64,000 nt of DNA from Billgrantia campisalis (lineage in GTDB: Bacteria; Pseudomonadota; Gammaproteobacteria; Pseudomonadales; Halomonadaceae): the NCBI RefSeq assembly GCF_022341425.1, contig NZ_JABFUC010000001.1:372001-436000 (forward strand), given 5' to 3'. The stretch's first letter is position 1, and each line of letters opens with the position of its first letter. A model generated the notes under the pieces. The model saw only the letters and a program-made list of their open reading frames with translations, was not told the origin of the DNA and did no database searches. Both the position numbers and the translations under genes were made by a program. Shown here in pieces: positions 1 to 64,000 of this stretch.

Positions 1-2
1 CC

Positions 3-428
3 TTCCGGCGCTTCCAGCCGGGACTCTACGTGCCCATGGCCCCCACCTGGGGCTTCGACAACCGCTCGGTGGCCCTGCGCGTTCCCTCCGGGCCGCGGGC
101 GGCGCGACGCATCGAGCACCGGGTGGCCGGCGCCGACGTCAATCCCTACCTGCTGCTGGCCACCCTGCTGGCCTCCCTGCATGACGGCCTGACCCGCGAG
201 CTGGCCCCGCCACCGGCGATCACCGGCAACGCCTACGAGCAGGTGGAGAGCAGCCTGACCAACAGCTGGCAGCAGGCCCTGGACCAACTGGAGGCGGACG
301 AGGTGTTGGGCGAGGCCCTGGGTCGCGACTTTATCCGCGTCTTCGTGGCCAACCGCCGCGCCGAGCGGGCCCAGGCCATGCAGGCGGTGAGTCAGCTGGA
401 GTACGACTGGTATCTACGCCACGTCTGA
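3..428 (+). CDS. Glutamine synthetase family protein, C-terminal part (gamma-glutamylamine synthetase-like)
   Basis: The frame is open from the left edge of the window, so only the last 141 residues are seen and the start lies upstream. The visible part carries the glutamine-synthetase catalytic-domain signature around the RRIEHRVAGADVNPYL segment, where ammonia/amine and ATP sites lie in the family, and ends in the usual helical tail. The neighbouring NhaC carrier and the putrescine genes suggest a gamma-glutamyl-polyamine synthetase (PuuA/SpuI group) rather than the housekeeping GlnA, because no adenylylation-site tyrosine motif is seen and the tail is short. It is clearly diverged from the two other synthetases at 8463 and 30095. 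Substrate is inferred from context only. Confidence 0.8.
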   Translation, partial: FRRFQPGLYVPMAPTWGFDNRSVALRVPSGPRAARRIEHRVAGADVNPYLLLATLLASLHDGLTRELAPPPAITGNAYEQVESSLTNSWQQALDQLEADEVLGEALGRDFIRVFVANRRAERAQAMQAVSQLEYDWYLRHV

Positions 429-433
429 TCGCT

Positions 434-607
434 GGCTGAAAAGTGGCTGCGCTCGGCCATGCGGCGTTAAAAATCGGCTCGCACGCGAGCCCGGTCCGTC
501 TTTTCGCCGATTTTTGCCTTGCGACCCACAAGGATGTGGGAAGTGCGTGGGCCCGTCGGGAACGGGCCTAGCCTGACCATCGCTCGCTCACTTTTCACCT
601 CAGCGAC
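434..607. repeat. Structured non-coding segment with nested hairpins (429-715 holds no gene)
   Basis: The stretch between the synthetase tail and the NhaC gene has no convincing gene but several perfect inverted repeats. TGAAAAGTG (437-445) pairs with CACTTTTCA (589-597) as an outer arm. Inside are AAAAATCGGC (469-478) with GCCGATTTTT (506-515), GGCTCGC (476-482) with GCGAGCC (485-491), CCCACA with TGTGGG (525-540) and GGCCCGT with ACGGGCC (550-568). The second and third stems overlap and exclude one another. A further GGCTCGC/GCGAGCC hairpin lies at 646-662. The AAAAATCGGC stem followed by T residues could also terminate transcription of the upstream synthetase. Confidence 0.55.
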
Positions 608-715
608 TCTCTCAGCGCACAACACCAAAAAAACACGGATTCTCCGGCTCGCGATGCGAGCCGGCGGGCCGGGATTTGCCCATCCAACGACCACCACAAC
701 AACGAGGCAACCTCC

Positions 716-2635
716 ATGGAAACCCCAAAACGACGACTCTGGCTGACCGGCCTGCTGCTCCTGCTGTTGATGGCCGCCGGCCCCCTGCTGGCCGATGAGC
801 GCCTGTCGCCCCCCGGCCTGCTCCTTCAGGGCGTGGGCTTCGAGATCACCGTTGGCGCCGACGCCGATCACCGCCTGTCCCTGAATGGCCGGCCGCTGAC
901 ACTGGTCGAAGGCGAAGACGGCCAGTGGTTCGCCGAGGCGACCCTCGGCGAAAGCGCCGGGGTGTTGGAGCTCTTCGATGGCCAGGGCCAGCTGCTCGAA
1001 CGCCAGGAACTCTCGGCGATTCCCGCCTGGCTCTCCCTGGTGCCGGCGCTGACCGCCATCGGCATCGCCCTGGTCTTCCGCCAGGTGATCGTGGCGCTCT
1101 TCCTGGGCATCCTGCTAGGGGGCTGGATCTACCACGGCATGAGCGCCGCGGCCCTGTTCACCGCCTTCAACGAGACGGTCAGCGTGCACCTGCTGGAGGC
1201 CGCCAGCGACAGCGAACATATGGCGGTGGTGCTCTTCTGCCTGCTGATCGGCGGCATGGTGGGGATCATCTCGCGCAACGGCGGCACCCAGGGCATTGCG
1301 GCGCGCATCACCCGCTATGTCCGCAACCGCCGCCAGGCCCAGACCACCACCGGCCTGCTGGGGCTGGCGATCTTCTTCGACGACTACGCCAATGCGCTGA
1401 TCGTTGGCAACACCATGCGCAATATCTGCGACACGCTGCGCATCTCCCGGGCCAAACTCGCCTATATCGTCGACTGCACGGCGGCGCCGGTCTCGGCGGT
1501 GCTGCTGGTGACCACCTGGATCGGCTTCCAGGTGGGGCTGATCCAGCAGGCCATGAGCGATATCGACGGCTGGAACGAGTCCGCCTACAGCGTCTTTATC
1601 CAGGCCCTGCCCTATAACTTCTACCCCTTCCTGGCGGTGGCCTTCGTCTTCATGCTGGTGTGGAGTCGTCGCGACTTCGGCCCCATGCTCGCCGCCGAAC
1701 GCCGTGCTCTGGCCGGCCAGGCCAGCCGTTCGCCGCTCACGGCCCGCGAGGCGGTGGTGGAGGAGGCCGAGATCGAGACCAAGCCGGGCATCGCCCTGCG
1801 CGCCGTCAACGCGGTGATTCCCATGCTGGTGCTGGTGGCCTTCACCATCGGCGGGATCTACACCACCGGGGTCGCCGAACTGGGCGCGGGGGATCACGGC
1901 CTCTGGGACATCTTCGGGGAGGGCGACGCCTTCGCCGCCATGATGTGGGGGTCGCTGGCCGCCTGCGTCACCGCCGTGGTGATGACCCTGGCCCAGCGCC
2001 TGATGACCATGAGCGAGACCACCCACTACTGGTTCGAGGGGGTCAAGTCGATGCTGCTGCCGCTGACCATCCTGATGATGGCCTGGGCCCTGGCCAACGT
2101 GAACGCCAGCCTGGGCACCAGCGACTTCCTGATCGCCGCCTTGGGCGAGGCGCTCTCGCCCCAGTGGCTGCCGGCCGCCATCTTCACCCTGGCCGCCTTT
2201 ACCGCCTTCGCCACCGGCTCCTCCTGGGGGGTAATGGGGATCATGATGCCGCTGACCATTCCCCTGGCCTGGGCGATCCTCGACCTGCATGGCCTGGCGG
2301 GCACCGCCGAGGGCATGCCGCTGCTCTACGCCTCGGTGGCCGGGGTGCTGGCCGGTGCGGTCTGGGGCGACCACTGCTCGCCGCTGGCCGAGTCGACCCT
2401 GCTGGCGGCCATGGCCAGCGGCTGCGACCTGATCGAGCATGTGCGCACCCAACTGCCCTATGCCCTGCTGGTGGGCGTGGTGGCGCTGCTGTTCGGCACC
2501 GTGGCGGTGGGCCATGGCGTCAGTTGGTGGCTGGGCCTGATCGCTGGCCTGGGCGTGCTGACCCTGGCCCTGCGCCTGCTGGGCAAGCGCGCCGAGGAGA
2601 GCGTGGCCGAGGCGAGCCCCGCTCTCGCCAAGTAA
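716..2635 (+). CDS. NhaC-family Na+/H+ antiporter-type carrier with N-terminal exported domain
   Basis: A 639-residue inner-membrane carrier. Residues 1-26 look like a cleavable signal peptide (RRLW then a leucine-rich core, ending near LLADE). Residues about 27-105 form a small, probably beta-rich extracytoplasmic segment, and from about residue 110 the protein is a multi-spanning NhaC-type transporter. The FFDDYANALIVGNTMR and AYIVDCTAAPVSA segments match the second NhaC carrier at 19405 (IFVDDYLNAL and AYIVDSTAAPICI). NhaC members exchange Na+ and H+, and some (MleN) exchange organic ions. Its place beside amine-handling genes suggests amine or amino-acid antiport, which is inference. The ATG is preceded by GAGGCAACCTCC, a weak ribosome site. 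Confidence 0.82.
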   Translation: METPKRRLWLTGLLLLLLMAAGPLLADERLSPPGLLLQGVGFEITVGADADHRLSLNGRPLTLVEGEDGQWFAEATLGESAGVLELFDGQGQLLERQELSAIPAWLSLVPALTAIGIALVFRQVIVALFLGILLGGWIYHGMSAAALFTAFNETVSVHLLEAASDSEHMAVVLFCLLIGGMVGIISRNGGTQGIAARITRYVRNRRQAQTTTGLLGLAIFFDDYANALIVGNTMRNICDTLRISRAKLAYIVDCTAAPVSAVLLVTTWIGFQVGLIQQAMSDIDGWNESAYSVFIQALPYNFYPFLAVAFVFMLVWSRRDFGPMLAAERRALAGQASRSPLTAREAVVEEAEIETKPGIALRAVNAVIPMLVLVAFTIGGIYTTGVAELGAGDHGLWDIFGEGDAFAAMMWGSLAACVTAVVMTLAQRLMTMSETTHYWFEGVKSMLLPLTILMMAWALANVNASLGTSDFLIAALGEALSPQWLPAAIFTLAAFTAFATGSSWGVMGIMMPLTIPLAWAILDLHGLAGTAEGMPLLYASVAGVLAGAVWGDHCSPLAESTLLAAMASGCDLIEHVRTQLPYALLVGVVALLFGTVAVGHGVSWWLGLIAGLGVLTLALRLLGKRAEESVAEASPALAK

Positions 2636-2651
2636 GGGCATCGCCCACGGA

Positions 2652-2690
2652 AACGCCCAGGGACCGCGACTGCGGCCCCTGGGCGTTTTG
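2652..2690 (+). terminator. Rho-independent terminator after the NhaC gene
   Basis: AACGCCCAGGG (2652-2662) pairs perfectly with CCCTGGGCGTT (2677-2687) around a 14-nt loop, followed by a short T run. It starts 16 nt after the carrier's stop codon and lies between two genes that converge, so it may also serve the end of the minus-strand oxidase. Confidence 0.8.
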
Positions 2691-2734
2691 GGTATGGTTC
2701 GGGCGTCGCTGTAGGGTTGCCCGAATGACGGGAT

Positions 2735-4027
2735 CTAGATCCCCAGCTTATCGCGGGTGGAGTAATACCAGGCGCCCAGCGCCGAGAAGGGCACCCGCAG
2801 CAGGCGCCCGCCCGGGAAGGGCAGGTGCGGCAGACCGGCGAAGGCGTCGAAGCGCTCGCTCTCGCCGCGCAGCGTCTCGGCGATCAGCTTGCCGGCCAGG
2901 TGCGAGCAGGTGACGCCATGACCGGAGTAGCCCTGAGCGAAGTAGACATTGTCGTTGAGCCGGCCGAACTGGGGCAGGCGATTGAGCGTCAGCAGGAAGT
3001 TACCGCTCCAGGCGTAGTCCACCTTGACGTCGGCCAGCTGCGGGAAGGTCTTCGCCAGCTTGGGACGAATCACCGATTCGATGCTGGCCAGGTCCTGGCC
3101 GCCATAGCTGACGCCGCCGCCGTAGAGCAGGCGATTGTCGGCGGTGAGGCGGTAGTAGTCGAGCAGGTAGTTGCAGTCCTCCACCGCCATGTCGTTGGGC
3201 AACAGCGCCCGGGCGGTGGCCTCGTCCAGGGGCTCGGTGGTGATGATCTGGGTGCCGCAGGGCATCGACTTGTTCTCAAGCTGCGGCAGCAGGCCCTGCA
3301 TATAGGCGTTGCCCGCCATCACCACCCGCTGGGCGCGCACCTCGCCGCCGGGAGTGGTCAACACCACCGGCTCGCCGTGGGTCAGCTTGGTCACCGGGCT
3401 CTGCTCGAAGATCACCCCGCCCAGGGACTCGAAGGCGGCAGCCTGGCCCAGCACCAGGTTGAGGGGATGGATATGGCCCCCGGAGTGGTCGATCAGGGCG
3501 CCGGTATAGCGCTCGCTTCCCACCTCCCGCTTGACCGCCTCGCCCTCCAGCAGCTCCAGCTGGTCGTGACCGTAGCGCTCCCAGAGCGCCTTGTGCTCGC
3601 GCAGCCCCTCGAGCTGCTTAGCATTGCAGGCGGCAAAGAGGTTGCCCTCCTTGAGGTCGCAGGCAATCTCGTACTCGGCGATTCGGCTGCGAATGATGCG
3701 ATTGCCCTCGAAGGCCATGCTGCCCAGGGCCCGGGCGGTCTCGTCGCCATACTTGGTCTCGATTACGTCCATGTCGCGGCTATAGCTGTTGACCAGCTGG
3801 CCGCCGTTGCGCCCGGAGGCGCCGAAGCCGACCCGGGCCGCCTCCAGCACCACCACCGACTGGCCCTGTTCGGCCAGGTGCAGGGCGGCGGAGATGCCGG
3901 TGAAGCCGGCCCCCACCACGCAGATATCGCACTCCACCCGGCCGCTGACCGGAGGGCGCTCGGGACTGGGGCTGGCGGAGGCGGCATAGTAGGAGGCCAC
4001 ATGATGGGCAGGCTGCTGGGCGGACAT
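2735..4027 (-). CDS. puuB: Gamma-glutamylputrescine oxidase-like FAD oxidoreductase (copy 1)
   Basis: A 430-residue flavoprotein of the DAO family and the size of E. coli PuuB (426). The Rossmann dinucleotide site GAGFTG is at about residues 39-44, followed by the conserved EAARVGFGASGRNGG segment that contacts FAD. PuuB oxidises gamma-glutamylputrescine to the aldehyde, releasing ammonia and hydrogen peroxide, in the gamma-glutamylated putrescine route to GABA. The gene lies downstream of potI on the same strand with a 166-bp gap, so it may be the last gene of the importer operon. A paralogue is at 9860. The aldehyde dehydrogenase (PuuC) and amidohydrolase (PuuD) steps are not in the window. 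Members of this family also act on other N-substituted amines. Confidence 0.8.
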   Translation of the reverse strand: MSAQQPAHHVASYYAASASPSPERPPVSGRVECDICVVGAGFTGISAALHLAEQGQSVVVLEAARVGFGASGRNGGQLVNSYSRDMDVIETKYGDETARALGSMAFEGNRIIRSRIAEYEIACDLKEGNLFAACNAKQLEGLREHKALWERYGHDQLELLEGEAVKREVGSERYTGALIDHSGGHIHPLNLVLGQAAAFESLGGVIFEQSPVTKLTHGEPVVLTTPGGEVRAQRVVMAGNAYMQGLLPQLENKSMPCGTQIITTEPLDEATARALLPNDMAVEDCNYLLDYYRLTADNRLLYGGGVSYGGQDLASIESVIRPKLAKTFPQLADVKVDYAWSGNFLLTLNRLPQFGRLNDNVYFAQGYSGHGVTCSHLAGKLIAETLRGESERFDAFAGLPHLPFPGGRLLRVPFSALGAWYYSTRDKLGI

Positions 4028-4151
4028 CGATCGCTCCTCTGGATGTTGATTATTTTAACCATGCTAGCATAACCCATCGGCGCAATGACCCGCCAGGCAG
4101 CTAAAATAATCGAAAAAATCCCGACAGCATCAAGCCATCGGGATATCAAGG

Positions 4152-4167
4152 CGACGCCCTGGCGTCG
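4152..4167 (-). terminator. Small palindrome between potI and puuB copy 1
   Basis: CGACGCC and GGCGTCG are separated by two bases in the 166-bp gap between potI and the downstream oxidase. It could be a weak pause or termination hairpin, or a protein-binding palindrome. There is no T run, so a terminator role is doubtful. Confidence 0.25.
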
Positions 4168-4193
4168 AACATTCCACTACACTCTATTGACGG

Positions 4194-5027
4194 TCAGGCC
4201 TCCTGGGCCTGCATCTTCAGCGCCTGTCGGCGCTTGGCCTCGCTGCGGCGCATAAAGTACCAGGCCAGGAAGGTGGCCAGCGATACCGCCAGGATGATCA
4301 GGGTGGCCAGGGCATTGATCTTCGGCGAGACGCCCAGGCGCACCGAGGAGAAGACCACCATGGGCAGGGTCGTGGCCCCGGGCCCGGAGACGAAGCTGGC
4401 GATCACCAGGTCGTCCAGGGAGAGGGTGAAGGCCAACAGCCAGCCGGCGGCCAGCGCCGGGGCGATCACCGGCAGGGTGATCTGGAAGAAGGTCTTCACC
4501 GGGGGGGCCCCCAGATCCATGGCCGCCTCCTCCAGGGAGAGGTCCACCTCGCGCAGCCGTGACGACACCACCACCGCCACATAGGCGCTACAGAAGGTGG
4601 TATGGGCGATCCAGATGGTCACCATGCCGCGATCCGCCGGCCAGCCGATCAGCTGCGCCATATGCACGAAGAGCAGCAGCAGCGACAGGCCGGTGATCAC
4701 CTCCGGCATCACCAAAGGCGCGGTGATCATGCTGGAGAGCGCCGTCTTGCCGCGAAAGCGCCCGAAGCGCACCATCACGAAGGCGGCGAGCGTCCCCAGG
4801 CAGACCGCCATGCTGGCGGAGAAGAAGGCGATACGCAGGCTGGTCCAGACCGCCGAGAGGATCTGCGGGTCACGCAGCAGCTCGAGATACCAGTGTCCGG
4901 AGAAGCCCGCCCAGACCGTCACCAGCCGCGAGGCGTTGAAGGAGTAGATCACCAGGATCAGCATCGGCAGGTAGAGGAACACCAGCCCCAGGATCAGCAT
5001 CACCGTGGTAAAGGATGGCTTTCTCAT
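4194..5027 (-). CDS. potI: Putrescine ABC transporter permease PotI
   Basis: A 277-residue inner-membrane permease close in length and sequence to E. coli PotI (281), with shared stretches such as MLILVIYSFNASRLVTVWAG, VMPEVITGLSLLLLF and LSLDDLVIASFVSGPGATTL. The EEAAMDLGA segment is the cytoplasmic EAA loop that docks onto the ATPase. With PotH it forms the membrane channel of the putrescine importer. Two starts are possible: GTG at 5033 and ATG at 5027. I chose ATG because AAGGAG lies five bases upstream of it, whereas that site would abut the GTG. The stop of potH lies two bases before the ATG, so translation is probably coupled. Confidence 0.93.
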   Translation of the reverse strand: MRKPSFTTVMLILGLVFLYLPMLILVIYSFNASRLVTVWAGFSGHWYLELLRDPQILSAVWTSLRIAFFSASMAVCLGTLAAFVMVRFGRFRGKTALSSMITAPLVMPEVITGLSLLLLFVHMAQLIGWPADRGMVTIWIAHTTFCSAYVAVVVSSRLREVDLSLEEAAMDLGAPPVKTFFQITLPVIAPALAAGWLLAFTLSLDDLVIASFVSGPGATTLPMVVFSSVRLGVSPKINALATLIILAVSLATFLAWYFMRRSEAKRRQALKMQAQEA

Positions 5028-5029
5028 GG

Positions 5030-5941
5030 TCACTCCTTGAGTTCACGGGACTGATAGCGATGGAAGAGCGCGATGGGAATCAGCAGCAGGCCCAGCATCA
5101 CCATGGCCAGCGCCGAGGCCACCGGCCAGTCGCGGTTGTTGAAGAACTCCTCCCACAGCACCTTGCCGATCATCAGGGTATTGGGGCCGCCCAGCAGCTC
5201 GGGGATCACGTACTCCCCCACCGCCGGAATGAAGACCAGCATGGAACCGGCGATGATCCCCCCCTTGGAGAGCGGCAGGGTCACCTTGAGAAAGGTATTG
5301 AGGCTGCGCGACCCCAGATCCGAGGCGGCCTCCAGCAGGGAGCCGTCGAGCCGGGTCAGGTTGGCGTAGAGGGGCAGCACCATAAAGGGCAGGTAGGCGT
5401 AGACGATGCCGAGAATCACCGCGAAGTTGGTGTTCATCATGCGAATCGGCGAGTCGATCAGCCCCAGCCACAGCAGGGTGTTGTTGATCAGGCCGTTGTT
5501 GCTGAGGATGCCCATCCAGGCATAGACCCGGATCAGAAAGGAGGTCCAGGAGGGCAGCATCACCAGCAGCAGCAGCACCAGCTGCCAGTGGGCCGGGGCC
5601 CGGGCCATGGCATAGGCCATGGGGTAGCCGATCAGCAGGCAGACCAGGGTCGAGACAAAGGCGATCTTCAGCGAGCCCCAGTAGGCCGTCACATAGAGGC
5701 TGTCGGACATCAGGAAGAGGTAGTTGCCGAAGGTCACCACCAGGCTCAGGGTCTCGGCGCCGAAATCCAGCATGGTGCTGTAGGGCGGAATGGCGATGGC
5801 CGCCTCGGAGAGACTGATCTTGAGCACGATGCCGAAGGGCAGCAGAAAGAACAGGGTCAGCCATAGCAGGGGCACGGCGATGACCCAGCCACGGCGGGGC
5901 TTGAGCCACCGCCGCAGGCGTTGCGACGTCAGGGCAGGCAT
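5030..5941 (-). CDS. potH: Putrescine ABC transporter permease PotH
   Basis: A 303-residue permease matching E. coli PotH, for example LPSWTSFLIRVYAWMGIL, YAYLPFMVLPLY and GGIIAGSMLVFIPAVGE. It carries six predicted membrane spans and an EAASDLGS-type EAA loop for contact with PotG. An upstream in-frame extension to 6058 exists, but it would overlap potG and lacks a ribosome site. GGAGG stands at 5948-5952, six bases before the ATG at 5941, so that start is preferred and gives the family length. PotF delivers putrescine to the PotH-PotI pore, and PotG powers transport. Confidence 0.93.
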   Translation of the reverse strand: MPALTSQRLRRWLKPRRGWVIAVPLLWLTLFFLLPFGIVLKISLSEAAIAIPPYSTMLDFGAETLSLVVTFGNYLFLMSDSLYVTAYWGSLKIAFVSTLVCLLIGYPMAYAMARAPAHWQLVLLLLVMLPSWTSFLIRVYAWMGILSNNGLINNTLLWLGLIDSPIRMMNTNFAVILGIVYAYLPFMVLPLYANLTRLDGSLLEAASDLGSRSLNTFLKVTLPLSKGGIIAGSMLVFIPAVGEYVIPELLGGPNTLMIGKVLWEEFFNNRDWPVASALAMVMLGLLLIPIALFHRYQSRELKE

Positions 5942-6005
5942 AATGGGCCTCCGAAGGGGAAGGAAGAACCAGGGGCGCGGCGCGTCCAGCGAAAGTGGTA
6001 GCGAG

Positions 6006-7187
6006 CTAGTCGCGCAGGACCACGGCGCTGCGCTCGTCCCAATGGATATAGACCGCATCGCCCCAGCTGGGGCGCTCGCTGCGCCGGGTGGTGTTAGCCA
6101 GACTCACCTTGACCAGGTGCCCCTGCCCGGTGCGCACGAAGTAGACCGAGAGGCCGCCCAGGTAGGCGATATCCTCCACCGTCCCGGCGGCCCAGTTGAA
6201 GTCCCCCGCGGGCCGCTCACGGCTCATCAGGGTCTTCTCCGGACGCACCGCCACCCAGACCCCGCGTTCATCGGCGGGGGTGCTGATGCCGTGATCGATG
6301 CGGATGCGCCGCCCCAGCTCGGGGCTGTCGATGACGCAGTGGTCCGCCTCGTCCACCACGATCTCCCCGGCGAACAGGTTCACGGTGCCGACGAACTCCG
6401 CCACCATGCGGTTGGCCGGGCTCTCGTAGACGTCCATGGGCGAGCCCACCTGGACGATCCAGCCGTCGGACATGATCGCCACCCGGTCGGCCATGGTCAT
6501 GGCCTCCTCCTGGTCGTGGGTGACCATGATGCAGGTCACCCCGACCCGCTCGAGGATCTCCACCACCTCCAGCTGCATCTCGGTGCGCAGCTTCTTGTCC
6601 AGTGCCCCCATAGGCTCGTCGAGCAGCAGCAGGCGGGGACGCTTGGCCAGGGAGCGTGCCAGGGCCACTCGCTGGCGCTGACCGCCGGAGAGCTGGTGGG
6701 GCTTGCGCTTGGCATAGCCCTCCATATGCACCAGCTTGAGCATCTCGGCGACCCGCTCACGGATCTCCGCCTTGGGCAGCTTGTCCTGCTTGAGGCCGAA
6801 GGCGATATTCTCGGCCACCGTCATATGCGGGAAGAGCGCATAGGACTGGAACATCATGTTGATGGCCCGCTCGTAGGGGGGCGTACGGGAGATATCCTGC
6901 CCCTCCAGCAGGATCTGCCCTTCGCTGGGCTTCTCGAAGCCGGCCAGCATGCGCAGCAGCGTCGATTTGCCGGAGCCGGAGCCCCCCAGCAGGGCGAATA
7001 TCTCGCCGCGGCGAATGGTCAGGTTGACGTCATCCACCGCCAGCACCTCATCGAAGCGCTTGCTGACGCGGCGGATCTCCATCAGCGTCTCCTGCTGGAC
7101 ACGCGAACTCTTGCCCGATGACGGCGTGGTCTCGCTCGTCGGGCGCGCCTGGGCCTGGGTATCGGCCAGGGTCATGGGTTGGGTCAT
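6006..7187 (-). CDS. potG: Putrescine ABC transporter ATP-binding protein PotG
   Basis: A 393-residue ABC ATPase. Walker A is GGSGSGKST (about residues 73-81), the signature is LSGGQRQRVALARSLA, Walker B is LLLLDEPMGALD, and the switch histidine is in VTHDQEEAM. The last 120 residues form the regulatory TOBE region (VAVRPEKTLMSRE onwards). Long identities to E. coli PotG (INMMFQSYALFPHMTV, FGLKQDKLPKAEI) favour PotG over PotA. The N-terminal 35 residues are Ser/Thr-rich and variable. The gene sits 64 nt upstream of the potH start and 66 nt downstream of potF, as expected for one operon. Confidence 0.93.
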   Translation of the reverse strand: MTQPMTLADTQAQARPTSETTPSSGKSSRVQQETLMEIRRVSKRFDEVLAVDDVNLTIRRGEIFALLGGSGSGKSTLLRMLAGFEKPSEGQILLEGQDISRTPPYERAINMMFQSYALFPHMTVAENIAFGLKQDKLPKAEIRERVAEMLKLVHMEGYAKRKPHQLSGGQRQRVALARSLAKRPRLLLLDEPMGALDKKLRTEMQLEVVEILERVGVTCIMVTHDQEEAMTMADRVAIMSDGWIVQVGSPMDVYESPANRMVAEFVGTVNLFAGEIVVDEADHCVIDSPELGRRIRIDHGISTPADERGVWVAVRPEKTLMSRERPAGDFNWAAGTVEDIAYLGGLSVYFVRTGQGHLVKVSLANTTRRSERPSWGDAVYIHWDERSAVVLRD

Positions 7188-7253
7188 TGCACGTCTCTCC
7201 AGGACATCCGCGAAGGAAAAGCGGCCGCCCCGCTGGTCGGGGCGGCGCGCCGA

Positions 7254-8357
7254 TCAGTTACCGGACTTGACCCGGTTCCAGGTGCGGGTGATCACCCGCT
7301 GGGCGGAGAGCGGCTTGGCCTGGGCCACGTAGAGCTTCTCCATCACCTCCTCGGTGGGATAGATGGAGGGATCATTGAGGATCTCCTCGGGCAGGTACTC
7401 ATTGGCCGCCCGGTTGGGGTTGGCGTAAAGCACATACTCGGTGATCCCGGCGGCGACCTGCGGCTCAAGGATGAAGTTGATAAAGGCGTGGGCGTTTTCC
7501 GGATTCGGCGCATCGGCGGGAATCGCCATCATGTCGAACCACAGCGCCGCCCCCTCCTTGGGAATGATGTAGTCGATCACGTGACCGTTGCCCGCCTCCT
7601 CGGCCCGGTCGGCGGCCTGGAAGACATCGCCGGAGTAGCCGGCGGCCACGCAAAGGTCGCCATTGGCCAGGTCGGAGATATAGCGGGAGGAGTGGAAGTA
7701 GGTGACATGCTCGCGCACCGCGCCGATCACCTCACCGGCCCGGGCGATGTCGTCGCCGTCGTTGCTATGGGGGTCGAGACCCAGGTACGCCATCGCCGCC
7801 GGCAGCATCTCGTCGCCGGAATCGAGCATGGAGATGCCGCAGCCCGCCGCATGCAGGGCCCCGGTCACCTCCGGGTCAAAGAGCAGCGACCAGGAGTCCA
7901 GTGGGGCGTCATCGCCGAGAATCTCGCGTACCTTGCCCACGTTATAGCCGATGCCGTTGGTGCCCCACATATAGGGAACGGAGTAGTGGCTGCCAGGGTC
8001 GACGTTCTCCAACTGGGCCAGCAGGGTCGGCTCCAGGTTGACCATGTTGGGCAGCCGCTGATGGTCGAGCTTGCCGTAGACACCGGCCGCCATCTGCCGC
8101 ACCAGGTAGTGGTTGGAGGGCACCACCACGTCATAGCCGGAGCGCCCGGAGAGCAGCGCTGCCTCCAGCACCTCGTTGCTGTCGTAGACGTCGTAGGTGA
8201 CGCGGATGCCGGTCTCGGCGGTAAAGCGCTCCAGGGTATCCTCGGCGATATAGTCAGACCAGTTATAGATCCGCACCTCGTTGGCCTGGGCGGCCGTGGC
8301 GGCCAGGGTCAGGGAGGCCGCGGCAACGGCCAGTGACAGCTTGCGTTGGTAGGACAT
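7254..8357 (-). CDS. potF: Periplasmic putrescine-binding protein PotF
   Basis: A 367-residue substrate-binding protein (E. coli PotF is 370). A signal peptide with AAASLTLAATAAQA-N cleavage near residue 25 exports it to the periplasm. The mature start VRIYNWSDYIAEDTLERF is characteristic of the PotD/PotF family and includes the Trp-Ser-Asp of the polyamine pocket. SNEVLEAALLSGRSGYDVVV and the WGTNGIGYN segments also match PotF. GAGGT stands six bases before the ATG. It is the first importer gene in transcription order; the 105-bp gap to the upstream synthetase could hold a promoter. Confidence 0.92.
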   Translation of the reverse strand: MSYQRKLSLAVAAASLTLAATAAQANEVRIYNWSDYIAEDTLERFTAETGIRVTYDVYDSNEVLEAALLSGRSGYDVVVPSNHYLVRQMAAGVYGKLDHQRLPNMVNLEPTLLAQLENVDPGSHYSVPYMWGTNGIGYNVGKVREILGDDAPLDSWSLLFDPEVTGALHAAGCGISMLDSGDEMLPAAMAYLGLDPHSNDGDDIARAGEVIGAVREHVTYFHSSRYISDLANGDLCVAAGYSGDVFQAADRAEEAGNGHVIDYIIPKEGAALWFDMMAIPADAPNPENAHAFINFILEPQVAAGITEYVLYANPNRAANEYLPEEILNDPSIYPTEEVMEKLYVAQAKPLSAQRVITRTWNRVKSGN

Positions 8358-8462
8358 CTTGGCACCTCAGTATCGTTGTTGTTGGTTCTCCGGGAACCCC
8401 TCTCCCAGCCTATCCGGCTCGCTTCCTGAACCTCTCAACGAGACGAGCCGGCTGGCCGGGCC

Positions 8463-9809
8463 TTACACGCTAAGCAGCAGGAACTCCCGCTCCCAGGAGC
8501 TGATCACCCGCTTGAAGTTCTCGTTCTCCACCCGCTTCACCGCCACGTAGCCGCGCAGGAACTTGCCGCCCAGGAACTCCTCCAGCTCGGCGCAGCCCTC
8601 CATGCGCTCCAGGGCATGCTCCAGGGTGAAGGGCAGGCGCATATTGCGGCGTTCGAAGGCGCGACCCTGCACCGGGGCGGTGGGGTTGATGCCGTGGATC
8701 ATGCCGATATAGCCGCACAGCAGGCTTGCCGCGATGGCCAGGTAGGCATTGGCATCGGCGCCGGGCAGGCGATTCTCCACCCGCCGGTTCTGTGGCGTGG
8801 AGTCGGGCACCCGCAGGCCGCAGGTGCGGTTCTCCTCCCCCCACTCGACGTTGACCGGCGCCGAGGTGTCGGGCAGGAAGCGGCGGAAGGAGTTGACGTT
8901 GGGCGCCATCAGCGGCAACGCCTCGGGAATATAGCGCTGCAGGCCGCCGATATGGTGCAGGAACCGCTCGCTCATGGTGCCGTCATCGTTGGAGAAGACG
9001 CTGCGACCGGTATCGGCATCCAGCACACTCTGGTGGATATGCATGGCGCTGCCCGGCTCGTTGGTCACCGGCTTGGCCATGAAGGTGGCCGCCACGTCGT
9101 GCTTGAGCGCCGACTCGCGCAAGGTGCGCTTGAACAGGAAGACCTGATCCGCCAGCACCAGGGGGTCGCCGTGACGGAAGTTGACCTCCATCTGGGCGGT
9201 CCCCTCCTCGTGGATCAGGGTATCGATATCCAGCCCCTGGGCCTCGCACCAGTCGTACATGTCCTCGAACAGCGGGTCGAACTCGTTGGCGGCGTCGATG
9301 GAGAAGGACTGGCGGCCGGTTTCCTGGCGACCGCTACGGCCGATGGGCGGCTGCAGCGGCAGGTCCGGGTCCTCGCAGCGCTTGGTCAGGTAGAACTCCA
9401 TCTCCGGTGCCACCACCGGCTTCCAGCCCTGGGCCGCATAGAGCGCCAGCACCTTCTTGAGCTGGTTGCGGCAGGAAAGCTCGATGGGATTGCCCTGCTT
9501 GTCGAAACAGTCGTGGATCACCTGGGCGGTGGGTTCCAGCGCCCAGGGCACCGGATAGGCGGCGGAGAGATCCGGCTTGCAGATCATGTCGATATCCGCC
9601 GGGTCGAGCAGGGAGTAGTAGATATCGTCTTCCACATAGTCGCCGGTGACGGTCTGCAGCAGCACGCTCTCGGGCAGCCGCATGCCCTTCTCGGCGACGA
9701 ACTTGGAGACCGGGGCGATCTTGCCCCGGGCGATGCCGGTGATATCGCTGACCAGGCACTCCACCTCAGTGATCCGACGCTCCTTGAGCCAACTCTCAAG
9801 ATCTTTCAT
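8463..9809 (-). CDS. puuA: Gamma-glutamylputrescine synthetase-like glutamine synthetase family protein (copy 1)
   Basis: A 448-residue ATP-dependent gamma-glutamylamine ligase. In the Puu/Spu pathway this family joins glutamate to putrescine (or spermidine or diaminopropane) as the first catabolic step. Landmarks are the EMEFYLT metal site (around residue 140), EEGTAQMEVNF, AKPVTNEPGSAMHIHQS and the C-terminal NRTCGLRVPDS and ENRLPGADANAYL segments. The methionine of MKDLESWL was chosen as start because the copy at 30095 begins at the same residue behind a clear GGGAGG site; seven extra upstream residues are possible. It lies between potF and a second oxidase, a typical polyamine-use arrangement. 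About nine residues in ten match copy 2. Confidence 0.83.
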   Translation of the reverse strand: MKDLESWLKERRITEVECLVSDITGIARGKIAPVSKFVAEKGMRLPESVLLQTVTGDYVEDDIYYSLLDPADIDMICKPDLSAAYPVPWALEPTAQVIHDCFDKQGNPIELSCRNQLKKVLALYAAQGWKPVVAPEMEFYLTKRCEDPDLPLQPPIGRSGRQETGRQSFSIDAANEFDPLFEDMYDWCEAQGLDIDTLIHEEGTAQMEVNFRHGDPLVLADQVFLFKRTLRESALKHDVAATFMAKPVTNEPGSAMHIHQSVLDADTGRSVFSNDDGTMSERFLHHIGGLQRYIPEALPLMAPNVNSFRRFLPDTSAPVNVEWGEENRTCGLRVPDSTPQNRRVENRLPGADANAYLAIAASLLCGYIGMIHGINPTAPVQGRAFERRNMRLPFTLEHALERMEGCAELEEFLGGKFLRGYVAVKRVENENFKRVISSWEREFLLLSV

Positions 9810-9859
9810 AACAGCCTCGTGTCTCGGCACGGCGGAGGAGTCCGCCGCCCTCGTTTTCG

Positions 9860-11155
9860 TTATAACCGGTCGCGCAGCTTGTAGAAGGCGGTGGCCAACA
9901 TCAGCAGCGGGGTGCGCAGCCGCTCGCCGCCGGGGAAATGCCGGTGAGGCATGGCGGCGAAGGCATCGAAGCGCGTGCTCTGGCCGCCGATGGCCTCGGC
10001 CATCAGCTTGCCGGCGAGCCCGGCCAGCGCCATGCCGTGGCCGGAGTAGCCCTGGGCATAGTAGAGATTGCCGCCCAGACGCCCAAAGTCCGGCGCACGG
10101 TTCAGGGTGATGGCCACGTCGCCGCCCCAGCGATAGTCGATGGGCACCCCCGCCAGCACCGGGAAGAGGCGGGCGATCTTGGCATCCATACGTGCCTGAA
10201 GGCCGCGGGGCTCGCGACCGTCATAGCTGACCTGGCCACCATAGATCAGCCGCCGGTCGCCGCTGAGCCGGTAGTAGTCGAGGACGAAGTTGGCATCCGC
10301 CAGGGCATCGTTCTGGGGCAGCACCTGGGCGGCCTGGGCCTCGCTGAGGGGGGCGGTGGCGATCATATAGTTGGCGGCGCGCATGATGCGGCCGTCCAGT
10401 TGGGGAATCAGGCCACCGAGATAGGCATTGCCGGCCACCACCACGAAGTCGGCGGTGACACTGCCCTGGGCGGTGCGCACCCGGGCCGGAGCACCCTCCT
10501 TCACGTCCAGCACGGCGCTATGCTCATGGAGACGCACCCCGGCCCACTGGGCGGCTCGAGCCAGGCCCAGGGTGTAGTTGAGGGGGTGTAGGTGGCCCCC
10601 CTCACTCTCGTAGAGGGCGCCGGGGTAGGCGTCGCTAACCACATGCTCGCGCAGGGCATCGCCCTCCAGCCAGCTCAGGGCCCGATAGTCGTAGTCCCGG
10701 GCCAGGCGGTCGCGGAAGTCGCAAAGCTCCTTGATATGGCGGCGCTTCACCGCCGCGTGCAGATAGCCCCAACTGAGGTCGCAGGGAATGGCGTGGCGCT
10801 CCACCAGCTCGGCGGTGAGGCGCACCGCTTCACGGCTCATCTCCCAGATCTCCCGGGCAACCGACAGGCCCAGGGCCTTTTCCACGGTGGTGATATCGGT
10901 GCCCAGTCCCGGCAGGATCTGGCCACCGCTGCGCCCGGAAGCACCGAAGCCGATCTCGTTGGCCTCCAGCAGCACCACCGAATGGCCGCGCTCGGCCAGG
11001 TGCAGGGCCGCCGAGCAGCCGGTGATACCGCCGCCGATCACGCAGATATCGGCACGCGTCTCGTGATTCAAGGGGGGGCGAGGGGCGAGTTCCACCGCTA
11101 CGCTATCCCGATAGTAGGAGCGGGGACCGGCACGGAGTGACGCATCGGTGGTCAT
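9860..11155 (-). CDS. Gamma-glutamylputrescine oxidase-like FAD oxidoreductase (copy 2)
   Basis: A 431-residue DAO-family flavoprotein paralogous to the 2735 gene. The dinucleotide site GGGITG is at about residues 40-45, followed by EANEIGFGASGRSGGQ. LDYYRLSGDRRLIYGG and YYAQGYSGHGMALAGL have close counterparts in copy 1 (LDYYRLTADNRLLYGG, FAQGYSGHGVTCSHL). The ATG at 11155 follows AGGAAGG; the open frame continues upstream to 11290 but has no ribosome site there. It is the first gene of the minus-strand block oxidase-synthetase-potFGHI-oxidase. Two oxidases in one block suggest different gamma-glutamylated amines, for example putrescine and diaminopropane, though this is inference. Confidence 0.78.
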   Translation of the reverse strand: MTTDASLRAGPRSYYRDSVAVELAPRPPLNHETRADICVIGGGITGCSAALHLAERGHSVVLLEANEIGFGASGRSGGQILPGLGTDITTVEKALGLSVAREIWEMSREAVRLTAELVERHAIPCDLSWGYLHAAVKRRHIKELCDFRDRLARDYDYRALSWLEGDALREHVVSDAYPGALYESEGGHLHPLNYTLGLARAAQWAGVRLHEHSAVLDVKEGAPARVRTAQGSVTADFVVVAGNAYLGGLIPQLDGRIMRAANYMIATAPLSEAQAAQVLPQNDALADANFVLDYYRLSGDRRLIYGGQVSYDGREPRGLQARMDAKIARLFPVLAGVPIDYRWGGDVAITLNRAPDFGRLGGNLYYAQGYSGHGMALAGLAGKLMAEAIGGQSTRFDAFAAMPHRHFPGGERLRTPLLMLATAFYKLRDRL

Positions 11156-11264
11156 GCAGACCTTCCTGGTAGAGGATGGCATCGCGGCCATCAGGGTTGT
11201 TGTTGAAATAGTTGACCACATCACCGGAATGGGTCGCGGCTTACCCTGCCGCTTACTGCCCCCT

Positions 11265-11295
11265 AGTCTGGCACCACACCCGGGTAACATGTCAA
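11265..11295 (-). promoter_or_regulatory. Possible sigma-70-type promoter for the polyamine block
   Basis: A perfect TTGACA lies at 11295-11290 on the minus strand, about 135 bases upstream of the oxidase start, in an AT-richer stretch. The only -10-like hexamer (CAGACT, 11270-11265) is weak and at a long 19-bp spacing, so this is tentative. Confidence 0.25.
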
Positions 11296-11478
11296 GTATT
11301 TAACACCAATCCTCTCTCTCCCATCGCTAACGTCCGCCTAACGGATTACGAAAACATCATCAATATCAGAAAATTATAAGAATATCGACAAATCAACGAA
11401 GGCTGCTTATCGGTTACAACATCGCCATGGCGCAAGTGAATCCGATTAGCCGAGATGGCACCGGAGACCTGAAACAGC

Positions 11479-11612
11479 GACGCCCTTCATGGTGAATATC
11501 CTATACCTTATTGGCTCACCAACCTCTCGAAGGAAGGGGCGTCCCGGCTCGCCGGCTGGCAAAGCGGCTCGCCATCAGCATAGCCCGCGCCCTGGCAAGG
11601 GGATAGCCAGGG
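11479..11612. other. Structured intergenic stretch (11156-11663 has no gene)
   Basis: The 508-bp gap before the small helical gene contains no protein-like frame. GACGCCC (11479-11485) pairs with GGGCGTC (11537-11543). Nested inside is TGGTGA (11490-11495) with TCACCA (11516-11521). A separate CCCTGGC/GCCAGGG hairpin follows at 11590-11612. Positions 11290-11400 are clearly richer in A+T than the surroundings and are the likely promoter zone for the polyamine genes. The nested hairpins could be a small RNA or an attenuator, with no further support. Confidence 0.35.
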
Positions 11613-11663
11613 AATGAAGGCCTCCCGCGTTACCGCCCCCGGCGAGTCGAGGCACTTCTCAAG

Positions 11664-11834
11664 CTAGCCGCGCTTCAAGCGCTCAATCTCCACCCGCAGC
11701 GCCTCGGCCTCCTCGGTCAGGGCCGCATTGGCGCGCATGTCGCCGTTGCGGGATGCCAGCATCGCCTCCTCCAATTTGCGCTCATAGGCTTTCTGCAGCC
11801 GCTTGGCCGGATTGCGTCTGAACCAGGCAAACAT
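11664..11834 (-). CDS. Small charged helical protein (DUF6435 / Lacal_2735-like)
   Basis: A 56-residue protein beginning MFAWFRRNPAKRLQKAY, with one long charged helix and a C-terminal EAEALRVEIERL coiled-coil-like segment. The pattern of an N-terminal FxxF(R/K)-xxPxK motif, then a helix with a RNGDM turn and a second helix matches the small family annotated DUF6435/Lacal_2735, whose function is unknown. AGAGGGGGT stands just upstream of the ATG; longer in-frame starts lack such a site. It is probably cytosolic and stands alone between two intergenic gaps. Confidence 0.7.
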   Translation of the reverse strand: MFAWFRRNPAKRLQKAYERKLEEAMLASRNGDMRANAALTEEAEALRVEIERLKRG

Positions 11835-12107
11835 ACGAACACCCCCTCTAATTTTGTACAAGAAATTCACAAGTGCCACTCCAGTGCGGCCGACCCGCAC
11901 GCGTCGACACTCCGTCACAATACCCCATCAATCACCTGAACAGCCAATGCTTTTCCGTACTCCAGCGACAGCGAGATGCTTGTCGAAAAAAACGAATGCT
12001 GGATTGCAAAATTAACATTTGTATAGGAATCGTACAGGACATATCGTGTTCTCCGTTCCCTTGCCTGCACCTGCCAGGTGAAGCTCACGCCACGAAGGAC
12101 AACAACC

Positions 12108-13820
12108 ATGAAGACACTCTCGGCCCGCCTTGCCCATCTGGGCATCCGCACCCGACTGATGGGCGGCTTCTCCGCCGTGCTTGCCCTGATCGTGCTCCTC
12201 ACCGCGATCGGCATCCACCAGGTCAACCGCATCGACCACAGCCTGACCACCATCAACGACATTAACGGCGTCAAGCTGCGCCACGCCATCGACTGGCGAG
12301 GCAGCGTACATGACCGCGCCATCCTGCTGCGCGACATGACCCTGGTGTCGACGCCAAGCGATCTTCAGGCGCTGCTGGACGCCTACCGGCAACTGGAAAC
12401 GGACTACGCCCAGGCCGACCGAGGGATGGCCGAGGTCCTGACCGCCAACGCAGATGGCGTGACGGCTACCGAGCGCCAGATGCTCGACGCAATAGACGAC
12501 CAGGCGCAGCGCACCAACGCCCTGGCCGAGCGCATCATTGAGCAGCGCCAGCAGGGCGACCTCGAGAGCCCTCGCCGTCTGCTGCTGGCCGAGGCCGGCC
12601 CCGCCTTTTTCCAGTGGTTGGACGATATCAACGGCTTCATCGATCATCAGGAGACCCAGAACGCCACCACCACGGCCGACGCCCGGGACACCGCCGAGGG
12701 GTTCCAGATGCTGATGCTGGGCCTGTGCCTGGCCGCCCTGCTGGCGGGTGGGGCGATCGCCTACCTGCTCTCGCGTCAGCTGCTGCGCGAACTGGGCGCC
12801 GAGCCCCGCGAGGTACGCGCCTTCGCCGAGGCGATCGGTCGCGGCAAACTGGCCACGGACGGACGCCTGCGCAAGAACGACGAGCGCAGCATCATGGCCG
12901 CCCAGGTCAAGATGGCCCGCCAACTGCAGGGCATCGTCACCCAGGTTCGCGCCGCCGCCGAGGCCGTGGCCGGCAACAGCGAGCAGATCGCCGAGGGCAA
13001 TACGGACCTGGCCTCGCGCACCCAACAGCAGGCCAGCGCCCTGACCCAGACCGCCTCGGCCATGGAGCAGCTCAACGGCACCGTGGTACAGAACACCGAG
13101 AACGCCGGCCAGGCCAGCCGCGAAGCCGAGAACGCCTCGCACACGGCACGCCAGGGCGGCGCAGCCGTGGAACAAATGACGGCCACCATGAACGAGCTCG
13201 ACGAGAGCGCCGGCGAGATCGCCAGCATCATCTCGACCATCGACGACATCGCCTTTCAGACCAATATCCTGGCACTCAACGCCTCAGTGGAGGCGGCGCG
13301 AGCCGGCGAGCACGGCCGAGGGTTCGCCGTGGTCGCCGCCGAAGTGCGCAAGCTGGCCCAGAAGAGTGCCGATGCCGCCAGCGAGATCAATGGGCTGATC
13401 ACCGGCAACGTGGAGCGGGTAAAGAGCGGCAACGCCCGGGCCGTCGAGGCCCGCCAGGCCACCGAGCAGATCATCGAGGCCATCGCGCGGGTCAGCCAGC
13501 TGATGCACGAGATCAGCCAGGCCAGCGTCGAACAGAGCGCCGGGGTGCAGGAAGCCGGCACCGCCGTGGCCGAGATGGATCGGGTGACCCAGCAAAACGC
13601 CACGCTGGTAGGCGAGAGTGCGACGGCGGCCGGCAACCTGCGTCAGCATGCGCGCCAGCTGATGACTGCCATGGCGGCCTTCCAGCTACCGTCCCACGGC
13701 CAGGCCGCGGGGCAGGTCGAAGGCTGGAAAAATACCGACCCCCAGCCGACCACGCAGCCCGTCACCCACCGGCTTCCACAGGCGGACAGCAAGCCTCAGC
13801 CGGAATGGACGAGCTTCTGA
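12108..13820 (+). CDS. Methyl-accepting chemotaxis protein
   Basis: A 570-residue transducer. One membrane span (about residues 17-37) precedes a helical periplasmic ligand domain of about 150 residues (four-helix-bundle type); a second span lies at about 203-222, then a HAMP-like linker and the cytoplasmic signalling hairpin. The hairpin tip IAFQTNILALNASVEAARAG and the following EHGRGFAVVAAEVRKLA, which bind CheA/CheW, are intact. The C terminus is EWTSF, resembling the NWETF pentapeptide that tethers CheR/CheB, at the end of a flexible Pro/Gln-rich tail. ATG at 12108 was chosen because GAAGGA precedes it. The ligand is not predictable; no chemotaxis genes adjoin it. Confidence 0.92.
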   Translation: MKTLSARLAHLGIRTRLMGGFSAVLALIVLLTAIGIHQVNRIDHSLTTINDINGVKLRHAIDWRGSVHDRAILLRDMTLVSTPSDLQALLDAYRQLETDYAQADRGMAEVLTANADGVTATERQMLDAIDDQAQRTNALAERIIEQRQQGDLESPRRLLLAEAGPAFFQWLDDINGFIDHQETQNATTTADARDTAEGFQMLMLGLCLAALLAGGAIAYLLSRQLLRELGAEPREVRAFAEAIGRGKLATDGRLRKNDERSIMAAQVKMARQLQGIVTQVRAAAEAVAGNSEQIAEGNTDLASRTQQQASALTQTASAMEQLNGTVVQNTENAGQASREAENASHTARQGGAAVEQMTATMNELDESAGEIASIISTIDDIAFQTNILALNASVEAARAGEHGRGFAVVAAEVRKLAQKSADAASEINGLITGNVERVKSGNARAVEARQATEQIIEAIARVSQLMHEISQASVEQSAGVQEAGTAVAEMDRVTQQNATLVGESATAAGNLRQHARQLMTAMAAFQLPSHGQAAGQVEGWKNTDPQPTTQPVTHRLPQADSKPQPEWTSF

Positions 13821-13847
13821 ACCGCCCATGATGGGAGTCGAAGCCGA

Positions 13848-15224
13848 CTACTGCGCAGCGCCCTCGTCCGGCACCGCCGTACGGGGGCGCCCGCCGTCGA
13901 GCTCCAACCCTGCCCGCTCGACCAGCTCGGCGGGCAGCTCCTTTTTCACCGCCACGCCCAGCTCCTGGAACTCCGCGGCCTGCTTGATCAGGTTGCCCCG
14001 CCCGTTGACCAGTTGGCCCATGGCGCGGTCGTAGCTGTCGCGGGCGCCGTCGAGGCGAGCCTGTACTTCCTGCATGCTCTCGAGAAACAGGCGCAGCTTG
14101 TTGTAGAACTTCTCGGCGCGGCTGGCCAGTTCGGCGCTGTGGCGGCTCTGGTCCTCGAAGCGCCACAGCTGGCGCACGATGTTCAGGCTGGTCAGCAGGG
14201 TGGTCGGGGTGGTCACCAGCACGTTGGCCTCCACGGCCCGCTGATAGAGGGCTTCGTCGTGCTTGAGCGCCTCGACGTAGGCCGACTCCACCGGGATGAA
14301 CATGATCACCACGTCGGGCGAGTTGAGCCCCGGCAGGTCGTAGTAGTGCTTGTCGGCGAGCTCCGCGATGCGCTCGCCCACGGCCGTGGCATGGGCCGCC
14401 AGGGCCAGCTCACGTTCGCGCTCCTCCTGCGCATTGACATAGCGCACATAGGCCGAAAGCGAGGTCTTGGCGTCGATCACCAGATGCTTGCCCTGAGGCA
14501 GGTAAACCACCGCGTCGGGGCGTCGACGCCCGTCGGCGGTGGCAAAGCTGACCTCGCGCCGGTAATCCTTGCCGAGGCGCAGGCCGGAGCCCTCCAGGAC
14601 GTTCTCCAGTATCAGCTCGCCCCAGTTGCCCTGCACTTTCTTCTGTCCCTGCAGCGCCCGGGTCAACCGTTCGGCCTGGTCGGTGATCTCTCGGTTGAGC
14701 CCCTGCAGGTGCCTGAGCTCGGCCCGCAGACCGGCGCGCTGCTCGGTGTCGTGGCGATGGATCGTCTCGACCTTCTCGCGAAAGCCCTTCATCTCCGCCT
14801 GGATCGGCTGCAGCAGGCCGCTGATGCGCTGCTGGGAGAGCTCGGAGAAGGCCCGCCCCTTGCGCTCGAGGATCTCGTTGGCCAGGTTCTCGAACTCCTG
14901 GCGCAGCTGATCGCGGCTGTCGCGCAGCAGGGCCAACTGAGCCTCGAAGTGCTGCTGTTTCTGCTCCAGGGTCGTGGCCAGGCGCGCCTCGCTCACCTGC
15001 ACCTCGCCCAGTTCACGCTGAAGCCGGTCGAGGCGCTGCTCACGCTCAGCCAGCCGCTCGCGCAGCTCGGCCAGGGCGGCCCGGTGCCGCTTGGCATCGG
15101 CACGCCCTCGCCTGCCCGCGAGCAGCCCGGCCAGAGCGAAGGCGAGCAGGAACGCCACCAACGCCGAGAGCGCCATGGCATTGCCGGTGGGAAGGGATAC
15201 CAGCAGCGTTGTCAGATCGTTCAA
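13848..15224 (-). CDS. rmuC: DNA recombination protein RmuC
   Basis: A 458-residue RmuC-family protein. A membrane anchor (residues about 15-35) is followed by a long coiled coil (about 40-190) and the RmuC nuclease-like domain with VQGNWGELILENVLEGSGL, PDAVVYLPQGKHLVIDAK and MFIPVESAYVEAL, as in E. coli RmuC, which limits inversions at short inverted repeats. It starts with TTG: AGGAG lies eight bases before it and no ATG or GTG near by gives a better fit. It converges on the chemoreceptor with a 27-bp gap. Confidence 0.93.
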   Translation of the reverse strand: MNDLTTLLVSLPTGNAMALSALVAFLLAFALAGLLAGRRGRADAKRHRAALAELRERLAEREQRLDRLQRELGEVQVSEARLATTLEQKQQHFEAQLALLRDSRDQLRQEFENLANEILERKGRAFSELSQQRISGLLQPIQAEMKGFREKVETIHRHDTEQRAGLRAELRHLQGLNREITDQAERLTRALQGQKKVQGNWGELILENVLEGSGLRLGKDYRREVSFATADGRRRPDAVVYLPQGKHLVIDAKTSLSAYVRYVNAQEERERELALAAHATAVGERIAELADKHYYDLPGLNSPDVVIMFIPVESAYVEALKHDEALYQRAVEANVLVTTPTTLLTSLNIVRQLWRFEDQSRHSAELASRAEKFYNKLRLFLESMQEVQARLDGARDSYDRAMGQLVNGRGNLIKQAAEFQELGVAVKKELPAELVERAGLELDGGRPRTAVPDEGAAQ

Positions 15225-15422
15225 GCGTCAATCTCCTGGCGTGGCATGAGTGGGGCGGGCGAAAGTCTCCCCAAAAGGGTCGACTCTGTCACCCCTTGTA
15301 CTCACATACCGGCCGAATGAGAACGCATCCCTTCCCGCCGCTCCGGGAAAGGCGGCCGAGAGGCAGGCGTCAACGCGGGGGCATGGTATCGTGACGGCTC
15401 GGCACCACTGACCTACGGCCTT

Positions 15423-16241
15423 ATGCTCGACTTCCTTGCCCGCCCCGAAAGCCATGCCTGGCATCAGCAGCTGGCTCGCCTGCTGCGCACCGCGGCGACG
15501 CCCGACTTCCCCGCCAGGCTCGATCACTCCCTGCGCGAGCTGGTCGGTCACGAAACCGTGTTGATCAATGCCTATCGCGGCCGTCGGCGACCGCTGCTCA
15601 TCCATGACGACTACCCCCCGCATCGCCGCGAGCAGGGTATCGAGCGCTATCTGAACAAGGCCTATCTGCTCGATCCCTTTTTCACGGCCGTGAACGACGG
15701 CCTGGATCAGGGCGCCCATCGCCTGCGCGAGTTGGCCCCGGATCGCTTCGAGGCCAGTGAGTACTACGCCCACTACTATCGCGCCCTTGGCCTGGTCGAT
15801 GAAGTGGGCATCTTCTGCCGGGTCGAAGAGGATGTAGTCATTGCCGTGTCGCTGGGATTCGAGGCCAAGTCACCGCCGCTCACCCGCCGCGCCCTGCAGG
15901 CCTTGCGCTACTTGTCACCCATCGTAGAAGCGCTGCTGATCGAGTACTGGAAATGGCAGGGAAGTCAGTTCCAGCAGCGTCTCGCGGAGCAGGAGCCGGT
16001 GGAAGCCGCACTGGCCAGCTTCGGCGCCGCGGTGCTGACGGCAAGGGAGCAGGAGATCGTCCGGCTGCTGCTGGCCGGCCACTCCACGAAATCGGCAGCC
16101 CGGGTACTCGATATCAGCGACGGCACGGTCAAGGTTCACCGTAAGCATATCTATCAGCGTCTCGACGTCTCCAGCCAGTCGCAGCTCTTCCGGCTGTTCC
16201 TCGATCACGTGGCGCTGGTGTCGCGCCAGCAGAGCTCATGA
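15423..16241 (+). CDS. LuxR-type transcriptional regulator
   Basis: A 272-residue regulator. The C-terminal domain (about residues 205-265) is a LuxR/FixJ helix-turn-helix: LTAREQEIVRLLLAGHSTKS, AARVLDISDGTVKVHRKHIY and QRLDVSSQSQLFRL. The N-terminal 190 residues are an uncharacterised sensor region with no receiver aspartate pattern, so it is not a classical response regulator. It stands beside the divergent M20 hydrolase and aminotransferase genes and may control them, but no direct evidence is visible. No clear ribosome site precedes the ATG. Confidence 0.82.
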   Translation: MLDFLARPESHAWHQQLARLLRTAATPDFPARLDHSLRELVGHETVLINAYRGRRRPLLIHDDYPPHRREQGIERYLNKAYLLDPFFTAVNDGLDQGAHRLRELAPDRFEASEYYAHYYRALGLVDEVGIFCRVEEDVVIAVSLGFEAKSPPLTRRALQALRYLSPIVEALLIEYWKWQGSQFQQRLAEQEPVEAALASFGAAVLTAREQEIVRLLLAGHSTKSAARVLDISDGTVKVHRKHIYQRLDVSSQSQLFRLFLDHVALVSRQQSS

Positions 16242-16252
16242 CGACCACAGCG

Positions 16253-16284
16253 AAAAAGCCGGCCCCCAAGCAATAGGAGCCGGC
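16253..16284 (-). terminator. Rho-independent terminator for the M20 hydrolase
   Basis: Read on the minus strand, GCCGGC (16284-16279) pairs with GCCGGC (16263-16258) and is followed directly by five T (16257-16253). It lies about 75 bases beyond the hydrolase stop. Read on the plus strand it lacks a T run. Confidence 0.65.
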
Positions 16285-16357
16285 ATATCGGAGTCGCCAT
16301 CTAGACCAGGGAAGAAGAGTCTTCGCCTGTCTTGGGGCCTGGTTCTCAATTATGCGG

Positions 16358-17602
16358 TCATGCCGATTCCGCCAGATTCGCGCGCTCCAGCAAGGCCTCC
16401 AGGAGCACCTGGGCGCCCAGGGCGCAGTGCTCCGGGGTGGCGTACTCCGCCTCGTTATGGCTGATGCCGTCGCGGCAGGGAATAAAGATCATCGAGGTGG
16501 GGGCGACCCGGGAGACATAGACGGCGTCGTGGCCGGCCCCGCTCATCATGCGCCGGTAGGGCACGCCCTGGGCCCGGGAGGCCCGCTCCACGGCATCGAT
16601 GCAGCCGGTATCGAAGTCCACCACCGGTGAGGCCCAGATCCGCTCGCTCGCGGTCTCGACGCCGAAGGCCTCGGTGAGCGCGGCTAGCTCCCGGTCGAAG
16701 CGCACCTCCAGGGCGTCCAACTCGGCCTCCACCACGTGGCGCAGATCCACGGTGAGGCGCACCTCGCCGGGAATCACGTTGCGGGATGGACTCGCGATCT
16801 CCAGGCAGCCAAAGGTAACCTTGGTGTCGCCGCTGATATCCGCCTGAGCATGGGCCTGCAGGCGATCGATCAGGCGGGCGCACGCGGCCAGGGCATCGCG
16901 ACGATAGGCCATGGGAGTGGGGCCCGCATGGGCCGGCTGGCCGCGCAGGGTGACGTCGAACCAGCGCATGCCCTGGACGCCGGTGACCACGCCAATGGCC
17001 TCGCCGTTCTCCTCCAGCACTGGCCCCTGCTCGATATGCAGTTCGAGAAACCCCGCCAGGCGCGGCTCTCCCACCGGCAGATCGCCATTGAAACCGGTCA
17101 CGGCTAGCGCCTCGCCCAGCGTCACACCATCGCGATCGCGACGCGCCAGGGTCGACTCGACGCTGAACACGCCGGCATAGGTACCGGAGGCGACCATGGC
17201 CGGTGCGAAACGGCTGCCCTCCTCGTTGGTCCACACCACCAGCTCCAGCGGCCGCTGGGTGACGATGCCGTGATCATCGAGGGTGCGAAACACCTCGAGC
17301 CCCGCCAGCACCCCGAGGACGCCATCGAAACGCCCGCCCTTGGGCTGGGTATCCAGGTGACTGCCAACGCCAATCGGATCGAGGTCGTTACGCCTGCCGG
17401 CACGGCGCAGAAACATATTGCCGACGCCATCGACGCGCAGCGTGCAGCCCAGCGCCCGACACCATTCGATCAGCAAACGACGCCCGGCGGCGTCCTCCTC
17501 GGTAAGTGCCAAGCGGTGACTGCCGCCGTTGGGGCTGGGGCCGATCTCGGCCATGGCCATCAGGCTCGACCAGAGCCGCTGGCCGTCGATGGAAACCGTC
17601 AT
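16358..17602 (-). CDS. Zn-dependent M20-family amidohydrolase (N-carbamoyl amino acid hydrolase / allantoate amidohydrolase type)
   Basis: A 414-residue cytosolic metallo-amidohydrolase. Metal-binding residues of the HyuC/AllC group are visible: His82 and Asp93 in GSHLDTQPKGGRFDG, the Glu pair at 127-128 (TNEEGSRF), a His in FLELHIEQGPVLE and a C-terminal His in DGISHNEAEY. GQPAHAGPTPM is the dimer-domain segment. The family removes carbamoyl groups from N-carbamoyl amino acids or opens allantoate. It is divergent from the aminotransferase, which is followed by agmatine deiminase, whose product is N-carbamoylputrescine. With no nitrilase-type AguB in sight, this enzyme could act on N-carbamoylputrescine or on its oxidation product 4-ureidobutyrate; that is inference. 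Confidence 0.88.
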   Translation of the reverse strand: MTVSIDGQRLWSSLMAMAEIGPSPNGGSHRLALTEEDAAGRRLLIEWCRALGCTLRVDGVGNMFLRRAGRRNDLDPIGVGSHLDTQPKGGRFDGVLGVLAGLEVFRTLDDHGIVTQRPLELVVWTNEEGSRFAPAMVASGTYAGVFSVESTLARRDRDGVTLGEALAVTGFNGDLPVGEPRLAGFLELHIEQGPVLEENGEAIGVVTGVQGMRWFDVTLRGQPAHAGPTPMAYRRDALAACARLIDRLQAHAQADISGDTKVTFGCLEIASPSRNVIPGEVRLTVDLRHVVEAELDALEVRFDRELAALTEAFGVETASERIWASPVVDFDTGCIDAVERASRAQGVPYRRMMSGAGHDAVYVSRVAPTSMIFIPCRDGISHNEAEYATPEHCALGAQVLLEALLERANLAESA

Positions 17603-17682
17603 GGATGCCTCCCTTGTCGTTGTGAAACGTGCCTGTTCGGGCTTCGAATGGCTACACCTTAGGCAGCCCCCAGGCCGTACCG

Positions 17683-17709
17683 ATATACCCCAATCAGGAT
17701 ATATTCCCC
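17683..17709. promoter_or_regulatory. Candidate operator in the hydrolase/aminotransferase divergent region
   Basis: ATACCCC (17685-17691) recurs as ATTCCCC (17703-17709) at an 18-bp interval, each preceded by AT-rich bases (GATAT). ATATACC and GGATATAT also form an imperfect dyad. The site lies between two divergently transcribed genes, where a shared regulator would bind. Confidence 0.3.
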
Positions 17710-17787
17710 GCCTCGCAGCCCTCGCTAGTCTGGTCCCGACCTCAACGACTCATCTCAACAACGACATCAGACAAGCGAGGCGAGACC

Positions 17788-19197
17788 ATGACGATCGAGA
17801 CCCCTACCCCGCCCCGGACCTTTGACGCCCAGGCGCTGTGGCAGAAGGACAAGGATCATTTCATTCACCCCTTCACCGACTACAGCGTCTTCCATGACAA
17901 GGGCTGCGACCTGATCACCGACAGCGACGGCATCTACGTCGAGGACGTCCACGGCAACCGTTTTATCGATGGCATCGCCGGCCTGTGGTGCGTCAACGTG
18001 GGCCACGGCCGCGCCGAGATCGGCCAGGCCATGGCCGACCAGGCCACCCGCATGGCCTACTTCTCCACCTTCAACAACCTCTCCAACGCCCCGGCGGCGG
18101 AGCTGGCCTCCAAGCTCGCCGAGCTGGCCCCGGCCCATCTCAACCACGTCTTCTTCAGCTGCGGCGGCTCGGCGGCAAACGACGCCACCATCCGCCTGGT
18201 ACATTACTACTTCAACCGCCTTGGCAAGCCCAACAAGAAGCGCATCCTGTCGCGCAACAACGCCTACCACGGCACCACCTACATGGCGGCAAGCCTCACC
18301 GGCATCGCCAGCAACAACTGGGCGTTCGATACCCTCGACCACCTGGTGACCCACCTCAGCGAAGCCAACCTCTACCGCCGCCCGGCGAGGATGAGCGAGG
18401 CGGATTATTGCGACCAGCTGGTGGCCGAACTCGAGGACACCATCGCCGAGATCGGCGCCGAGAATATCGCCGCCTTTATCGCCGAGCCGATCATGGGCGC
18501 CGGCGGCGTGCTGATGGCCCCCCAGGGCTACCACGCCCGCATGCAGGCCGTGTGTCGCGCCAACGAGATCCTGTTTATTGCCGACGAGGTGGTCACCGGC
18601 TTCGGCCGCCTGGGTCACTTCTTCGCCTCCGAAGCGGTGTTCGATACCCAGCCGGACATCATCAACTGTGCCAAGGGGCTGTCGTCGGGCTATGCCCCCC
18701 TGGGGGCCACCCTGATCTCCGACAAGCTCTTCGAGGTACTGGGCACCCCCCAGCGAAAGGGCGGCGTGCTGAGCACCGGCTTCACCTACTCCGGCCATCC
18801 GGTGAGCTGCGCGGCGGCGCTGAAGAACATCGAGATCATCGAGCGCGAACGAATCTGCGAGAACGTCCGTGAGGTGGGCCCCTACCTGGAGCGGAAACTC
18901 AAGACTCTGGCGGATCACGAGACGGTGGGCGATGTGCGCGGCAGCCACTTTATGCTGGCCATCGAGAACGTCGCCGACAAGGCCACCAAGGAGCTGCTGC
19001 CGGTGGAAGCGCGGGTCGGCGACCGGGTCGCCGCCGAGGCCCAACAGCGCGGCCTGATCATCCGCCCGGTGGGGCACCTCAATATCATCTCGCCGCCGCT
19101 GATCTGGGACCGCGACACCGTGGATCGGGTGGTGGCGATCCTCGACGAGGCCTTCGCCGCGACCACGGCATGCCTGCGCGCCGACGGCTATCTATGA
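17788..19197 (+). CDS. Class III (omega) aminotransferase, putrescine/beta-alanine-pyruvate type
   Basis: A 469-residue PLP enzyme. Family landmarks are the DGIAGLWCVNVGHGR substrate entry, FFSCGGSAANDATIRL, the RNNAYHGTTYMAASL phosphate region, FIADEVVTGFGRLG with the PLP-pyridine aspartate, and INCAKGLSSGYAPLGA with the Schiff-base lysine. The group includes SpuC (putrescine-pyruvate) and beta-alanine-pyruvate aminotransferases. The ATG at 17788 follows GAGGCGAG. It is followed on the same strand by an NhaC carrier and agmatine deiminase, so putrescine or an agmatine-derived amine is the likely donor. The exact donor cannot be settled from sequence alone. Confidence 0.88.
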   Translation: MTIETPTPPRTFDAQALWQKDKDHFIHPFTDYSVFHDKGCDLITDSDGIYVEDVHGNRFIDGIAGLWCVNVGHGRAEIGQAMADQATRMAYFSTFNNLSNAPAAELASKLAELAPAHLNHVFFSCGGSAANDATIRLVHYYFNRLGKPNKKRILSRNNAYHGTTYMAASLTGIASNNWAFDTLDHLVTHLSEANLYRRPARMSEADYCDQLVAELEDTIAEIGAENIAAFIAEPIMGAGGVLMAPQGYHARMQAVCRANEILFIADEVVTGFGRLGHFFASEAVFDTQPDIINCAKGLSSGYAPLGATLISDKLFEVLGTPQRKGGVLSTGFTYSGHPVSCAAALKNIEIIERERICENVREVGPYLERKLKTLADHETVGDVRGSHFMLAIENVADKATKELLPVEARVGDRVAAEAQQRGLIIRPVGHLNIISPPLIWDRDTVDRVVAILDEAFAATTACLRADGYL

Positions 19198-19222
19198 AAG
19201 CTGCTTTCACCACTCGGCACGG

Positions 19223-19340
19223 GAGATGAGCTTTTCCGGCGGCAAGTCTGCGCGAGGGCGCTGTGAACCCATCCATGGGCGCTACTTTTGCCATCCCTGG
19301 CAAAAGACCCTCGCTTCGTCTTGCCCCCGGCGCTCATCTC
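19223..19340 (+). repeat. Palindromic intergenic element, copy A
   Basis: Outer arms GAGATGAGC (19223-19231) and GCTCATCTC (19332-19340) enclose an inner arm GCGAGGG (19252-19258) with CCCTCGC (19308-19314). The family core (GGCGCTGTGAACCC to GGGCGCTAC) is at 19257-19285, and a perfect hairpin TTTTGCCA-TCCC-TGGCAAAA is at 19286-19305. It sits between co-directional aminotransferase and carrier genes. Four other copies are in this window. Confidence 0.85.
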
Positions 19341-19404
19341 TCTGCGCCAAGGCCGGCTGACCGGCTCTTGAGACATCGACCACAACGATAATAGAGAGAG
19401 TTGT

Positions 19405-20751
19405 ATGGAAACCTTTGGCGCCTGGAGCCTGCTCCCCACCCTGGTAGTGCTGGGCATGGCCATTATCACCCGCCGCACCATCGAGTCGCTGATGGCCGGG
19501 GCCCTGGTGGGCCTGCTGATGATCGACCCCAGCACCGTGGTCACCCAGGGCTCGGATATCCTGCTCACAGTACTGGGCAACGACACCGTCACCTGGATCA
19601 TCCTGGTCTGCGGGCTGTTCGGCAGCCTGATCGCCCTGCTGGTCAAGACCGGCGGCGTACTCAGCTTCGGCGACGCCGTCACCCGGCGCATCCATAGCCG
19701 CCGCCAGAGCCTGCTGGCCACCTGGATGCTGGGGCTGGTGATCTTCGTCGACGACTACCTCAATGCGCTGACCATCAGCGCCTCGATGAAGAAGATCACC
19801 GACCGCTTCAAGGTCTCCCGGGAGAAGCTCGCCTATATCGTCGACTCCACGGCGGCGCCGATCTGCATCCTGGTGCCCTTCTCCACCTGGGCGGTGTTCT
19901 TCGCCGGCCTGCTGGAGGAGAACGACGTAGCCGGCAACGGCATGGGCCTCTATATCGAGGCGATTCCCTATATGTTCTACGCCTGGGTGGCCGCCGCCGT
20001 GGTGCCCCTGGTGGCGCTGGGCTGGATTCCCAACCTCGGCCCCATGAAGGCCGCCGAGGCCCGCGCCGCCGCCGGCCAGCTGATGCCTGACGGCGTCGAC
20101 GACAATGCCCTGGAGGTCGAGGACACCGGCGGCAAGCGCCCGCACCTGCTCAACTTCCTGCTGCCCATCGCCACCCTGATCTTCTTCACCTGGTACTTCG
20201 AGATCGACATCCTGCGCGGCGTGATCGTGGCCCTGGCCGTGACCCTGGTGCTGATCGCCAGCCAGAAGCTGCTCAGCTTCCACGATACCTTCGACACCGC
20301 CCTGGACGGTTTCAAGGCGATGATCATGCCGCTCGGCACCCTGGTGGCCGGCTTCACCCTCAAGGAGGTCAACGATGTGCTGGGGCTCACCGACTACGTG
20401 ATCGCCACCGTCCAGCCGCTGATGTCCCCGGGCATGCTGCCGGCGGTGGTCTTCGTCACCATGGCCTTCCTGGCCTTCGCCACCGGCTCCTTCTGGGGCA
20501 TCTTCGCCGTGGCCATGCCCATCGTGCTGCCGCTGGCGGCCAGCATGGACAGCCATATGCCGCTAGTGATCGGCGCCCTGATCTCCGCCAGCGCCTTCGG
20601 CAGCCACGCCTGCTTCTACGGCGACTCCACGGTGCTCTCCGCCCAGGGCAGCGGCTGCACCCCCATGGCCCACGCCCTGACCCAGCTGCCCTATGTGCTG
20701 ATCGCCGCCGTCATCGCCGCCGCGATCTTCCTGATGGTCGGCCACCTGTGA
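19405..20751 (+). CDS. NhaC-family Na+/H+ antiporter-type carrier
   Basis: A 448-residue polytopic inner-membrane protein with about eleven hydrophobic spans. IFVDDYLNALTISASMKK, AYIVDSTAAPICILVPFS and FATGSFWGIFAVAMP correspond to segments of the carrier at 716, but this protein lacks the exported N-terminal domain. It lies between the aminotransferase and agmatine deiminase; the deiminase follows within a few bases. This tight linkage suggests agmatine, putrescine or a product such as GABA is exchanged for a cation, rather than pure Na+/H+ exchange. GAGAGAG precedes the ATG. Confidence 0.83.
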   Translation: METFGAWSLLPTLVVLGMAIITRRTIESLMAGALVGLLMIDPSTVVTQGSDILLTVLGNDTVTWIILVCGLFGSLIALLVKTGGVLSFGDAVTRRIHSRRQSLLATWMLGLVIFVDDYLNALTISASMKKITDRFKVSREKLAYIVDSTAAPICILVPFSTWAVFFAGLLEENDVAGNGMGLYIEAIPYMFYAWVAAAVVPLVALGWIPNLGPMKAAEARAAAGQLMPDGVDDNALEVEDTGGKRPHLLNFLLPIATLIFFTWYFEIDILRGVIVALAVTLVLIASQKLLSFHDTFDTALDGFKAMIMPLGTLVAGFTLKEVNDVLGLTDYVIATVQPLMSPGMLPAVVFVTMAFLAFATGSFWGIFAVAMPIVLPLAASMDSHMPLVIGALISASAFGSHACFYGDSTVLSAQGSGCTPMAHALTQLPYVLIAAVIAAAIFLMVGHL

Positions 20752-20759
20752 GACCCGCT

Positions 20760-21881
20760 ATGAACCAGCCAATCCTCGATACCGTCACCGCCGAGACCAC
20801 GCCCCGGGCCCAGGGCTTCGCCATGCCCGCCGAGTTCGCTCCCCACGACGCCTGCTGGATGCTCTGGCCCCAGCGTCCCGACACTTGGCGCTATGGGGCT
20901 AAGCCAGCCCAGCAGGCCTTCGCCGAAGTGGCCTGCGCCATCGCCGAGAGCGAGACGGTGTTCGTCGGCGTCAACGACGACCAGTACGAGAACGCCCGCA
21001 ACCAGTTGCCCGCCCATATCCGCGTGGTGGAGCTCTCCAGCAACGACGCCTGGATGCGCGACATGGGCCCCACCTTTCTGACCCACCCGGACGGCCGCCT
21101 GGCCATGGTGGACTGGGTGTTCAACGCCTGGGGCGGCCTCAAGGGGGGCCTCTACTTCCCCTGGGACAAGGACAAGCGCATCCGCACCAAGATCGCCGAG
21201 ATGCTCGGCATCCCGCGCTTCGAGGCGCCGGTGGTGCTGGAGGGCGGCGCCATCCATGTGGATGGCGAGGGCACCCTGCTCACCACCGAGGAGTGTCTGC
21301 TCAATCCCAACCGCAACCCGGGAATGAGCCGCGACGAGATGGAGCAGGTGCTGGGCGACACCCTGGGCATCGACAAGGTGATCTGGCTGCCGCGGGGCTG
21401 CCATCTGGACGAAACCGATGGCCACGTGGACAACCTCTGCTGCTTCGTCGCCCCGGGCCAGGTGGCCCTGACCTGGTGCGACGACGACGCGGACCCCCAG
21501 GCCGCCATCTCCCGGGAGGCGCTGGCGGTGCTGGAGGCCGCCACCGACGCCCGGGGCCGGCCGTTGACCGTGCACAAGCTGCCCCAGCCCGGCCCGCTGT
21601 ATATCGCCGAGGACGAGGCCAGCGGCCTGGACCGCCTCAACAGCTCCCATCCGCGCCAGCCCGGCGACCGCATGGCAGGCTCCTACGTCAACTTCTATAT
21701 CGGCAACTCGGTGGTGGTGATGCCCTTCCTGGATCCCGCCCACGACGAGGCGGCCTGGGGGATCCTCCAGGGGCTCTTTCCCGACAAGCAGGTAGTGGGT
21801 GTGCCGGCCCGTGAGATCCTGCTGGGTGGCGGCAATATCCACTGTATTACCCAGCAGCAGCCAAAGGCCCCGCGGGCATGA
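20760..21881 (+). CDS. aguA: Agmatine deiminase
   Basis: A 373-residue guanidino-modifying enzyme. It hydrolyses agmatine to N-carbamoylputrescine and ammonia. Landmarks are WPQRPDTWR near the start, the SSNDAWMRDMGPTF segment, LEGGAIHVDGEGT, CHLDETDGHVDNLCCF with the catalytic Asp/His, and the C-terminal GGGNIHCITQQQP with the nucleophilic Cys, all as in AguA. Length agrees with the family. A GTG at 20748 overlapping the carrier stop is an alternative start; ATG at 20760 is preferred because MNQPILD resembles the normal N terminus. It is the last gene of the aminotransferase-carrier-deiminase series. No aguB follows. Confidence 0.93.
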   Translation: MNQPILDTVTAETTPRAQGFAMPAEFAPHDACWMLWPQRPDTWRYGAKPAQQAFAEVACAIAESETVFVGVNDDQYENARNQLPAHIRVVELSSNDAWMRDMGPTFLTHPDGRLAMVDWVFNAWGGLKGGLYFPWDKDKRIRTKIAEMLGIPRFEAPVVLEGGAIHVDGEGTLLTTEECLLNPNRNPGMSRDEMEQVLGDTLGIDKVIWLPRGCHLDETDGHVDNLCCFVAPGQVALTWCDDDADPQAAISREALAVLEAATDARGRPLTVHKLPQPGPLYIAEDEASGLDRLNSSHPRQPGDRMAGSYVNFYIGNSVVVMPFLDPAHDEAAWGILQGLFPDKQVVGVPAREILLGGGNIHCITQQQPKAPRA

Positions 21882-21973
21882 ATGATGGCCGAGCCGCCGA
21901 CACGCGAGGCGCCGGCCACCCGGAAGCGCCGCAGGCCTGCCTCTCACGTCAGCCGGGCCTGGCGCAGCAACGC

Positions 21974-22000
21974 GGCCGCCGCCCATGGGCGGCGGCCTTT
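21974..22000 (+). terminator. Terminator hairpin after aguA
   Basis: GGCCGCCGCCC (21974-21984) and GGGCGGCGGCC (21987-21997) form a perfect 11-bp arm followed by TTT. It is about 90 bases after the aguA stop. The loop is only two bases, so the inner pairs must open. Confidence 0.65.
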
Positions 22001-22067
22001 CATATGCGTCAGGTCTGAGCGCGGGCCAAGCAAGGCAACACGCCCCCGGGTCGACCCCGAGGGTCGC

Positions 22068-22721
22068 CTATCCCTCGCTTTGCGCGTCATCCAGAGCGGC
22101 CTGCCACTGCACTTCGCCCTCCACCACCGGCAGCCGCTCTGCCTGGGGGGCGCTGTCCATGCGGCGCGACTTGACCTCGCCGTCGACGCGATAGGTGACG
22201 TCGTAGCCGAGGTGCTCCTCATGGCTCTCCATCACGGTATTGCACTGCCGCTCGGTGACGCTCTGGGTCTGCATTTGCGTCTGGGTACGGGGCTGGGCCT
22301 GCCCCGCCTGGGCGTGCTGGTGGGCCTCGACACGGTTCTGCACCTCGCGGCCGGCCAGGCCCCCGCCCACGGCACCGGCCACCGTGGCCAGCTTCTTGCC
22401 GCTGCCGCCGCCTACCTGGTTGCCCAGCAGGCCGCCGACGATGGCGCCCGCCGCAGTACCAACGATGCGGTGCGGGTCGTGACTCCCGGCCGCCTGGCCG
22501 GACTGGGCAACGGGCACCTCCACCGGCACTTCCCGGTTCACCACCACGTCCTGGCACACCTCGCGGGGGCGTTCCACGCTGCGGGTCGCCGCCTCGACGC
22601 CGAGGATCTCGGCGAACTGCGCTGCACTCTCGTCAGGCTGCTGAACCTGCCAGGCGCCCAGCGCCAAGCCGCCCAGCCCGAATACGGCCAGGGTGGTACC
22701 GACCACGATCGATTTGCTCAT
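22068..22721 (-). CDS. Glycine-zipper envelope protein
   Basis: A 217-residue protein. An N-terminal hydrophobic stretch (residues about 5-24) is a signal anchor. Residues about 88-126 form a glycine zipper (GTAAGAIVGGLLGNQVGGG, then VAGAVGGGLAG) of the 2TM type found in SlyB/RcnB-like outer-membrane or periplasmic proteins. Two Cys (in REVCQDV and ERQCNTV) flank a Gln-rich linker. GGAGGT lies six bases before the ATG. It is downstream of the methyltransferase-like gene but separated by a hairpin, so probably independently expressed. Role unknown, presumably envelope integrity. Confidence 0.75.
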   Translation of the reverse strand: MSKSIVVGTTLAVFGLGGLALGAWQVQQPDESAAQFAEILGVEAATRSVERPREVCQDVVVNREVPVEVPVAQSGQAAGSHDPHRIVGTAAGAIVGGLLGNQVGGGSGKKLATVAGAVGGGLAGREVQNRVEAHQHAQAGQAQPRTQTQMQTQSVTERQCNTVMESHEEHLGYDVTYRVDGEVKSRRMDSAPQAERLPVVEGEVQWQAALDDAQSEG

Positions 22722-22921
22722 CTGTCACCTCCAGGGGCTTCTTGGCGCATCGCACGGCGCCCGTTCCGATGGATGGCATCGGCTCCGGGAGATGTGAGAC
22801 CAGAACAGGGTTGCGGGAACGAGGGGCGCCTCCTGCGCCGCCTCCATAGGAGTATAGGCCCCCTGGATTGGGGAAACAGTGCCGAGGCGACACTTGCACA
22901 TTAGCTGACCCGGCGTCGCCA

Positions 22922-22952
22922 GACGGTGACAGCTCGCTCGGCTGCCACCGTC
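22922..22952 (-). terminator. Hairpin after the DmdA-like gene
   Basis: GACGGTG and CACCGTC plus CAGC and GCTG make an 11-bp stem with one mismatch, ten bases beyond the stop of the minus-strand gene. No T run follows, so termination efficiency is uncertain. Confidence 0.4.
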
Positions 22953-22961
22953 GGGCGGGAC

Positions 22962-24158
22962 TCAGCCCTTGGGGATATCCTTGGTAGGATCGTGGAACGG
23001 CTTGGCCACCACCACGGCGTCCTGCATGCCGGTGTTGGCCTCGATGCGCAGCGGCGTGCCCAGCTCGGCATGGGCCGTCGGCACCATGGCATAGCCGACA
23101 TTGCGCTCCTGGCGCGGCGAATGGGTGGCCGAGGTCACCTTGCCGATGCGCTCGCCGGTGTCATCAAAGACGGGAAAGACATCGATCATGGCGCCATCGG
23201 TGAAGTAGCCGACGCTGGGGCCGTCGATCTCCACCCCCACCAGCTTGCGCGACACCCCCTCGGCCTTGATCCGCTCCAGGGCGGCGCGGCCGATGAAGTC
23301 GTCATCCCCGCGCAGGTCGACCATCCAGTCGTAGCCCATGCCCACCTCGAAGGGGTTGGTGTCGTACCAGATGTCGCAGCCGAAGGCGAGAATGCCGCCC
23401 TCGATGCGGCGGATATGGCAGGGGCCGATCACCTGCATGCCGTGGGGACGGCCGGCCTCGAAGACCCGCTGCCAGAGCGCCTCGCCGTAACGGCTGGCAT
23501 CACGCAGGTAGATCTCGTAGCCGATCTCGCCGGAGTAGCCGGTGCGCGAGATCACCACCGACATGCCGTCAAGGGTCGCCTCCATGAGGTAGTAATAGGC
23601 CATCTCCAGCACCCGCTCGCCGAACAGGTCCACCATTACCGCCTTGGCCTTGGGGCCCTGCACCTGCACCGGCGCCACGTCCACTTCCCGGATGGTGACA
23701 TCGAAGTCGGAGCCGTGGGCCAGCCCCTGGCACCACAGCATCACGTCGCTGTCGGCCAGCGAGAGCCAGAAGCGGTTCTCCTCGATGCGCAGCAGCACCG
23801 GGTCGTTGATGATGCCGCCGTCGGGGGCGGTGACGAAGACGTACTTGCACTGCCCCACCTGGCACTGGCGCATGTCACGGGGGACCAGGCGCTGGACGAA
23901 GGCGAAGGCGTCGGGGCCACTGATCTCGATCTGACGCTCCACACCCACGTCCCACAGGGTGACGCCCTGGACCAGCGCCCAGTACTCGTCCACCGGGTCG
24001 GTGTAGAGGCGCGGATGGTAGTGGTGGTTGTAGACGCTGTACTTGCGCACCCCGTGGCGCCGGGAAGCATAGAAGAAGGGGGACTTGCGTATCCGGGGAT
24101 ACAGCAGGATCTCGGGAGCCGCCTGACTGTGCCCGATGTGCTCGGCAAGCTGGGACAT
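22962..24158 (-). CDS. DmdA-like aminomethyltransferase (GcvT fold, folate-dependent)
   Basis: A 398-residue stand-alone GcvT-fold protein. Residues about 45-300 form the folate-binding domain and about 305-395 the C-terminal barrel. The features RIRKSPFFYAS, SVYNHHYHPR, WDVGVERQIEISGPDA, FVQRLVPRDM and GQCKYVFVTAPDGGIINDP resemble the DMSP demethylase DmdA and its relatives more than the glycine-cleavage T protein. Family members move a methyl or methylene group to tetrahydrofolate. ATG at 24158 was chosen because AAGAGGAG lies eight bases before it. It is divergent from the FAD-GcvT fusion. Whether the substrate is DMSP, a methylated amine or another compound cannot be told. Confidence 0.8.
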   Translation of the reverse strand: MSQLAEHIGHSQAAPEILLYPRIRKSPFFYASRRHGVRKYSVYNHHYHPRLYTDPVDEYWALVQGVTLWDVGVERQIEISGPDAFAFVQRLVPRDMRQCQVGQCKYVFVTAPDGGIINDPVLLRIEENRFWLSLADSDVMLWCQGLAHGSDFDVTIREVDVAPVQVQGPKAKAVMVDLFGERVLEMAYYYLMEATLDGMSVVISRTGYSGEIGYEIYLRDASRYGEALWQRVFEAGRPHGMQVIGPCHIRRIEGGILAFGCDIWYDTNPFEVGMGYDWMVDLRGDDDFIGRAALERIKAEGVSRKLVGVEIDGPSVGYFTDGAMIDVFPVFDDTGERIGKVTSATHSPRQERNVGYAMVPTAHAELGTPLRIEANTGMQDAVVVAKPFHDPTKDIPKG

Positions 24159-24191
24159 GGGGGTCACTCCTCTTTACGTGTCGTGCCAGCA

Positions 24192-24334
24192 TGATTCACG
24201 CTCGAATCACCATCGCCGGCGATCCTTGTCTTCGACCCTAGCCCAGCCCCACGCCGCCGTATCGCTACCGGCGTCGAAGACTTTGGTATCGGCGACAGCC
24301 GCCGGCAGACTGTCGCCCCCAGCTAAATCTGGGG
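24192..24334. promoter_or_regulatory. Divergent control region with inverted repeats
   Basis: The 270-bp gap between the two divergent folate-enzyme genes contains TGATTC-N6-GAATCA (24192-24209), a possible dimeric regulator site. Two adjacent hairpins follow: GGCGACAG (24291-24298) with CTGTCGCC (24310-24317), and CCCCAG-N6-CTGGGG (24317-24334). The hairpins end 95 bases before the FAD gene and could lie in its leader. No known riboswitch class is recognised. Confidence 0.4.
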
Positions 24335-24428
24335 CGCCAGAGGATAGCGGGGCGCTCGGTTCCTGCGGCTACAGTAGGGTGTAACAGCGCGACTGGCGCG
24401 GCCAGCGAGTCACCACGGGGGAGCGGTC

Positions 24429-26996
24429 ATGGCAACACTACCCAAGCGAGCGGACGCGGTGATCATCGGCCAGGGAGGCATCGTCGGCGCCTCGGTGGCC
24501 CACCACTTGATCGAGCAGGGCTGGGAGAACCTCGTCGGCCTGGACAGCTCCGCCATTCCCACCGACGTCGGCTCCACCTCCCACGCCTCCGATTTCTGCT
24601 ACATGACCGCCCACGACCCGATGTCGTGCTACACCACCACCTATAGCCGCCGCTTCTATGAGGCCCGCGGTCACTACAGCCGGGTCGGCGGCCTGGAGGT
24701 GGCGCGGGTCGGTGACGACGCCCGCCTCGCGGAACTCAAGCGCAAGGTGGCCTCGGGCAAGGCCTTCGGCACCAACGCCCGCATGATCGGGCCCGACGAG
24801 GCGGTCGAGCGCTTCCCCCTGCTGCAGCGGGAACTGATCCAGGGCGCCCTCTGGGACCCGGACGCCGGCCTGGTGGTGCCGCGCTCCCAGCAGGTGGCCG
24901 GCGAGCTGATCGAGGAGGCGGTGGCCGGGGGGCGGCTGCGGGTCTTCGCCGACACCCCGGCCCTGGATATCGACGTGAAGGACGGCCGAGTGCGCGGTGT
25001 CGACACCCCTCGGGGCTATATCGAAACGCCATTGGTGATCGTCACCGCCGGAATCTGGGGACCGATCCCCGCCGCCATGGGGGGCGCCGCCCTGCCGCTG
25101 ATGCCGGTGGAGCACCCCTTGATGTTCTTCGGCCCCTTCGACGCTTTCGCCGGCAGCGGCCGCGAGATCGGCTACCCGCTGCTCCGGGACCAGGGCAACT
25201 CGGCCTATATGCGCGACACCGGCGACCCCCGCACCACCGAGGGCGGCCAGCTCGAGTGGGGCTACTACGAGCCGACGCAACCGCGCCTGGTGCACCCCCG
25301 CGACATCCTTGGGCGCGACCAGGCGCGGCTGTCGCCCTCCATGCGCGACCTCGACATCGACCAGGTGGCCGACGCCTTCCCCCGGGCCGTGGAGCTGACC
25401 CCGGTGCTCGGCGAGCTGGGCTGGGACGAGAAGCACTCCTTCAACGGCCTGCTGTCGGTCACGGTCGACGGCGGCTCGCTGATCGGCGAATCCCCGGAGA
25501 CCCGCGGGCTCTGGTTCTGCGAGGCGGTCTGGGTCAAGGATGGCCCGGGGATGGGCAAGGTGCTAGCCGACTGGATCACCCAGGGCCGTACCGAGCTCGA
25601 CCCTCACGGCATCGATATCGCCCGCTTCTATCCGGTGCAGAAGACGCCGGACTACGTGCTGGGACGCTGCCGCGAGATCGCCTGCAAGATCTACGACCCG
25701 CCGGTCCACCCCCGCGAGCCCTTCGAGACCGGCCGCAACCTGCGGCGCGGCCCCTTCTGGCCCCGGGAGAAGGAGCTCGGCGGCTACTTCATGGAGACCG
25801 CGGGCTGGGAGCGGGCCCACGGCTATGCGGCCAACGAGTCCCGGCTGAGCCGCTACGCCGAGCGCATTCCCGAGCGCCCCAACGAGTGGGACGCCCGACA
25901 CTTCTGGTGGGTCTCCAACGCCGAGCACCTCGCCCTGAGCGAGGACGTGGGCATGATCAACCTCTCCCACTTCGCCATCTACGACCTCACTGGCCCCGAC
26001 GCCGAGGCGCTGCTGGAGTATCTCTCGGTGGCCAAGGTGGGGGGCGACACGCCGCCGGGCAAGGGGGTCTACACCCACTTCCTGGACGCCTTCGGCGGCG
26101 TCCACTCAGACCTGACCATCGTGCGCCTGGCACCCGACACCTTCCGAGTCATCTGCGGCGGCGACACCGGCCCCCGCGACCGGGTCTGGATCACCCGCAT
26201 GGCCGAGGACCGGGGGCTTAATCGCGTCCACCTCGAGGATCGGACCGACGGGCTGGCTACCCTGGGGCTGTGGGGCCCCAATGCGCGGCGCACCCTGCAG
26301 GCGCTGGCGGACGACCCCCAGGCGCTCTCCCCCGAGCGCTTCCCCTTCGCCACGGCCCGCGAGATCCGCGTGCGGGGGCTGCCGGTATGGGCCTTTCGCA
26401 TCTCCTACGTGGGCGAGCAGGGCTGGGAGCTCTACACCCCCTTCAGCTACGGGCTCGCCCTGTGGGACCTGCTGTTCGAGCAGGGCGTCATCCCGGTGGG
26501 CATCGAGACCTACGCCAACAGCCGCCGCCTGGAGAAGAGCCTGCGGCTGCAAAACGTCGACCTGCTCACCGAGTACAACCTCCTGGAAGCGGGCCTGGCC
26601 CGGCCCCGGGTCAAGCCCGCCGACTTTCACGGCAAGGCCGCCCACCTGGAGCAGCGCAACCGGGAACGACAGCCCGCCTACCTGTGCACCCTGACCCTGC
26701 GCGAACACCGGGACGCCCTGGGCGTGGCCCGCTACCCGGTGGGGCATTCGCCGATCCTCGACCCGGCCAGCGGCGAGGTGCTGGTGGACGCCCTGGGGCG
26801 GCGCTCCTACGTGACCAGCATCGCCTACGGCCCCTCGGTGGGCGAGATCATCGCCCTGGGCTACCTGCCGGTGGAGCACGCCCGGGTCGGTCATACCCTG
26901 AGCATGGAGTACTTCGGCGAGCACTACCCGCTCCGGGTCGAAGCCGTGGGCTACCGGGCCCTCTACGACCCCGATAACCAGCGACCCAAGAGCTGA
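24429..26996 (+). CDS. FAD-dependent oxidoreductase fused to GcvT domains (dimethylglycine/sarcosine dehydrogenase family)
   Basis: An 855-residue multidomain enzyme. Residues 10-370 are a DAO-type FAD domain with dinucleotide site GQGGIVG (14-20) and His52 in GSTSHASDF, the position of the covalent flavin histidine in dimethylglycine dehydrogenase. Residues about 375-430 are the FAO_M bridge, 435-700 the GcvT folate domain and 730-840 the GcvT C-terminal barrel. Enzymes of this plan oxidise an N-methyl group and pass the one-carbon unit to tetrahydrofolate as 5,10-methylene-THF. GGGGGAG precedes the ATG. The GbdR-like regulator and formate-THF ligase downstream support a one-carbon role; the exact N-methyl substrate is unknown. 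Confidence 0.85.
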   Translation: MATLPKRADAVIIGQGGIVGASVAHHLIEQGWENLVGLDSSAIPTDVGSTSHASDFCYMTAHDPMSCYTTTYSRRFYEARGHYSRVGGLEVARVGDDARLAELKRKVASGKAFGTNARMIGPDEAVERFPLLQRELIQGALWDPDAGLVVPRSQQVAGELIEEAVAGGRLRVFADTPALDIDVKDGRVRGVDTPRGYIETPLVIVTAGIWGPIPAAMGGAALPLMPVEHPLMFFGPFDAFAGSGREIGYPLLRDQGNSAYMRDTGDPRTTEGGQLEWGYYEPTQPRLVHPRDILGRDQARLSPSMRDLDIDQVADAFPRAVELTPVLGELGWDEKHSFNGLLSVTVDGGSLIGESPETRGLWFCEAVWVKDGPGMGKVLADWITQGRTELDPHGIDIARFYPVQKTPDYVLGRCREIACKIYDPPVHPREPFETGRNLRRGPFWPREKELGGYFMETAGWERAHGYAANESRLSRYAERIPERPNEWDARHFWWVSNAEHLALSEDVGMINLSHFAIYDLTGPDAEALLEYLSVAKVGGDTPPGKGVYTHFLDAFGGVHSDLTIVRLAPDTFRVICGGDTGPRDRVWITRMAEDRGLNRVHLEDRTDGLATLGLWGPNARRTLQALADDPQALSPERFPFATAREIRVRGLPVWAFRISYVGEQGWELYTPFSYGLALWDLLFEQGVIPVGIETYANSRRLEKSLRLQNVDLLTEYNLLEAGLARPRVKPADFHGKAAHLEQRNRERQPAYLCTLTLREHRDALGVARYPVGHSPILDPASGEVLVDALGRRSYVTSIAYGPSVGEIIALGYLPVEHARVGHTLSMEYFGEHYPLRVEAVGYRALYDPDNQRPKS

Positions 26997-27024
26997 CCCG
27001 CCAAGGCCGCCACGCCGATCGCCC

Positions 27025-28074
27025 TCAGCGCTCGCCCTGCGGCGCGTCCTGGGCTGGACCGGCCTGGGGCGCGACCTCGGATTCGTCGGGCTGACGGTCG
27101 CGGCGGCGCTTGCGCTCCCCGCTCGGCGAATGCCCGAAGCGGTCGTGGTAACACTTGGAGAAGTGGGGCGGGGAAATGAACCCGCAGGCCAGCGCCACCT
27201 CGGTGATCGGCATATGGGTCTGGCGCAGCAGCAGCCGGGCCCGCGCCAGGCGCAGCTCCAGGTAGTACTTCAGCGGCGGGCAGTCGACGTAGCGCTGGAA
27301 CAGCCGCTCCAGCTGGCGCCGCGACAGATCGGCATAGCTCGCCAGTTCGTCCAGGGAGAGCGGCTCCTGGAGGTTGGCCTCCATCAGGGTGGCGACCTCC
27401 TCCAGCTTGGGATGGCTATGCCCCAGGCGCACCCGCAGCGGCAGACGCTGGTGATCCCCGGTTCCGCGAATCCGCTCGTGGATGAACTCCTCGGCGATGG
27501 CCTCGGCCAGCTCCAGCCCCTGCTGGCGAGCGATCAGGGTCAGCATCATGTCCAGCGGGGCGATCCCGCCGGAGCTGGTGTAGCGGTCGCGATCCAGCAC
27601 GAACAGCTCCGTGGTGAAGGTCACCGCCGGAAACAGCAGCGCCTCTTGGATGCTCGAAAAATGCTCCCAGTGCAGGGTACAGCGATAGCCGTCGAGCAGC
27701 CCCGCCTTGGCGAGCACATAGCCGCCGGTGCAGACCGCCCCCAGGGGCGTGCGGCCCGCGGCGAGCCGGCGCAGCCAGACGAGCGTGTCGCGCTCGCAGT
27801 GGTCCTGAACCTCGACGCCGGCACACACCAGCAGCAGGTCCAGCGCCGGGGCATCGGCCATGGCGTGATCCGCCGCCGTCGCCAGACCGCTGCTGGCGCG
27901 CACCGGGGCGCCGTCGCGACTCACCAGGTGCCAGGCATAGAGGGGCCGGTCGCTGAGGTGGTTGGCCATGCGCAGCGGCTCCAGCGCCGCGGAGAAGGCC
28001 AGCTGGGAGAACCCCGGAACCAGCAGGAAGCCGATATTGCGCTTGTCAGGTGACGGCGCGGCAGCGGGAGCCAT
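27025..28074 (-). CDS. GlxA/GbdR-type AraC family transcriptional regulator
   Basis: A 349-residue regulator. An N-terminal DJ-1/PfpI-like amidotransferase-fold sensor (about residues 15-185, starting LLVPGFSQLAFSAALEPL) is followed by a C-terminal AraC double helix-turn-helix (about 225-325: LSLDELASYADLSRRQLERL and ITEVALACGFISPPHFSKCY). SSGGIAPLDMMLTLIA and the EEFIHERIRGTGDHQR linker are typical of the GbdR/CdhR group, which senses glycine betaine, dimethylglycine or carnitine-derived ligands. It ends convergently on the FAD-GcvT gene and is divergent from fhs, so it is the natural candidate controller of this module. The charged C-terminal tail is low complexity. Confidence 0.87.
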   Translation of the reverse strand: MAPAAAPSPDKRNIGFLLVPGFSQLAFSAALEPLRMANHLSDRPLYAWHLVSRDGAPVRASSGLATAADHAMADAPALDLLLVCAGVEVQDHCERDTLVWLRRLAAGRTPLGAVCTGGYVLAKAGLLDGYRCTLHWEHFSSIQEALLFPAVTFTTELFVLDRDRYTSSGGIAPLDMMLTLIARQQGLELAEAIAEEFIHERIRGTGDHQRLPLRVRLGHSHPKLEEVATLMEANLQEPLSLDELASYADLSRRQLERLFQRYVDCPPLKYYLELRLARARLLLRQTHMPITEVALACGFISPPHFSKCYHDRFGHSPSGERKRRRDRQPDESEVAPQAGPAQDAPQGER

Positions 28075-28314
28075 GGGACCTCCTCAGGCTGGGTATCAGT
28101 CAAACTAAGATTACCGACAACCGATGCATCGCGATAGTTGCGCCAACCAACGCCAGGGCCGAGAGTCAAATAGCGCATGCCTGCGCCCTCGACCCGGCGA
28201 CTGTCGCTGCGACGACGCCGCCCGACGCCGGCACGCAAACCCGAACGAGCGGCAGCGCGAATACTGGGCGTACGGTCATACGACGCGCGGATCGACACTT
28301 CAGGAGGCAGGGCG

Positions 28315-30060
28315 ATGGCGACGCATTCCCCCGATATCCAGCCGACGCAGCCGCGGCTGCCCGACAACCTCAACATCGCCCGCGGCGCACGGCTGTGGCC
28401 GATCGAGGAGATCGCCCACCGCCTGGGACTTCCCGGGGAGGCGGTGGAGCCCTATGGCCGCGGCATCGCCAAGCTGGACCTCTCCGCCGTGGATGCCCTG
28501 GCCGCACGGCCCAGGGGGCGCTACGTGGTGGTCTCGGCGATCACCCCCACTCCGCTCGGCGAGGGCAAGACCACCACCGCCATCGGCCTGGTCCAGGGCC
28601 TGCAGCAGCGCGGCCATACCGCCACCGTGACCCTGCGCCAGCCCTCCCTGGGCCCGACCCTGGGGCTCAAGGGCGGCGCTGCCGGCGGCGGCTACAGCCA
28701 GGTGGTGCCGATGGAGCGCATCAACCTGCACCTGACCGGCGACATCCACGCGGTGACCGCCGCCCACAACCTGCTCGCCGCCATGATCGACAGCCACCTC
28801 TACCATGGCCGCGGGGTCGACCTGGACCCCGAGAGCGTGTGCTGGCCGCGGGTGATGGACCTCAACGACCGCGCCCTGCGCCGGATCGTCATCGGGCTCG
28901 GCCCCCGCGCCGACGGCGTCACCCGCCAGAGCGGCTTCGAGATCACCGCCGCCTCCGAGGTCATGGCGGTGCTCGCCCTGGCCGACTCGGTGGTGGACCT
29001 GCGCCGCCGCCTGGGACGCATCGTGGTGGGCCAGACCCGCCAGGGGGAGGCGGTGACCGCCGAGGCGATCGGCGCCGCCGGTGCCATGACCGCCCTGCTC
29101 AAGGAGGCGATCAAGCCCAACCTGCTGCAGACCCTGGAGCACGCCCCGGCGCTGATCCACACCGGGCCCTTCGGCAATATCGCCCACGGCAACTCCTCGA
29201 TACTGGCCGACCGCATCGGCCTGCACGGCAGCGACTTCCTGGTCACCGAGGCGGGCTTCGGCGCGGACATGGGGGCGGAGCGCTTCTTCAACATCAAGTG
29301 CCGCGCCTCGGGCCTGGTACCGGATGCGGCGGTGCTGGTGGTCACCGTGCGGGCCCTGAAGTACCACTCCGGACGCTACGCGGTGACCCCCGGCAGGCCG
29401 CTGCCCGAGGGCATGCAGGCGGAAAGCCCCGAGGACGTGCGGGCCGGGGCGTCCAACCTGCTCAAGCAGATCGACAACATCCGCGCCCACGGCGTCACCC
29501 CGGTGGTGGCGATCAACGCCTTCCCGAGCGACTTCGCCAGCGAACACGCAGCCATCGTCGACATCGCCCGGAAGGCCGGGGTCAGCGCCGCCGTCTCGAC
29601 CCATGTCCGCGACGGCGGCGCCGGCGCGGTGGAACTGGCCGAGGCGCTGATCGAGGCCATCGACGTGGCCGACGAAGCCGGGAACGGCTTCCGCTTTCTC
29701 TACCCCGACGAGATGCCCCTGGACGCCAAGATCGAGCGCATCGCCACCCGGATCTACGGCGCCGCCGACGTGGCCTTCAGCCCCGAGGCCCGCCGCCAGC
29801 TCGACGCCTACCAGCAGCAGGGTCACGGCCGGCTGCCGGTATGCGTCGCCAAGACCCACCTGTCGCTCACCGCGGATGCTACCCGGCCCGGCGCGCCCGA
29901 GGGCTGGACCCTGCCGGTGCGCGAGGTGCGGCTCTCCGCCGGCGCCGGCTTCGTCTACGCCCTGTGCGGCGATATCCGCACCATGCCGGGCCTGGGCGCC
30001 GACCCCGCCGCGGCGCACATCGACGTCGACGCCAACGGCGAGATCACCGGGCTGTTTTAA
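28315..30060 (+). CDS. fhs: Formate-tetrahydrofolate ligase
   Basis: A 581-residue ATP-dependent ligase making 10-formyl-THF from formate. The P-loop TPTPLGEGKTTTAIGL lies at about residues 78-93. TLRQPSLGPTLGLKGGAAGG, MIDSHLYHG and VTEAGFGADMGAE are conserved family segments. Length is slightly above the usual 555-560. AGGAGG lies eight bases before the ATG at 28315. Within this module it would recapture formate or serve demethylation by interconverting folate one-carbon forms. It is one gene away from a second folate oxidoreductase and lies divergent from the GbdR-like regulator with a 240-bp gap. Confidence 0.94.
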   Translation: MATHSPDIQPTQPRLPDNLNIARGARLWPIEEIAHRLGLPGEAVEPYGRGIAKLDLSAVDALAARPRGRYVVVSAITPTPLGEGKTTTAIGLVQGLQQRGHTATVTLRQPSLGPTLGLKGGAAGGGYSQVVPMERINLHLTGDIHAVTAAHNLLAAMIDSHLYHGRGVDLDPESVCWPRVMDLNDRALRRIVIGLGPRADGVTRQSGFEITAASEVMAVLALADSVVDLRRRLGRIVVGQTRQGEAVTAEAIGAAGAMTALLKEAIKPNLLQTLEHAPALIHTGPFGNIAHGNSSILADRIGLHGSDFLVTEAGFGADMGAERFFNIKCRASGLVPDAAVLVVTVRALKYHSGRYAVTPGRPLPEGMQAESPEDVRAGASNLLKQIDNIRAHGVTPVVAINAFPSDFASEHAAIVDIARKAGVSAAVSTHVRDGGAGAVELAEALIEAIDVADEAGNGFRFLYPDEMPLDAKIERIATRIYGAADVAFSPEARRQLDAYQQQGHGRLPVCVAKTHLSLTADATRPGAPEGWTLPVREVRLSAGAGFVYALCGDIRTMPGLGADPAAAHIDVDANGEITGLF

Positions 30061-30094
30061 GCCTGGTCCGAAAAGTTGGCAAGCGGCAGGCAGC

Positions 30095-31441
30095 CTAGAC
30101 GCTCAGCAGCAGAAACTCCCGCTCCCAGGAGCTGATCACTCGCTTATAGTTCTCGTTCTCCACCCGCTTCACCGCCACGTAGCCGGTCACGAACCGCTGC
30201 CCCATATGGCGCTGTAGCTCGCTGCAGTGCTCCATGCGCTCCAGCGCCTGCTCCAGGGTAAAGGGCAGGCGCATGTTGCGTCGCTCGAAGGCGCGTCCCT
30301 GCACCGGCGCCGAGGGATTGAGCCCATGTACCATGCCGAGATAGCCGCACAGCAGGCTGCCGGCAATGGCCAGGTAGGCGTTGGCATCGGCGCCCGGCAG
30401 GCGATTCTCGATGCGGCGGTTCTGCGCGGAAGAATCGGGGACGCGCAGGCCACAGGTGCGATTCTCCTCGCCCCACTCGACGTTGACCGGCGCCGAGGTG
30501 TCGGGCAGGAAACGGCGGAAGGAGTTGACGTTGGGCGCCATCAGCGGCAGCGCCTCGGGAATATAGCGCTGCAGGCCGCCGATATGGTGCAGAAACAGCT
30601 GGCTCATGCCGCCGTCGTCGTTGGCGAACACGCTGCGCCCGGTCTCGACATCGACCACGCTCTGGTGGATATGCATGGCGCTTCCCGGCTCGTTGGTCAC
30701 CGGCTTGGCCATGAAGGTGGCGGCCACATCGTGCTTGAGCGCCGCCTCGCGCAGGGTACGCTTGAATAGGAAGACCTGGTCGGCCAGTTCGAGCGGGTCG
30801 CCGTGACGGAAGTTGATCTCCATCTGGGCGGTGCCCTCCTCGTGGATCAGGGTATCGATATCCAGCCCCTGGGCCTCGCACCAGTCGTACATGTCCTCGA
30901 ACAGCGGGTCGAACTCGTTGGCGGCATCGATGGAGAAGGACTGGCGGCCGGTCTCCTGACGCCCGCTGCGCCCGATGGGCGGCTGCAGCGGCAGGTCCGG
31001 GTCCTCGCAGCGCTTGGTCAGGTAGAACTCCATCTCCGGGGCCACGATCGGCTTCCAGCCCTGGGCCGCATAGAGCGCCAGCACCCGCTTGAGCTGGTTG
31101 CGACAGGAGAGCTCGATGGGATTGCCCCGCTTGTCATGGCAGTCGTGAATCACCTGGGCGGTGGGCTCCAGCGCCCAGGGCACCGGGTAGATGGCGGCCG
31201 GGTCCGGCCGGCACAGCATGTCGATGTCGGCAGGATCGAGCAGCGAGTAGTAGATGTCATCGTCCACGTAGTCGCCGGTCACGGTCTGCAGCAGCACGCT
31301 CTCGGGCAGGCGCATGCCCTTCTCGGCCACGAACTTGGAGACCGGCGTAATCTTGCCCCGGGCGATGCCGGTGATATCGCTGACCAGGCACTCCACTTCG
31401 GTGATGTTGCGCTCCTTGAGCCAGCTTTCCAGATCTTTCAT
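30095..31441 (-). CDS. Gamma-glutamylputrescine synthetase-like glutamine synthetase family protein (copy 2)
   Basis: A 448-residue ligase, the same length as the copy at 8463 and identical over long blocks, for example EFDPLFEDMYDWCEAQGLDI and AKPVTNEPGSAMHIHQS. GGGAGG precedes ATG 31441. Differences cluster in the last 40 residues and in a few codons. It converges on fhs and follows moeB with a 96-bp gap, so it may be expressed with lrp and moeB. In this folate-rich setting an N-methylamine acceptor is conceivable, but the similarity to copy 1 argues for the same amine class. Substrate undetermined. Confidence 0.82.
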   Translation of the reverse strand: MKDLESWLKERNITEVECLVSDITGIARGKITPVSKFVAEKGMRLPESVLLQTVTGDYVDDDIYYSLLDPADIDMLCRPDPAAIYPVPWALEPTAQVIHDCHDKRGNPIELSCRNQLKRVLALYAAQGWKPIVAPEMEFYLTKRCEDPDLPLQPPIGRSGRQETGRQSFSIDAANEFDPLFEDMYDWCEAQGLDIDTLIHEEGTAQMEINFRHGDPLELADQVFLFKRTLREAALKHDVAATFMAKPVTNEPGSAMHIHQSVVDVETGRSVFANDDGGMSQLFLHHIGGLQRYIPEALPLMAPNVNSFRRFLPDTSAPVNVEWGEENRTCGLRVPDSSAQNRRIENRLPGADANAYLAIAGSLLCGYLGMVHGLNPSAPVQGRAFERRNMRLPFTLEQALERMEHCSELQRHMGQRFVTGYVAVKRVENENYKRVISSWEREFLLLSV

Positions 31442-31537
31442 GGGACCCTCCCGTTGCGCCGAGCATTCAAGTCTTGGGCCATCAGGGCTCGCCATGGAAG
31501 GCCGCGGCCGAGCCGCCAAACGCGGGCCCCGGCGGGC

Positions 31538-32287
31538 TCAGGACGCCGCGCAGACCGGACAGGCCGGGTCGCGGGGAACGCGAAAGTGGCGCCACTGTCC
31601 GCTCAGACCATCGAAGGTGGAGAGCCCGCGGTGGGGCGTCCCGGCGCCGCTGAGCAGTTTGATCGCCTCGAGCGCCTGAAAGCTGCCGATCAGCCCCACC
31701 AGCGGCGCTACCACGCCGCTCTCCGCACAGGAGAGCGCTTCGTCGCCGCTGCCGTCCGGCGGATAGAGGCAGGCGTAGCAGGGGCACTCGGTGTCGCGCG
31801 GGTCGAAGACGGCCAGCTGCCCGGAGAAGCGAATCGCCGCCCCGGAAACCAGCGGCACGCCCGCGCGGCGGCAGGCGGCATTGATCGCATAGCGGCTGGA
31901 GAAGCGGTCGGTGCAGTCCAGCACCAGATCGGCGGCCGCCACCGCGGCCTCCATGGCCGCGCCGTCCAGGTGCTCATCGAGCACCGCGATCTCGCAGCCG
32001 GGGTTGAGCGCCAGCGCCGCCTCCCGGGCGGAGTCGGCCTTGTTGCGCCCCAGGTCGGCCATGCCGTGGGCGATCTGGCGCTGCAGGTTGGAGAGTTCCA
32101 CCGCATCGGCATCGGCAAGCGTCAGGTGCCCCACCCCGGCGGCAGCCAGGTAGAGCGCCACCGGCGAGCCCAGGCCGCCGGCCCCCACCACCAGCGCCCG
32201 GGAGGCGAGCAGCCGCTCCTGGCCGACGATGTCGATCGATTCGAGCATGATCTGCCGGCTGTAGCGCAGCAGCGCCTCATCGTTCAT
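31538..32287 (-). CDS. moeB: Molybdopterin-synthase adenylyltransferase MoeB / HesA-ThiF family
   Basis: A 249-residue ThiF-fold enzyme that adenylates the C terminus of a sulfur-carrier protein such as MoaD. The nucleotide site VVGAGGLGSPVALYLAAAGV is at about residues 33-52. Zinc-binding pairs CYAC and CPVC are both present, as in MoeB. Its position downstream of prmC-prfA-hemA matches the Pseudomonas order, where moeB follows prmC. Here an Lrp-type gene lies between. The ATG at 32287 is five bases after the lrp stop, suggesting translational coupling; no strong ribosome site is visible. Confidence 0.9.
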   Translation of the reverse strand: MNDEALLRYSRQIMLESIDIVGQERLLASRALVVGAGGLGSPVALYLAAAGVGHLTLADADAVELSNLQRQIAHGMADLGRNKADSAREAALALNPGCEIAVLDEHLDGAAMEAAVAAADLVLDCTDRFSSRYAINAACRRAGVPLVSGAAIRFSGQLAVFDPRDTECPCYACLYPPDGSGDEALSCAESGVVAPLVGLIGSFQALEAIKLLSGAGTPHRGLSTFDGLSGQWRHFRVPRDPACPVCAAS

Positions 32288-32292
32288 CGTGA

Positions 32293-32793
32293 TCACTTGC
32301 CGTCGAGCTCCTCGATGTCGGGCACATAGAGGGAGAACTCCTCCTTGACCTCCTCCATCACCACATAGCTCTTGGACTCCTTGACGCCCGGCAGGGTCAG
32401 CACCACGTCGCCGAGCAGCTGGCGGTAGGCCGACATCTCGGGGATGCGGCACTTGAGAATATAGTCGAACTGCCCCGACACCAGGTGGCACTCCTGGATC
32501 TGCGGCAGCCGGGCCACGGCGCGACGAAACTCATCGAATACCGCCGGCGACTGGGTCTCCAGGCTGATCTCCACGAACACCAGCAGATTGGCCTTCAGGG
32601 CGCGGGGATCGAGCACCGCCTTGTAGCCGCGGATCACCCCTGCCCGCTCGAGACGCTTGACACGCTCCAGGCAGGGGGTGGTGGAGAGTCCGACCTGAGC
32701 GGCCAGGTCCACGTAGGAGATGCGGGCATTCTCCTGCAGACAGCGCAGGATCTTGAGGTCGATACGGTCGAGCGAGCGGGTCTTGGCTTTCAT
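32293..32793 (-). CDS. lrp: Leucine-responsive regulator, Lrp/AsnC family
   Basis: A 166-residue regulator. An N-terminal winged helix-turn-helix (residues about 8-60, LDRIDLKILRCLQENARISY, VGLSTTPCLERVKRLE) precedes the ligand-binding RAM domain (about 70-150). Long agreement with E. coli Lrp (IQECHLVSGQFDYILKCR, MSAYRQLLGDVVLTLPGV, YVVMEEVKEE) supports the global Lrp rather than a minor AsnC paralogue. MKAKTRSLD was taken as start; an upstream in-frame extension is unlike the family. It splits the normally adjacent prmC and moeB. Confidence 0.9.
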   Translation of the reverse strand: MKAKTRSLDRIDLKILRCLQENARISYVDLAAQVGLSTTPCLERVKRLERAGVIRGYKAVLDPRALKANLLVFVEISLETQSPAVFDEFRRAVARLPQIQECHLVSGQFDYILKCRIPEMSAYRQLLGDVVLTLPGVKESKSYVVMEEVKEEFSLYVPDIEELDGK

Positions 32794-32974
32794 TATCGTA
32801 TTGGGCAAACCGGTCAGGATGAATGATAGATGTCGGCACGGCAGCAAATCGAACTGAAAAACAGCGGCAATCCTCCCCGCCGCTGGTGTTCGGTCTCACA
32901 AACACGCCGACTATCGGAATTATTTCCTGAACAGGTGTACCACAGCGAGCCCCAGGGGCTCCAGTCAAGCCCAC

Positions 32975-33820
32975 TCAACGCGGGTCGCAAACCCGCCCCA
33001 GCGTCACCCGCTCATGTCCCGACAGGTCGCGACGGCTCGCCACCTCGAGATAGCCGGCCGCCCCCAGCAGCGCCCGCACCGCGGCCGCCTGATCATGGCC
33101 ATGCTCCATGGCCAGCCAGCCGCCGGGCACCAGGTGGGCCGGCGCGGTAGCGGCCAGATGGCGCAGATCGGCCAGACCGCCGGCATCGGCCACCAGGGCA
33201 CTGCGCGGCTCGAAGCGCACGTCGCCTCGCGCCAGGTGAGGGTCGCTTACGTCGATGTAGGGCGGATTGGCGACGATCAGCTCGAAGGCCTCTCCGGCGA
33301 GGGCCGAGAACCAGTCGCTCTCGAGAAAGCGCGCGTTGGCGATCGCCAGGCGTTGGGCGTTGGCCGCGGCCAGGGCCACCGCGCGCGGCTCGCGGTCGAC
33401 CCCGGTCACCGCCCAGCCGGGGCGCTCGCTGGCGAAGGCCAGGGCAATGGCGCCGGTGCCGGTGCCCAGGTCGAGCAGGCGCCCGCGAGGCGCAGCGGCC
33501 AGCTCAAGGGCCGCCTCCACCAGCGTCTCGGTATCGGGTCGCGGAATCAGGGTGCTGGGGTCGGTGGCAAGCGTCAGCCCCCAGAACTCGCGTTCGCCGC
33601 AGAGGTGTGCCACCGGATGGCCCGCCGCGCGCGCCGCCACCAGCGCCTCGAAGCGGGCCCGGGCGAATCCCGCTGCCTCCCGGTCGCCCCAGGTGTAGAG
33701 CCAGGTGCGGTCGACCGCCAGCACATGGCAGAGCAGCACCTCGGCGTCCAGCCGGGCACTCGGCGAGCCCGCCGCCGCCAGGCGCTCGGCGGCCCGCGCC
33801 AGTAGCCGATCCAGGCGCAT
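32975..33820 (-). CDS. prmC: Peptide chain release factor N5-glutamine methyltransferase
   Basis: A 281-residue SAM-dependent enzyme that methylates the glutamine of the GGQ motif in release factors. The SAM site LDLGTGTGAIALAFA and the catalytic NPPY (in LIVANPPYIDVSD) are intact, and a helical N-terminal domain precedes them. Its ATG shares one base with the prfA stop codon (33820), so the enzyme and its substrate are translated together, the usual arrangement. Confidence 0.95.
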   Translation of the reverse strand: MRLDRLLARAAERLAAAGSPSARLDAEVLLCHVLAVDRTWLYTWGDREAAGFARARFEALVAARAAGHPVAHLCGEREFWGLTLATDPSTLIPRPDTETLVEAALELAAAPRGRLLDLGTGTGAIALAFASERPGWAVTGVDREPRAVALAAANAQRLAIANARFLESDWFSALAGEAFELIVANPPYIDVSDPHLARGDVRFEPRSALVADAGGLADLRHLAATAPAHLVPGGWLAMEHGHDQAAAVRALLGAAGYLEVASRRDLSGHERVTLGRVCDPR

Positions 33821-34911
33821 CAGGCGCTCTGCTGCAGGGCCGCCAGCTGCTCGGCCTGATGCTCATGGATCAGCGGCTCGATGACCTCGTCGAGCTGCTC
33901 GCCGCTGACCACCTCGCCGAGCTTGTAGAGCGTCAGGTTGATGCGGTGATCGGTGAGGCGGCCCTGGGGGAAGTTGTAGGTGCGAATGCGCTCGCTGCGA
34001 TCGCCCGAGCCCACCAGCGAGCGCCGGGTATCGGCCTGCTGCTGGCGCTGGCTGTCGACGGCGCCCTGCTTGAGCCGCGCGGCCAGCAGCGACATCGCCT
34101 TGGCGCGGTTCTTGTGCTGGCTGCGCTCCTCCTGGCACTCCACCACCACGCCGCTGGGCAGGTGGGTGATACGGATGGCCGAGTCGGTGGTGTTGACATG
34201 CTGACCGCCGGCACCGCTGGAGCGAAAGGTATCCACCCGCAGGTCGGCGGAATTGATGTCGATATCGCCCACGGCGTCGGCCTCGGGCATCACCGCCACC
34301 GTGCAGGCCGAGGTGTGGATGCGCCCCTGGGACTCGGTGGCCGGCACGCGCTGGACGCGATGTGCCCCGGACTCGAACTTGAGCCGCGCATAGACGCCCT
34401 CGCCCTTGACCCGGGAGATGATCTCCTTGTAGCCGCCCTGTTCGCCGTGGCTGGCGCTGATCACCTCGACCTTCCAGCCGCGCTTCTCGGCATAGCGGGA
34501 GTACATGCGAAACAGGTCGCCGGCGAACAGCGCCGCCTCGTCGCCGCCGGTGCCCGCCCGGATCTCGAGAAAGACATTGCGCTGATCGTCCGGGTCCTTG
34601 GGCACCAGCAGTTGCTTGAGCCGAACCTCGAGTTCCGAGAGCCGCTCGCGGCTCTCGTCGCGCTCCAGCTCGGCGAGCTCGCGCATATCGGCGTCGCTGT
34701 CGCCGGTCAACTGCTCGGCGGTTTCCAGATCGCCCTCGGTGGCGCGATAGTCGCGCCAGGCCGCGACCAGCGGCTCGAGCTCGGCGTATTCACGGGAGTA
34801 ATCGCGGAAGCGGGCCTGATCGGCGATCACCTCGGGCTCGGCCAGCAGGGCGGCAAGCTCCTCGAAGCGCTCGACGAAGGCATCGAGACGCTGGCGCAGG
34901 GTCGCTTTCAT
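33820..34911 (-). CDS. prfA: Peptide chain release factor 1
   Basis: A 363-residue class I release factor for UAA and UAG stops. The anticodon-like PxT motif occurs in [14 protein letters not shown], and the peptidyl-hydrolysis motif GGQ in [10 protein letters not shown]. Length and sequence are typical of RF1. It starts 11 bases after the hemA stop, completing the hemA-prfA-prmC run found in many gammaproteobacteria. Confidence 0.96.
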
Positions 34912-34922
34912 GGCGTGTCCTG

Positions 34923-36188
34923 TCAGGGTTTCGTTAAAGGGGGGTCGAGCAGCAGCGCCTCGGCGGCGGACAGCAGGTCGCGACGCTCACCGCCAGAGGC
35001 CTCACGCATGGCCACCGTGGGGCGATGCAGCAGGCGGTTGGTCAGCTGGTGGGCCAGCAGCCGAATCACCGTCTCCGGATCCTCGCCGCGGGCCAGCCGG
35101 GCCAGGGCCTGGCGTTCGGAGAGCGCGCGCAGGCTCTCGGCCTGGTCGCGATAGCGGCGTATCAGCTCGCCGCTGCTGCGAATGCGCCGCTCATGCAGCC
35201 AGACGCCGACGCCGTGCTCGATCAGCGATTCGGCCTGGTCGGCCGCGGCCTGGCGATGACGGCGGTTTTCCTGGATCACCTCGTGGAGGTCATCCACGGT
35301 GTACAGGAAGACATCGTCGAGGTCGCCGACCTCCGGTTCGATATCGCGGGGCACGGCGATATCGACCATGAAGATCGGCCGGTGGCGGCGCTTCTTCAGC
35401 GCCCGCTCGGCCATGCCCTTGCCGAGGATCGGCAGCGGCGCCGCGGTGGACGAGATGACGATGTCCGAACGCTCCAGCGCGGTGGGAATCTCGTTGAGCG
35501 AGATGGCCTCGGCGTTGAACTCGCCGGCCAGTAGCTCGGCCCGCTCCCGGGTCCGGTTGGCGACGATCATCTCGCGCACCCCGGCCTCACGCAGATGCCT
35601 GGCGACCAGCTCGATGGTCTCGCCGGCGCCGATCAGCAGCGCGCGTGAGCGACCGAAGTCGTCGAAGATGCGGCTCGCCAGGCTCACCGCCGCATAGGCC
35701 ACCGATACCGGGTTCTGGCCAATGCCGGTGCGGGTGCGCACCTGCTTGGCGACCGAGAAGGTATGCTGGAACAGCAGCTCCAGCTCACCGCCCAGCCCGC
35801 GCGCCTGGCGCGCTGACTGATAGGCCTCCTTGAGCTGGCCGAGAATCTGCGGCTCGCCAAGCACCATGGAGTCGAGCCCCACCGCCACGCGCATCAGGTG
35901 GCGGGCGGCGTCGTTGTCGAGATAGTGGTAGGCGCAGGAGGTCAGATCATCCACCGGCAGGCCGTGAAAATGACTCAGCCAGTCGAGAATCACCCGTTCA
36001 CCGCTCGCCTCGGTCACGCAGTAGAGCTCGGTCCGGTTGCAGGTCGACAGCACAGCGGCCTCCTGCACCTGGGGAATATGGCGCAGCTCACTGAGCGCCG
36101 ACTCCAGCTGGGTAGGCGTGAAGGCGACCCGTTCGCGCACCGCGACGGTCGCAGTCTTGTGATTGATTCCGAGGGCAAGCAGCGTCAT
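34923..36188 (-). CDS. hemA: Glutamyl-tRNA reductase
   Basis: A 421-residue NADPH-dependent enzyme that reduces glutamyl-tRNA-Glu to glutamate-1-semialdehyde, the first step of tetrapyrrole synthesis. The catalytic Cys is in [12 protein letters not shown] near residue 50, the NADPH site is [16 protein letters not shown] and the C-terminal dimerisation helices are present. It is divergent from lbcA with a 232-bp promoter gap and heads the prfA-prmC operon. Confidence 0.95.
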
Positions 36189-36420
36189 GCGTTAGGCGTC
36201 TTCGCGTGATGTCGTCAGGCGGCACCGGAAAAAGCCCGCCTCTGCGGCGCCAGATTCTACCACAGCCTTGCCCCCCCAGCGCCATGTGCATGACTGGCCA
36301 CAATATTGACGCACGACAAGAGGCAGGACGTTGGCCTTGTCCGGAACACAGCCGGCGATCCCTTTGCCCACCGGCCGCGAGCCGGTATGCTGGCGGCTCG
36401 GCATCCCTAACGAGATACGC

Positions 36421-38184
36421 ATGCCCTCAAGCTCCCGCTCTCGCGCCCCGATCCCCCACCTTCGCCATGGACTGGCAGGCCTCGGCCTGGCGCTGCTGTT
36501 GGGGGGCTGTCAGGCGCTGCCCCCCCAGCTGCAACCCGCTGAGACCGGTGACCCGCTCGATTCGGCGCCTCCCATCGAGCGGGGCCTGGACGCCGATGGA
36601 CTGGCCACCCTGCTGACCGCGGAGCTGGCCGGTCAGCGCGGCGACTATCGCCGTGCGGCCAGCGGCTACCGGGACATGGCCGAGCGTTACCACTCCCCGG
36701 CGCTGGCCGAGCGGGCGACCCTGGCCGCGCGCTTCAGCAGCGACCCGCTGCTGCTCGAAGAGGTCGTGCAACACTGGCAGCGCCTTGCCCCGCAGGCGGA
36801 GGCTCCCAGCCGCCTGCTGGCCAGCCTGGCCATGCAGCGCGGCGACTGGACGGCCGCCCTGGAGCAGCGTCTGCAGCTGGTGGAACGCGGGGGGCACGGC
36901 GATCTGACCAACTTCGTGGAGAGGGCCCTGGAGGCCAACACCGACCTACTGCCGCTGCGCGAGCGCCTCGCCGAGCACCTGACCCGGCCCGCCGACGGCG
37001 CTCCCCGCCACGACGCCGAACTGGCGATGGCCATGCTCGAGGCCGCCACCGGGCAGACCCGGCGCGCCGAAGCACGCCTCGATGCCCTGGCCCGCGAGCA
37101 CGCGGAGCTGCCGGCACTATGGCTGACCCGCGCCCAGCTGGCGCTGGACAGCGGCCAGGCCCTGCGCGCCCGCGATGCCGCCCGCCGCGGGCTGGAGGTG
37201 GCGCCCCAGGATCCACGCTTCATCCTGCTGCTGGCCCAGGCCGAGCTGGCGCTGGGCAATGTGGCCGCCGCAGAGGCACATACCGACGCACTGCTGGAGC
37301 GCCACGAAGGCGGCCACGATATGCGCATGGCGCTGGCCAACCTCTACCTGGAGAACAACCAGCCGGAGCCGGCGCGGCGACTCCTGCTGCCGCTGGTCAG
37401 CGATGAGCGCACGCCCGCCATGGTCTACTTTCTGCTCGGCGCCATCGCCGAGCAGGAGAGCGAGGTCGATAACGCCCTGCTCTACTATCGCCAGGTGGCG
37501 CCGGGCAGCGAATTCCTGATGGCCCGGCTGCGCGCCGCCCGGATGCTGATCGAAGACGACCGACTGCTGGACGCCCGGGCCTTCCTGCGCATCGAACGGC
37601 TGCGCCACGGGGAACGCGCCAGTGAACTGGTCAGCCTCGAGGTGGAGCTGCTCGACGAACTGGGACAGGAAGCGGAAGCCGCCGCCCTGCTCGACCGCGA
37701 GCTCGCCCGCGCCCCGAACGACGAACGGCTGCTCTACCAGCGCGCCATGCGCGCCTGGCGCAGCGGCGACGTGGAGGCCATGGAGCGCGACCTGGCCCGC
37801 ATCATCGAGCATGACCCGGACAACGCCATGGCGCTCAACGCCCTGGGCTACACCCTGGCCGACCTGAACATCGAGGGGCGGCTCGAGGAGGCACGCGAGA
37901 TGATCGAGCGTGCCCACGAGCTCGACCCGGGCAATGCCGCCATCATGGACAGCCTGGGCTGGGTCTATTTCCGCCTCGGCGAACCCGAGCGCGCCCTGCC
38001 CTGGCTGGAGCGCGCCTATGCCGCCATGCCCGACCAGGAGATCGCCGCCCATCTCGTCGAAGTGCTGTGGGTACTGGATCGCCATGACGAGGCCCACGCC
38101 AGGCTCGAGCAGGCGCTTGAGCGCTACGACGACCGTCCCCAGTTGGACGAGCTGCTCGAACGCATCCCCGAACTGGCTCCCTGA
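36421..38184 (+). CDS. lbcA: TPR lipoprotein, LbcA-like protease adaptor
   Basis: A 587-residue tetratricopeptide-repeat protein. The N terminus is a lipoprotein signal with lipobox LLGGC (Cys30), so the protein is membrane-anchored. From about residue 55 to the end, helical repeats of TPR type dominate, for example ALNALGYTLADLNIEGRLEE and AAIMDSLGWVYFRLGEPERA near the C terminus. It lies upstream of lolB-ispE-prs, the position of LbcA (PA4667), which in Pseudomonas recruits substrates to the CtpA protease. MPSSSRS was chosen as start because the signal sequence begins there. Function is by position and architecture. Confidence 0.82.
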   Translation: MPSSSRSRAPIPHLRHGLAGLGLALLLGGCQALPPQLQPAETGDPLDSAPPIERGLDADGLATLLTAELAGQRGDYRRAASGYRDMAERYHSPALAERATLAARFSSDPLLLEEVVQHWQRLAPQAEAPSRLLASLAMQRGDWTAALEQRLQLVERGGHGDLTNFVERALEANTDLLPLRERLAEHLTRPADGAPRHDAELAMAMLEAATGQTRRAEARLDALAREHAELPALWLTRAQLALDSGQALRARDAARRGLEVAPQDPRFILLLAQAELALGNVAAAEAHTDALLERHEGGHDMRMALANLYLENNQPEPARRLLLPLVSDERTPAMVYFLLGAIAEQESEVDNALLYYRQVAPGSEFLMARLRAARMLIEDDRLLDARAFLRIERLRHGERASELVSLEVELLDELGQEAEAAALLDRELARAPNDERLLYQRAMRAWRSGDVEAMERDLARIIEHDPDNAMALNALGYTLADLNIEGRLEEAREMIERAHELDPGNAAIMDSLGWVYFRLGEPERALPWLERAYAAMPDQEIAAHLVEVLWVLDRHDEAHARLEQALERYDDRPQLDELLERIPELAP

Positions 38185-38225
38185 GCCGCGGTCCAACCAC
38201 CCTGCACAGCCGACGAGACGCCACC

Positions 38226-38846
38226 ATGCCCCCCCAAACCACCGCCCTTCGCCTGCTGTTGGCCTGCCTGGTCCTGACCCTGCTGGCCGGCTGCGCTCCG
38301 CGCCTGCCGGCACCCGACAGAGAGCGGCAGGCGGGCCAGTGGGAGGCCCAGCAGGACCGCCTGGTCGAGATGCAGACCTGGATGCTGGCCGGTAAGGCCG
38401 GGCTGCGCACCCCCCAGGAATCGACCAGCGCCAATCTGGACTGGAGCCAGCACCCCCACTACTACCGCCTGCTGATCAGTGGCCCCTTCGGCAGCGGCCG
38501 CAGCACCCTGGAGGGCCGCGAGGGTCGCTTCTCGCTGACCACGTCCGAGGGCCGCTTCGAGGCCGAAACCCCCGAGGCCCTGATGCAGCAGCAGCTCGGC
38601 TGGTCGCTGCCGGTCAGCGCCCTCTCCGACTGGATTCGCGGACTGCCCGCCGAGTCCAGCGACCACCGCCTGGAGAGCGACGAACTGGGCTTCCCGCAGC
38701 GCCTCGCGCAGGATGGCTGGGAGATCGACTATCGCGACTGGAGCCTGGTCGAGTCCCTGTGGCTGCCGCGGCGACTGATCATGACCTACGACGACCTGCG
38801 CGTGACCCTGGTGGTCACCGACTGGCGCCCGCTGCTCGACGACTGA
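38226..38846 (+). CDS. lolB: Outer-membrane lipoprotein receptor LolB
   Basis: A 206-residue lipoprotein. The signal ends at lipobox LLAGC with Cys23. The remainder is the LolB fold, which accepts lipoproteins from LolA and inserts them into the outer membrane. The WMLAGKAGLRTPQES segment and SLWLPRRLIMTYDDLRVTLV near the C terminus match the family. It starts 41 bases after lbcA and ends 10 bases before ispE, consistent with an operon. Confidence 0.92.
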   Translation: MPPQTTALRLLLACLVLTLLAGCAPRLPAPDRERQAGQWEAQQDRLVEMQTWMLAGKAGLRTPQESTSANLDWSQHPHYYRLLISGPFGSGRSTLEGREGRFSLTTSEGRFEAETPEALMQQQLGWSLPVSALSDWIRGLPAESSDHRLESDELGFPQRLAQDGWEIDYRDWSLVESLWLPRRLIMTYDDLRVTLVVTDWRPLLDD

Positions 38847-38856
38847 CCACGAGACA

Positions 38857-39756
38857 ATGCCTGACACCCGCTCCGACTCGCTCTGCGAGACTGGCTCCAA
38901 CACACGCGCCGACAGCCTCGCGCTGCCGGCGCCGGCCAAGCTCAACCGCATGCTGCATATCGTCGGCCGTCGGCCGGACGGTTACCACGAGCTGCAGACC
39001 CTGTTCCAGTTCCTCGACCACGGCGACAGCCTGCACCTCTCGCCCCGCCCGGACGGTGAGATACGCCTGACGCCGGCCCTGGCCGGTCTTGACGCCGAAG
39101 ACAACCTGGTGGTGCGCGCCGCCCGGCTGCTGCAGGCCGAGACCGGCTGCCGGCGGGGTGCCGATATCCACCTGACCAAGCGCCTACCCATGGGAGGCGG
39201 GCTCGGCGGCGGCAGCTCCAACGCCGCCACCGCCCTGCTCGGCCTCGACCGGCTGTGGCGGCTCGACCTGGGGCTCGACGCCCTAGCCGAGCTCGGCCTG
39301 CGGCTGGGCGCCGACGTGCCGGTCTTCGTCCACGGTCACGCCGCCTGGGCGGAGGGAATCGGCGAGCACCTCGTCCCCGTCGAGCTCGACACCCCCTGGT
39401 TCCTGGTGGTGCATCCCGGCATTCCGGTCGCCACCCCGGCGGTGTTCGGGGCGGCACAATTGACACGCGACACCCCCCCGATTACCATGGCGCGCGCACT
39501 GCAGGGGGGAGCGCCCAGCTGGCGCAACGACTGCGAGGCCACGGTCAGGTCACTCTATCCACAGGTCGCCGAGGCACTCGACTGGCTCGGCGCTCGGGCT
39601 CCGACCATGCTGACCGGTACCGGCGCCTGCATCTTTGCCTGGACCGACACGCAGGCCGAAGCGCAGCGAATCGCCGCCGACCTGCCCGGGCACTTCACGG
39701 CCTTCACGGCTCGCGGCGCCAATCTCTCCCCGCTACATGCTGCCCTGGGTCGATGA
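38857..39756 (+). CDS. ispE: 4-diphosphocytidyl-2-C-methyl-D-erythritol kinase
   Basis: A 299-residue GHMP kinase of the MEP isoprenoid pathway. PAPAKLNRMLHIVGRRPDGY and the phosphate-binding loop LPMGGGLGGGSSNAATALLG are clear. The N terminus carries about 24 residues more than E. coli IspE, low in conservation, so a start further in cannot be excluded, though no other initiator with a better site is seen. It lies between lolB and prs as in Pseudomonas, but without the tRNA-Gln that separates ispE and prs there. Confidence 0.94.
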   Translation: MPDTRSDSLCETGSNTRADSLALPAPAKLNRMLHIVGRRPDGYHELQTLFQFLDHGDSLHLSPRPDGEIRLTPALAGLDAEDNLVVRAARLLQAETGCRRGADIHLTKRLPMGGGLGGGSSNAATALLGLDRLWRLDLGLDALAELGLRLGADVPVFVHGHAAWAEGIGEHLVPVELDTPWFLVVHPGIPVATPAVFGAAQLTRDTPPITMARALQGGAPSWRNDCEATVRSLYPQVAEALDWLGARAPTMLTGTGACIFAWTDTQAEAQRIAADLPGHFTAFTARGANLSPLHAALGR

Positions 39757-39849
39757 CGCTGGCGCCCCACCGGGCCTCACGCATGACGGCCGCTTCCGGC
39801 CAGGAGCCGGACCCCCGAATGACCCCCAACACTGCATAGGTGGATGCGC

Positions 39850-40791
39850 GTGTCGAAATTGATGGTTTTTGCCGGGAATGCCAATCCCGAACTCGCCCAG
39901 AAGGTCGCCGATAGCCTGGACACCCGCATGGGGAACGCCACGGTCGGTCAGTTCAGCGACGGCGAGATCGCGGTCGAGATCAACGAGAACGTTCGTGGCA
40001 AGGACGTCTTTATCCTGCAATCCACCTGCGCACCGACCAACGACAACCTGCTCGAGCTGATCCTGATGGTGGACGCCCTGCGCCGGGCCTCCGCCGCAAG
40101 GATCACCGCCGTGGTGCCCTACTTCGGCTATGCCCGCCAGGATCGCCGGGTGCGCTCCGCCCGCGTGCCCATCTCGGCCAAGGTGGTCGCCGACATGATG
40201 GTCAAGGCCGGCGTCGACCGAGTCATGACCATGGACCTGCACGCCGACCAGATCCAGGGCTTCTTCGACGTGCCGGTGGACAACGTCTACGGCTCGCCGA
40301 TCCTGCTCGACGACATCGAGCGTCAGAATTACGATGATCTGGTGGTGGTCTCGCCAGACGTGGGCGGCGTGGTACGCGCCCGCGCCATCGCCAAGCAGCT
40401 CAATGCCGACCTGGCGATCATCGACAAGCGCCGCCCCCAGGCCAACCAGGCCCAGGTGATGCACATCATCGGCGAAATCGAGAACCGCACCTGCGTGGTG
40501 GTGGACGACATGATCGACACCGCCGGCACGCTGTGCAAGGCCGGCGACGCCCTCAAGGCCCACGGCGCGCGCCGCGTGGTGGCCTACGCCACCCACCCGA
40601 TCCTCTCCGGTCCGGCGGTGGACAACATCACCAACTCGGTGCTCGATGAAGTCGTCGTCGCCGATACCATTCCGCTGTCCGACATTGCCCGCCGCAGCGG
40701 CAAGATCCGCCAGCTCAGCGTGGCGGGCCTGATCGCCGAGGCGATCCGCCGGGTCAGCAACGAAGAATCCGTCAGCGCCATGTTCCACTGA
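39850..40791 (+). CDS. prs: Ribose-phosphate pyrophosphokinase
   Basis: A 313-residue PRPP synthetase. The catalytic flexible loop [16 protein letters not shown], the [17 protein letters not shown] region and the PRPP-binding loop [12 protein letters not shown] are complete, and [12 protein letters not shown] is nearly the usual terminus. ATG at 39844 and GTG at 39850 are both possible; GTG gives [10 protein letters not shown], the normal N terminus, and places AGGTGG at a proper distance. Confidence 0.95.
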
Positions 40792-40904
40792 GTCACAGCA
40801 CTCGGCAACCGGCGCCGGTAAACGGCCCTCCGGGGCTTTCAGGAGCGCTGCGGTCAGGTCGCGGGCCGCAGCCCACTCCTTACTCTCCAGCAAGAGGCAA
40901 TACC

Positions 40905-41549
40905 ATGTCCGATTTCACACTCAATGCCAGCGTTCGTAACGACCTGGGGAAAGGTGCGAGCCGCCGCCTGCGTCGTGCGAACCTCCAGGTGCCGGCCATC
41001 GTCTATGGCGGTGAGCAGGCCCCCCAGCCGGTCTCCGTCGAGAAGTCCGCCTTCTACAAGGCGATCGAGAGCGAGTCCTTCTTCTCGTCGGTGATCAACC
41101 TGGTCATCGACGGCAAGAGCGAGCAGGTGGTGGTGCGTGACCTGCAGCGCCACCCCTACAAGCCGCTGGTCACCCATGCCGACTTCCTGCGCGTGGATGC
41201 CACCCACGAGATCACCATCAACGTGCCCCTGCATGTGGTGGGCGAAGAGAAGTCCAAGGGCATCAAGGACGAGGGCGGCGAGCTGCACGTACTCTCCAAC
41301 GAGATCCAGATCAGCTGCCTGCCCAAGGACCTGCCCGACTTCCTGGAAGTCGACATCGCCGACGTCGAGCTGGGCACCACCCTGCACCTCTCCGACCTCA
41401 AGGTGCCGGCCGGCGTGACCCTGGTCGACCTGACCCACGGTGAGGACCACGACAACGCCATCCTCAGCATCACCAAGCCCAAGGTTCGCGGCGGTGGCGA
41501 GGAAGGCGAAGCCGCCGAGGGCGAAGAAGGCGAGGACCAGGGCGAGTAA
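40905..41549 (+). CDS. rplY: 50S ribosomal protein L25 (Ctc form)
   Basis: A 214-residue L25/TL5/Ctc protein. Residues 1-95 form the 5S rRNA-binding L25 domain ([40 protein letters not shown]) and about 100-185 the TL5 C-terminal beta domain. The tail is highly acidic and Glu/Gly-rich ([19 protein letters not shown]), as expected for a salt-adapted organism. The gene precedes pth but is separated from it by an intrinsic terminator. Confidence 0.94.
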
Positions 41550-41563
41550 TCGCGCCCGCTTCG

Positions 41564-41584
41564 GGGCCGTGCCCGGCACGGCCC
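41564..41584 (+). repeat. Perfect hairpin after rplY
   Basis: GGGCCGTGC (41564-41572) pairs with GCACGGCCC (41576-41584) around CCG, 14 bases after the rplY stop. There is no T run. It stands immediately before a true terminator hairpin. Confidence 0.6.
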
Positions 41585-41595
41585 TCCCCGTTGTG

Positions 41596-41624
41596 ATCAA
41601 GCGCCCCGGCGCTTGATTTTTTTT
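41596..41624 (+). terminator. Rho-independent terminator abutting the pth ribosome site
   Basis: ATCAAGCGC (41596-41604) pairs with GCGCTTGAT (41609-41617) around CCCG and runs into eight T (41617-41624). The pth ribosome site GGAGG begins at the very next base. Transcripts from rplY should therefore stop just before pth unless anti-terminated. Confidence 0.9.
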
Positions 41625-41635
41625 GGAGGCAGGCC

Positions 41636-42220
41636 ATGAGCGAGCTCAAGGCAATCATCGGGCTGGGCAACCCCGGCCCCGACTACGCCGCCACCCGCCA
41701 CAATGCCGGCGCCTGGGTGGTGGAAGCGTTGGCGCGCCGGGCGAACACCGAGCTGCGCCCGGAGAAGAAGTTTCTCGGCCGCTACGCCAAGGTCCAACTC
41801 GACGGCCACGACCTCCACCTGCTCGAACCCGCCACCTTCATGAACCGCAGCGGCGCGGCCGTGGCGGCGCTGTGCCAGTTCTTCAAGATCGCCCCGGGCG
41901 AGCTGCTGGTGGCCCACGACGAGCTGGACATCGCCCCGGGCACCGCCCGCTACAAGACCGGCGGCGGCCACGGCGGCCACAACGGGCTGCGCGACACCAT
42001 CAGCGCACTGGGCAACGACAGGTCCTTTCATCGCCTGCGCATCGGCATCGGCCACCCCGGCGAGGCCCGCCAGGTGACGAACTATGTGCTGGGTCGCCCC
42101 GGCAAGGCCGAGCTCGCCGCCATCGAGGCGGCCATCGACGAGTGCCTGGCCACCCTGCCGCTGGCCGTTAGCGGCGACTGGGCGCGAGCCATGAGCCGAC
42201 TGCACAGCTTCAAGGGGTGA
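41636..42220 (+). CDS. pth: Peptidyl-tRNA hydrolase
   Basis: A 194-residue enzyme that releases peptides from peptidyl-tRNA. The catalytic His is in TRHNAGAWVVE, and MNRSG, HDELDIAPGTARYKTGGGHG and the GIGHPG segment are intact. GGAGGCAGGCC gives a strong ribosome site. It lies between rplY and ychF as in Pseudomonas and E. coli. Confidence 0.95.
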   Translation: MSELKAIIGLGNPGPDYAATRHNAGAWVVEALARRANTELRPEKKFLGRYAKVQLDGHDLHLLEPATFMNRSGAAVAALCQFFKIAPGELLVAHDELDIAPGTARYKTGGGHGGHNGLRDTISALGNDRSFHRLRIGIGHPGEARQVTNYVLGRPGKAELAAIEAAIDECLATLPLAVSGDWARAMSRLHSFKG

Positions 42221-42302
42221 GCGAGCGCTGGGCGCCGAAATCCCCTTCCCGTAGAATACCGGCCATTCGCCATTCTCGAACTCGCTTTCCAGGAAGATTT
42301 CC

Positions 42303-43394
42303 ATGGGTTTCAACTGCGGTATCGTCGGCCTGCCCAACGTCGGCAAGTCCACCCTGTTCAACGCCTTGACCAAGTCCGGCATCGATGCCGAAAACTTCCC
42401 CTTCTGCACCATTGAGCCCAATGTCGGCATCGTGCCGATGCCCGACCCGCGCCTCGACAAGCTGGCCGAGATCGTGAAGCCCCAGAAGGTGCTGCCCACC
42501 ACCATGGAGTTCGTCGACATCGCCGGGCTGGTGGCGGGCGCCTCCAAGGGCGAGGGGCTCGGCAACAAGTTCCTGGCCAATATCCGCGAGACCCAGGCCA
42601 TCGCCCACGTGGTGCGCTGCTTCGACAACGACAACGTCATCCACGTGGCCAACCAGGTCGACCCGCGGGCCGACATCGAGATCATCAACATGGAGCTGGC
42701 GCTGGCCGACCTCGACACCGTCGAGCGGGCCATCCAGCGCCTGGTGCGCGTGGCCAAGGGCGGCGACAAGGAGGCCATCGCCACCAAGGCGATCCTGGAG
42801 CGCATCCAGCCCCATCTGGCCGAGGGCCAGCCGCTGCGCAGCTTCGGCCTCGACGACGACGAGAAAAAGCAGCTCAAGAGCTTCGGCTTCCTGACCCTCA
42901 AGCCCACCATGTACATCGCCAACGTCAATGAAGATGGCTTCGGCGACAACCCCTACCTGGACGTGGTGCGCGAGATCGCCGCCGAGGAAGGCGCCGTGGT
43001 GGTGCCGGTGTGCAACCAGATCGAGGCCGAGATCGCCGAGCTCGACGATGACGAGCGCGCCATGTTCCTCGACGAGATGGGCATGGAGGAGCCGGGGCTG
43101 GACCGGGTGATTCGCGCCGGCTACGCCCTGCTCGACCTGCAGACCTACTTCACCGCCGGGGTCAAGGAGGTGCGCGCCTGGACGGTCAAGGTGGGCGCCA
43201 CCGCCCCCGAGGCGGCCGGGGTGATCCACACCGACTTCCAGAAGGGCTTTATCCGCGCGGAAGTCATCGCCTATGACGACTTCGTCGCCCTGGGCGGCGA
43301 GCAGGGCGCCAAGGATGCCGGCAAGTGGCGGCTGGAAGGCAAGGAGTATGTGGTCCAGGACGGCGACGTCATCCACTTCCGGTTCAATGTCTAA
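42303..43394 (+). CDS. ychF: Redox-responsive ribosome-associated ATPase YchF (OLA1 family)
   Basis: A 363-residue P-loop protein of the OBG group that prefers ATP. G1 is [12 protein letters not shown] (about residues 8-19), G3 lies in [20 protein letters not shown] and a NVNED G4-like motif replaces NKxD, explaining ATP preference in the family. The TGS domain occupies the last 85 residues ([20 protein letters not shown]). An 82-bp gap follows pth. Confidence 0.95.
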
Positions 43395-43460
43395 GAACGG
43401 AACGGCGCCAAGTGCTTGACGAACGTGGGGCAAGACCGTAAACTTCGCCCCCGTTGCAAC

Positions 43461-43537
43461 GGCTACGTAGCTCAGCTGGTTAGAGCACATCACTCATAAT
43501 GATGGGGTCCCCTGTTCGAATCAGGGCGTAGCCACCA
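43461..43537 (+). tRNA. tRNA-Met(CAT), elongator
   Basis: The 77-nt sequence folds as a full cloverleaf with encoded CCA. The acceptor stem is GGCTACG/CGTAGCC, and the anticodon CAT is at 43495-43497. It nearly matches E. coli elongator tRNA-Met. An identical inverted copy is at 47902-47978. Confidence 0.96.
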
Positions 43538-43544
43538 AGCATTC

Positions 43545-43580
43545 AAAAAAACCCGGCGCCTTTGGCGCCGGGTTTTTTTT
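43545..43580. terminator. Bidirectional rho-independent terminator
   Basis: CCCGGCGCC (43552-43560) pairs with GGCGCCGGG (43564-43572) around TTT. An A run (43545-43551) precedes and a T run follows, so it can stop tRNA-Met transcription on the plus strand and the aminopeptidase transcript on the minus strand. Confidence 0.9.
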
Positions 43581-43608
43581 ATGGCAAGCATCCACGCGAT
43601 TCATACTC

Positions 43609-43782
43609 CGGGAGCAGGCCTGCGAGGAGGCGCTGTGAATACATCCCTGTACGCTACCGACGCCCTGCTTCGCTCTCGCGTCCTGCTCCGCTTGCAGGAC
43701 CGGTGCTGGCCATCCATGGCCAGCCCGTTCGAAGCAGTGCTTCTCACCCCTGGCGTAGGACCTCCTCTTCGACCTGCTCCCC
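43609..43782 (+). repeat. Palindromic intergenic element, copy B (enlarged arm)
   Basis: Outer arm CGGGAGCAGG pairs with CCTGCTCCC (43773-43781), inner arm GAGGAGG (43624-43630) pairs with CCTCCTC (43761-43767). The core is at 43629-43657, with its hairpin changed to TACA-TCCC-TGTA. The second arm ACGCC/GGCGT (43660-43664 and 43752-43756) has an 87-bp interior with further symmetry (GCTTCG to CGAAGC; GGCCAT-CC-ATGGCC). It lies between the tRNA terminator and the converging aminopeptidase. Confidence 0.8.
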
Positions 43783-43802
43783 TCGCCTCTCCCCTACGTG
43801 GC

Positions 43803-45101
43803 TCAGGCCAGCTCGGCGCGATTGACGAAGGCCACCAGCGCGCGGGTCAGGTGCTCCACGTCCTGGCTGCCGGCTGTCTCGCGGATCGAGTGCATGGCCC
43901 ACTGAGGCACCCCCACGTCCAGCGTCGGCACGCCCAGCTCGGTGGCGGTGATCGGCCCGATGGTGCTGCCGCAGCCCATATCGGCCCGGGTCACGAAGGT
44001 CTGCACCGGCACTTCGGCCTCGCGGCACAGGTCGCGGAACAGCGCCGCGGTGGCACTGTTGGTGGCATAGCGCTGGTTGGCGTTGACCTTGATCACCGGC
44101 CCGCCGTTGAGCGCCGGCCCATGAGCGGCATCGTGCTTGTCGCGGAAATTGGGGTGCAGCGCATGGGCATTGTCGCAGGAGATCATGCGCGAGGCCTGGA
44201 CCAGGCGAATGAAGCCCTCGTCACCGGCCTCGCCGAGCTGCGCATTGACCCGCCGGAGTACATCGCCGAGGAAGGGCCCCTGGGCACCGCAGGCGCTGGC
44301 GCTGCCCACCTCCTCGTGGTCATTGGCCACCAGCACCGCCCCCTGGGAACCGTCGCTCTCCAGCAGCGCCTCGAGCCCGATGAAGCAGGAGAGCAGGTTG
44401 TCGAGCCGGGCGCCGGCGATCAGCTCGCCCGCGACGCCGACGCGCGCCGGGGGTTGCGTATCATGGAAGGCCAGCTCGAAATCGAGTATCTCGACGCCAT
44501 CCAGGCCATGCTGTTCCGCCAGCCAACCGGCAAGCAGGCGCTCCAGGTCGGGAGCGTCACCGCCCTGCAGCAGGACCGGCGCCATCTCCGTCTGAGCGTT
44601 GATCACCCGGCCATTGTTGGCCTCCCGATCCAGATGGATCGCCAGGCTGGGCACGATGGCCACCGCCCGGTCGACCGTCAGCAGCACTCCCTCCAGGCGC
44701 CCGTCGGGATGGCGAACGTGCATCCGGCCGGCGATCCCCAGGTCGCGGTCGAACCAGGGCGCCAGCAGCGCCCCGCCGTAGACCTCCACCCCCAGCTGCA
44801 GCCAGCCGGCGGCGGTCTGGGCGGCATTGGGCTTGAGCCGCAGCCCGGGGCTGTCGGTGTGAGCGCCGATCATGCGCAGCGCCGAAAGCCCGGCGGCGGG
44901 CAGCTGCAGGGCGATGATCGAGGAGTCGTTGCGCGTCACATAGACCCGCTCGCCCGGCGCCAGCTGCCAGGGGTGGGTCTCGTCGAGGCGGCGAAAGCCG
45001 GCGGCCTCCAGCCGTTCGGCCATGGCGGCCACGGCATGCCAGGGGGTGGGGGATCGCGTCAGAAACTCGAGCAGTCGCTCGATACGGGCTTCCCGGGACA
45101 T
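43803..45101 (-). CDS. apeB: M18 family aminopeptidase
   Basis: A 432-residue zinc aminopeptidase removing N-terminal acidic or other residues. The metal-site segments are MIGAHTDSPGLRLKPN (His/Asp), VLVANDHEEVGSASACGAQG (Glu pair) and, near the C terminus, GVPQWAMHSIRETAGSQD (His). The length fits bacterial ApeB/PepC types. It is divergent from prc. GAGGATCCTC stands before the ATG. Cytosolic; forms large complexes in the family. Confidence 0.92.
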   Translation of the reverse strand: MSREARIERLLEFLTRSPTPWHAVAAMAERLEAAGFRRLDETHPWQLAPGERVYVTRNDSSIIALQLPAAGLSALRMIGAHTDSPGLRLKPNAAQTAAGWLQLGVEVYGGALLAPWFDRDLGIAGRMHVRHPDGRLEGVLLTVDRAVAIVPSLAIHLDREANNGRVINAQTEMAPVLLQGGDAPDLERLLAGWLAEQHGLDGVEILDFELAFHDTQPPARVGVAGELIAGARLDNLLSCFIGLEALLESDGSQGAVLVANDHEEVGSASACGAQGPFLGDVLRRVNAQLGEAGDEGFIRLVQASRMISCDNAHALHPNFRDKHDAAHGPALNGGPVIKVNANQRYATNSATAALFRDLCREAEVPVQTFVTRADMGCGSTIGPITATELGVPTLDVGVPQWAMHSIRETAGSQDVEHLTRALVAFVNRAELA

Positions 45102-45140
45102 GAGGATCCTCTATCAAGGGGCTGTGGATAACGTGACAGC

Positions 45141-45149
45141 TGCTACAAT
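45141..45149 (+). promoter_or_regulatory. Extended -10 promoter element upstream of prc
   Basis: TGCTACAAT combines a TG extension with a TACAAT -10 hexamer, 80 bases upstream of the prc start in the prc-apeB divergent gap. No good -35 hexamer is visible, as is common with extended -10 promoters. Confidence 0.45.
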
Positions 45150-45229
45150 GCGCAATCGGCCTTCGCAACTCGCCAGCCTTGCGCGTGTCTAGGGAAGGAA
45201 GTGTACACGAAACCGGGAGTGCTTCATTG

Positions 45230-47284
45230 ATGAGCCTGTTAGCCGTATTTCGGCGCTCAGTCCTGCTGCTGGTACTGCTGATGCTGACCAGCACCCTGGC
45301 CCTGGCGCAGATTCAACCCAGCGAAGCCCAGCGCCAAGTCGCGGCGGAAGTCGCCGAGTCCCTGCGCTATGGCCACTACGCCGACGTCAGCCTGGATGAC
45401 ACGTGGTCGAAGATCGTCTTCGAGCGCTACCTGGACGTACTCGACGGCCAGCGTGCCTTCCTGCTCGACCGCGACGTGGAGGCCTATCGCCACCTGGAGA
45501 CTCGCCTCGACGACATCCTCCTCGATGGCGACCTGGAGCCGGTCTACGAGCTTTACCGGCGCTATCACGAGCGCGCCGAAGCCCGCTACACCTGGCTGCT
45601 GGAGCGGCTCGATGCGGGTCTGGACTTCGACTACGACAACCAGAAGCGTCTCGAACTCGACCGCAAGGACAGCCCCTGGGCCAGCAGCGAGAGGGATCTG
45701 GACGAGCTGTGGCACAAGCGGCTGAAGAACGCCGCCCTGACCCTGGACATCAGCGGCCAGGACAGCGAGCAGATCGAAGCCAACCTGCGCCAGCGCTACG
45801 AGGGCCAGCTCACCCGCCTGCGGCAAACCAACGGCGAGGACGTGTTCGGCCTGTTCATGGCGGCGGTCACCGGCAGCATCGACCCCCATACCGAGTACCT
45901 CTCCCCGCGTCAGGGCGAATCCTTCGACATTCAGATGCGCCTGTCGCTGGAGGGTATCGGCGCCATGCTGCGCACGGATGGCGAATACGTGAAGGTCGTC
46001 AGCCTGGTGCCCGGCGGCCCGGCGGATCGCGCCGGCGTTCTGGAGCCCGCCGATCGCATCGTCGGCGTCGGCCAGGAAGAGGGCGACATGGTCAACGTGG
46101 TGGGCATGCGTCTGGACGAGGTGGTCGAGCTGATCCGCGGCCCCAAGGGCTCCACGGTTCGTCTCGACGTGGTGCCGGCCGAAGCCGTCGACATGACCCG
46201 CTCCCGGGAGGTCGAGATCACCCGCGACACCGTTGACCTGGAAGAGCAGGCCGCGCGTAGCGAGGTCATCGAGATCGAACGCAGCGAGGGGACCAAGCGC
46301 ATCGGGATGATCACCATCCCCACCTTCTATGTGGACTTCGATGCCTGGCAGGCCGGCGAGGAGGAGTTTCGCAGCACCACCCGCGACGTCGCCCGGCAGG
46401 TGGAGCAGCTCAAGGAAGAGGGCGTCGACGGCATCATGCTCGACCTGCGCAATAACGGCGGCGGCGCCCTGCAGGAGGCCAACTCGCTGATCGGCCTGTT
46501 CATCGATCGCGGCCCCACCGTCCAGGTGCGGGATGCCCGCGGCCGCATCAGCCTGTACGGCGATACCGAGACCGGCACACTCTACGACGGCCCCCTGGCG
46601 GTGCTGGTCAACCGGCTGTCGGCCTCCGCCTCGGAGATCTTCGCCGGCGCCATCCAGGACTACGGCCGCGGTCTGGTGCTGGGCAACGCCACCTTCGGCA
46701 AGGGCACCGTGCAGACCCTGAGCGATCTTAGCCACGGCCAGATCAAACTGACCCGCGCCAAGTTCTATCGCATCTCCGGCGACAGCACCCAGCATCGCGG
46801 GGTCGAGCCGGACATCCTCTTCCCCAACCTGGTGGATCCCGAGCGGATCGGCGAGAGTAGCCTGGACAACGCCCTGGAGTGGGACACCGTCCAGGAGGTC
46901 CAGTACCGCCACTACGGCGAGCCGTGGGAATACATGGAGACCCTGCGCTCGCGCCACCGCGAGCGGGCCGACACCCGCCCCAACTTTGTCTACCTGGAGC
47001 GCCGCGCCGACCTGGCCCGCCAACTGCGCGAGGAACATACCAGCGTCAGCCTCGACCGCGAGCAGCGCCAGCGGGAGGCCAAGCAGCAGGAAGCCGAACA
47101 GCTGGCCCTGGAGAACCAGCGGCGCGAGGCACTTGGCCTCGAGCTGCTGGACGAGTGGGTCGATGCCCGCAGTGAGGATGCCGAGGAGGACGAGCCCATC
47201 GAACGGGTACAGGTCATCGAGGCCGCCGAGATCCTCGCCGACTACGCCGAGCTCAGCCAGCAGCGCCTCGCCTCCCGCCGCTGA
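45230..47284 (+). CDS. prc: Tail-specific carboxy-terminal protease Prc
   Basis: A 684-residue periplasmic S41 serine protease. A signal peptide (LLLVLLMLTSTLALAQ) exports it. The N-terminal helical domain spans about residues 35-220, the PDZ domain about 235-320 and the catalytic domain follows. The catalytic Ser is in NRLSASASEIFAGAI and the Lys in FGKGTVQTLSDL. The C-terminal DUF3340-type helical region is rich in Glu/Gln/Arg. This is the large Prc form, not the shorter CtpA. ATG at 45230 gives a proper signal peptide, with GGGAG upstream. In E. coli Prc degrades the lipoprotein-linked hydrolase MepS with the TPR lipoprotein NlpI; the TPR lipoprotein at 36421 is a possible partner here. 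Confidence 0.94.
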   Translation: MSLLAVFRRSVLLLVLLMLTSTLALAQIQPSEAQRQVAAEVAESLRYGHYADVSLDDTWSKIVFERYLDVLDGQRAFLLDRDVEAYRHLETRLDDILLDGDLEPVYELYRRYHERAEARYTWLLERLDAGLDFDYDNQKRLELDRKDSPWASSERDLDELWHKRLKNAALTLDISGQDSEQIEANLRQRYEGQLTRLRQTNGEDVFGLFMAAVTGSIDPHTEYLSPRQGESFDIQMRLSLEGIGAMLRTDGEYVKVVSLVPGGPADRAGVLEPADRIVGVGQEEGDMVNVVGMRLDEVVELIRGPKGSTVRLDVVPAEAVDMTRSREVEITRDTVDLEEQAARSEVIEIERSEGTKRIGMITIPTFYVDFDAWQAGEEEFRSTTRDVARQVEQLKEEGVDGIMLDLRNNGGGALQEANSLIGLFIDRGPTVQVRDARGRISLYGDTETGTLYDGPLAVLVNRLSASASEIFAGAIQDYGRGLVLGNATFGKGTVQTLSDLSHGQIKLTRAKFYRISGDSTQHRGVEPDILFPNLVDPERIGESSLDNALEWDTVQEVQYRHYGEPWEYMETLRSRHRERADTRPNFVYLERRADLARQLREEHTSVSLDREQRQREAKQQEAEQLALENQRREALGLELLDEWVDARSEDAEEDEPIERVQVIEAAEILADYAELSQQRLASRR

Positions 47285-47298
47285 CCTCTCTTGCCACC

Positions 47299-47325
47299 GC
47301 CGGCCCTCGCCACCGCAGGGCCGGC
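47299..47325 (+). terminator. Hairpin after prc
   Basis: GCCGGCCCT (47299-47307) pairs with AGGGCCGGC (47317-47325), starting 14 bases after the prc stop. There is no T run, so it may be a pause or RNA-stability structure. Confidence 0.5.
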
Positions 47326-47428
47326 GCCAGCGTGCGGCAAACACGCAGCAGCCAACGCCGATCCAGACAGTCGGATCGCGCTCGGAGGGTAACAGAAGGG
47401 GAAAAGCACACTACAAACTACAAGGAGA

Positions 47429-47504
<76 letters not shown>

Positions 47505-47561
47505 ACTACGCTGCGCTAGAAACTAGACGCTGATAAGCGGATGCCTGGCGGGGCATGCCGA

Positions 47562-47637
<76 letters not shown>

Positions 47638-47668
47638 ATGGCATCGCGTATCCACATGCCGTGTCGTT

Positions 47669-47744
47669 TGGCTCCCCGAGCAGGACTCGAACCTGCGACC
47701 CAATGATTAACAGTCATTTGCTCTACCAACTGAGCTATCGGGGA
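47669..47744 (-). tRNA. tRNA-Asn(GTT), first of array
   Basis: A 76-nt cloverleaf with acceptor stem TCCCCGA/TCGGGGA and an anticodon stem changed as a pair (AATGACT/AGTCATT rather than AGTGACT/AGTCACT). Anticodon GTT; CCA encoded. First of three in transcription order. Confidence 0.95.
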
Positions 47745-47855
47745 ACGACCGCGAACACGGGGCGTAGTATACGTAACGCGCCGCCAAGGTCAAGTGCCAA
47801 CGCCCATTGAGCGTGCGGGGGCACTCCGGGCCCTTCCCACCGCACCGCCACAACG

Positions 47856-47892
47856 CAAGGCGCCCACCCGGTGAGACCGAGTGGGCGCCTTG
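47856..47892 (-). terminator. Strong hairpin downstream of the inverted tRNA-Met
   Basis: CAAGGCGCCCAC (47856-47867) pairs perfectly with GTGGGCGCCTTG (47881-47892). It begins ten bases beyond the 3' end of the minus-strand tRNA-Met. The T content after it is low (CGTTGTGG), so termination may be partial. Confidence 0.55.
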
Positions 47893-47901
47893 CTGCTGTT
47901 C

Positions 47902-47978
47902 TGGTGGCTACGCCCTGATTCGAACAGGGGACCCCATCATTATGAGTGATGTGCTCTAACCAGCTGAGCTACGTAGCC
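47902..47978 (-). tRNA. tRNA-Met(CAT), elongator, inverted copy
   Basis: This gene is identical over all 77 nt to the plus-strand gene at 43461-43537 but in opposite orientation. The anticodon CAT and encoded CCA are both present. Confidence 0.96.
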
Positions 47979-48079
47979 TTTATCGAGGCGGGGCATGAAC
48001 GTCCTTGCCGTCGACCGGGCAGGATTATGCCCGAGGGGCGCGCCACTGGCAAGCGAATGACGGCGATGTCTTTTTATTG

Positions 48080-48093
48080 ATTGAACGTTCAAT
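48080..48093. promoter_or_regulatory. BetI operator
   Basis: ATTGAACGTTCAAT is a perfect 14-bp palindrome within an AT-rich island (TTTTTATTG before, AAAAAAA after). It resembles the BetI box of E. coli (ATTGAACGTCCAAT). It is 70 bases upstream of betI, where bound repressor would shut off betIBA when choline is absent. Confidence 0.85.
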
Positions 48094-48162
48094 AAAAAAA
48101 TGGCACTCTTGTCCCAATCCGGTATCGCCGGCAACGGCCAAGCATGCAAAGGAGTCTTCCCG

Positions 48163-48768
48163 GTGCCCAAGGTTGGAATGGAACCGATTCGCCGCCAGCA
48201 GCTGATTCAGGCCACCATGGCCGCCATCGACGAGGTCGGCCTGGCCGATGCCACGGTGGCACGAATCGCGCGACACGCCGGCGTCTCGGCCGGCATCATC
48301 AGCCACTACTTCGGCGGCAAGGACGGCCTGCTGGAGGCCACCATGCGCCAGATCCTCACCGATCTCGGCGACGCCGTGGCCGCGCGGCGTCGCGCCCTGG
48401 CCAACGGATCGCCACGCGCCCACCTCGGCGCCATCATCGACGGCAACTTCGACCACAGCCAGGTCACCGGGCCGGTCGCCAAGACCTGGCTGGCCTTCTG
48501 GGCCAGCAGCATGCACACGCCGCGATTGGCCCGCCTGCAGCGCGTCAATGACAGGCGCCTCTACGCCAACCTCAGCCACCAGTTCCGCCGCCTGATGCCC
48601 AGGGAAGAGGCTCGTCACGCCGCCCGCGGCCTGGCAGCGATGATCGACGGCCTCTGGCTGCGCGGCGCGCTGACGCCCGAGGGGCTGGCGGCCGACCGCG
48701 CACGGCGCCTGGCCCACGACTACCTCGACCAGCTGCTGGCCGCCTACGAACCACTTTCCGAATCCTGA
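48163..48768 (+). CDS. betI: Choline-responsive repressor BetI
   Basis: A 201-residue TetR-family repressor. The N terminus PKVGMEPIRRQQLIQATMAA and ARIARHAGVSAGIISHYFGG cover the helix-turn-helix and match E. coli BetI; KTWLAFWASSMHTPRL lies in the ligand domain. It starts with GTG at 48163: AAAGGAG lies eight bases upstream and VPKVGM corresponds to the BetI start MPKLGM. An ATG further upstream (48100) lies next to the operator and is rejected. betB follows after 12 bases. Confidence 0.94.
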   Translation: MPKVGMEPIRRQQLIQATMAAIDEVGLADATVARIARHAGVSAGIISHYFGGKDGLLEATMRQILTDLGDAVAARRRALANGSPRAHLGAIIDGNFDHSQVTGPVAKTWLAFWASSMHTPRLARLQRVNDRRLYANLSHQFRRLMPREEARHAARGLAAMIDGLWLRGALTPEGLAADRARRLAHDYLDQLLAAYEPLSES

Positions 48769-48780
48769 CAGGAGATCCCC

Positions 48781-50250
48781 ATGGCAACGCTCGACCCACA
48801 GTTCCTCTATATCGACGGCCGCCGGGTGGAGGCAAGCTCCGGCGAGACATTCGATGTCGTGAACCCCTTCGACGGCAGCCTCCTGGCCGAGGTACAGCAG
48901 GCATCGGCCATCGACATGGAACGTGCCGTGGCGGCTGCCCGGGCCGGCCAGAAGGTCTGGGCGGCCATGACCGGCATGCAGCGTGGGCGTATCCTGCTGC
49001 GCGCCGCGGCGCTGCTGAGAGAGCGCAACGATGAGCTGGCCGAGCTGGAGAGCCGCAACACCGGCAAGCCGATCAGCGAAACCGCCGCGGTGGACATCGT
49101 CACCGGTGCCGACGTCATCGAGTACTACGCCGGCCTGGCGCCCGCCCTCGAGGGCGCCCAGATCCCGCTGCGAGACGCCTCCTTCGTCTACACCCGCCGC
49201 GAGCCTCTGGGCGTGATCGGCGCCATCGGCGCCTGGAACTATCCGATCCAGATCGCCTGCTGGAAGGCCGCCCCGGCGCTGGCCGCCGGTAATGCCGTGG
49301 TCTTCAAGCCCAGCGAGGTGACCCCGCTGACCGCCATGAAGCTGGCCGAGATCTTCACCGAAGCCGGCCTGCCCGACGGGGTCTTCAACGTCGTCCACGG
49401 CGACGGCCGCGTGGGCGCGATGCTCACCGAACACCCGGCGATCGACAAGATCTCGTTCACCGGCGAGGTGGGCACCGGCAAGAAGGTGATGGCCGCCGCC
49501 GGCGGTTCCACCCTCAAGGACGTCACCATGGAGCTGGGCGGCAAGTCGCCGCTGATCGTGTTTGCCGATGCCGACCTGGATCGCGCCGCCGATGCAGCCA
49601 TGATGGCCAATTTCTACTCCAGCGGACAGATCTGCACCAACGGCACCCGGGTCTTCGTGGAGCGTTCGGTGAAGGACGCCTTCGAGAGCCGGATCGCCGA
49701 GCGGGTGGCCCGCATCCGCGCCGGCGATCCGCTCGACCCCAGCGTCAACTTCGGTCCCCTGGTGAGCTTCGCCCACCAGGCCAAGGTGCTCGACTATATC
49801 GCCCTGGGCAAGCAGGAAGGGGCCCGGGTGCTGGCCGGCGGCGAGGCCTGGGACAGCGACGGCTTCGCCAAGGGCGCCTGGGCGGCCCCCACGGTGTTCA
49901 CCGACTGCGGCGACAAGATGCGCATCGTACGCGAGGAGATCTTCGGCCCGGTGATGGCGATTCTCGCCTTCGACGACGAGGAGGAGGTCATCGCACGCGC
50001 CAACGACACCCACTACGGCCTGGCCGCCGGCGTCTTCACCGAGAGTCTGAATCGCGCCCATCGGGTGATCCACCGGATGGAAGCCGGCATTTGCTGGATC
50101 AACACCTGGGGCGAGTCCCCCGCCGAGATGCCGGTGGGCGGCTACAAGCAGTCCGGCGTGGGCCGCGAGAACGGCCTGGAGACGCTGGCCCACTACACCC
50201 AGACCAAGTCGGTGCAGGTAGAGATGGGGCCCTTCGAGTCGGTGTTCTAA
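48781..50250 (+). CDS. betB: Betaine aldehyde dehydrogenase
   Basis: A 489-residue NAD(P)-dependent aldehyde dehydrogenase converting betaine aldehyde to glycine betaine, the main compatible solute of halophiles. Landmarks are [26 protein letters not shown], the general-base Glu in [11 protein letters not shown] and the nucleophile Cys in [12 protein letters not shown]. The C-terminal [18 protein letters not shown] fits BetB. GGAGAT precedes the ATG. It lies in the betI-betB-betA operon. Confidence 0.95.
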
Positions 50251-50288
50251 GCCTTCCGTCACCTCCATCGCCGCCTACCCCACCTGCA

Positions 50289-50399
50289 AGGGGCGCCGGG
50301 GGCAGGTCGTAGCGAGGGTCCTATGCCAGGGATGGCATCGGTAGCACCCAGGGATGGGTTCACAGCGCCCTCGCGAAGGCCTGCCGCCGGAACAGCCCC
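50289..50399 (-). repeat. Palindromic intergenic element, copy C
   Basis: This copy is on the minus strand. Outer arm GGGGC (50290-50294) pairs with GCCCC (50395-50399), and AGCGAGGG pairs with CCCTCGC. The core (50369-50341) has its hairpin as ACCC to GGGT, an A-T extension matched on both sides. The second hairpin is ATGCCA-GGGA-TGGCAT (50323-50338). It sits inside the bet operon between betB and betA. Confidence 0.85.
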
Positions 50400-50425
50400 G
50401 TACTGATGTTGCCTCGAGAGACACC

Positions 50426-52117
50426 ATGTCCCAGATCCGTGAATTCGACTACGTCATCATCGGCGCCGGCTCCGCCGGCAACGTGCTCGCCGCCCGGCTC
50501 ACCGAGGACCCGGAGGTCCAGGTGCTGCTGCTCGAGGCCGGCGGCCCCGACCACCGCTTCGACTTCCGCATCCAGATGCCGGCGGCGCTGGCCTACCCGC
50601 TGCAGGGCAAGCGCTACAACTGGGCCTTCGAGACCGACCCGGAGCCGCATATGGACGGCCGGCGGATGGAGTGCGGCCGCGGCAAGGGGCTGGGCGGCTC
50701 CTCGCTGATCAACGGCATGTGCTATATCCGTGGCAACCCCCTGGACTACGACCACTGGGCCAAGCAACCGGGCCTCGGGGACTGGAGCTACGCCGACTGT
50801 CTGCCCTACTTCAAGAAGGCCGAGAGCCGCGATATCGGCGCCAACGCCTACCACGGCGGCGACGGCCCGGTCAGCGTGACGACCCCGAAGCCTGGGAACA
50901 ACCCGCTCTATCGCGTCTTCATCGAGGCGGGCAAGCAGGCGGGCTACCCGGAAACCGAGGACGTCAACGGCTACCAGCAGGAGGGCTTCGGCCCCATGGA
51001 CCGCTTCGTCACGCCCAAGGGCCGCCGCGCCTCCACCGCTCGGGGCTACCTGGACACCGCCAAGCAGCGCCCCAACCTCACCATCGAGACCCGGGCCACC
51101 ACCGACGTCATCGAATTCAAGGGCAGGCGTGCGGTGGGCGTACGCTATCTGCGCCGCGGTCAGGCCCAGCGGGTGCGCGCCCGCCGCGAGGTGCTGCTGT
51201 GCGCCGGCGCCATCGCCTCGCCGCAGATCCTGCAGCGCTCCGGCGTGGGCCCGCGTGAGGTGCTCGAGGAGTTCGGCATCGAGGCCGTACACGTCAACGA
51301 CAACGTCGGCGCCCACCTCCAGGACCACCTGGAGATGTATATCCAGTACGAGTGCAGCCGTCCGATTTCGCTCTACCCGGCGCTGAAGTGGTACAATCAG
51401 CCGAAGATCGGCGCCGAGTGGCTCTTTCTCGGCACCGGCATCGGCGCCAGCAACCAGTTCGAGGCGGCGGGCTTCATCCGTACCAGCGACCAGGAGCCCT
51501 GGCCCAACCTGCAGTACCACTTTCTGCCCATCGCCATCAGCTACAACGGCAAGAGCGCGGTGCAGGCCCACGGCTTCCAGGCTCACGTGGGTTCCATGCG
51601 CTCCGAGAGCCGCGGGCGCATTCGCCTCACCTCCCGGGACCCGGAGGCGGCGCCGAGCATCCTGTTCAACTACATGTCCACCGACAAGGACTGGCAGGAG
51701 TTTCGCGACGCCATCCGGCTGACCCGGGAGATCATCGCCCAGCCCGCCTTCGACGCCTACCGCGGCCGGGAGATATCCCCGGGGCCGGATGTACGCTCCG
51801 ACGCCGAGCTGGACGCCTTCGTCAAAGCACATGCCGAGACCGCCTACCACCCCTGTGGCAGCTGCCGCATGGGCGAGGGGGACGACGCAGTGGTGGATGG
51901 CGCCGGCCGGGTCCATGGCCTGGAGGGGCTGCGGGTGGTGGACGCCTCGCTGTTCCCGCTGATTCCCACCGGCAACCTCAACGCGCCGACCATCATGCTG
52001 GCCGAGAAAATCGCCGACCGGATCCGCGGCCGCGAGCCGCTGCCAAGGAGCGACGCCCCCTATTACGTGGCCGCCGACACCCCGGCCAGAGGTGAGCCCC
52101 TGCGCCGGCTCGACTAA
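50426..52117 (+). CDS. betA: Choline dehydrogenase
   Basis: A 563-residue GMC-family flavoenzyme oxidising choline to betaine aldehyde at the membrane. The FAD site is [17 protein letters not shown] near the N terminus. [20 protein letters not shown] is the GMC signature, and the active-site His is in [11 protein letters not shown]. The ATG at 50426 begins MSQIREFDY; longer in-frame starts run into the repeat element. It lies 175 bases after betB, an unusually wide gap filled by the element. Confidence 0.95.
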
Positions 52118-52151
52118 AGCGGGCAGGCCTGCTCCCCCCCCCATCCCCCCA

Positions 52152-52174
52152 ACGCCCCGCCCAGTGCGGGGCGT
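52152..52174 (+). terminator. Terminator hairpin after betA
   Basis: ACGCCCCGC (52152-52160) pairs with GCGGGGCGT (52166-52174), 35 bases after the betA stop, with only scattered T residues following. Confidence 0.5.
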
Positions 52175-52283
52175 CGTCGTTGCTGCCGGCTCCATAAAAG
52201 GGGTGGTCAGCCACTGCCAGATGGGCTAGCCTGAGAGTTTCAAACAACCGTTCTAAACGCAATCCCTCAAACGGAGACGAGGC

Positions 52284-54731
52284 ATGCTCACCCTGATTCT
52301 GCTCCTGCTGACCGCGACTGGCCTGCTGGCGCTGCTCCGCCGTGAAGCCGGCGCCCTCCCCGCCCTGGCGCTACTGGCCGCGCTGGGCCTGGCTGGCCTG
52401 CTGCTGGGCTCACCGATCCTCGGCGTGCTGCTGCTGCTCGGCGCCGGTGTCATCGCCGCCGCCGGCCTGCCGGCACTGCGCGGCAAGTGGCTCACCCCGC
52501 GTCTGTTCGCCCTGTTCAAGAAAGTCTCGCCCAAGGTGTCGGATACCGAGCGCACCGCGCTGGAAGCCGGCAGCGTGGCCTGGGACGGCGAGCTGTTCAC
52601 CGGCAAGCCCAACTGGCAGGCGCTGCTCGACTACCGGGACGACGGTCTCAGCGAGGAGGAGCGTGCCTTCATCGACAACCAGTGCAGCGTCGCCACCGGG
52701 ATGTGCAACGCCTGGGACATCGCCAAGGAGCACGCCGACCTGCCCCAGGCGCTCTGGGACCACCTCAAGCGGGAACGCTACTTCGGCATGATCATCCCGA
52801 AGGCGTACGGCGGCCTGGGCTTCTCCGCCAAGGCGCAGTCGCTGGTGCTGCAGAAGCTCTCGATCAGCGAGACCCTGATGGTCACCGTGGGCGTGCCCAA
52901 CTCATTGGGCCCGGGCGAGCTGCTGCTCAAGTACGGCACCGACGAGCAGAAGGACCACTATCTGCCGCGCCTGGCCGACGGCCGCGAGATCCCCTGCTTC
53001 GGCCTCACCGGCCCCCGCGCCGGTTCTGACGCCACCGCCATCCCCGACACCGGCGTGGTGTGCAAGCAGGTCATCGACGGCAAGGAAGTGCTCGGCCTGC
53101 GCCTCAACTTCGAGAAGCGCTGGATCACCCTGGCCCCCATCGCCACCGTGGTGGGCCTCGCCTTCCGTCTCTTCGACCCGGAGAAACTGCTGGGCGAGGA
53201 GGAGGACCGCGGCATCACCCTGGCGCTGGTGCCCCGCGACACCGCCGGCATGGAGATCGGCCGCCGCCACCACCCCATCGGCAGCCCCTTCCTCAACGGC
53301 CCGATCAAGGGCAAGGACGTCTTCGTTCCCCTGGACACCATCATCGGCGGCACCGAGATGATCGGCCAGGGCTGGCGGATGCTGGTGGAATGCCTCTCCA
53401 TCGGCCGCTGTATCACCCTGCCCTCTGGCGCCACCGGCACCGCCCGCTATGCCATCGGCTGGAGCGGCGGTTTCGCCCGGATCCGCCGCCAGTTCAACCT
53501 GCCGGTGGCCGAGATGGAAGGCGTACAGGAGCCGCTGGCGCGCATGACGGCGCTGGGCTACATCGCCCAGGCGGCGGTCTACCAGACCGCCAACACCATC
53601 GACCGCGGCGAGAAGCCGTCGGTGCCCTCGGCGATCCTCAAGAGCCAGCTCACCGAGTTCCAGCGCCAGATCCTCAGCGACGCCATGGATATCCACGGCG
53701 GCAAGGCGGTAACCCTCGGGCCGCGCAACTACCTGGGCATCGGCTACAGCGCCAACCCGGTGGCGATCACCGTGGAAGGCGCCAACATCATGACCCGCAA
53801 CCTGATGATCTTCGGCCAGGGTGCGATCCGCTGCCATCCCTACGTGCTCGAGGAGCTGGCCGCCAAGGACGCCGATGACCTCCAGGCGTTCGACAAGGCG
53901 GTGTTCGGCCACGCCGGCCTGGTCTTCGGCAACGCCGCCCGCGCCTTCACCCAGGGGCTGGGCATCGGCAAACCCGCCGTGCCCTTCGACGGCGAGGCGA
54001 AGCGCTACGCCCAGGAGATCGCGCGCCTCTCCGCCGGCTTCGGCCTGTGCGCCGACGCCGCCATGGCGAGCCTCGGCTCCACCCTCAAGCAGCGCGAGAT
54101 GCTCTCGGCGCGCCTCGGCGACGTGCTCTCCAATCTCTACCTCGCCTCCATGGTGATCAAGGCCTGGCACGAGGGCGATAAAGTCAAGGACGAGGCGGCG
54201 CTCTTCCACTACGCCTGCCAGCTGCTGCTGGGCCGCGCCGAGCAAGCCCTGGACGAGCTGTTCGACAACCTGCCCAATCGGGCGCTGGCCCGGGCGCTGC
54301 GCCTGGCGGTCATGCCACGGGGCAAGCGCTTCAAGCGCCCCCATGACGACCTGGCCCGCACCATCGCCCAGGCGGTCTCCCACGACACCGCCCTGCGCAA
54401 GAAACTGCTGCGCAATACCTGGGACACCAACGACGGCGTCGAGGACAACCCGCTGGCCCACTACAATGCCCTGCTGGCCACCCAGGAACGCGCCGAGCAC
54501 CTCTACCGGACGGTCAACAAGGCCTATGCCAAGGGCGAGATTCCGGCCCAGGCCCTGCACCCGGAGCAGCGGGTGGAAGCCGCGCTGGAGAAAGGGGTGA
54601 TCTCGGAAGACGACGCCACCTTCATGCGCAAGCGCGAGGCAGAGGTACTGGAGCTGCTGACGGTGGACGACTTCGAGTACGACGCCTTCGTCATCGACAA
54701 GGCCAAGGTGCTACGCCACAACGCCGCCTGA
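52284..54731 (+). CDS. fadE: Acyl-CoA dehydrogenase FadE
   Basis: An 815-residue enzyme with the architecture and length of E. coli FadE (814). Two or three hydrophobic N-terminal segments (residues about 1-65) anchor it. The acyl-CoA dehydrogenase core spans about 110-560 (GVPNSLGPGELLLKYGT, CFGLTGPRAGSDATAIPD, DIHGGKAVTLGPRNYLGIGY) and a C-terminal DUF1974 region closes it. It performs the first step of fatty-acid beta-oxidation. GGAGACGAGGC precedes the ATG. It stands alone; no fadR site was identified. Confidence 0.95.
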   Translation: MLTLILLLLTATGLLALLRREAGALPALALLAALGLAGLLLGSPILGVLLLLGAGVIAAAGLPALRGKWLTPRLFALFKKVSPKVSDTERTALEAGSVAWDGELFTGKPNWQALLDYRDDGLSEEERAFIDNQCSVATGMCNAWDIAKEHADLPQALWDHLKRERYFGMIIPKAYGGLGFSAKAQSLVLQKLSISETLMVTVGVPNSLGPGELLLKYGTDEQKDHYLPRLADGREIPCFGLTGPRAGSDATAIPDTGVVCKQVIDGKEVLGLRLNFEKRWITLAPIATVVGLAFRLFDPEKLLGEEEDRGITLALVPRDTAGMEIGRRHHPIGSPFLNGPIKGKDVFVPLDTIIGGTEMIGQGWRMLVECLSIGRCITLPSGATGTARYAIGWSGGFARIRRQFNLPVAEMEGVQEPLARMTALGYIAQAAVYQTANTIDRGEKPSVPSAILKSQLTEFQRQILSDAMDIHGGKAVTLGPRNYLGIGYSANPVAITVEGANIMTRNLMIFGQGAIRCHPYVLEELAAKDADDLQAFDKAVFGHAGLVFGNAARAFTQGLGIGKPAVPFDGEAKRYAQEIARLSAGFGLCADAAMASLGSTLKQREMLSARLGDVLSNLYLASMVIKAWHEGDKVKDEAALFHYACQLLLGRAEQALDELFDNLPNRALARALRLAVMPRGKRFKRPHDDLARTIAQAVSHDTALRKKLLRNTWDTNDGVEDNPLAHYNALLATQERAEHLYRTVNKAYAKGEIPAQALHPEQRVEAALEKGVISEDDATFMRKREAEVLELLTVDDFEYDAFVIDKAKVLRHNAA

Positions 54732-54756
54732 TGCGCACCTCCCTCGAGCCAGCCCC

Positions 54757-54783
54757 CATGCCCCGGCCATGTGCCGGGGCATG
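54757..54783 (+). terminator. Hairpin after fadE
   Basis: CATGCCCCGGC (54757-54767) pairs with GCCGGGGCATG (54773-54783), 25 bases after the stop. There is no T run. Confidence 0.5.
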
Positions 54784-54869
54784 CAGCTCCCACCTAGACA
54801 CCTGGGGCCATTCCAGAACAGCAACTATCCGCACCATTCCTTCCTGACCACGCCCCTCGAACCTCGCCC

Positions 54870-56819
54870 CTAAAGCGGCCAGAACAGCAGGATCATGGGA
54901 ATGGCCACCACCAGCACCACCAGAGAGAGCGGCAGACCCATTCGCCAGTAGTCGCTGAAGCGGTAGCCGCCGGGGCCCATCACCAGGGTATTGGACTGGT
55001 GGCCGATGGGGGTGAGAAAGGCGCAGGAGGCGCTCACCGCCACCGCCATCAGGAAGGGGTCCACCGAGGCGTCGAAACCACGCGCCAGGCTCGCCGCGAT
55101 GGGCGCCATTAGCAGCGCCGCCGCGGCGTTATTGACGATATTGGAAAGCACCATCGACAGTACGAAGAGGCCGACCAGCGTCACGACCACCGGCCATTCG
55201 GTGCCCCAGGCGAGTAGGGCCTCGGCGATCAGCGCCGCCCCACCGCTGGTCTCCAGCGCCTGGCCCACCGGGATCATGGCGCCGAGCAGCACGATTACCG
55301 GGCCGTCGATGGCCTGATAGCCGTCGCGCAGCGGCAGCACCCCCGCCAGCAGGGAGATCAGCGCCGCCGTGGATAGCGCCACCGCCGCCGGCAGCAGTCC
55401 CAGCAGGATCGCCAGGATCGCCACCGCAAAGATGCCCAGCGACACCAGCAGCAGGCGCGGCTGGCCAAGCGTCAGGTTGCGGCTGGCCAGGGGCAGGCAG
55501 CCAAGCGTCGCCAGGCTTTCGGACAGCTCGCTCTCGCCGCCCTGCAGCAGCAGCACATCCCCGGGACGGAAACGGATCTCGCGCAGGCGCTGCTTGAGGC
55601 GGCCGCCGTCCCGGGCCACCGCCACCAGGTGCAGGCCGAACTGGTTGTGCAGGCGCAGCTGGGTCACGGTGCGGTTGACCATCATGGAGTCGTTGCGCAC
55701 CACCGCCTCCACTAGCTGTAGCCCCTCGGTGTCGACGCCGTTCTTGCTCTCCTTCTTCTCCTTCTTCTCCTTCTTCTCCTTCTTCTCCTTCTTCTCCTTC
55801 TTCTCTTTCCTATCCTTGCCCTTCTCTTGCTCCTCGTCCTGCCGCTCGCGGTGTTGCTTGTCGCCGCTCTGCTCTGCCTCCCCGCCCGCATCGGCTTTCG
55901 CTTCCTCGGCGGCCTCCTTCTCTTCGTCGTCCACGTCCTTGCCCAGACGCAGGCCCACCTTGTCCTCGAGCAGCTTCATCTCCTCGGGGCCGGCCTCCAT
56001 CAGCAGGATATCGCCCTCTCGGAGGGTGCCGAAGAAGGCGTGACCGGCGCGGCGCTTCTCGTCGCGCACCACCGCCAGCACCGGGACGGTCTCCTCCAGT
56101 TCCTGCTGCAGCTCGCGCAGGCTCAGGCCGTTGGCCTTCGACTCCTCGCCGACGCGCAGCTCCACCAGGTAGTTGGCGGTATCGAACATCGCCTCGGTGG
56201 AGGCCTTGCCCGCCCGCTTGGGGGTCAGACGCCAACCCAGCAGCAGGATGAAGACCAACCCCACGAGGGCAACCGCAACGCCAACCGGGGTGAAAGAGAA
56301 CATCCCGAAGTTGTCGCCGGTCACCGAGCCCCGGTAGCTGGCAATGATGATGTTGGGCGGGGTGCCGATCAGCGTGGTGAGCCCGCCGAGCAGCGAGCCG
56401 AAGGCCAGCGGCATCAGCAGCAGCGACGGCGAGGTATCGTGCTCACGAGCCAGGCGCATGGCCACCGGCAGCAGCAGCGCGAGCGCGCCGACGTTGTTCA
56501 TGAAGCCGGAAAGCACCACCACGGTGCCGGTCAGCGCGGCCAGCTGCAGGAAGAGCCGTTCACCCACCCTGAGCACCTGTGCGGCGATCACGTCCACCAC
56601 CCCGGAGCGTTCGAAGCCTCGGCTGAGCACCAGCACTGCGGCCACGGTGATCACCGCCGGATGGCCGAAGCCGAAAAAGGCCTCCTCCCCCGGCACCAGG
56701 CCCAGCACCACCGACCCCAGCAGCGCGGCGAGCGCTACCAGGTCGTAGCGAAAGCGCCCCCAGACGAAGGCGGCGAGCGTTGCGCCCAGCACGATAAAGA
56801 CCAGGGTGCTGTCGGCCAT
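54870..56819 (-). CDS. SLC13-family permease with TrkA-C domains and a KEK-repeat linker
   Basis: A 649-residue inner-membrane transporter of the divalent-anion:Na+ symporter/CitMHS type. About six N-terminal spans, with GFMNNVGALALLLPVAMRL, precede a cytoplasmic section of about 280 residues, and GVLPLRDGYQAIDGPVIVL then starts the second membrane half. The cytoplasmic section resembles two TrkA-C (RCK-C) domains. They are separated by an acidic stretch and a KEK-repeat run (about DRKEKKEKKEKKEK) encoded by 9-bp units at roughly 55750-55815. GGAGGT lies six bases before ATG 56819. Substrate unknown; sulfate or dicarboxylate are family options. Confidence 0.85.
   Translation of the reverse strand: MADSTLVFIVLGATLAAFVWGRFRYDLVALAALLGSVVLGLVPGEEAFFGFGHPAVITVAAVLVLSRGFERSGVVDVIAAQVLRVGERLFLQLAALTGTVVVLSGFMNNVGALALLLPVAMRLAREHDTSPSLLLMPLAFGSLLGGLTTLIGTPPNIIIASYRGSVTGDNFGMFSFTPVGVAVALVGLVFILLLGWRLTPKRAGKASTEAMFDTANYLVELRVGEESKANGLSLRELQQELEETVPVLAVVRDEKRRAGHAFFGTLREGDILLMEAGPEEMKLLEDKVGLRLGKDVDDEEKEAAEEAKADAGGEAEQSGDKQHRERQDEEQEKGKDRKEKKEKKEKKEKKEKKEKKESKNGVDTEGLQLVEAVVRNDSMMVNRTVTQLRLHNQFGLHLVAVARDGGRLKQRLREIRFRPGDVLLLQGGESELSESLATLGCLPLASRNLTLGQPRLLLVSLGIFAVAILAILLGLLPAAVALSTAALISLLAGVLPLRDGYQAIDGPVIVLLGAMIPVGQALETSGGAALIAEALLAWGTEWPVVVTLVGLFVLSMVLSNIVNNAAAALLMAPIAASLARGFDASVDPFLMAVAVSASCAFLTPIGHQSNTLVMGPGGYRFSDYWRMGLPLSLVVLVVAIPMILLFWPL
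55747..55806 (-). repeat. In-frame 9-bp microsatellite (KEK coding)
   Basis: About seven tandem units of AAGGAGAAG (read on the minus strand) code for Lys-Glu-Lys repeats in the cytoplasmic linker of the SLC13 permease. Units are nearly identical at the DNA level and in frame, so changes in copy number alter linker length without a frameshift. Confidence 0.85.
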
Positions 56820-56906
56820 CGGTTCACCTCCGTGTGAGAACATGGCCCCAGCATCGCCAGGCAGGGGCCCTGGCGACAAGTATTTTCTCCACCGCTCGAG
56901 GCTAAT

Positions 56907-57001
56907 CCGGGGACAAGCCTTCAGGGAGGCGCTGTAAACCCTTCCCTGGGCGCTACCGACGCCTTCCATGGCGTAGGACCTCCCCTACGGCTTATCCCCG
57001 G
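56907..57001 (+). repeat. Palindromic intergenic element, copy D
   Basis: CCGGGGACAAGCC (56907-56919) pairs with GGCTTATCCCCGG (56989-57001) with one mismatch; GGGAGG (56924-56929) pairs with CCTCCC (56979-56984). The core is at 56928-56956 and the second hairpin is ACGCC-TTCCAT-GGCGT (56959-56974). It lies between the minus-strand crotonase and permease genes, outside both. Confidence 0.85.
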
Positions 57002-57048
57002 CGCCCCTCGCTCAGAGCATCAGCACTAATGAGGAGACCCGACCTGAT

Positions 57049-57867
57049 CTACTTCGCCATCTTCTCCAGCATGGCATTGACGGCATCCAGGTGCTCGGGT
57101 TCGTTATGGCACATGCCCTGGAAGACCGCGCAGAGGTCGAGGAAGTCCTTGAGCTCGGTGCGCTGCGCCATCTTCATCAGCCGCTTGGTGAGACGCGTGG
57201 CCTTGGGCGGCTGGGCGGCGATGTGCCCGGCCAGTTCGCCGACGCGCGCCATCAGCGCCTTGGGTTCGGTCACCTCGAGCACGATGCCGTAGGCCTTCGC
57301 CTCCTCGGCGTCGATCACCCGGCCGGTGAGGGTCAGCTCGAAGGCGCGCTGGTAGCCGATCAGGCGCTGCATGAACCAGGCGCCGCCGTCGCCGGGAATG
57401 ATCCCCAGGTTGAGGAAGGTCTCGCCGAACTTGGCCTTCGAGGAGGCGATGCGGATATCGGCCATGTTGGCCAGGTCGAAGCCGGCGCCGATGGCAGGCC
57501 CGTTGACCGCGGCGATGATCGGCACCTCCACCGCCGCCAGTGCCAGCGGGATGCGCTGGATGCCGCGCCGATAGCGCGCCGAGACCTCGGCCACGTCGCC
57601 GGCGAAGTCGCCGCCGCGGTTGGCCATGTCCTTGACGTTGCCGCCGGCGGAGAAGGCGCTGCCTTCGCCGGTGATCACCAGCACCGAGACGTCCTCGCAG
57701 GCGTTGACCCACTCGGCGACAGTGACGATATCGTCCACCAGGGCAGTGCCGGTCAAGGCGTTGCGCACGTCGTGTCGATCCAGGGTCAGGGTCGCCACCC
57801 GCCCTTCCAGGGTCAGGCGGGCGTCGTTCAGCGGGGGCAGAGTCGGTTGTGTCGAGGTCTGGTTCAT
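57049..57867 (-). CDS. Crotonase-family enoyl-CoA hydratase/isomerase (atypical active site)
   Basis: A 272-residue crotonase. Oxyanion-hole segments FSAGGNVKDM and AVNGPAIGAGFDLA are present. By eye alignment to mitochondrial enoyl-CoA hydratase, Glu144 is replaced by Asp (GAGFDLA) and Glu164 by Phe (FGETFLNLG), while the Asp in IPGDGG lies where dienoyl-CoA isomerase has its catalytic Asp. It is therefore more likely an isomerase or other crotonase reaction than a plain hydratase. It overlaps the acyl-CoA synthetase stop by four bases, so the two are translationally coupled. Confidence 0.8.
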   Translation of the reverse strand: MNQTSTQPTLPPLNDARLTLEGRVATLTLDRHDVRNALTGTALVDDIVTVAEWVNACEDVSVLVITGEGSAFSAGGNVKDMANRGGDFAGDVAEVSARYRRGIQRIPLALAAVEVPIIAAVNGPAIGAGFDLANMADIRIASSKAKFGETFLNLGIIPGDGGAWFMQRLIGYQRAFELTLTGRVIDAEEAKAYGIVLEVTEPKALMARVGELAGHIAAQPPKATRLTKRLMKMAQRTELKDFLDLCAVFQGMCHNEPEHLDAVNAMLEKMAK

Positions 57868-60053
57868 GCGTTGGCTTCCTGCTTTCTTTCCACGATAACC
57901 CGGGCATCCACCACGGCATAGCCGTCGGCGTTGACGATCACCGGATTGAGGTCGAGCTCGGCGAGCGCCGGGTAGGCCTCGACGATGCGCGACACCTTGA
58001 GCAACAGGTCGACCAGCGCCGCCTTGTCCACCGCCTGCTCGCCGCGCACGCCACCGAGGATCCGCTTGGCCTTGATCTGCTCGACCATCTCCTCGGCGTC
58101 ACGCCTGGACAGCGGAATGGCGCGGAAGGCCACGTCCTCGAGGATCTCCACGAAGATGCCCCCCAGGCCGAACATCAGCACCGGGCCGAAGATCGGGTCG
58201 CGGATCACCCCGAGGATCACCTCCACCCCCTTCTTCGCCATGGGCGCGACCAGCACGCCCTCGATCTCGGCGCTGGCATCGTAGGCGAGGCACGACGCAA
58301 GGATCGCCTCGCGGGCCTCGCGCATGGCCGCCTCGCCGGTGACATTCAGCTTCACGCCGCCGGCATCGGATTTGTGGAGGATATCCTTGGAGACCACCTT
58401 CATGGCCAGCGGCGTATCGCCGCTCTCTCCTGAAAACCGCGCCGCCGCGGACGCGAGCTCCGCCTCATCGCGGACCACCAGTTCGAGCGGCACCTCGATG
58501 CCGTGGTCGCGCAGCAGCTGCTTGGCCTCGTACTCGAAGAGGTCGCGGCCCTCGCCCTGGGCACGCTGGAAGATGGCGGAGAGCTCAGGCAGCGGCTCGA
58601 CGCTGCGCTCGCGGCTCTGGCGCTCGCTCTGCGCCAGGTACTGGCCGCGCTCACCCAGCGCCGAGAGCACGCGCACCGCATGCTCGATGGAGGCGTAGAT
58701 GGGCAGGCCGGCCTCGTGGAGGCGGCGCAGCGCCGGCGGCTTGATCGGCGTATAGAGACTGTAGACCACCAGCGGCTTGGTGGTCGCGCGCGAGAGATCC
58801 ACCATCGCCTCGGCGCCGCGCATCTCGTCGCCCAGCAGCGACTCGGCGAAGCGGATGCTGTAGCCGCCGAACATGCCCACCAGGAAGACGCTGTCGACGT
58901 TGTCGTCGGCGGCGACGATCTCCATGCAGGTGGCCAGCAGCGACGGATTGGCGTCGGTGGAGCCGGCCACGTCCACCGGGTTGACGGTGGAGGCCTGCGG
59001 AAAGAGCACGTCACGCAGCTTCTGGCGGGTCGTCTCGGCGAGCTCGGCCAGTTCCAGGCCCGCCTCGGCCAGGCGGTCGGAAGCGATGGTGGCCTGGCCG
59101 CCGCCGTCGGAGATCACCGCCACGCGCTTGCCGCGGGCCTTCTGCAGCAGACCAAGGCCCTCGGCCACCGGCAGGATCTCGTCGGAGTGCTGCACCACGC
59201 TGACCCCCGCCTGCTTGAGCAGGTCCACGGTCATGGCGTAGCTGCCGGCGAGCGCCCCGGTGTGGGAGCTGGCCGCCTTCTGGCCGGCTTCGGTGGAGCC
59301 CGACTTGTAGACCACCACCGGCTTCATGGCGGTCACCTCGCGGGCCACCTCCAGGAAGCGTCGCCCGTCACGAAAGCCCTCCACGTAGAGGGTGGCGACC
59401 CGGGTATTCTCGTCCTCGCCCAGGTAGCGCAGGTAGTCGTTGAAGCCGATATCGCTCTGGTTGCCCGGCCCCACGTAGGTGCTGAACCCCACATGGCCGT
59501 TGTGCTGGGCCTCCAGCGCCAGCGACAGCAGCATGTTGCCGGACTGGGAGATGATCCCCACGCCGCCGGGCTTGACGTTGTCCAGCGCCAGCAGGTTGAT
59601 CTGATGGTGCAGGTTGAAGATGCCCGAGGTATTGGGGCCGATGATGCGCACGCCGTGGGCGCGGGCCTTGTCCATCATCTCGCGCTCGAGCTCGGCGCCC
59701 TCCCCGCCGATCTCGGCAAAGCCGCTGGCGAGTATCACCGCCCCCTTGATGCCGCGTCGCCCGCACTCGGCGATCAGCCCCGGCACCGAGGCCGCCGGGG
59801 TGCAGATCAGCGCCAACTCCGGATTGCCGGGGATGGCGGTGACCGAGGGCCACGCCTTGACCCCCAGGATCATGTCCGCCTTGGGGTTGACCGGGTAGAT
59901 GTCGCCCCGGTAGCCATCCTTGATCAGCCCGACCATGGCCTTGTAGCCCCGCTTGGTGGGGTCACTCGAGGCGCCGATCACGGCGATGCCGCCGGGCGCC
60001 AGGATGTCGTGCAGCGGGCTACGGGTCGGGAGGTGTCCTTCGATGGGATTCAT
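57864..60053 (-). CDS. ADP-forming acyl-CoA synthetase (acetate-CoA ligase family)
   Basis: A 729-residue NDP-forming acyl-CoA synthetase. Order: CoA-binding domain (about residues 20-150), two succinyl-CoA-ligase-like domains (about 160-470) and an ATP-grasp domain (about 500-725). The phosphorylatable His is in SSHTGALAGSYAMT. GPNTSGIFNLHH and EKTxSDAGG-like KSDAGGVKLN segments are typical. It makes an acyl-CoA thioester from a carboxylate, ATP and CoA. Followed by an overlapping crotonase and preceded by a second, it should activate a specific organic acid; feruloyl-type, short-chain or branched acids are possible. Not resolvable from sequence. Confidence 0.87.
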   Translation of the reverse strand: MNPIEGHLPTRSPLHDILAPGGIAVIGASSDPTKRGYKAMVGLIKDGYRGDIYPVNPKADMILGVKAWPSVTAIPGNPELALICTPAASVPGLIAECGRRGIKGAVILASGFAEIGGEGAELEREMMDKARAHGVRIIGPNTSGIFNLHHQINLLALDNVKPGGVGIISQSGNMLLSLALEAQHNGHVGFSTYVGPGNQSDIGFNDYLRYLGEDENTRVATLYVEGFRDGRRFLEVAREVTAMKPVVVYKSGSTEAGQKAASSHTGALAGSYAMTVDLLKQAGVSVVQHSDEILPVAEGLGLLQKARGKRVAVISDGGGQATIASDRLAEAGLELAELAETTRQKLRDVLFPQASTVNPVDVAGSTDANPSLLATCMEIVAADDNVDSVFLVGMFGGYSIRFAESLLGDEMRGAEAMVDLSRATTKPLVVYSLYTPIKPPALRRLHEAGLPIYASIEHAVRVLSALGERGQYLAQSERQSRERSVEPLPELSAIFQRAQGEGRDLFEYEAKQLLRDHGIEVPLELVVRDEAELASAAARFSGESGDTPLAMKVVSKDILHKSDAGGVKLNVTGEAAMREAREAILASCLAYDASAEIEGVLVAPMAKKGVEVILGVIRDPIFGPVLMFGLGGIFVEILEDVAFRAIPLSRRDAEEMVEQIKAKRILGGVRGEQAVDKAALVDLLLKVSRIVEAYPALAELDLNPVIVNADGYAVVDARVIVERKQEANA

Positions 60054-60140
60054 GTGCTTGCTGACCTTGACCTCTGGGGTCGCTTGAAGGGGGTCAAAGA
60101 CCCGGCCACTGGCCGGGCGGGTATCGTGTAGCGGCCAGGA

Positions 60141-60935
60141 TCACTCGCCGCGAAAACGGGGGGGGCGCTTCTCGGCAAAGGCATCCACGCCTTCCTGCCA
60201 GTCGGCGGTGGTCGAGCAGGTGAACACCGCGTCCAGCTCCTGCTGCAACTGGCTCTCGAGCCCGGTATCGCTGCCCTGATTGACCAGCCGCTTGAGCATG
60301 GCGATGGAGATCGGCGCCTGCTTGCCCAACTCCTCGGCCAGCCGGTGGGCTTCTGGCATCAGCGATTCCACCGGCCAGCTCGAGGTGGCAAGACCGATGC
60401 GCGCCGCTTCCCCACCGTCGATGCGCCGCCCGGTGAAGAGCAGCTCACGGGCCTTGTTGAGCCCCACCAGCTGCGGCAGCAGCTTGGAGACACCGCCCCC
60501 GACGCAGGTGCCGATACTGGTCTCGGGGAAGCCGATCTGGGCCTCGTCGGCCATCACGATGAAGTCGCAGGCGACCGCCATCTCGGCGCCGGCGCCCAGG
60601 GCATAGCCGTTGACCGCGGCGATGACCGGCTTATCCAGCCGCAGGATCGCCTCGCAGACATCGTTGCCCAGCTGCAGGTACTGACGGCGCTGGAACAGGC
60701 TGCGCTTGGCACCGCCGTGCTCCTTCATGTCCGCGCCGACGCAGAAGGCGCGCCCCTCACCGGTGAGGATCACCGCGCGTACATCGACGTCTGCCTCGGC
60801 ATCGGCCAGCGCCGCCAGCAGCTCGGTATACAGGGTTTCCACCACCGCATTGAGACGCTGCGGGCGGTTGAAGCGAATCTCCATCACCGGGCCGTGGCGG
60901 GCGATGATCAGGGTCTCGGGACTGGCTTGGCTCAT
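60141..60935 (-). CDS. Crotonase-family enoyl-CoA hydratase
   Basis: A 264-residue crotonase. Oxyanion-hole segments FCVGADMKEH and AVNGYALGAGAEMAV are present, and both catalytic Glu positions are kept (GAGAEMAV and IGFPETSIG), consistent with a true hydratase. It is the first gene of the minus-strand acyl-CoA module, divergent from the RpiR regulator; the synthetase starts 87 bases downstream. ATG at 60935 was preferred to a GTG at 60962, neither having a strong ribosome site. Confidence 0.85.
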   Translation of the reverse strand: MSQASPETLIIARHGPVMEIRFNRPQRLNAVVETLYTELLAALADAEADVDVRAVILTGEGRAFCVGADMKEHGGAKRSLFQRRQYLQLGNDVCEAILRLDKPVIAAVNGYALGAGAEMAVACDFIVMADEAQIGFPETSIGTCVGGGVSKLLPQLVGLNKARELLFTGRRIDGGEAARIGLATSSWPVESLMPEAHRLAEELGKQAPISIAMLKRLVNQGSDTGLESQLQQELDAVFTCSTTADWQEGVDAFAEKRPPRFRGE

Positions 60936-61057
60936 GGACGGATCAGACACTCTTTCAGACACTTGCGAAGTCGAAGGGTAACGGTCAGGCGCAGGCTCTA
61001 TAACGCCCGGGGAGACGTTCCCCGCCAGGAAACAAACGTGCCATTATCCTCAACACA

Positions 61058-61154
61058 GTGACACGCCTGTTCTGACGAACATCCTAGCCAAGCCCGGTGA
61101 CGCCGTCAACACGAGCGTGTCATATCCCATTGCATTAGGAAACGATTGTGTCAT
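61058..61154. promoter_or_regulatory. Candidate operator repeats in the crotonase/RpiR divergent region
   Basis: GTGTCAT occurs at 61117-61123 and 61148-61154, 31 bp apart (three helical turns), and the inverted form GTGACAC lies at 61058-61064. The rest of the 306-bp gap (60936-61241) has no gene. The repeats sit between divergent genes, so RpiR binding here is plausible. Confidence 0.4.
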
Positions 61155-61175
61155 TTATCCGACCGTCGCTTGCGT

Positions 61176-61181
61176 TACAAT
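61176..61181 (+). promoter_or_regulatory. Possible -10 box for the RpiR regulator
   Basis: TACAAT lies 60 bases upstream of the regulator's GTG start and just downstream of the GTGTCAT repeats. The matching -35 hexamer is weak. Confidence 0.3.
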
Positions 61182-61241
61182 GTCGCCGCGTTACACCCCA
61201 AGCCATCGACGTGGTGATGCCACCGCCTGCAGGAGAGCGCC

Positions 61242-62168
61242 GTGCTGGATGACCAACCGCGCAGTGACGACACGCCAAGCGGCGAGACGCCCCCGCCCAC
61301 GGGGCTGGATGCCGTCAATCAGCAGCTGGCCGAGGCCTATCCCGAGCTCAGCCCGCAGCTCAAGCTCGCCGCCGGCTACGTACTGGAGCATCCCGTCGAG
61401 ATCGCCTTTCAGTCGATTCGCAAGTCGGCGGCCGCCGCCCAGGTCACCGCCTCCACCCTGGTGCGCCTGGCCAAGCGGCTGGGCTTCGAGAGCTTCGATC
61501 AGTTTCGCGAGGTGTTCCAGTCGGCGGTGCAGGCCGGGCCGGTGGAGCTCTCCGGCCGCGCCAACCAGCTACGCAGCCTGGCCAGCCAGACCGACGACCA
61601 GGTGTTTCTCGACGTGGGGGATGCCGCCTTCGACAACATCGGCAGGCTGTTCACCGCCGACAATCAGACCCGGGTCCGCGATGCCGCCAAGCTGCTGCTC
61701 GGCGCCGACAAGATCGCCGTGGTGGGATTTCGCGACACCTTCGCCTGTGCCTACCACTTCGCCTACGTGGGGCGCATCGCGATGCCCAATATCCAGCTGA
61801 TCCGCGGCCAGGAGGGGGGACTCTTGACCGAGCTCTCCACCTTCGGGGAAGGCGACGTGGTGGTGGCCTTCGGCTTCGAACCCTACTGTGCCGAAACCAT
61901 GCGCGCGCTGGAGATCGCCCGGGCCAGCGGCATCAGCCCCATCGTGGTGACCGACACCCTGCGCTCGCCGCTGGTGCCGGGCTCGACCATCACCTTCACC
62001 GTGGCCAACGCCACGCCGCACTTCTTCCCCTCGATTCTCTCGGCGATCACCCTGATCGAGGTGCTGCTGGCGGAGTGCGTGGCCTTTGGCCCCGACGCGC
62101 TGGTGGACAACGTGGCGAGCTTCGAGTCGCGGATGCGCCAGATGGGCGCGTACGTGGAAAATTCCTGA
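61242..62168 (+). CDS. MurR/RpiR family transcriptional regulator
   Basis: A 308-residue regulator. The N-terminal RpiR helix-turn-helix (about residues 20-100: YPELSPQLKLAAGYVLEHPV, ITASTLVRLAKRLGF-like VTASTLVRLAKRLGFESFDQ) is followed by a SIS domain (about 135-290, KIAVVGFRDTFACAYHF) that in the family binds phosphosugars or other small ligands. It starts with GTG; CAGGAG lies six bases upstream. It is divergent from the crotonase/acyl-CoA synthetase module and is its probable regulator. A role in acyl-acid catabolism would be unlike the sugar-phosphate role of classical RpiR. Confidence 0.88.
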   Translation: MLDDQPRSDDTPSGETPPPTGLDAVNQQLAEAYPELSPQLKLAAGYVLEHPVEIAFQSIRKSAAAAQVTASTLVRLAKRLGFESFDQFREVFQSAVQAGPVELSGRANQLRSLASQTDDQVFLDVGDAAFDNIGRLFTADNQTRVRDAAKLLLGADKIAVVGFRDTFACAYHFAYVGRIAMPNIQLIRGQEGGLLTELSTFGEGDVVVAFGFEPYCAETMRALEIARASGISPIVVTDTLRSPLVPGSTITFTVANATPHFFPSILSAITLIEVLLAECVAFGPDALVDNVASFESRMRQMGAYVENS

Positions 62169-62242
62169 GGGGCGAGGGGCGAGGGGCGAGGGGCAAGCTG
62201 AGAGCCCCCCTCGCGGCTTGCCATCGGCTGACTGATAGCGAA

Positions 62243-62349
62243 GGGCGCCGGGGGTAGGCCAAAGAGGAGGTCATCCTTCAGGGATGAAGGATGTAGCGCC
62301 CAGGGAGGGGTTTACAGCGCCTCCTCGCCGGCCTGCCGCCGGATCAGCC
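62243..62349 (-). repeat. Palindromic intergenic element, copy E
   Basis: Minus-strand copy. GAGGAGG (62264-62270) pairs with CCTCCTC (62320-62326) and TAGGCC (62255-62260) with GGCCTG (62330-62335, one mismatch). The core is at 62321-62293 and the second hairpin is a perfect nine-pair CATCCTTCA-GGGA-TGAAGGATG (62272-62293). It sits between converging genes. Confidence 0.85.
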
Positions 62350-62405
62350 CTGAGCGATGCCGCATGAAAGCTGCGCTCCTCGCCCCTCGTCCCTGCCCGA
62401 AGTGC

Positions 62406-63383
62406 CTAGGGCAGCAGGACGGTGGAGCCGGTGGTCTGGCGGCCCTGGAGGGCGTCCTGGGCCTTGCCGGCATCGCTCAGGGGATAGCGGTTGGCGACAT
62501 CAATCTTGACCTTGCCGCTCTCGAGCATGGCGAAGAGCTCATTGGCCATCCACTGTAGCCGCTCGGGGGTGTCGGCATAGCCGTTGAGGCTCGGGCGGGT
62601 GACGAACAGCGAGCCCTTCTGGTTGAGGATGCCGATGTTGACGCCCTCCACCGGCCCGGAGGCGTTGCCGAAGCTGACCATCAGCGAGCGCGGCTTGAGG
62701 CAGTCCAGCGAGGTCTCCCAGGTATCCTTGCCCACCGAGTCGTAGACCACGTCGCACATTTCGCCGTTGGTCAGCTCGCGCACCCGCTCGACCACGTCCT
62801 CCTTGGTGTAGTCGATGGTCGCCCAGGCGCCGTTCTTCTCGGCCAGCGCGGCCTTCTCGGGCGAGCTGACGGTGCCGATCAGCTTCACGCCCAGCGCCCT
62901 GGCCCACTGGCAGGCGATGGAACCGACCCCGCCCGCCGCAGCGTGCCAGAGAATGGTCTCGCCGCCCTTGAGCTCATGGGTCTGGCGCATCAGGTACTGC
63001 ACGGTGAGGCCCTTGAGCATGCAGCCGGCCGCGGTCTCGAAGTCGATCGCCTCGGGAAGGACCACGACCTTGTCGGCGGGCAGGGTGTGAAGCTCGGCAT
63101 AGGCGCCCAGGGGGCCCTGGGCGTAGGCGACACGATCGCCGACCTTGAGCCGGGTCACCCCTTCACCCACGGCATCGACCACGCCGGCCCCCTCGGTGCC
63201 AAGCCCGGAGGGCAGCGATGGCGCCGGGTAGAGGCCGGTGCGGAAGTAGATATCGATGAAATTGAGCCCCACCGCCCGGTTCTTGACGCGAACCTCACCG
63301 GGGCCGGGTGACGTCGGCGTCACCTCGACGAGTTCGAGAACCTCCGAGCCACCGGTGCGGGCAAACTGGATGCGCTTGGCCAT
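62406..63383 (-). CDS. qorA: NADPH:quinone oxidoreductase (zeta-crystallin type)
   Basis: A 325-residue medium-chain dehydrogenase/reductase without structural zinc. GLNFIDIYFRTGLYPAPSLP, TEGAGVVDAVGEGVTRLKVG and the nucleotide loop AAAGGVGSIACQWARALGVK are typical of QorA, which reduces quinones with NADPH in the cytosol. The length equals E. coli QorA within two residues. No strong ribosome site was seen before ATG 63383. Gene stands alone. Confidence 0.92.
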   Translation of the reverse strand: MAKRIQFARTGGSEVLELVEVTPTSPGPGEVRVKNRAVGLNFIDIYFRTGLYPAPSLPSGLGTEGAGVVDAVGEGVTRLKVGDRVAYAQGPLGAYAELHTLPADKVVVLPEAIDFETAAGCMLKGLTVQYLMRQTHELKGGETILWHAAAGGVGSIACQWARALGVKLIGTVSSPEKAALAEKNGAWATIDYTKEDVVERVRELTNGEMCDVVYDSVGKDTWETSLDCLKPRSLMVSFGNASGPVEGVNIGILNQKGSLFVTRPSLNGYADTPERLQWMANELFAMLESGKVKIDVANRYPLSDAGKAQDALQGRQTTGSTVLLP

Positions 63384-63473
63384 GTCGTCGAATCCTTGTG
63401 ATTGGGGGGATCGCGCTATCCAACCGCCCTTTGCCCCCTGCGGTCAAGGCCGTGGCGCCAGCCCCCCGGCGGC

Positions 63474-64000
63474 TCAGCCGGGAAAGGCCGCCAGCGCCGT
63501 CACGAAGCGCTGTTTCTCGTCTTCGAAGAAGCGCGCATCGTGCTTGAAGCGGCGCAGGATGGCCGCCTCGTCGAAGCGCATCGGTTCGGCCAGCTCACCC
63601 ACCGCCTGCGCCGGATGCCCCTTGGCCACACCGAGGCGGCGCCCGCCGGGGGCGGCGAACCAGCGATTGATGCCGCAGCGACGGTAGAAGTCCTCCGCCT
63701 GCTGATCGACGGCCTCGACCCGCAGCGGCGCCTTGAGCGCCAGCTCACGCACCAGCCGCCGCAGGCTCTCCCGATCACCGCCGGGCGAGGCGCTCAGCCA
63801 CAGGCTCATCCCCTGGCCGGACTCGTCGAGCACCAGCAGGGCCAGGGCACCGGGGCGCCCCTGGTCATCCACCAGCGCCCAAAGCCTGGCCGCTTCCTGG
63901 GCGAAGAGCACCTGCCGAGTCCCGCTGAAGGTGACCAGCGGCGAGAGCCCGGCCTCCCTACCATAGATATCGGCACACAGCCGTGCCAGCCAGGCATCGC
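63474..64000 (-). CDS. Uncharacterised protein, C-terminal part
   Basis: The frame is open to the right edge, so the start is outside the window; about 175 residues are visible. The sequence runs DAWLARLCADIYGREAGLSP, then QEAARLWALVDDQGRPGALA, a central APLRVEAVDQQAEDFYRRCG and a C-terminal EDEKQRFVTALAAFPG. The pattern of strands followed by AEDFYRRCGI resembles a GNAT acetyltransferase core, but no full acetyl-CoA motif is visible. I do not recognise the family. No coupling to the quinone reductase, which lies 90 bases downstream, is apparent. Confidence 0.6.
   Translation of the reverse strand, partial: DAWLARLCADIYGREAGLSPLVTFSGTRQVLFAQEAARLWALVDDQGRPGALALLVLDESGQGMSLWLSASPGGDRESLRRLVRELALKAPLRVEAVDQQAEDFYRRCGINRWFAAPGGRRLGVAKGHPAQAVGELAEPMRFDEAAILRRFKHDARFFEDEKQRFVTALAAFPG

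Follow-up and report, generated by a model that had tools for sequence, protein, structure and literature searches.

What kind of element are the palindromes that recur between genes in a 64,000-nucleotide stretch of the Billgrantia campisalis genome (hereafter, the window), and does their folded form have a function?

Five structured elements in the window

All five palindromes described in an earlier note are present, each within a few bases of the coordinates given there. They are listed below with their scores in our models R1 and R2; the sign after the coordinates is that of the strand whose loops contain GGA (the GGA strand).

19228-19336 (-): element 1, short form, R2 102.2 bits, R1 120.9 bits; hexaloops AGGGAT (hairpin 2, 19293-19298) and ATGGAT (hairpin 1, 19271-19276); both flanking genes, for a class-III aminotransferase and a Na+/H+ antiporter-family protein, are on the + strand, which makes the GGA strand antisense there.
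43603-43789 (-): element 2, long form, R2 63.1 bits; hairpin 1 is TAC-AGGGAT-GTA (loop 43643-43648), and some 75 nt inserted into hairpin 2 open it and carry a third hairpin, GCTGGCC-ATGGAT-GGCCAGC (loop 43712-43717); neighbours are an M18 aminopeptidase gene (-), with its stop codon immediately upstream, and a convergent tRNA-Met gene (+).
50290-50398 (+): element 3, short form, R2 109 bits; AGGGAT in both loops (hairpin 2, 50328-50333; hairpin 1, 50350-50355); neighbours are, by Pfam, betB-like (Aldedh) and betA-like (GMC oxidoreductase) genes, the GGA strand being sense to both.
56899-57007 (-): element 4, short form, R2 101.6 bits; loops ATGGAA (hairpin 2, 56964-56969) and AGGGAA (hairpin 1, 56942-56947); neighbours are an enoyl-CoA hydratase gene (-) and a citrate-transporter-family gene (-), the GGA strand being sense.
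62242-62350 (+): element 5, short form, R2 99.5 bits; loops AGGGAT (hairpin 2, 62280-62285) and AGGGAG (hairpin 1, 62302-62307); neighbours are an RpiR-family gene (+) upstream and a convergent zinc alcohol dehydrogenase gene (-).

Gene calls bear out the placement claimed earlier, with three elements between co-directional and two between convergent genes. The pattern GGCGCTGTRAA-N{4,20}-GYGCTAC, proposed as a core common to all five, occurs four times in the window versus none in 100 shuffles. The copy at 43603-43789 escapes it because its TAC/GTA hairpin 1 gives an A where a G is required, and was recovered by the general model R2 (63 bits).

Distribution of the family

The same genome holds 84 element matches, of which 55 are gapless and full-length; the others have indels, long forms or low scores. 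Elements were also found in 33 of 36 congeners searched and, class-wide, in 72 of 369 sampled genomes (own genome included). The family is thus a large, mostly unannotated set of folded repeats of many gammaproteobacteria. Two congeners (G001 and G033) have CsrA and lack the element, which is therefore dispensable. A Yersinia element was matched in 5 of 5,426 Escherichia coli genomes; in the two inspected, transposase genes or remnants lie on one side and an alcohol dehydrogenase gene on the other. Among plasmids, a single Halomonas record matched one window copy, and the one element tried as a query against phages found no match.

Covariation and the folded strand

Pairing is kept while stem sequence changes. 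In an alignment of 110 elements (A4), 35 of 36 pairs were altered on both sides, and 93.0% of cells were paired versus 55.0% after shuffling and 32-45% with slid partners; in 25 short copies from the own genome (A2), two-sided change affected 21 of 36 pairs versus 9.4 expected by shuffling. The compensatory changes first reported from five copies are therefore confirmed, there is strong support for selection acting on the folded, multi-armed shape, and neither of the two outcomes named earlier as fatal to the idea (covariation due merely to ancestry, lack of further copies) was encountered. No pairing was found past 109 nt (61 pairs versus 73 shuffled). Hairpin 1 usually has a CCC/GGG stem and, in 7 of 55 own copies, TAC/GTA; some bases of the CCCAT/ATGGG stem described previously belong to the hexaloop. 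In hairpin 2 a bulge separates 3-4 pairs from 2 more.

Wobble pairs show that folding takes place on the GGA strand, opposite to the strand read in the earlier note. G.U exceeds A.C by 34:5 in the own genome (hand count, two fixed G.U pairs omitted), and still by 11:4 when the structure is derived on the opposite strand (hand count). Across 87 class-wide elements the ratio is 113:48 (p=3e-7; the scoring treats G.T and A.C alike); this set, also used below for class-wide spacing and the GTAG count, keeps 87 of 122 pattern matches under a slightly looser filter. The corresponding ratios are 91:15 in A4 and 13:1 in A5, 30 rows outside model building, after dropping four antisense shadow rows of A4 and setting aside five pairs (A4) and four pairs (A5) that are either fixed wobbles or frequently unpaired. 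Tolerance of G.U would be expected, too, if the folded molecule were a single DNA strand.

The outer arms behave differently from the core: in genome G039, identity between copies is 80% in the core and 29-30%, near chance, in the arms, and several families have near-perfect, copy-specific arms. The arms of one locus (L109) match only each other within their genome, and those of genome G051 are 50-57% identical between copies. At one empty site in congener G111, compared at just 69-75% identity, both arms are absent.

Position and orientation relative to genes

Sense co-directional copies are located close behind the stop codon (median 40.5 nt, 48 copies), and divergent gaps, which make up 36% of the window's intergenic bases, hold just 6 of 84 copies. 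Of 68 copies scoring at least 60 bits, none has the TTTT of an intrinsic terminator in the 15 nt that follow the GGA strand on its 3' side; 2 have it 3' of the opposite strand.

Relative to co-directional genes, the GGA strand of own-genome copies lies in sense over antisense by 50:12 (48:11 once copies lying within called genes are left out, with a contig-stratified z=3.4; 37:11 in 68 copies above 60 bits). This bias was considered as proof of RNA function and rejected. Sense-to-antisense counts were 17:14 at 40 loci of four congeners, 17:9 among congeners' best hits (four loci shared with the former count) and 24:20 class-wide (80 of 122 pattern matches kept). Small sets gave 2:1 (named Halomonadaceae), 4:3 (G041), 2:4 (G039), 3:0 (G055) and 3:1 (G051). 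Since the bias is not repeated elsewhere, we do not use it as support; a tag that is transcribed would be expected to favour the sense orientation, so the weak preference elsewhere counts against a CsrA-binding RNA. The betB-betA spacer, resolved in 84 genomes, carries the core in sense orientation in 16 and in antisense in 13; it is at most 11 nt long in 28 and holds other or decayed sequence in 27.

Hexaloops matching CsrA/RsmA sites

On the folded strand an ANGGAN hexaloop is present in 55 of 55 own copies in hairpin 2 and 54 of 55 in hairpin 1, closed by C-G in all 55 in both. Positions A1, G3, G4 and A5 are fixed, and positions 2 and 6 vary: the former is G in 41 (hairpin 2) and 51 (hairpin 1) of 55 copies and the latter can be any base, so that own loops are mostly AGGGAN. 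Hairpin 1 loop conservation in the pattern-derived set is imposed by the search pattern, and models R1 and R2 are biased toward the loops used in training; in A5 the loop pattern fits 25 of 30 rows. The distance between the two GGA motifs is 19 nt in own copies; class-wide, it is 19-21 nt in 85 of 87.

ANGGAN loops are reported to be bound by RsmA/CsrA proteins (PMC3791407). The CsrA SELEX consensus is given as RUACARGGAUGU, located mostly in loops of six bases; the sites spanned by a CsrA dimer are described as 10 to 63 nt apart, with spacings above 18 nt the best (PMC7652899). The elements thus have both features of such a site, an ANGGAN hairpin loop and a partner within the distance that a dimer can bridge. 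The own genome has one CsrA-family match. Its product gives a gapless alignment with solved CsrA chains and also matches 2jpp, the structure of a CsrA-family protein with hcnA RNA.

We lean, on this evidence, towards the element being a structured RNA module that docks a CsrA/RsmA dimer, as a decoy or as an mRNA tag. The elements would be read out within intergenic or 3'-UTR transcripts, and the long outer stem and a three-way junction would place the two hairpins side by side. With each hairpin presenting a C-G-closed ANGGAN hexaloop, the 19-21 nt spacing would let one dimer hold both. Dispersed copies may jointly act as a decoy that reduces free CsrA, or may instead be tags altering decay or translation of the carrier mRNA; they probably spread as non-autonomous elements. 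The conserved letters beyond the loops, AGC and TTYACRGCG, are unexplained by CsrA and count against this reading. Also against it are the two congeners that have CsrA and no element, and the opposite strand of the Rfam model Ysr224 (see below). A bolder version, which we regard as rather unlikely, is that the core of about 60 nt docking one CsrA dimer is a gammaproteobacteria-wide mobile regulatory RNA, spread to dozens of 3' UTRs, with outer arms remade at each site as a perfect inverted repeat, and forms a distributed decoy gained and lost copy by copy.

Relationship to known RNAs and repeats

The family, left unrecognised in the earlier note, has as its nearest relative Rfam TwoAYGGAY (RF01731; Weinberg et al. 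2010, PMC2864571). The note overlooked this relation, and also the ANGGAN loops, which are on the strand that it did not read. TwoAYGGAY was independently predicted to bind or sequester CsrA (PMC4333381). Both have paired GGA-hexaloop hairpins on a poorly conserved outer stem, gammaproteobacteria are among TwoAYGGAY hosts, and the RF01731 matches taken from G039, G041, G051 and G055 (L411-L414, L416) were all recovered by R2 at 50-80 bits. RF01731 itself matched nothing in the own genome, even at E up to 10, or in the window; in six genomes it gave two matches over its 43-bit curated cut-off (G039, G041), and Rfam cut-offs were reached by no window copy and by 0 of 20 class-wide loci. In own copies both terminal loops are present, mostly as AGGGAN rather than AYGGAY. 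Hairpin 2 differs, being a single long stem in the RF01731 consensus. One TwoAYGGAY stem is described with tandem G-A pairs (PMC4333381); among own copies, 8 of 55 show an isolated G.A cell, at pair 10-98. The TwoAYGGAY accounts cited here, as far as they cover the RNA, do not mention many-copy dispersal.

A Yersinia proxima element (L290) is a 94-bit match to Ysr224 (RF02770), described as a temperature-responsive Yersinia sRNA (PMC9029176), so one branch of the family already includes a described sRNA. The Ysr224 model takes the opposite (TCC) strand with another structure and falls below cut-off at the remaining element loci among those listed. The decoys CsrB/CsrC and RsmX/Y/Z likewise have several GGA hairpins, and their CsrA/RsmA binding is what we predict for the elements; unlike the elements, they are discrete sRNA genes, and no T-run follows the elements' GGA strand. 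No palindrome resembling a GacA box was found within 8 kb of the elements listed. This search was uninformative in itself, returning four one-mismatch palindromes versus two in a reversed control, with no Rfam match around the four; the window itself gave no Rfam match.

The suggested likeness to REP/BIME sequences holds for location and fails in the RAYT and REP tests. A RAYT-like transposase was not found: PF01797 (Y1_Tnp) has no match in the own genome, and none at E<=0.001 in 14 congeners with 12-36 copies. An element lies near 1 of 26 Y1-transposase loci (1.5-3 kb fetched around each), or 0 of 18 with a narrower model, and a RAYT/REP origin is not supported. REP elements of the GTAG/CGTC kind are described as 20-40 bp palindromes with a terminal GTAG and RAYT transposases (PMC3733652). 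Our elements are similarly multi-copy, palindromic and located behind genes, and Halomonas copies have GTAG beside hairpin 1, a tag present in 15 of 15 Halomonadaceae-type versus 0 of 72 other elements. They differ in their 109 nt length, two fixed-sequence loops and want of a RAYT link. Compared with MITEs, the outer stem would be the inverted repeat; no transposase was identified. Some copies also contain a further AGGGCTATCGCAG repeat, seen and not counted.

Competing explanations

Much of the above would also suit selfish, non-autonomous mobile DNA whose GGA strand folds when single and whose loops are recognised in trans by a transposase or recombinase, not by CsrA. The 84 matches are dispersed between unrelated flanks, and the best pair among 55 compared is 95% identical; the 84 betB-betA spacers record gain, loss and decay in both orientations; 4 of 17 pattern-matching viral contigs carry the element at 58 bits or more. 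Folded DNA also accounts for G.T tolerance, and a clear strand preference is absent outside the own genome. We nevertheless give this explanation only a minor chance: the own genome is without a Y1 transposase, all but one of the 26 Y1 loci are without an element nearby, we know of no enzyme preferring ANGGAN hexaloops, and the fixed A-GGA, free positions 2 and 6 and 19-21 nt spacing fit CsrA closely.

The same loops, with the fixed spacing and conserved junction, are unneeded for mere stability, and this makes improbable a general REP-like 3'-end stem-loop that protects against 3' exonucleases or limits read-through, for which any stable hairpin would suffice. Such a role fits copies just behind stop codons and their rarity in divergent gaps; the TTTT test speaks against an intrinsic terminator. 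Least probable, and disfavoured, is the absence of function, with arm-to-arm copying during replication (quasi-palindrome correction) keeping arms complementary without selection. It is suggested by near-perfect, copy-specific arms such as those of G039, but predicts no strand asymmetry, contrary to the class-wide G.U excess; moreover, loops and junction would not be kept, and G051 arms retain considerable identity.

Implications

CsrA/RsmA is a global regulator restrained by dedicated decoy RNAs. Should it also be bound by tens of dispersed elements in each genome, a large set of sites would be missing from models of the Csr network in many gammaproteobacteria; a 2026 preprint that modelled Csr targets in 16 species, including Halomonas hydrothermalis, is described as evaluating 5' UTRs plus the initial 100 coding bases (PMC12889724). 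Model R2 provides a means to annotate so far unannotated intergenic sequence. If CsrA docking is true, the repeat family would tie mobile DNA to post-transcriptional control and would suggest the nature of TwoAYGGAY and Ysr224.

Anatomy of the element

All five structured palindromes proposed in the earlier note were recovered in the window, at positions agreeing within a few bases, as copies of a folded intergenic repeat of about 109 nt. We refer to the strand whose two hairpin loops read ANGGAN as the GGA strand. The copies, along with other features of the window, are as follows:

19228-19336, element 1
43603-43789, element 2, a long form: hairpin 2 contains some 75 nt of inserted sequence with a third hairpin, whose loop again reads ATGGAT
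47429-47978, minus strand, three tRNA-Asn and one tRNA-Met in a row
50290-50398, element 3
55748-55817, 7.8 tandem copies of a 9-bp unit, TCTCCTTCT, within a citrate-transporter-family gene
56899-57007, element 4
62167-62194, GAGGGGC repeated perfectly four times at the 3' end of an RpiR-family gene, directly before element 5
62242-62350, element 5

Along the GGA strand, the outer and inner stems are followed by GUC, hairpin 2 (with a variable stem), GUAGC, hairpin 1 (with a short stem), UUYACAGC and the remaining arms. Among 55 gapless full-length copies of the source genome, a six-base ANGGAN loop closed by a C-G pair is found in all 55 for hairpin 2 and in 54 for hairpin 1, while loop positions 2 and 6, the Ns of the motif, vary. 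The distance from GGA to GGA is 19 nt in copies of the source genome and 19-21 nt in 85 of 87 class-wide elements, i.e. those of 122 pattern matches with flanking sequence that passed a slightly looser filter. In the long form of the congener G021, the GGA of the third-hairpin loop is lost.

Selection on the fold and the folding strand

Compensatory stem changes, suggested earlier from the window copies, hold in larger samples. Two-sided changes were seen in 21 of 36 pairs among 25 copies of the source genome (9.4 expected from shuffling, 2-5 with slid partners) and in 35 of 36 pairs in a 110-row alignment from many gammaproteobacteria. Paired cells make up 93.0% of the latter versus 55.0% after shuffling; fitting these rows to the model favours structure, but slid controls nonetheless stay at 32-45%. 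The fold is under selection.

A G.U wobble corresponds to an A.C mismatch in the complementary strand. On the GGA strand of the source genome, G.U outnumbers A.C by 34 to 5 (hand count, two fixed G.U pairs left out); with the structure derived on the other strand, the hand count was 11 to 4. Preference-free scoring of the 87 class-wide elements gave 113 to 48 (p=3e-7), and 30 rows outside model building gave 13 to 1. Therefore, the folding molecule is the GGA strand, either as RNA or as single-stranded DNA. The fold described in the earlier note stands, and wobble pairs place it on the complement of the strand described there.

Distribution in the genome, its relatives and the class

Further copies, expected by the earlier note, are abundant. 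A search of the 4.27 Mb source genome with R1, a covariance model built from 25 of its short copies, produced 84 matches at E≤0.01. Scores were at least 68 bits for 68 of these and 30-41 bits for the other 16, most of which are long forms or truncated copies. The strict core pattern alone found 59 exact copies versus none in the reversed control. Just outside some copies (e.g. G000:C33:315454, C45:164421 and C22:186733, in the source genome) an extra inverted repeat AGGGCTATCGCAG / CTGCGATAGCCCT, or a single arm of it, lies within 40 nt. Among relatives, with at most 66 candidates per genome scored, the element was found in 33 of 36 congeners (1-61 copies each) and not in G001, G033 and G035. 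Matches also came from five genomes of other families of the order, including one weak match in G046.

In a class-wide sample of 369 genomes, R2, a covariance model of the wider family, matched at least 72 at E≤1e-4, with the source genome counted; as 10 candidates per genome were scored, copy numbers are lower bounds, as perhaps is the number of genomes. A pattern scan of named genomes returned at least 119 stretches; hosts among the 80 of these that were listed include Halomonas, Stenotrophomonas, Marinobacter, Microbulbifer, Shewanella, Rheinheimera, Moritella and Yersinia proxima. In a set of 122 pattern matches whose flanks were long enough, 80 passed a filter requiring both the other hairpin with its GGA and an outer stem. 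Clear copies were also present in four of 17 pattern-matching viral contigs (L398, L404, L405 and L408), where they may represent prophage or host flanks.

Several other families have a long, nearly perfect outer stem that is copy-specific despite the common core; its pairing score over the 87 elements has a median of 23 and a maximum of 35. Identity between copies of one genome is 80% in the core and 29-30% in the arms for G039, 69% and 30-33% for G041, and 73% and 33-34% for G055; arms of G051 copies are 50-57% identical. In L109:1501-1610 of G039, for example, the common core (some 60 nt) is enclosed by long arms that are nearly perfect and vary from copy to copy. Part of this core recurs at 31 other places in G039, 17 of them over 55-70 nt, whereas the arms match nothing else in that genome except each other. 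Elements of G039 and G041 often form inverted pairs about 55-85 nt apart, with GGA strands pointing outward:

L101:1345-1610, inverted pair
L104:1501-1798, inverted pair
L105:1501-1787, inverted pair

Comparison with known systems

Identity with REP/RAYT systems was considered and rejected. For the RAYT-like transposase that the earlier note had proposed to look for, the source genome gave no Y1/RAYT match; elsewhere one of 26 Y1/RAYT loci has an element nearby; and GTAG, present in 15/15 Halomonadaceae-type elements, occurs in 0/72 others. In 68 copies of the source genome, the 15 nt following the 3' end of the GGA strand never contain TTTT, and every listed copy is more than 8 kb away from any GacA-box-like palindrome.

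The element shares its plan with Rfam TwoAYGGAY (RF01731), which is predicted to sequester CsrA (PMC4333381; see also PMC2864571). An RF01731 search of the source genome gave no match at E up to 10, and the RF01731 cut-off was passed twice in six genomes; RF01731 matches fetched from G039, G041, G051 and G055 were recovered by R2. Ysr224 (RF02770), among the most prevalent sRNAs in a 2022 survey (PMC9029176), is the Yersinia branch of the family, modelled on the opposite strand; the Yersinia proxima element L290:375-481 has this sRNA on its antisense strand. None of 20 class-wide loci reached Rfam cut-offs. In the open-access literature, no description of the family was found in titles and abstract beginnings on REP or CsrA in Halomonas, on REP together with CsrA/RsmA, on GTAG repeats, or on CsrA in connection with sponges, repetitive extragenic or intergenic repeats, mobile elements or GGA motifs, and a term search of a 2025 survey of REP sequences (PMC12306157) returned no mention of Halomonas, Marinobacter or CsrA.

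Candidate CsrA binding

ANGGAN in hairpin loops is a target of RsmA/CsrA (PMC3791407). The SELEX consensus, RUACARGGAUGU, is usually presented in a loop of six bases, and a single dimer bridges two sites separated by 10 to 63 nt, most favourably by more than 18 nt (PMC7652899). Predicted CsrA binding is the most economical explanation of the invariant A, GG and A in the loops, of the freely varying Ns and of the constant spacing. In the pattern-derived set the hairpin 1 loop belonged to the search pattern and the hairpin 2 loop did not, although the 80/122 filter itself required the GGA of hairpin 2. The source genome has one CsrA-family match, whose product gives a gapless alignment with solved CsrA chains and also matches 2jpp, the RNA-containing structure of a family member. 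In G051, nine CsrA-family matches occur alongside ten element matches.

Location and orientation

With gene positions taken from a simple codon-usage caller, the elements sit 3' of genes: the median distance from stop codon to element is 40.5 nt (48 sense co-directional copies of the source genome), and divergent gaps hold 6/84 copies, yet 36% of the window's intergenic bases. Relative to co-directional neighbours, the GGA strand is sense in 50 and antisense in 12 cases in the source genome. This bias was not reproduced in 40 loci of four congeners (17 to 14), in the best hits of congeners (17 to 9, four loci in common with the former set) or across the class (24 to 20). Among betB-betA spacers (84 resolved of 85 given, drawn from 90 genomes), the core is sense in 16 and antisense in 13, while 28 are at most 11 nt long and the remaining 27 carry different or decayed sequence. 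The unrepeated strand bias and the mixed spacers weaken the idea that each copy acts on its carrier mRNA; strand counts and spacers fit an element subject to gain and loss.
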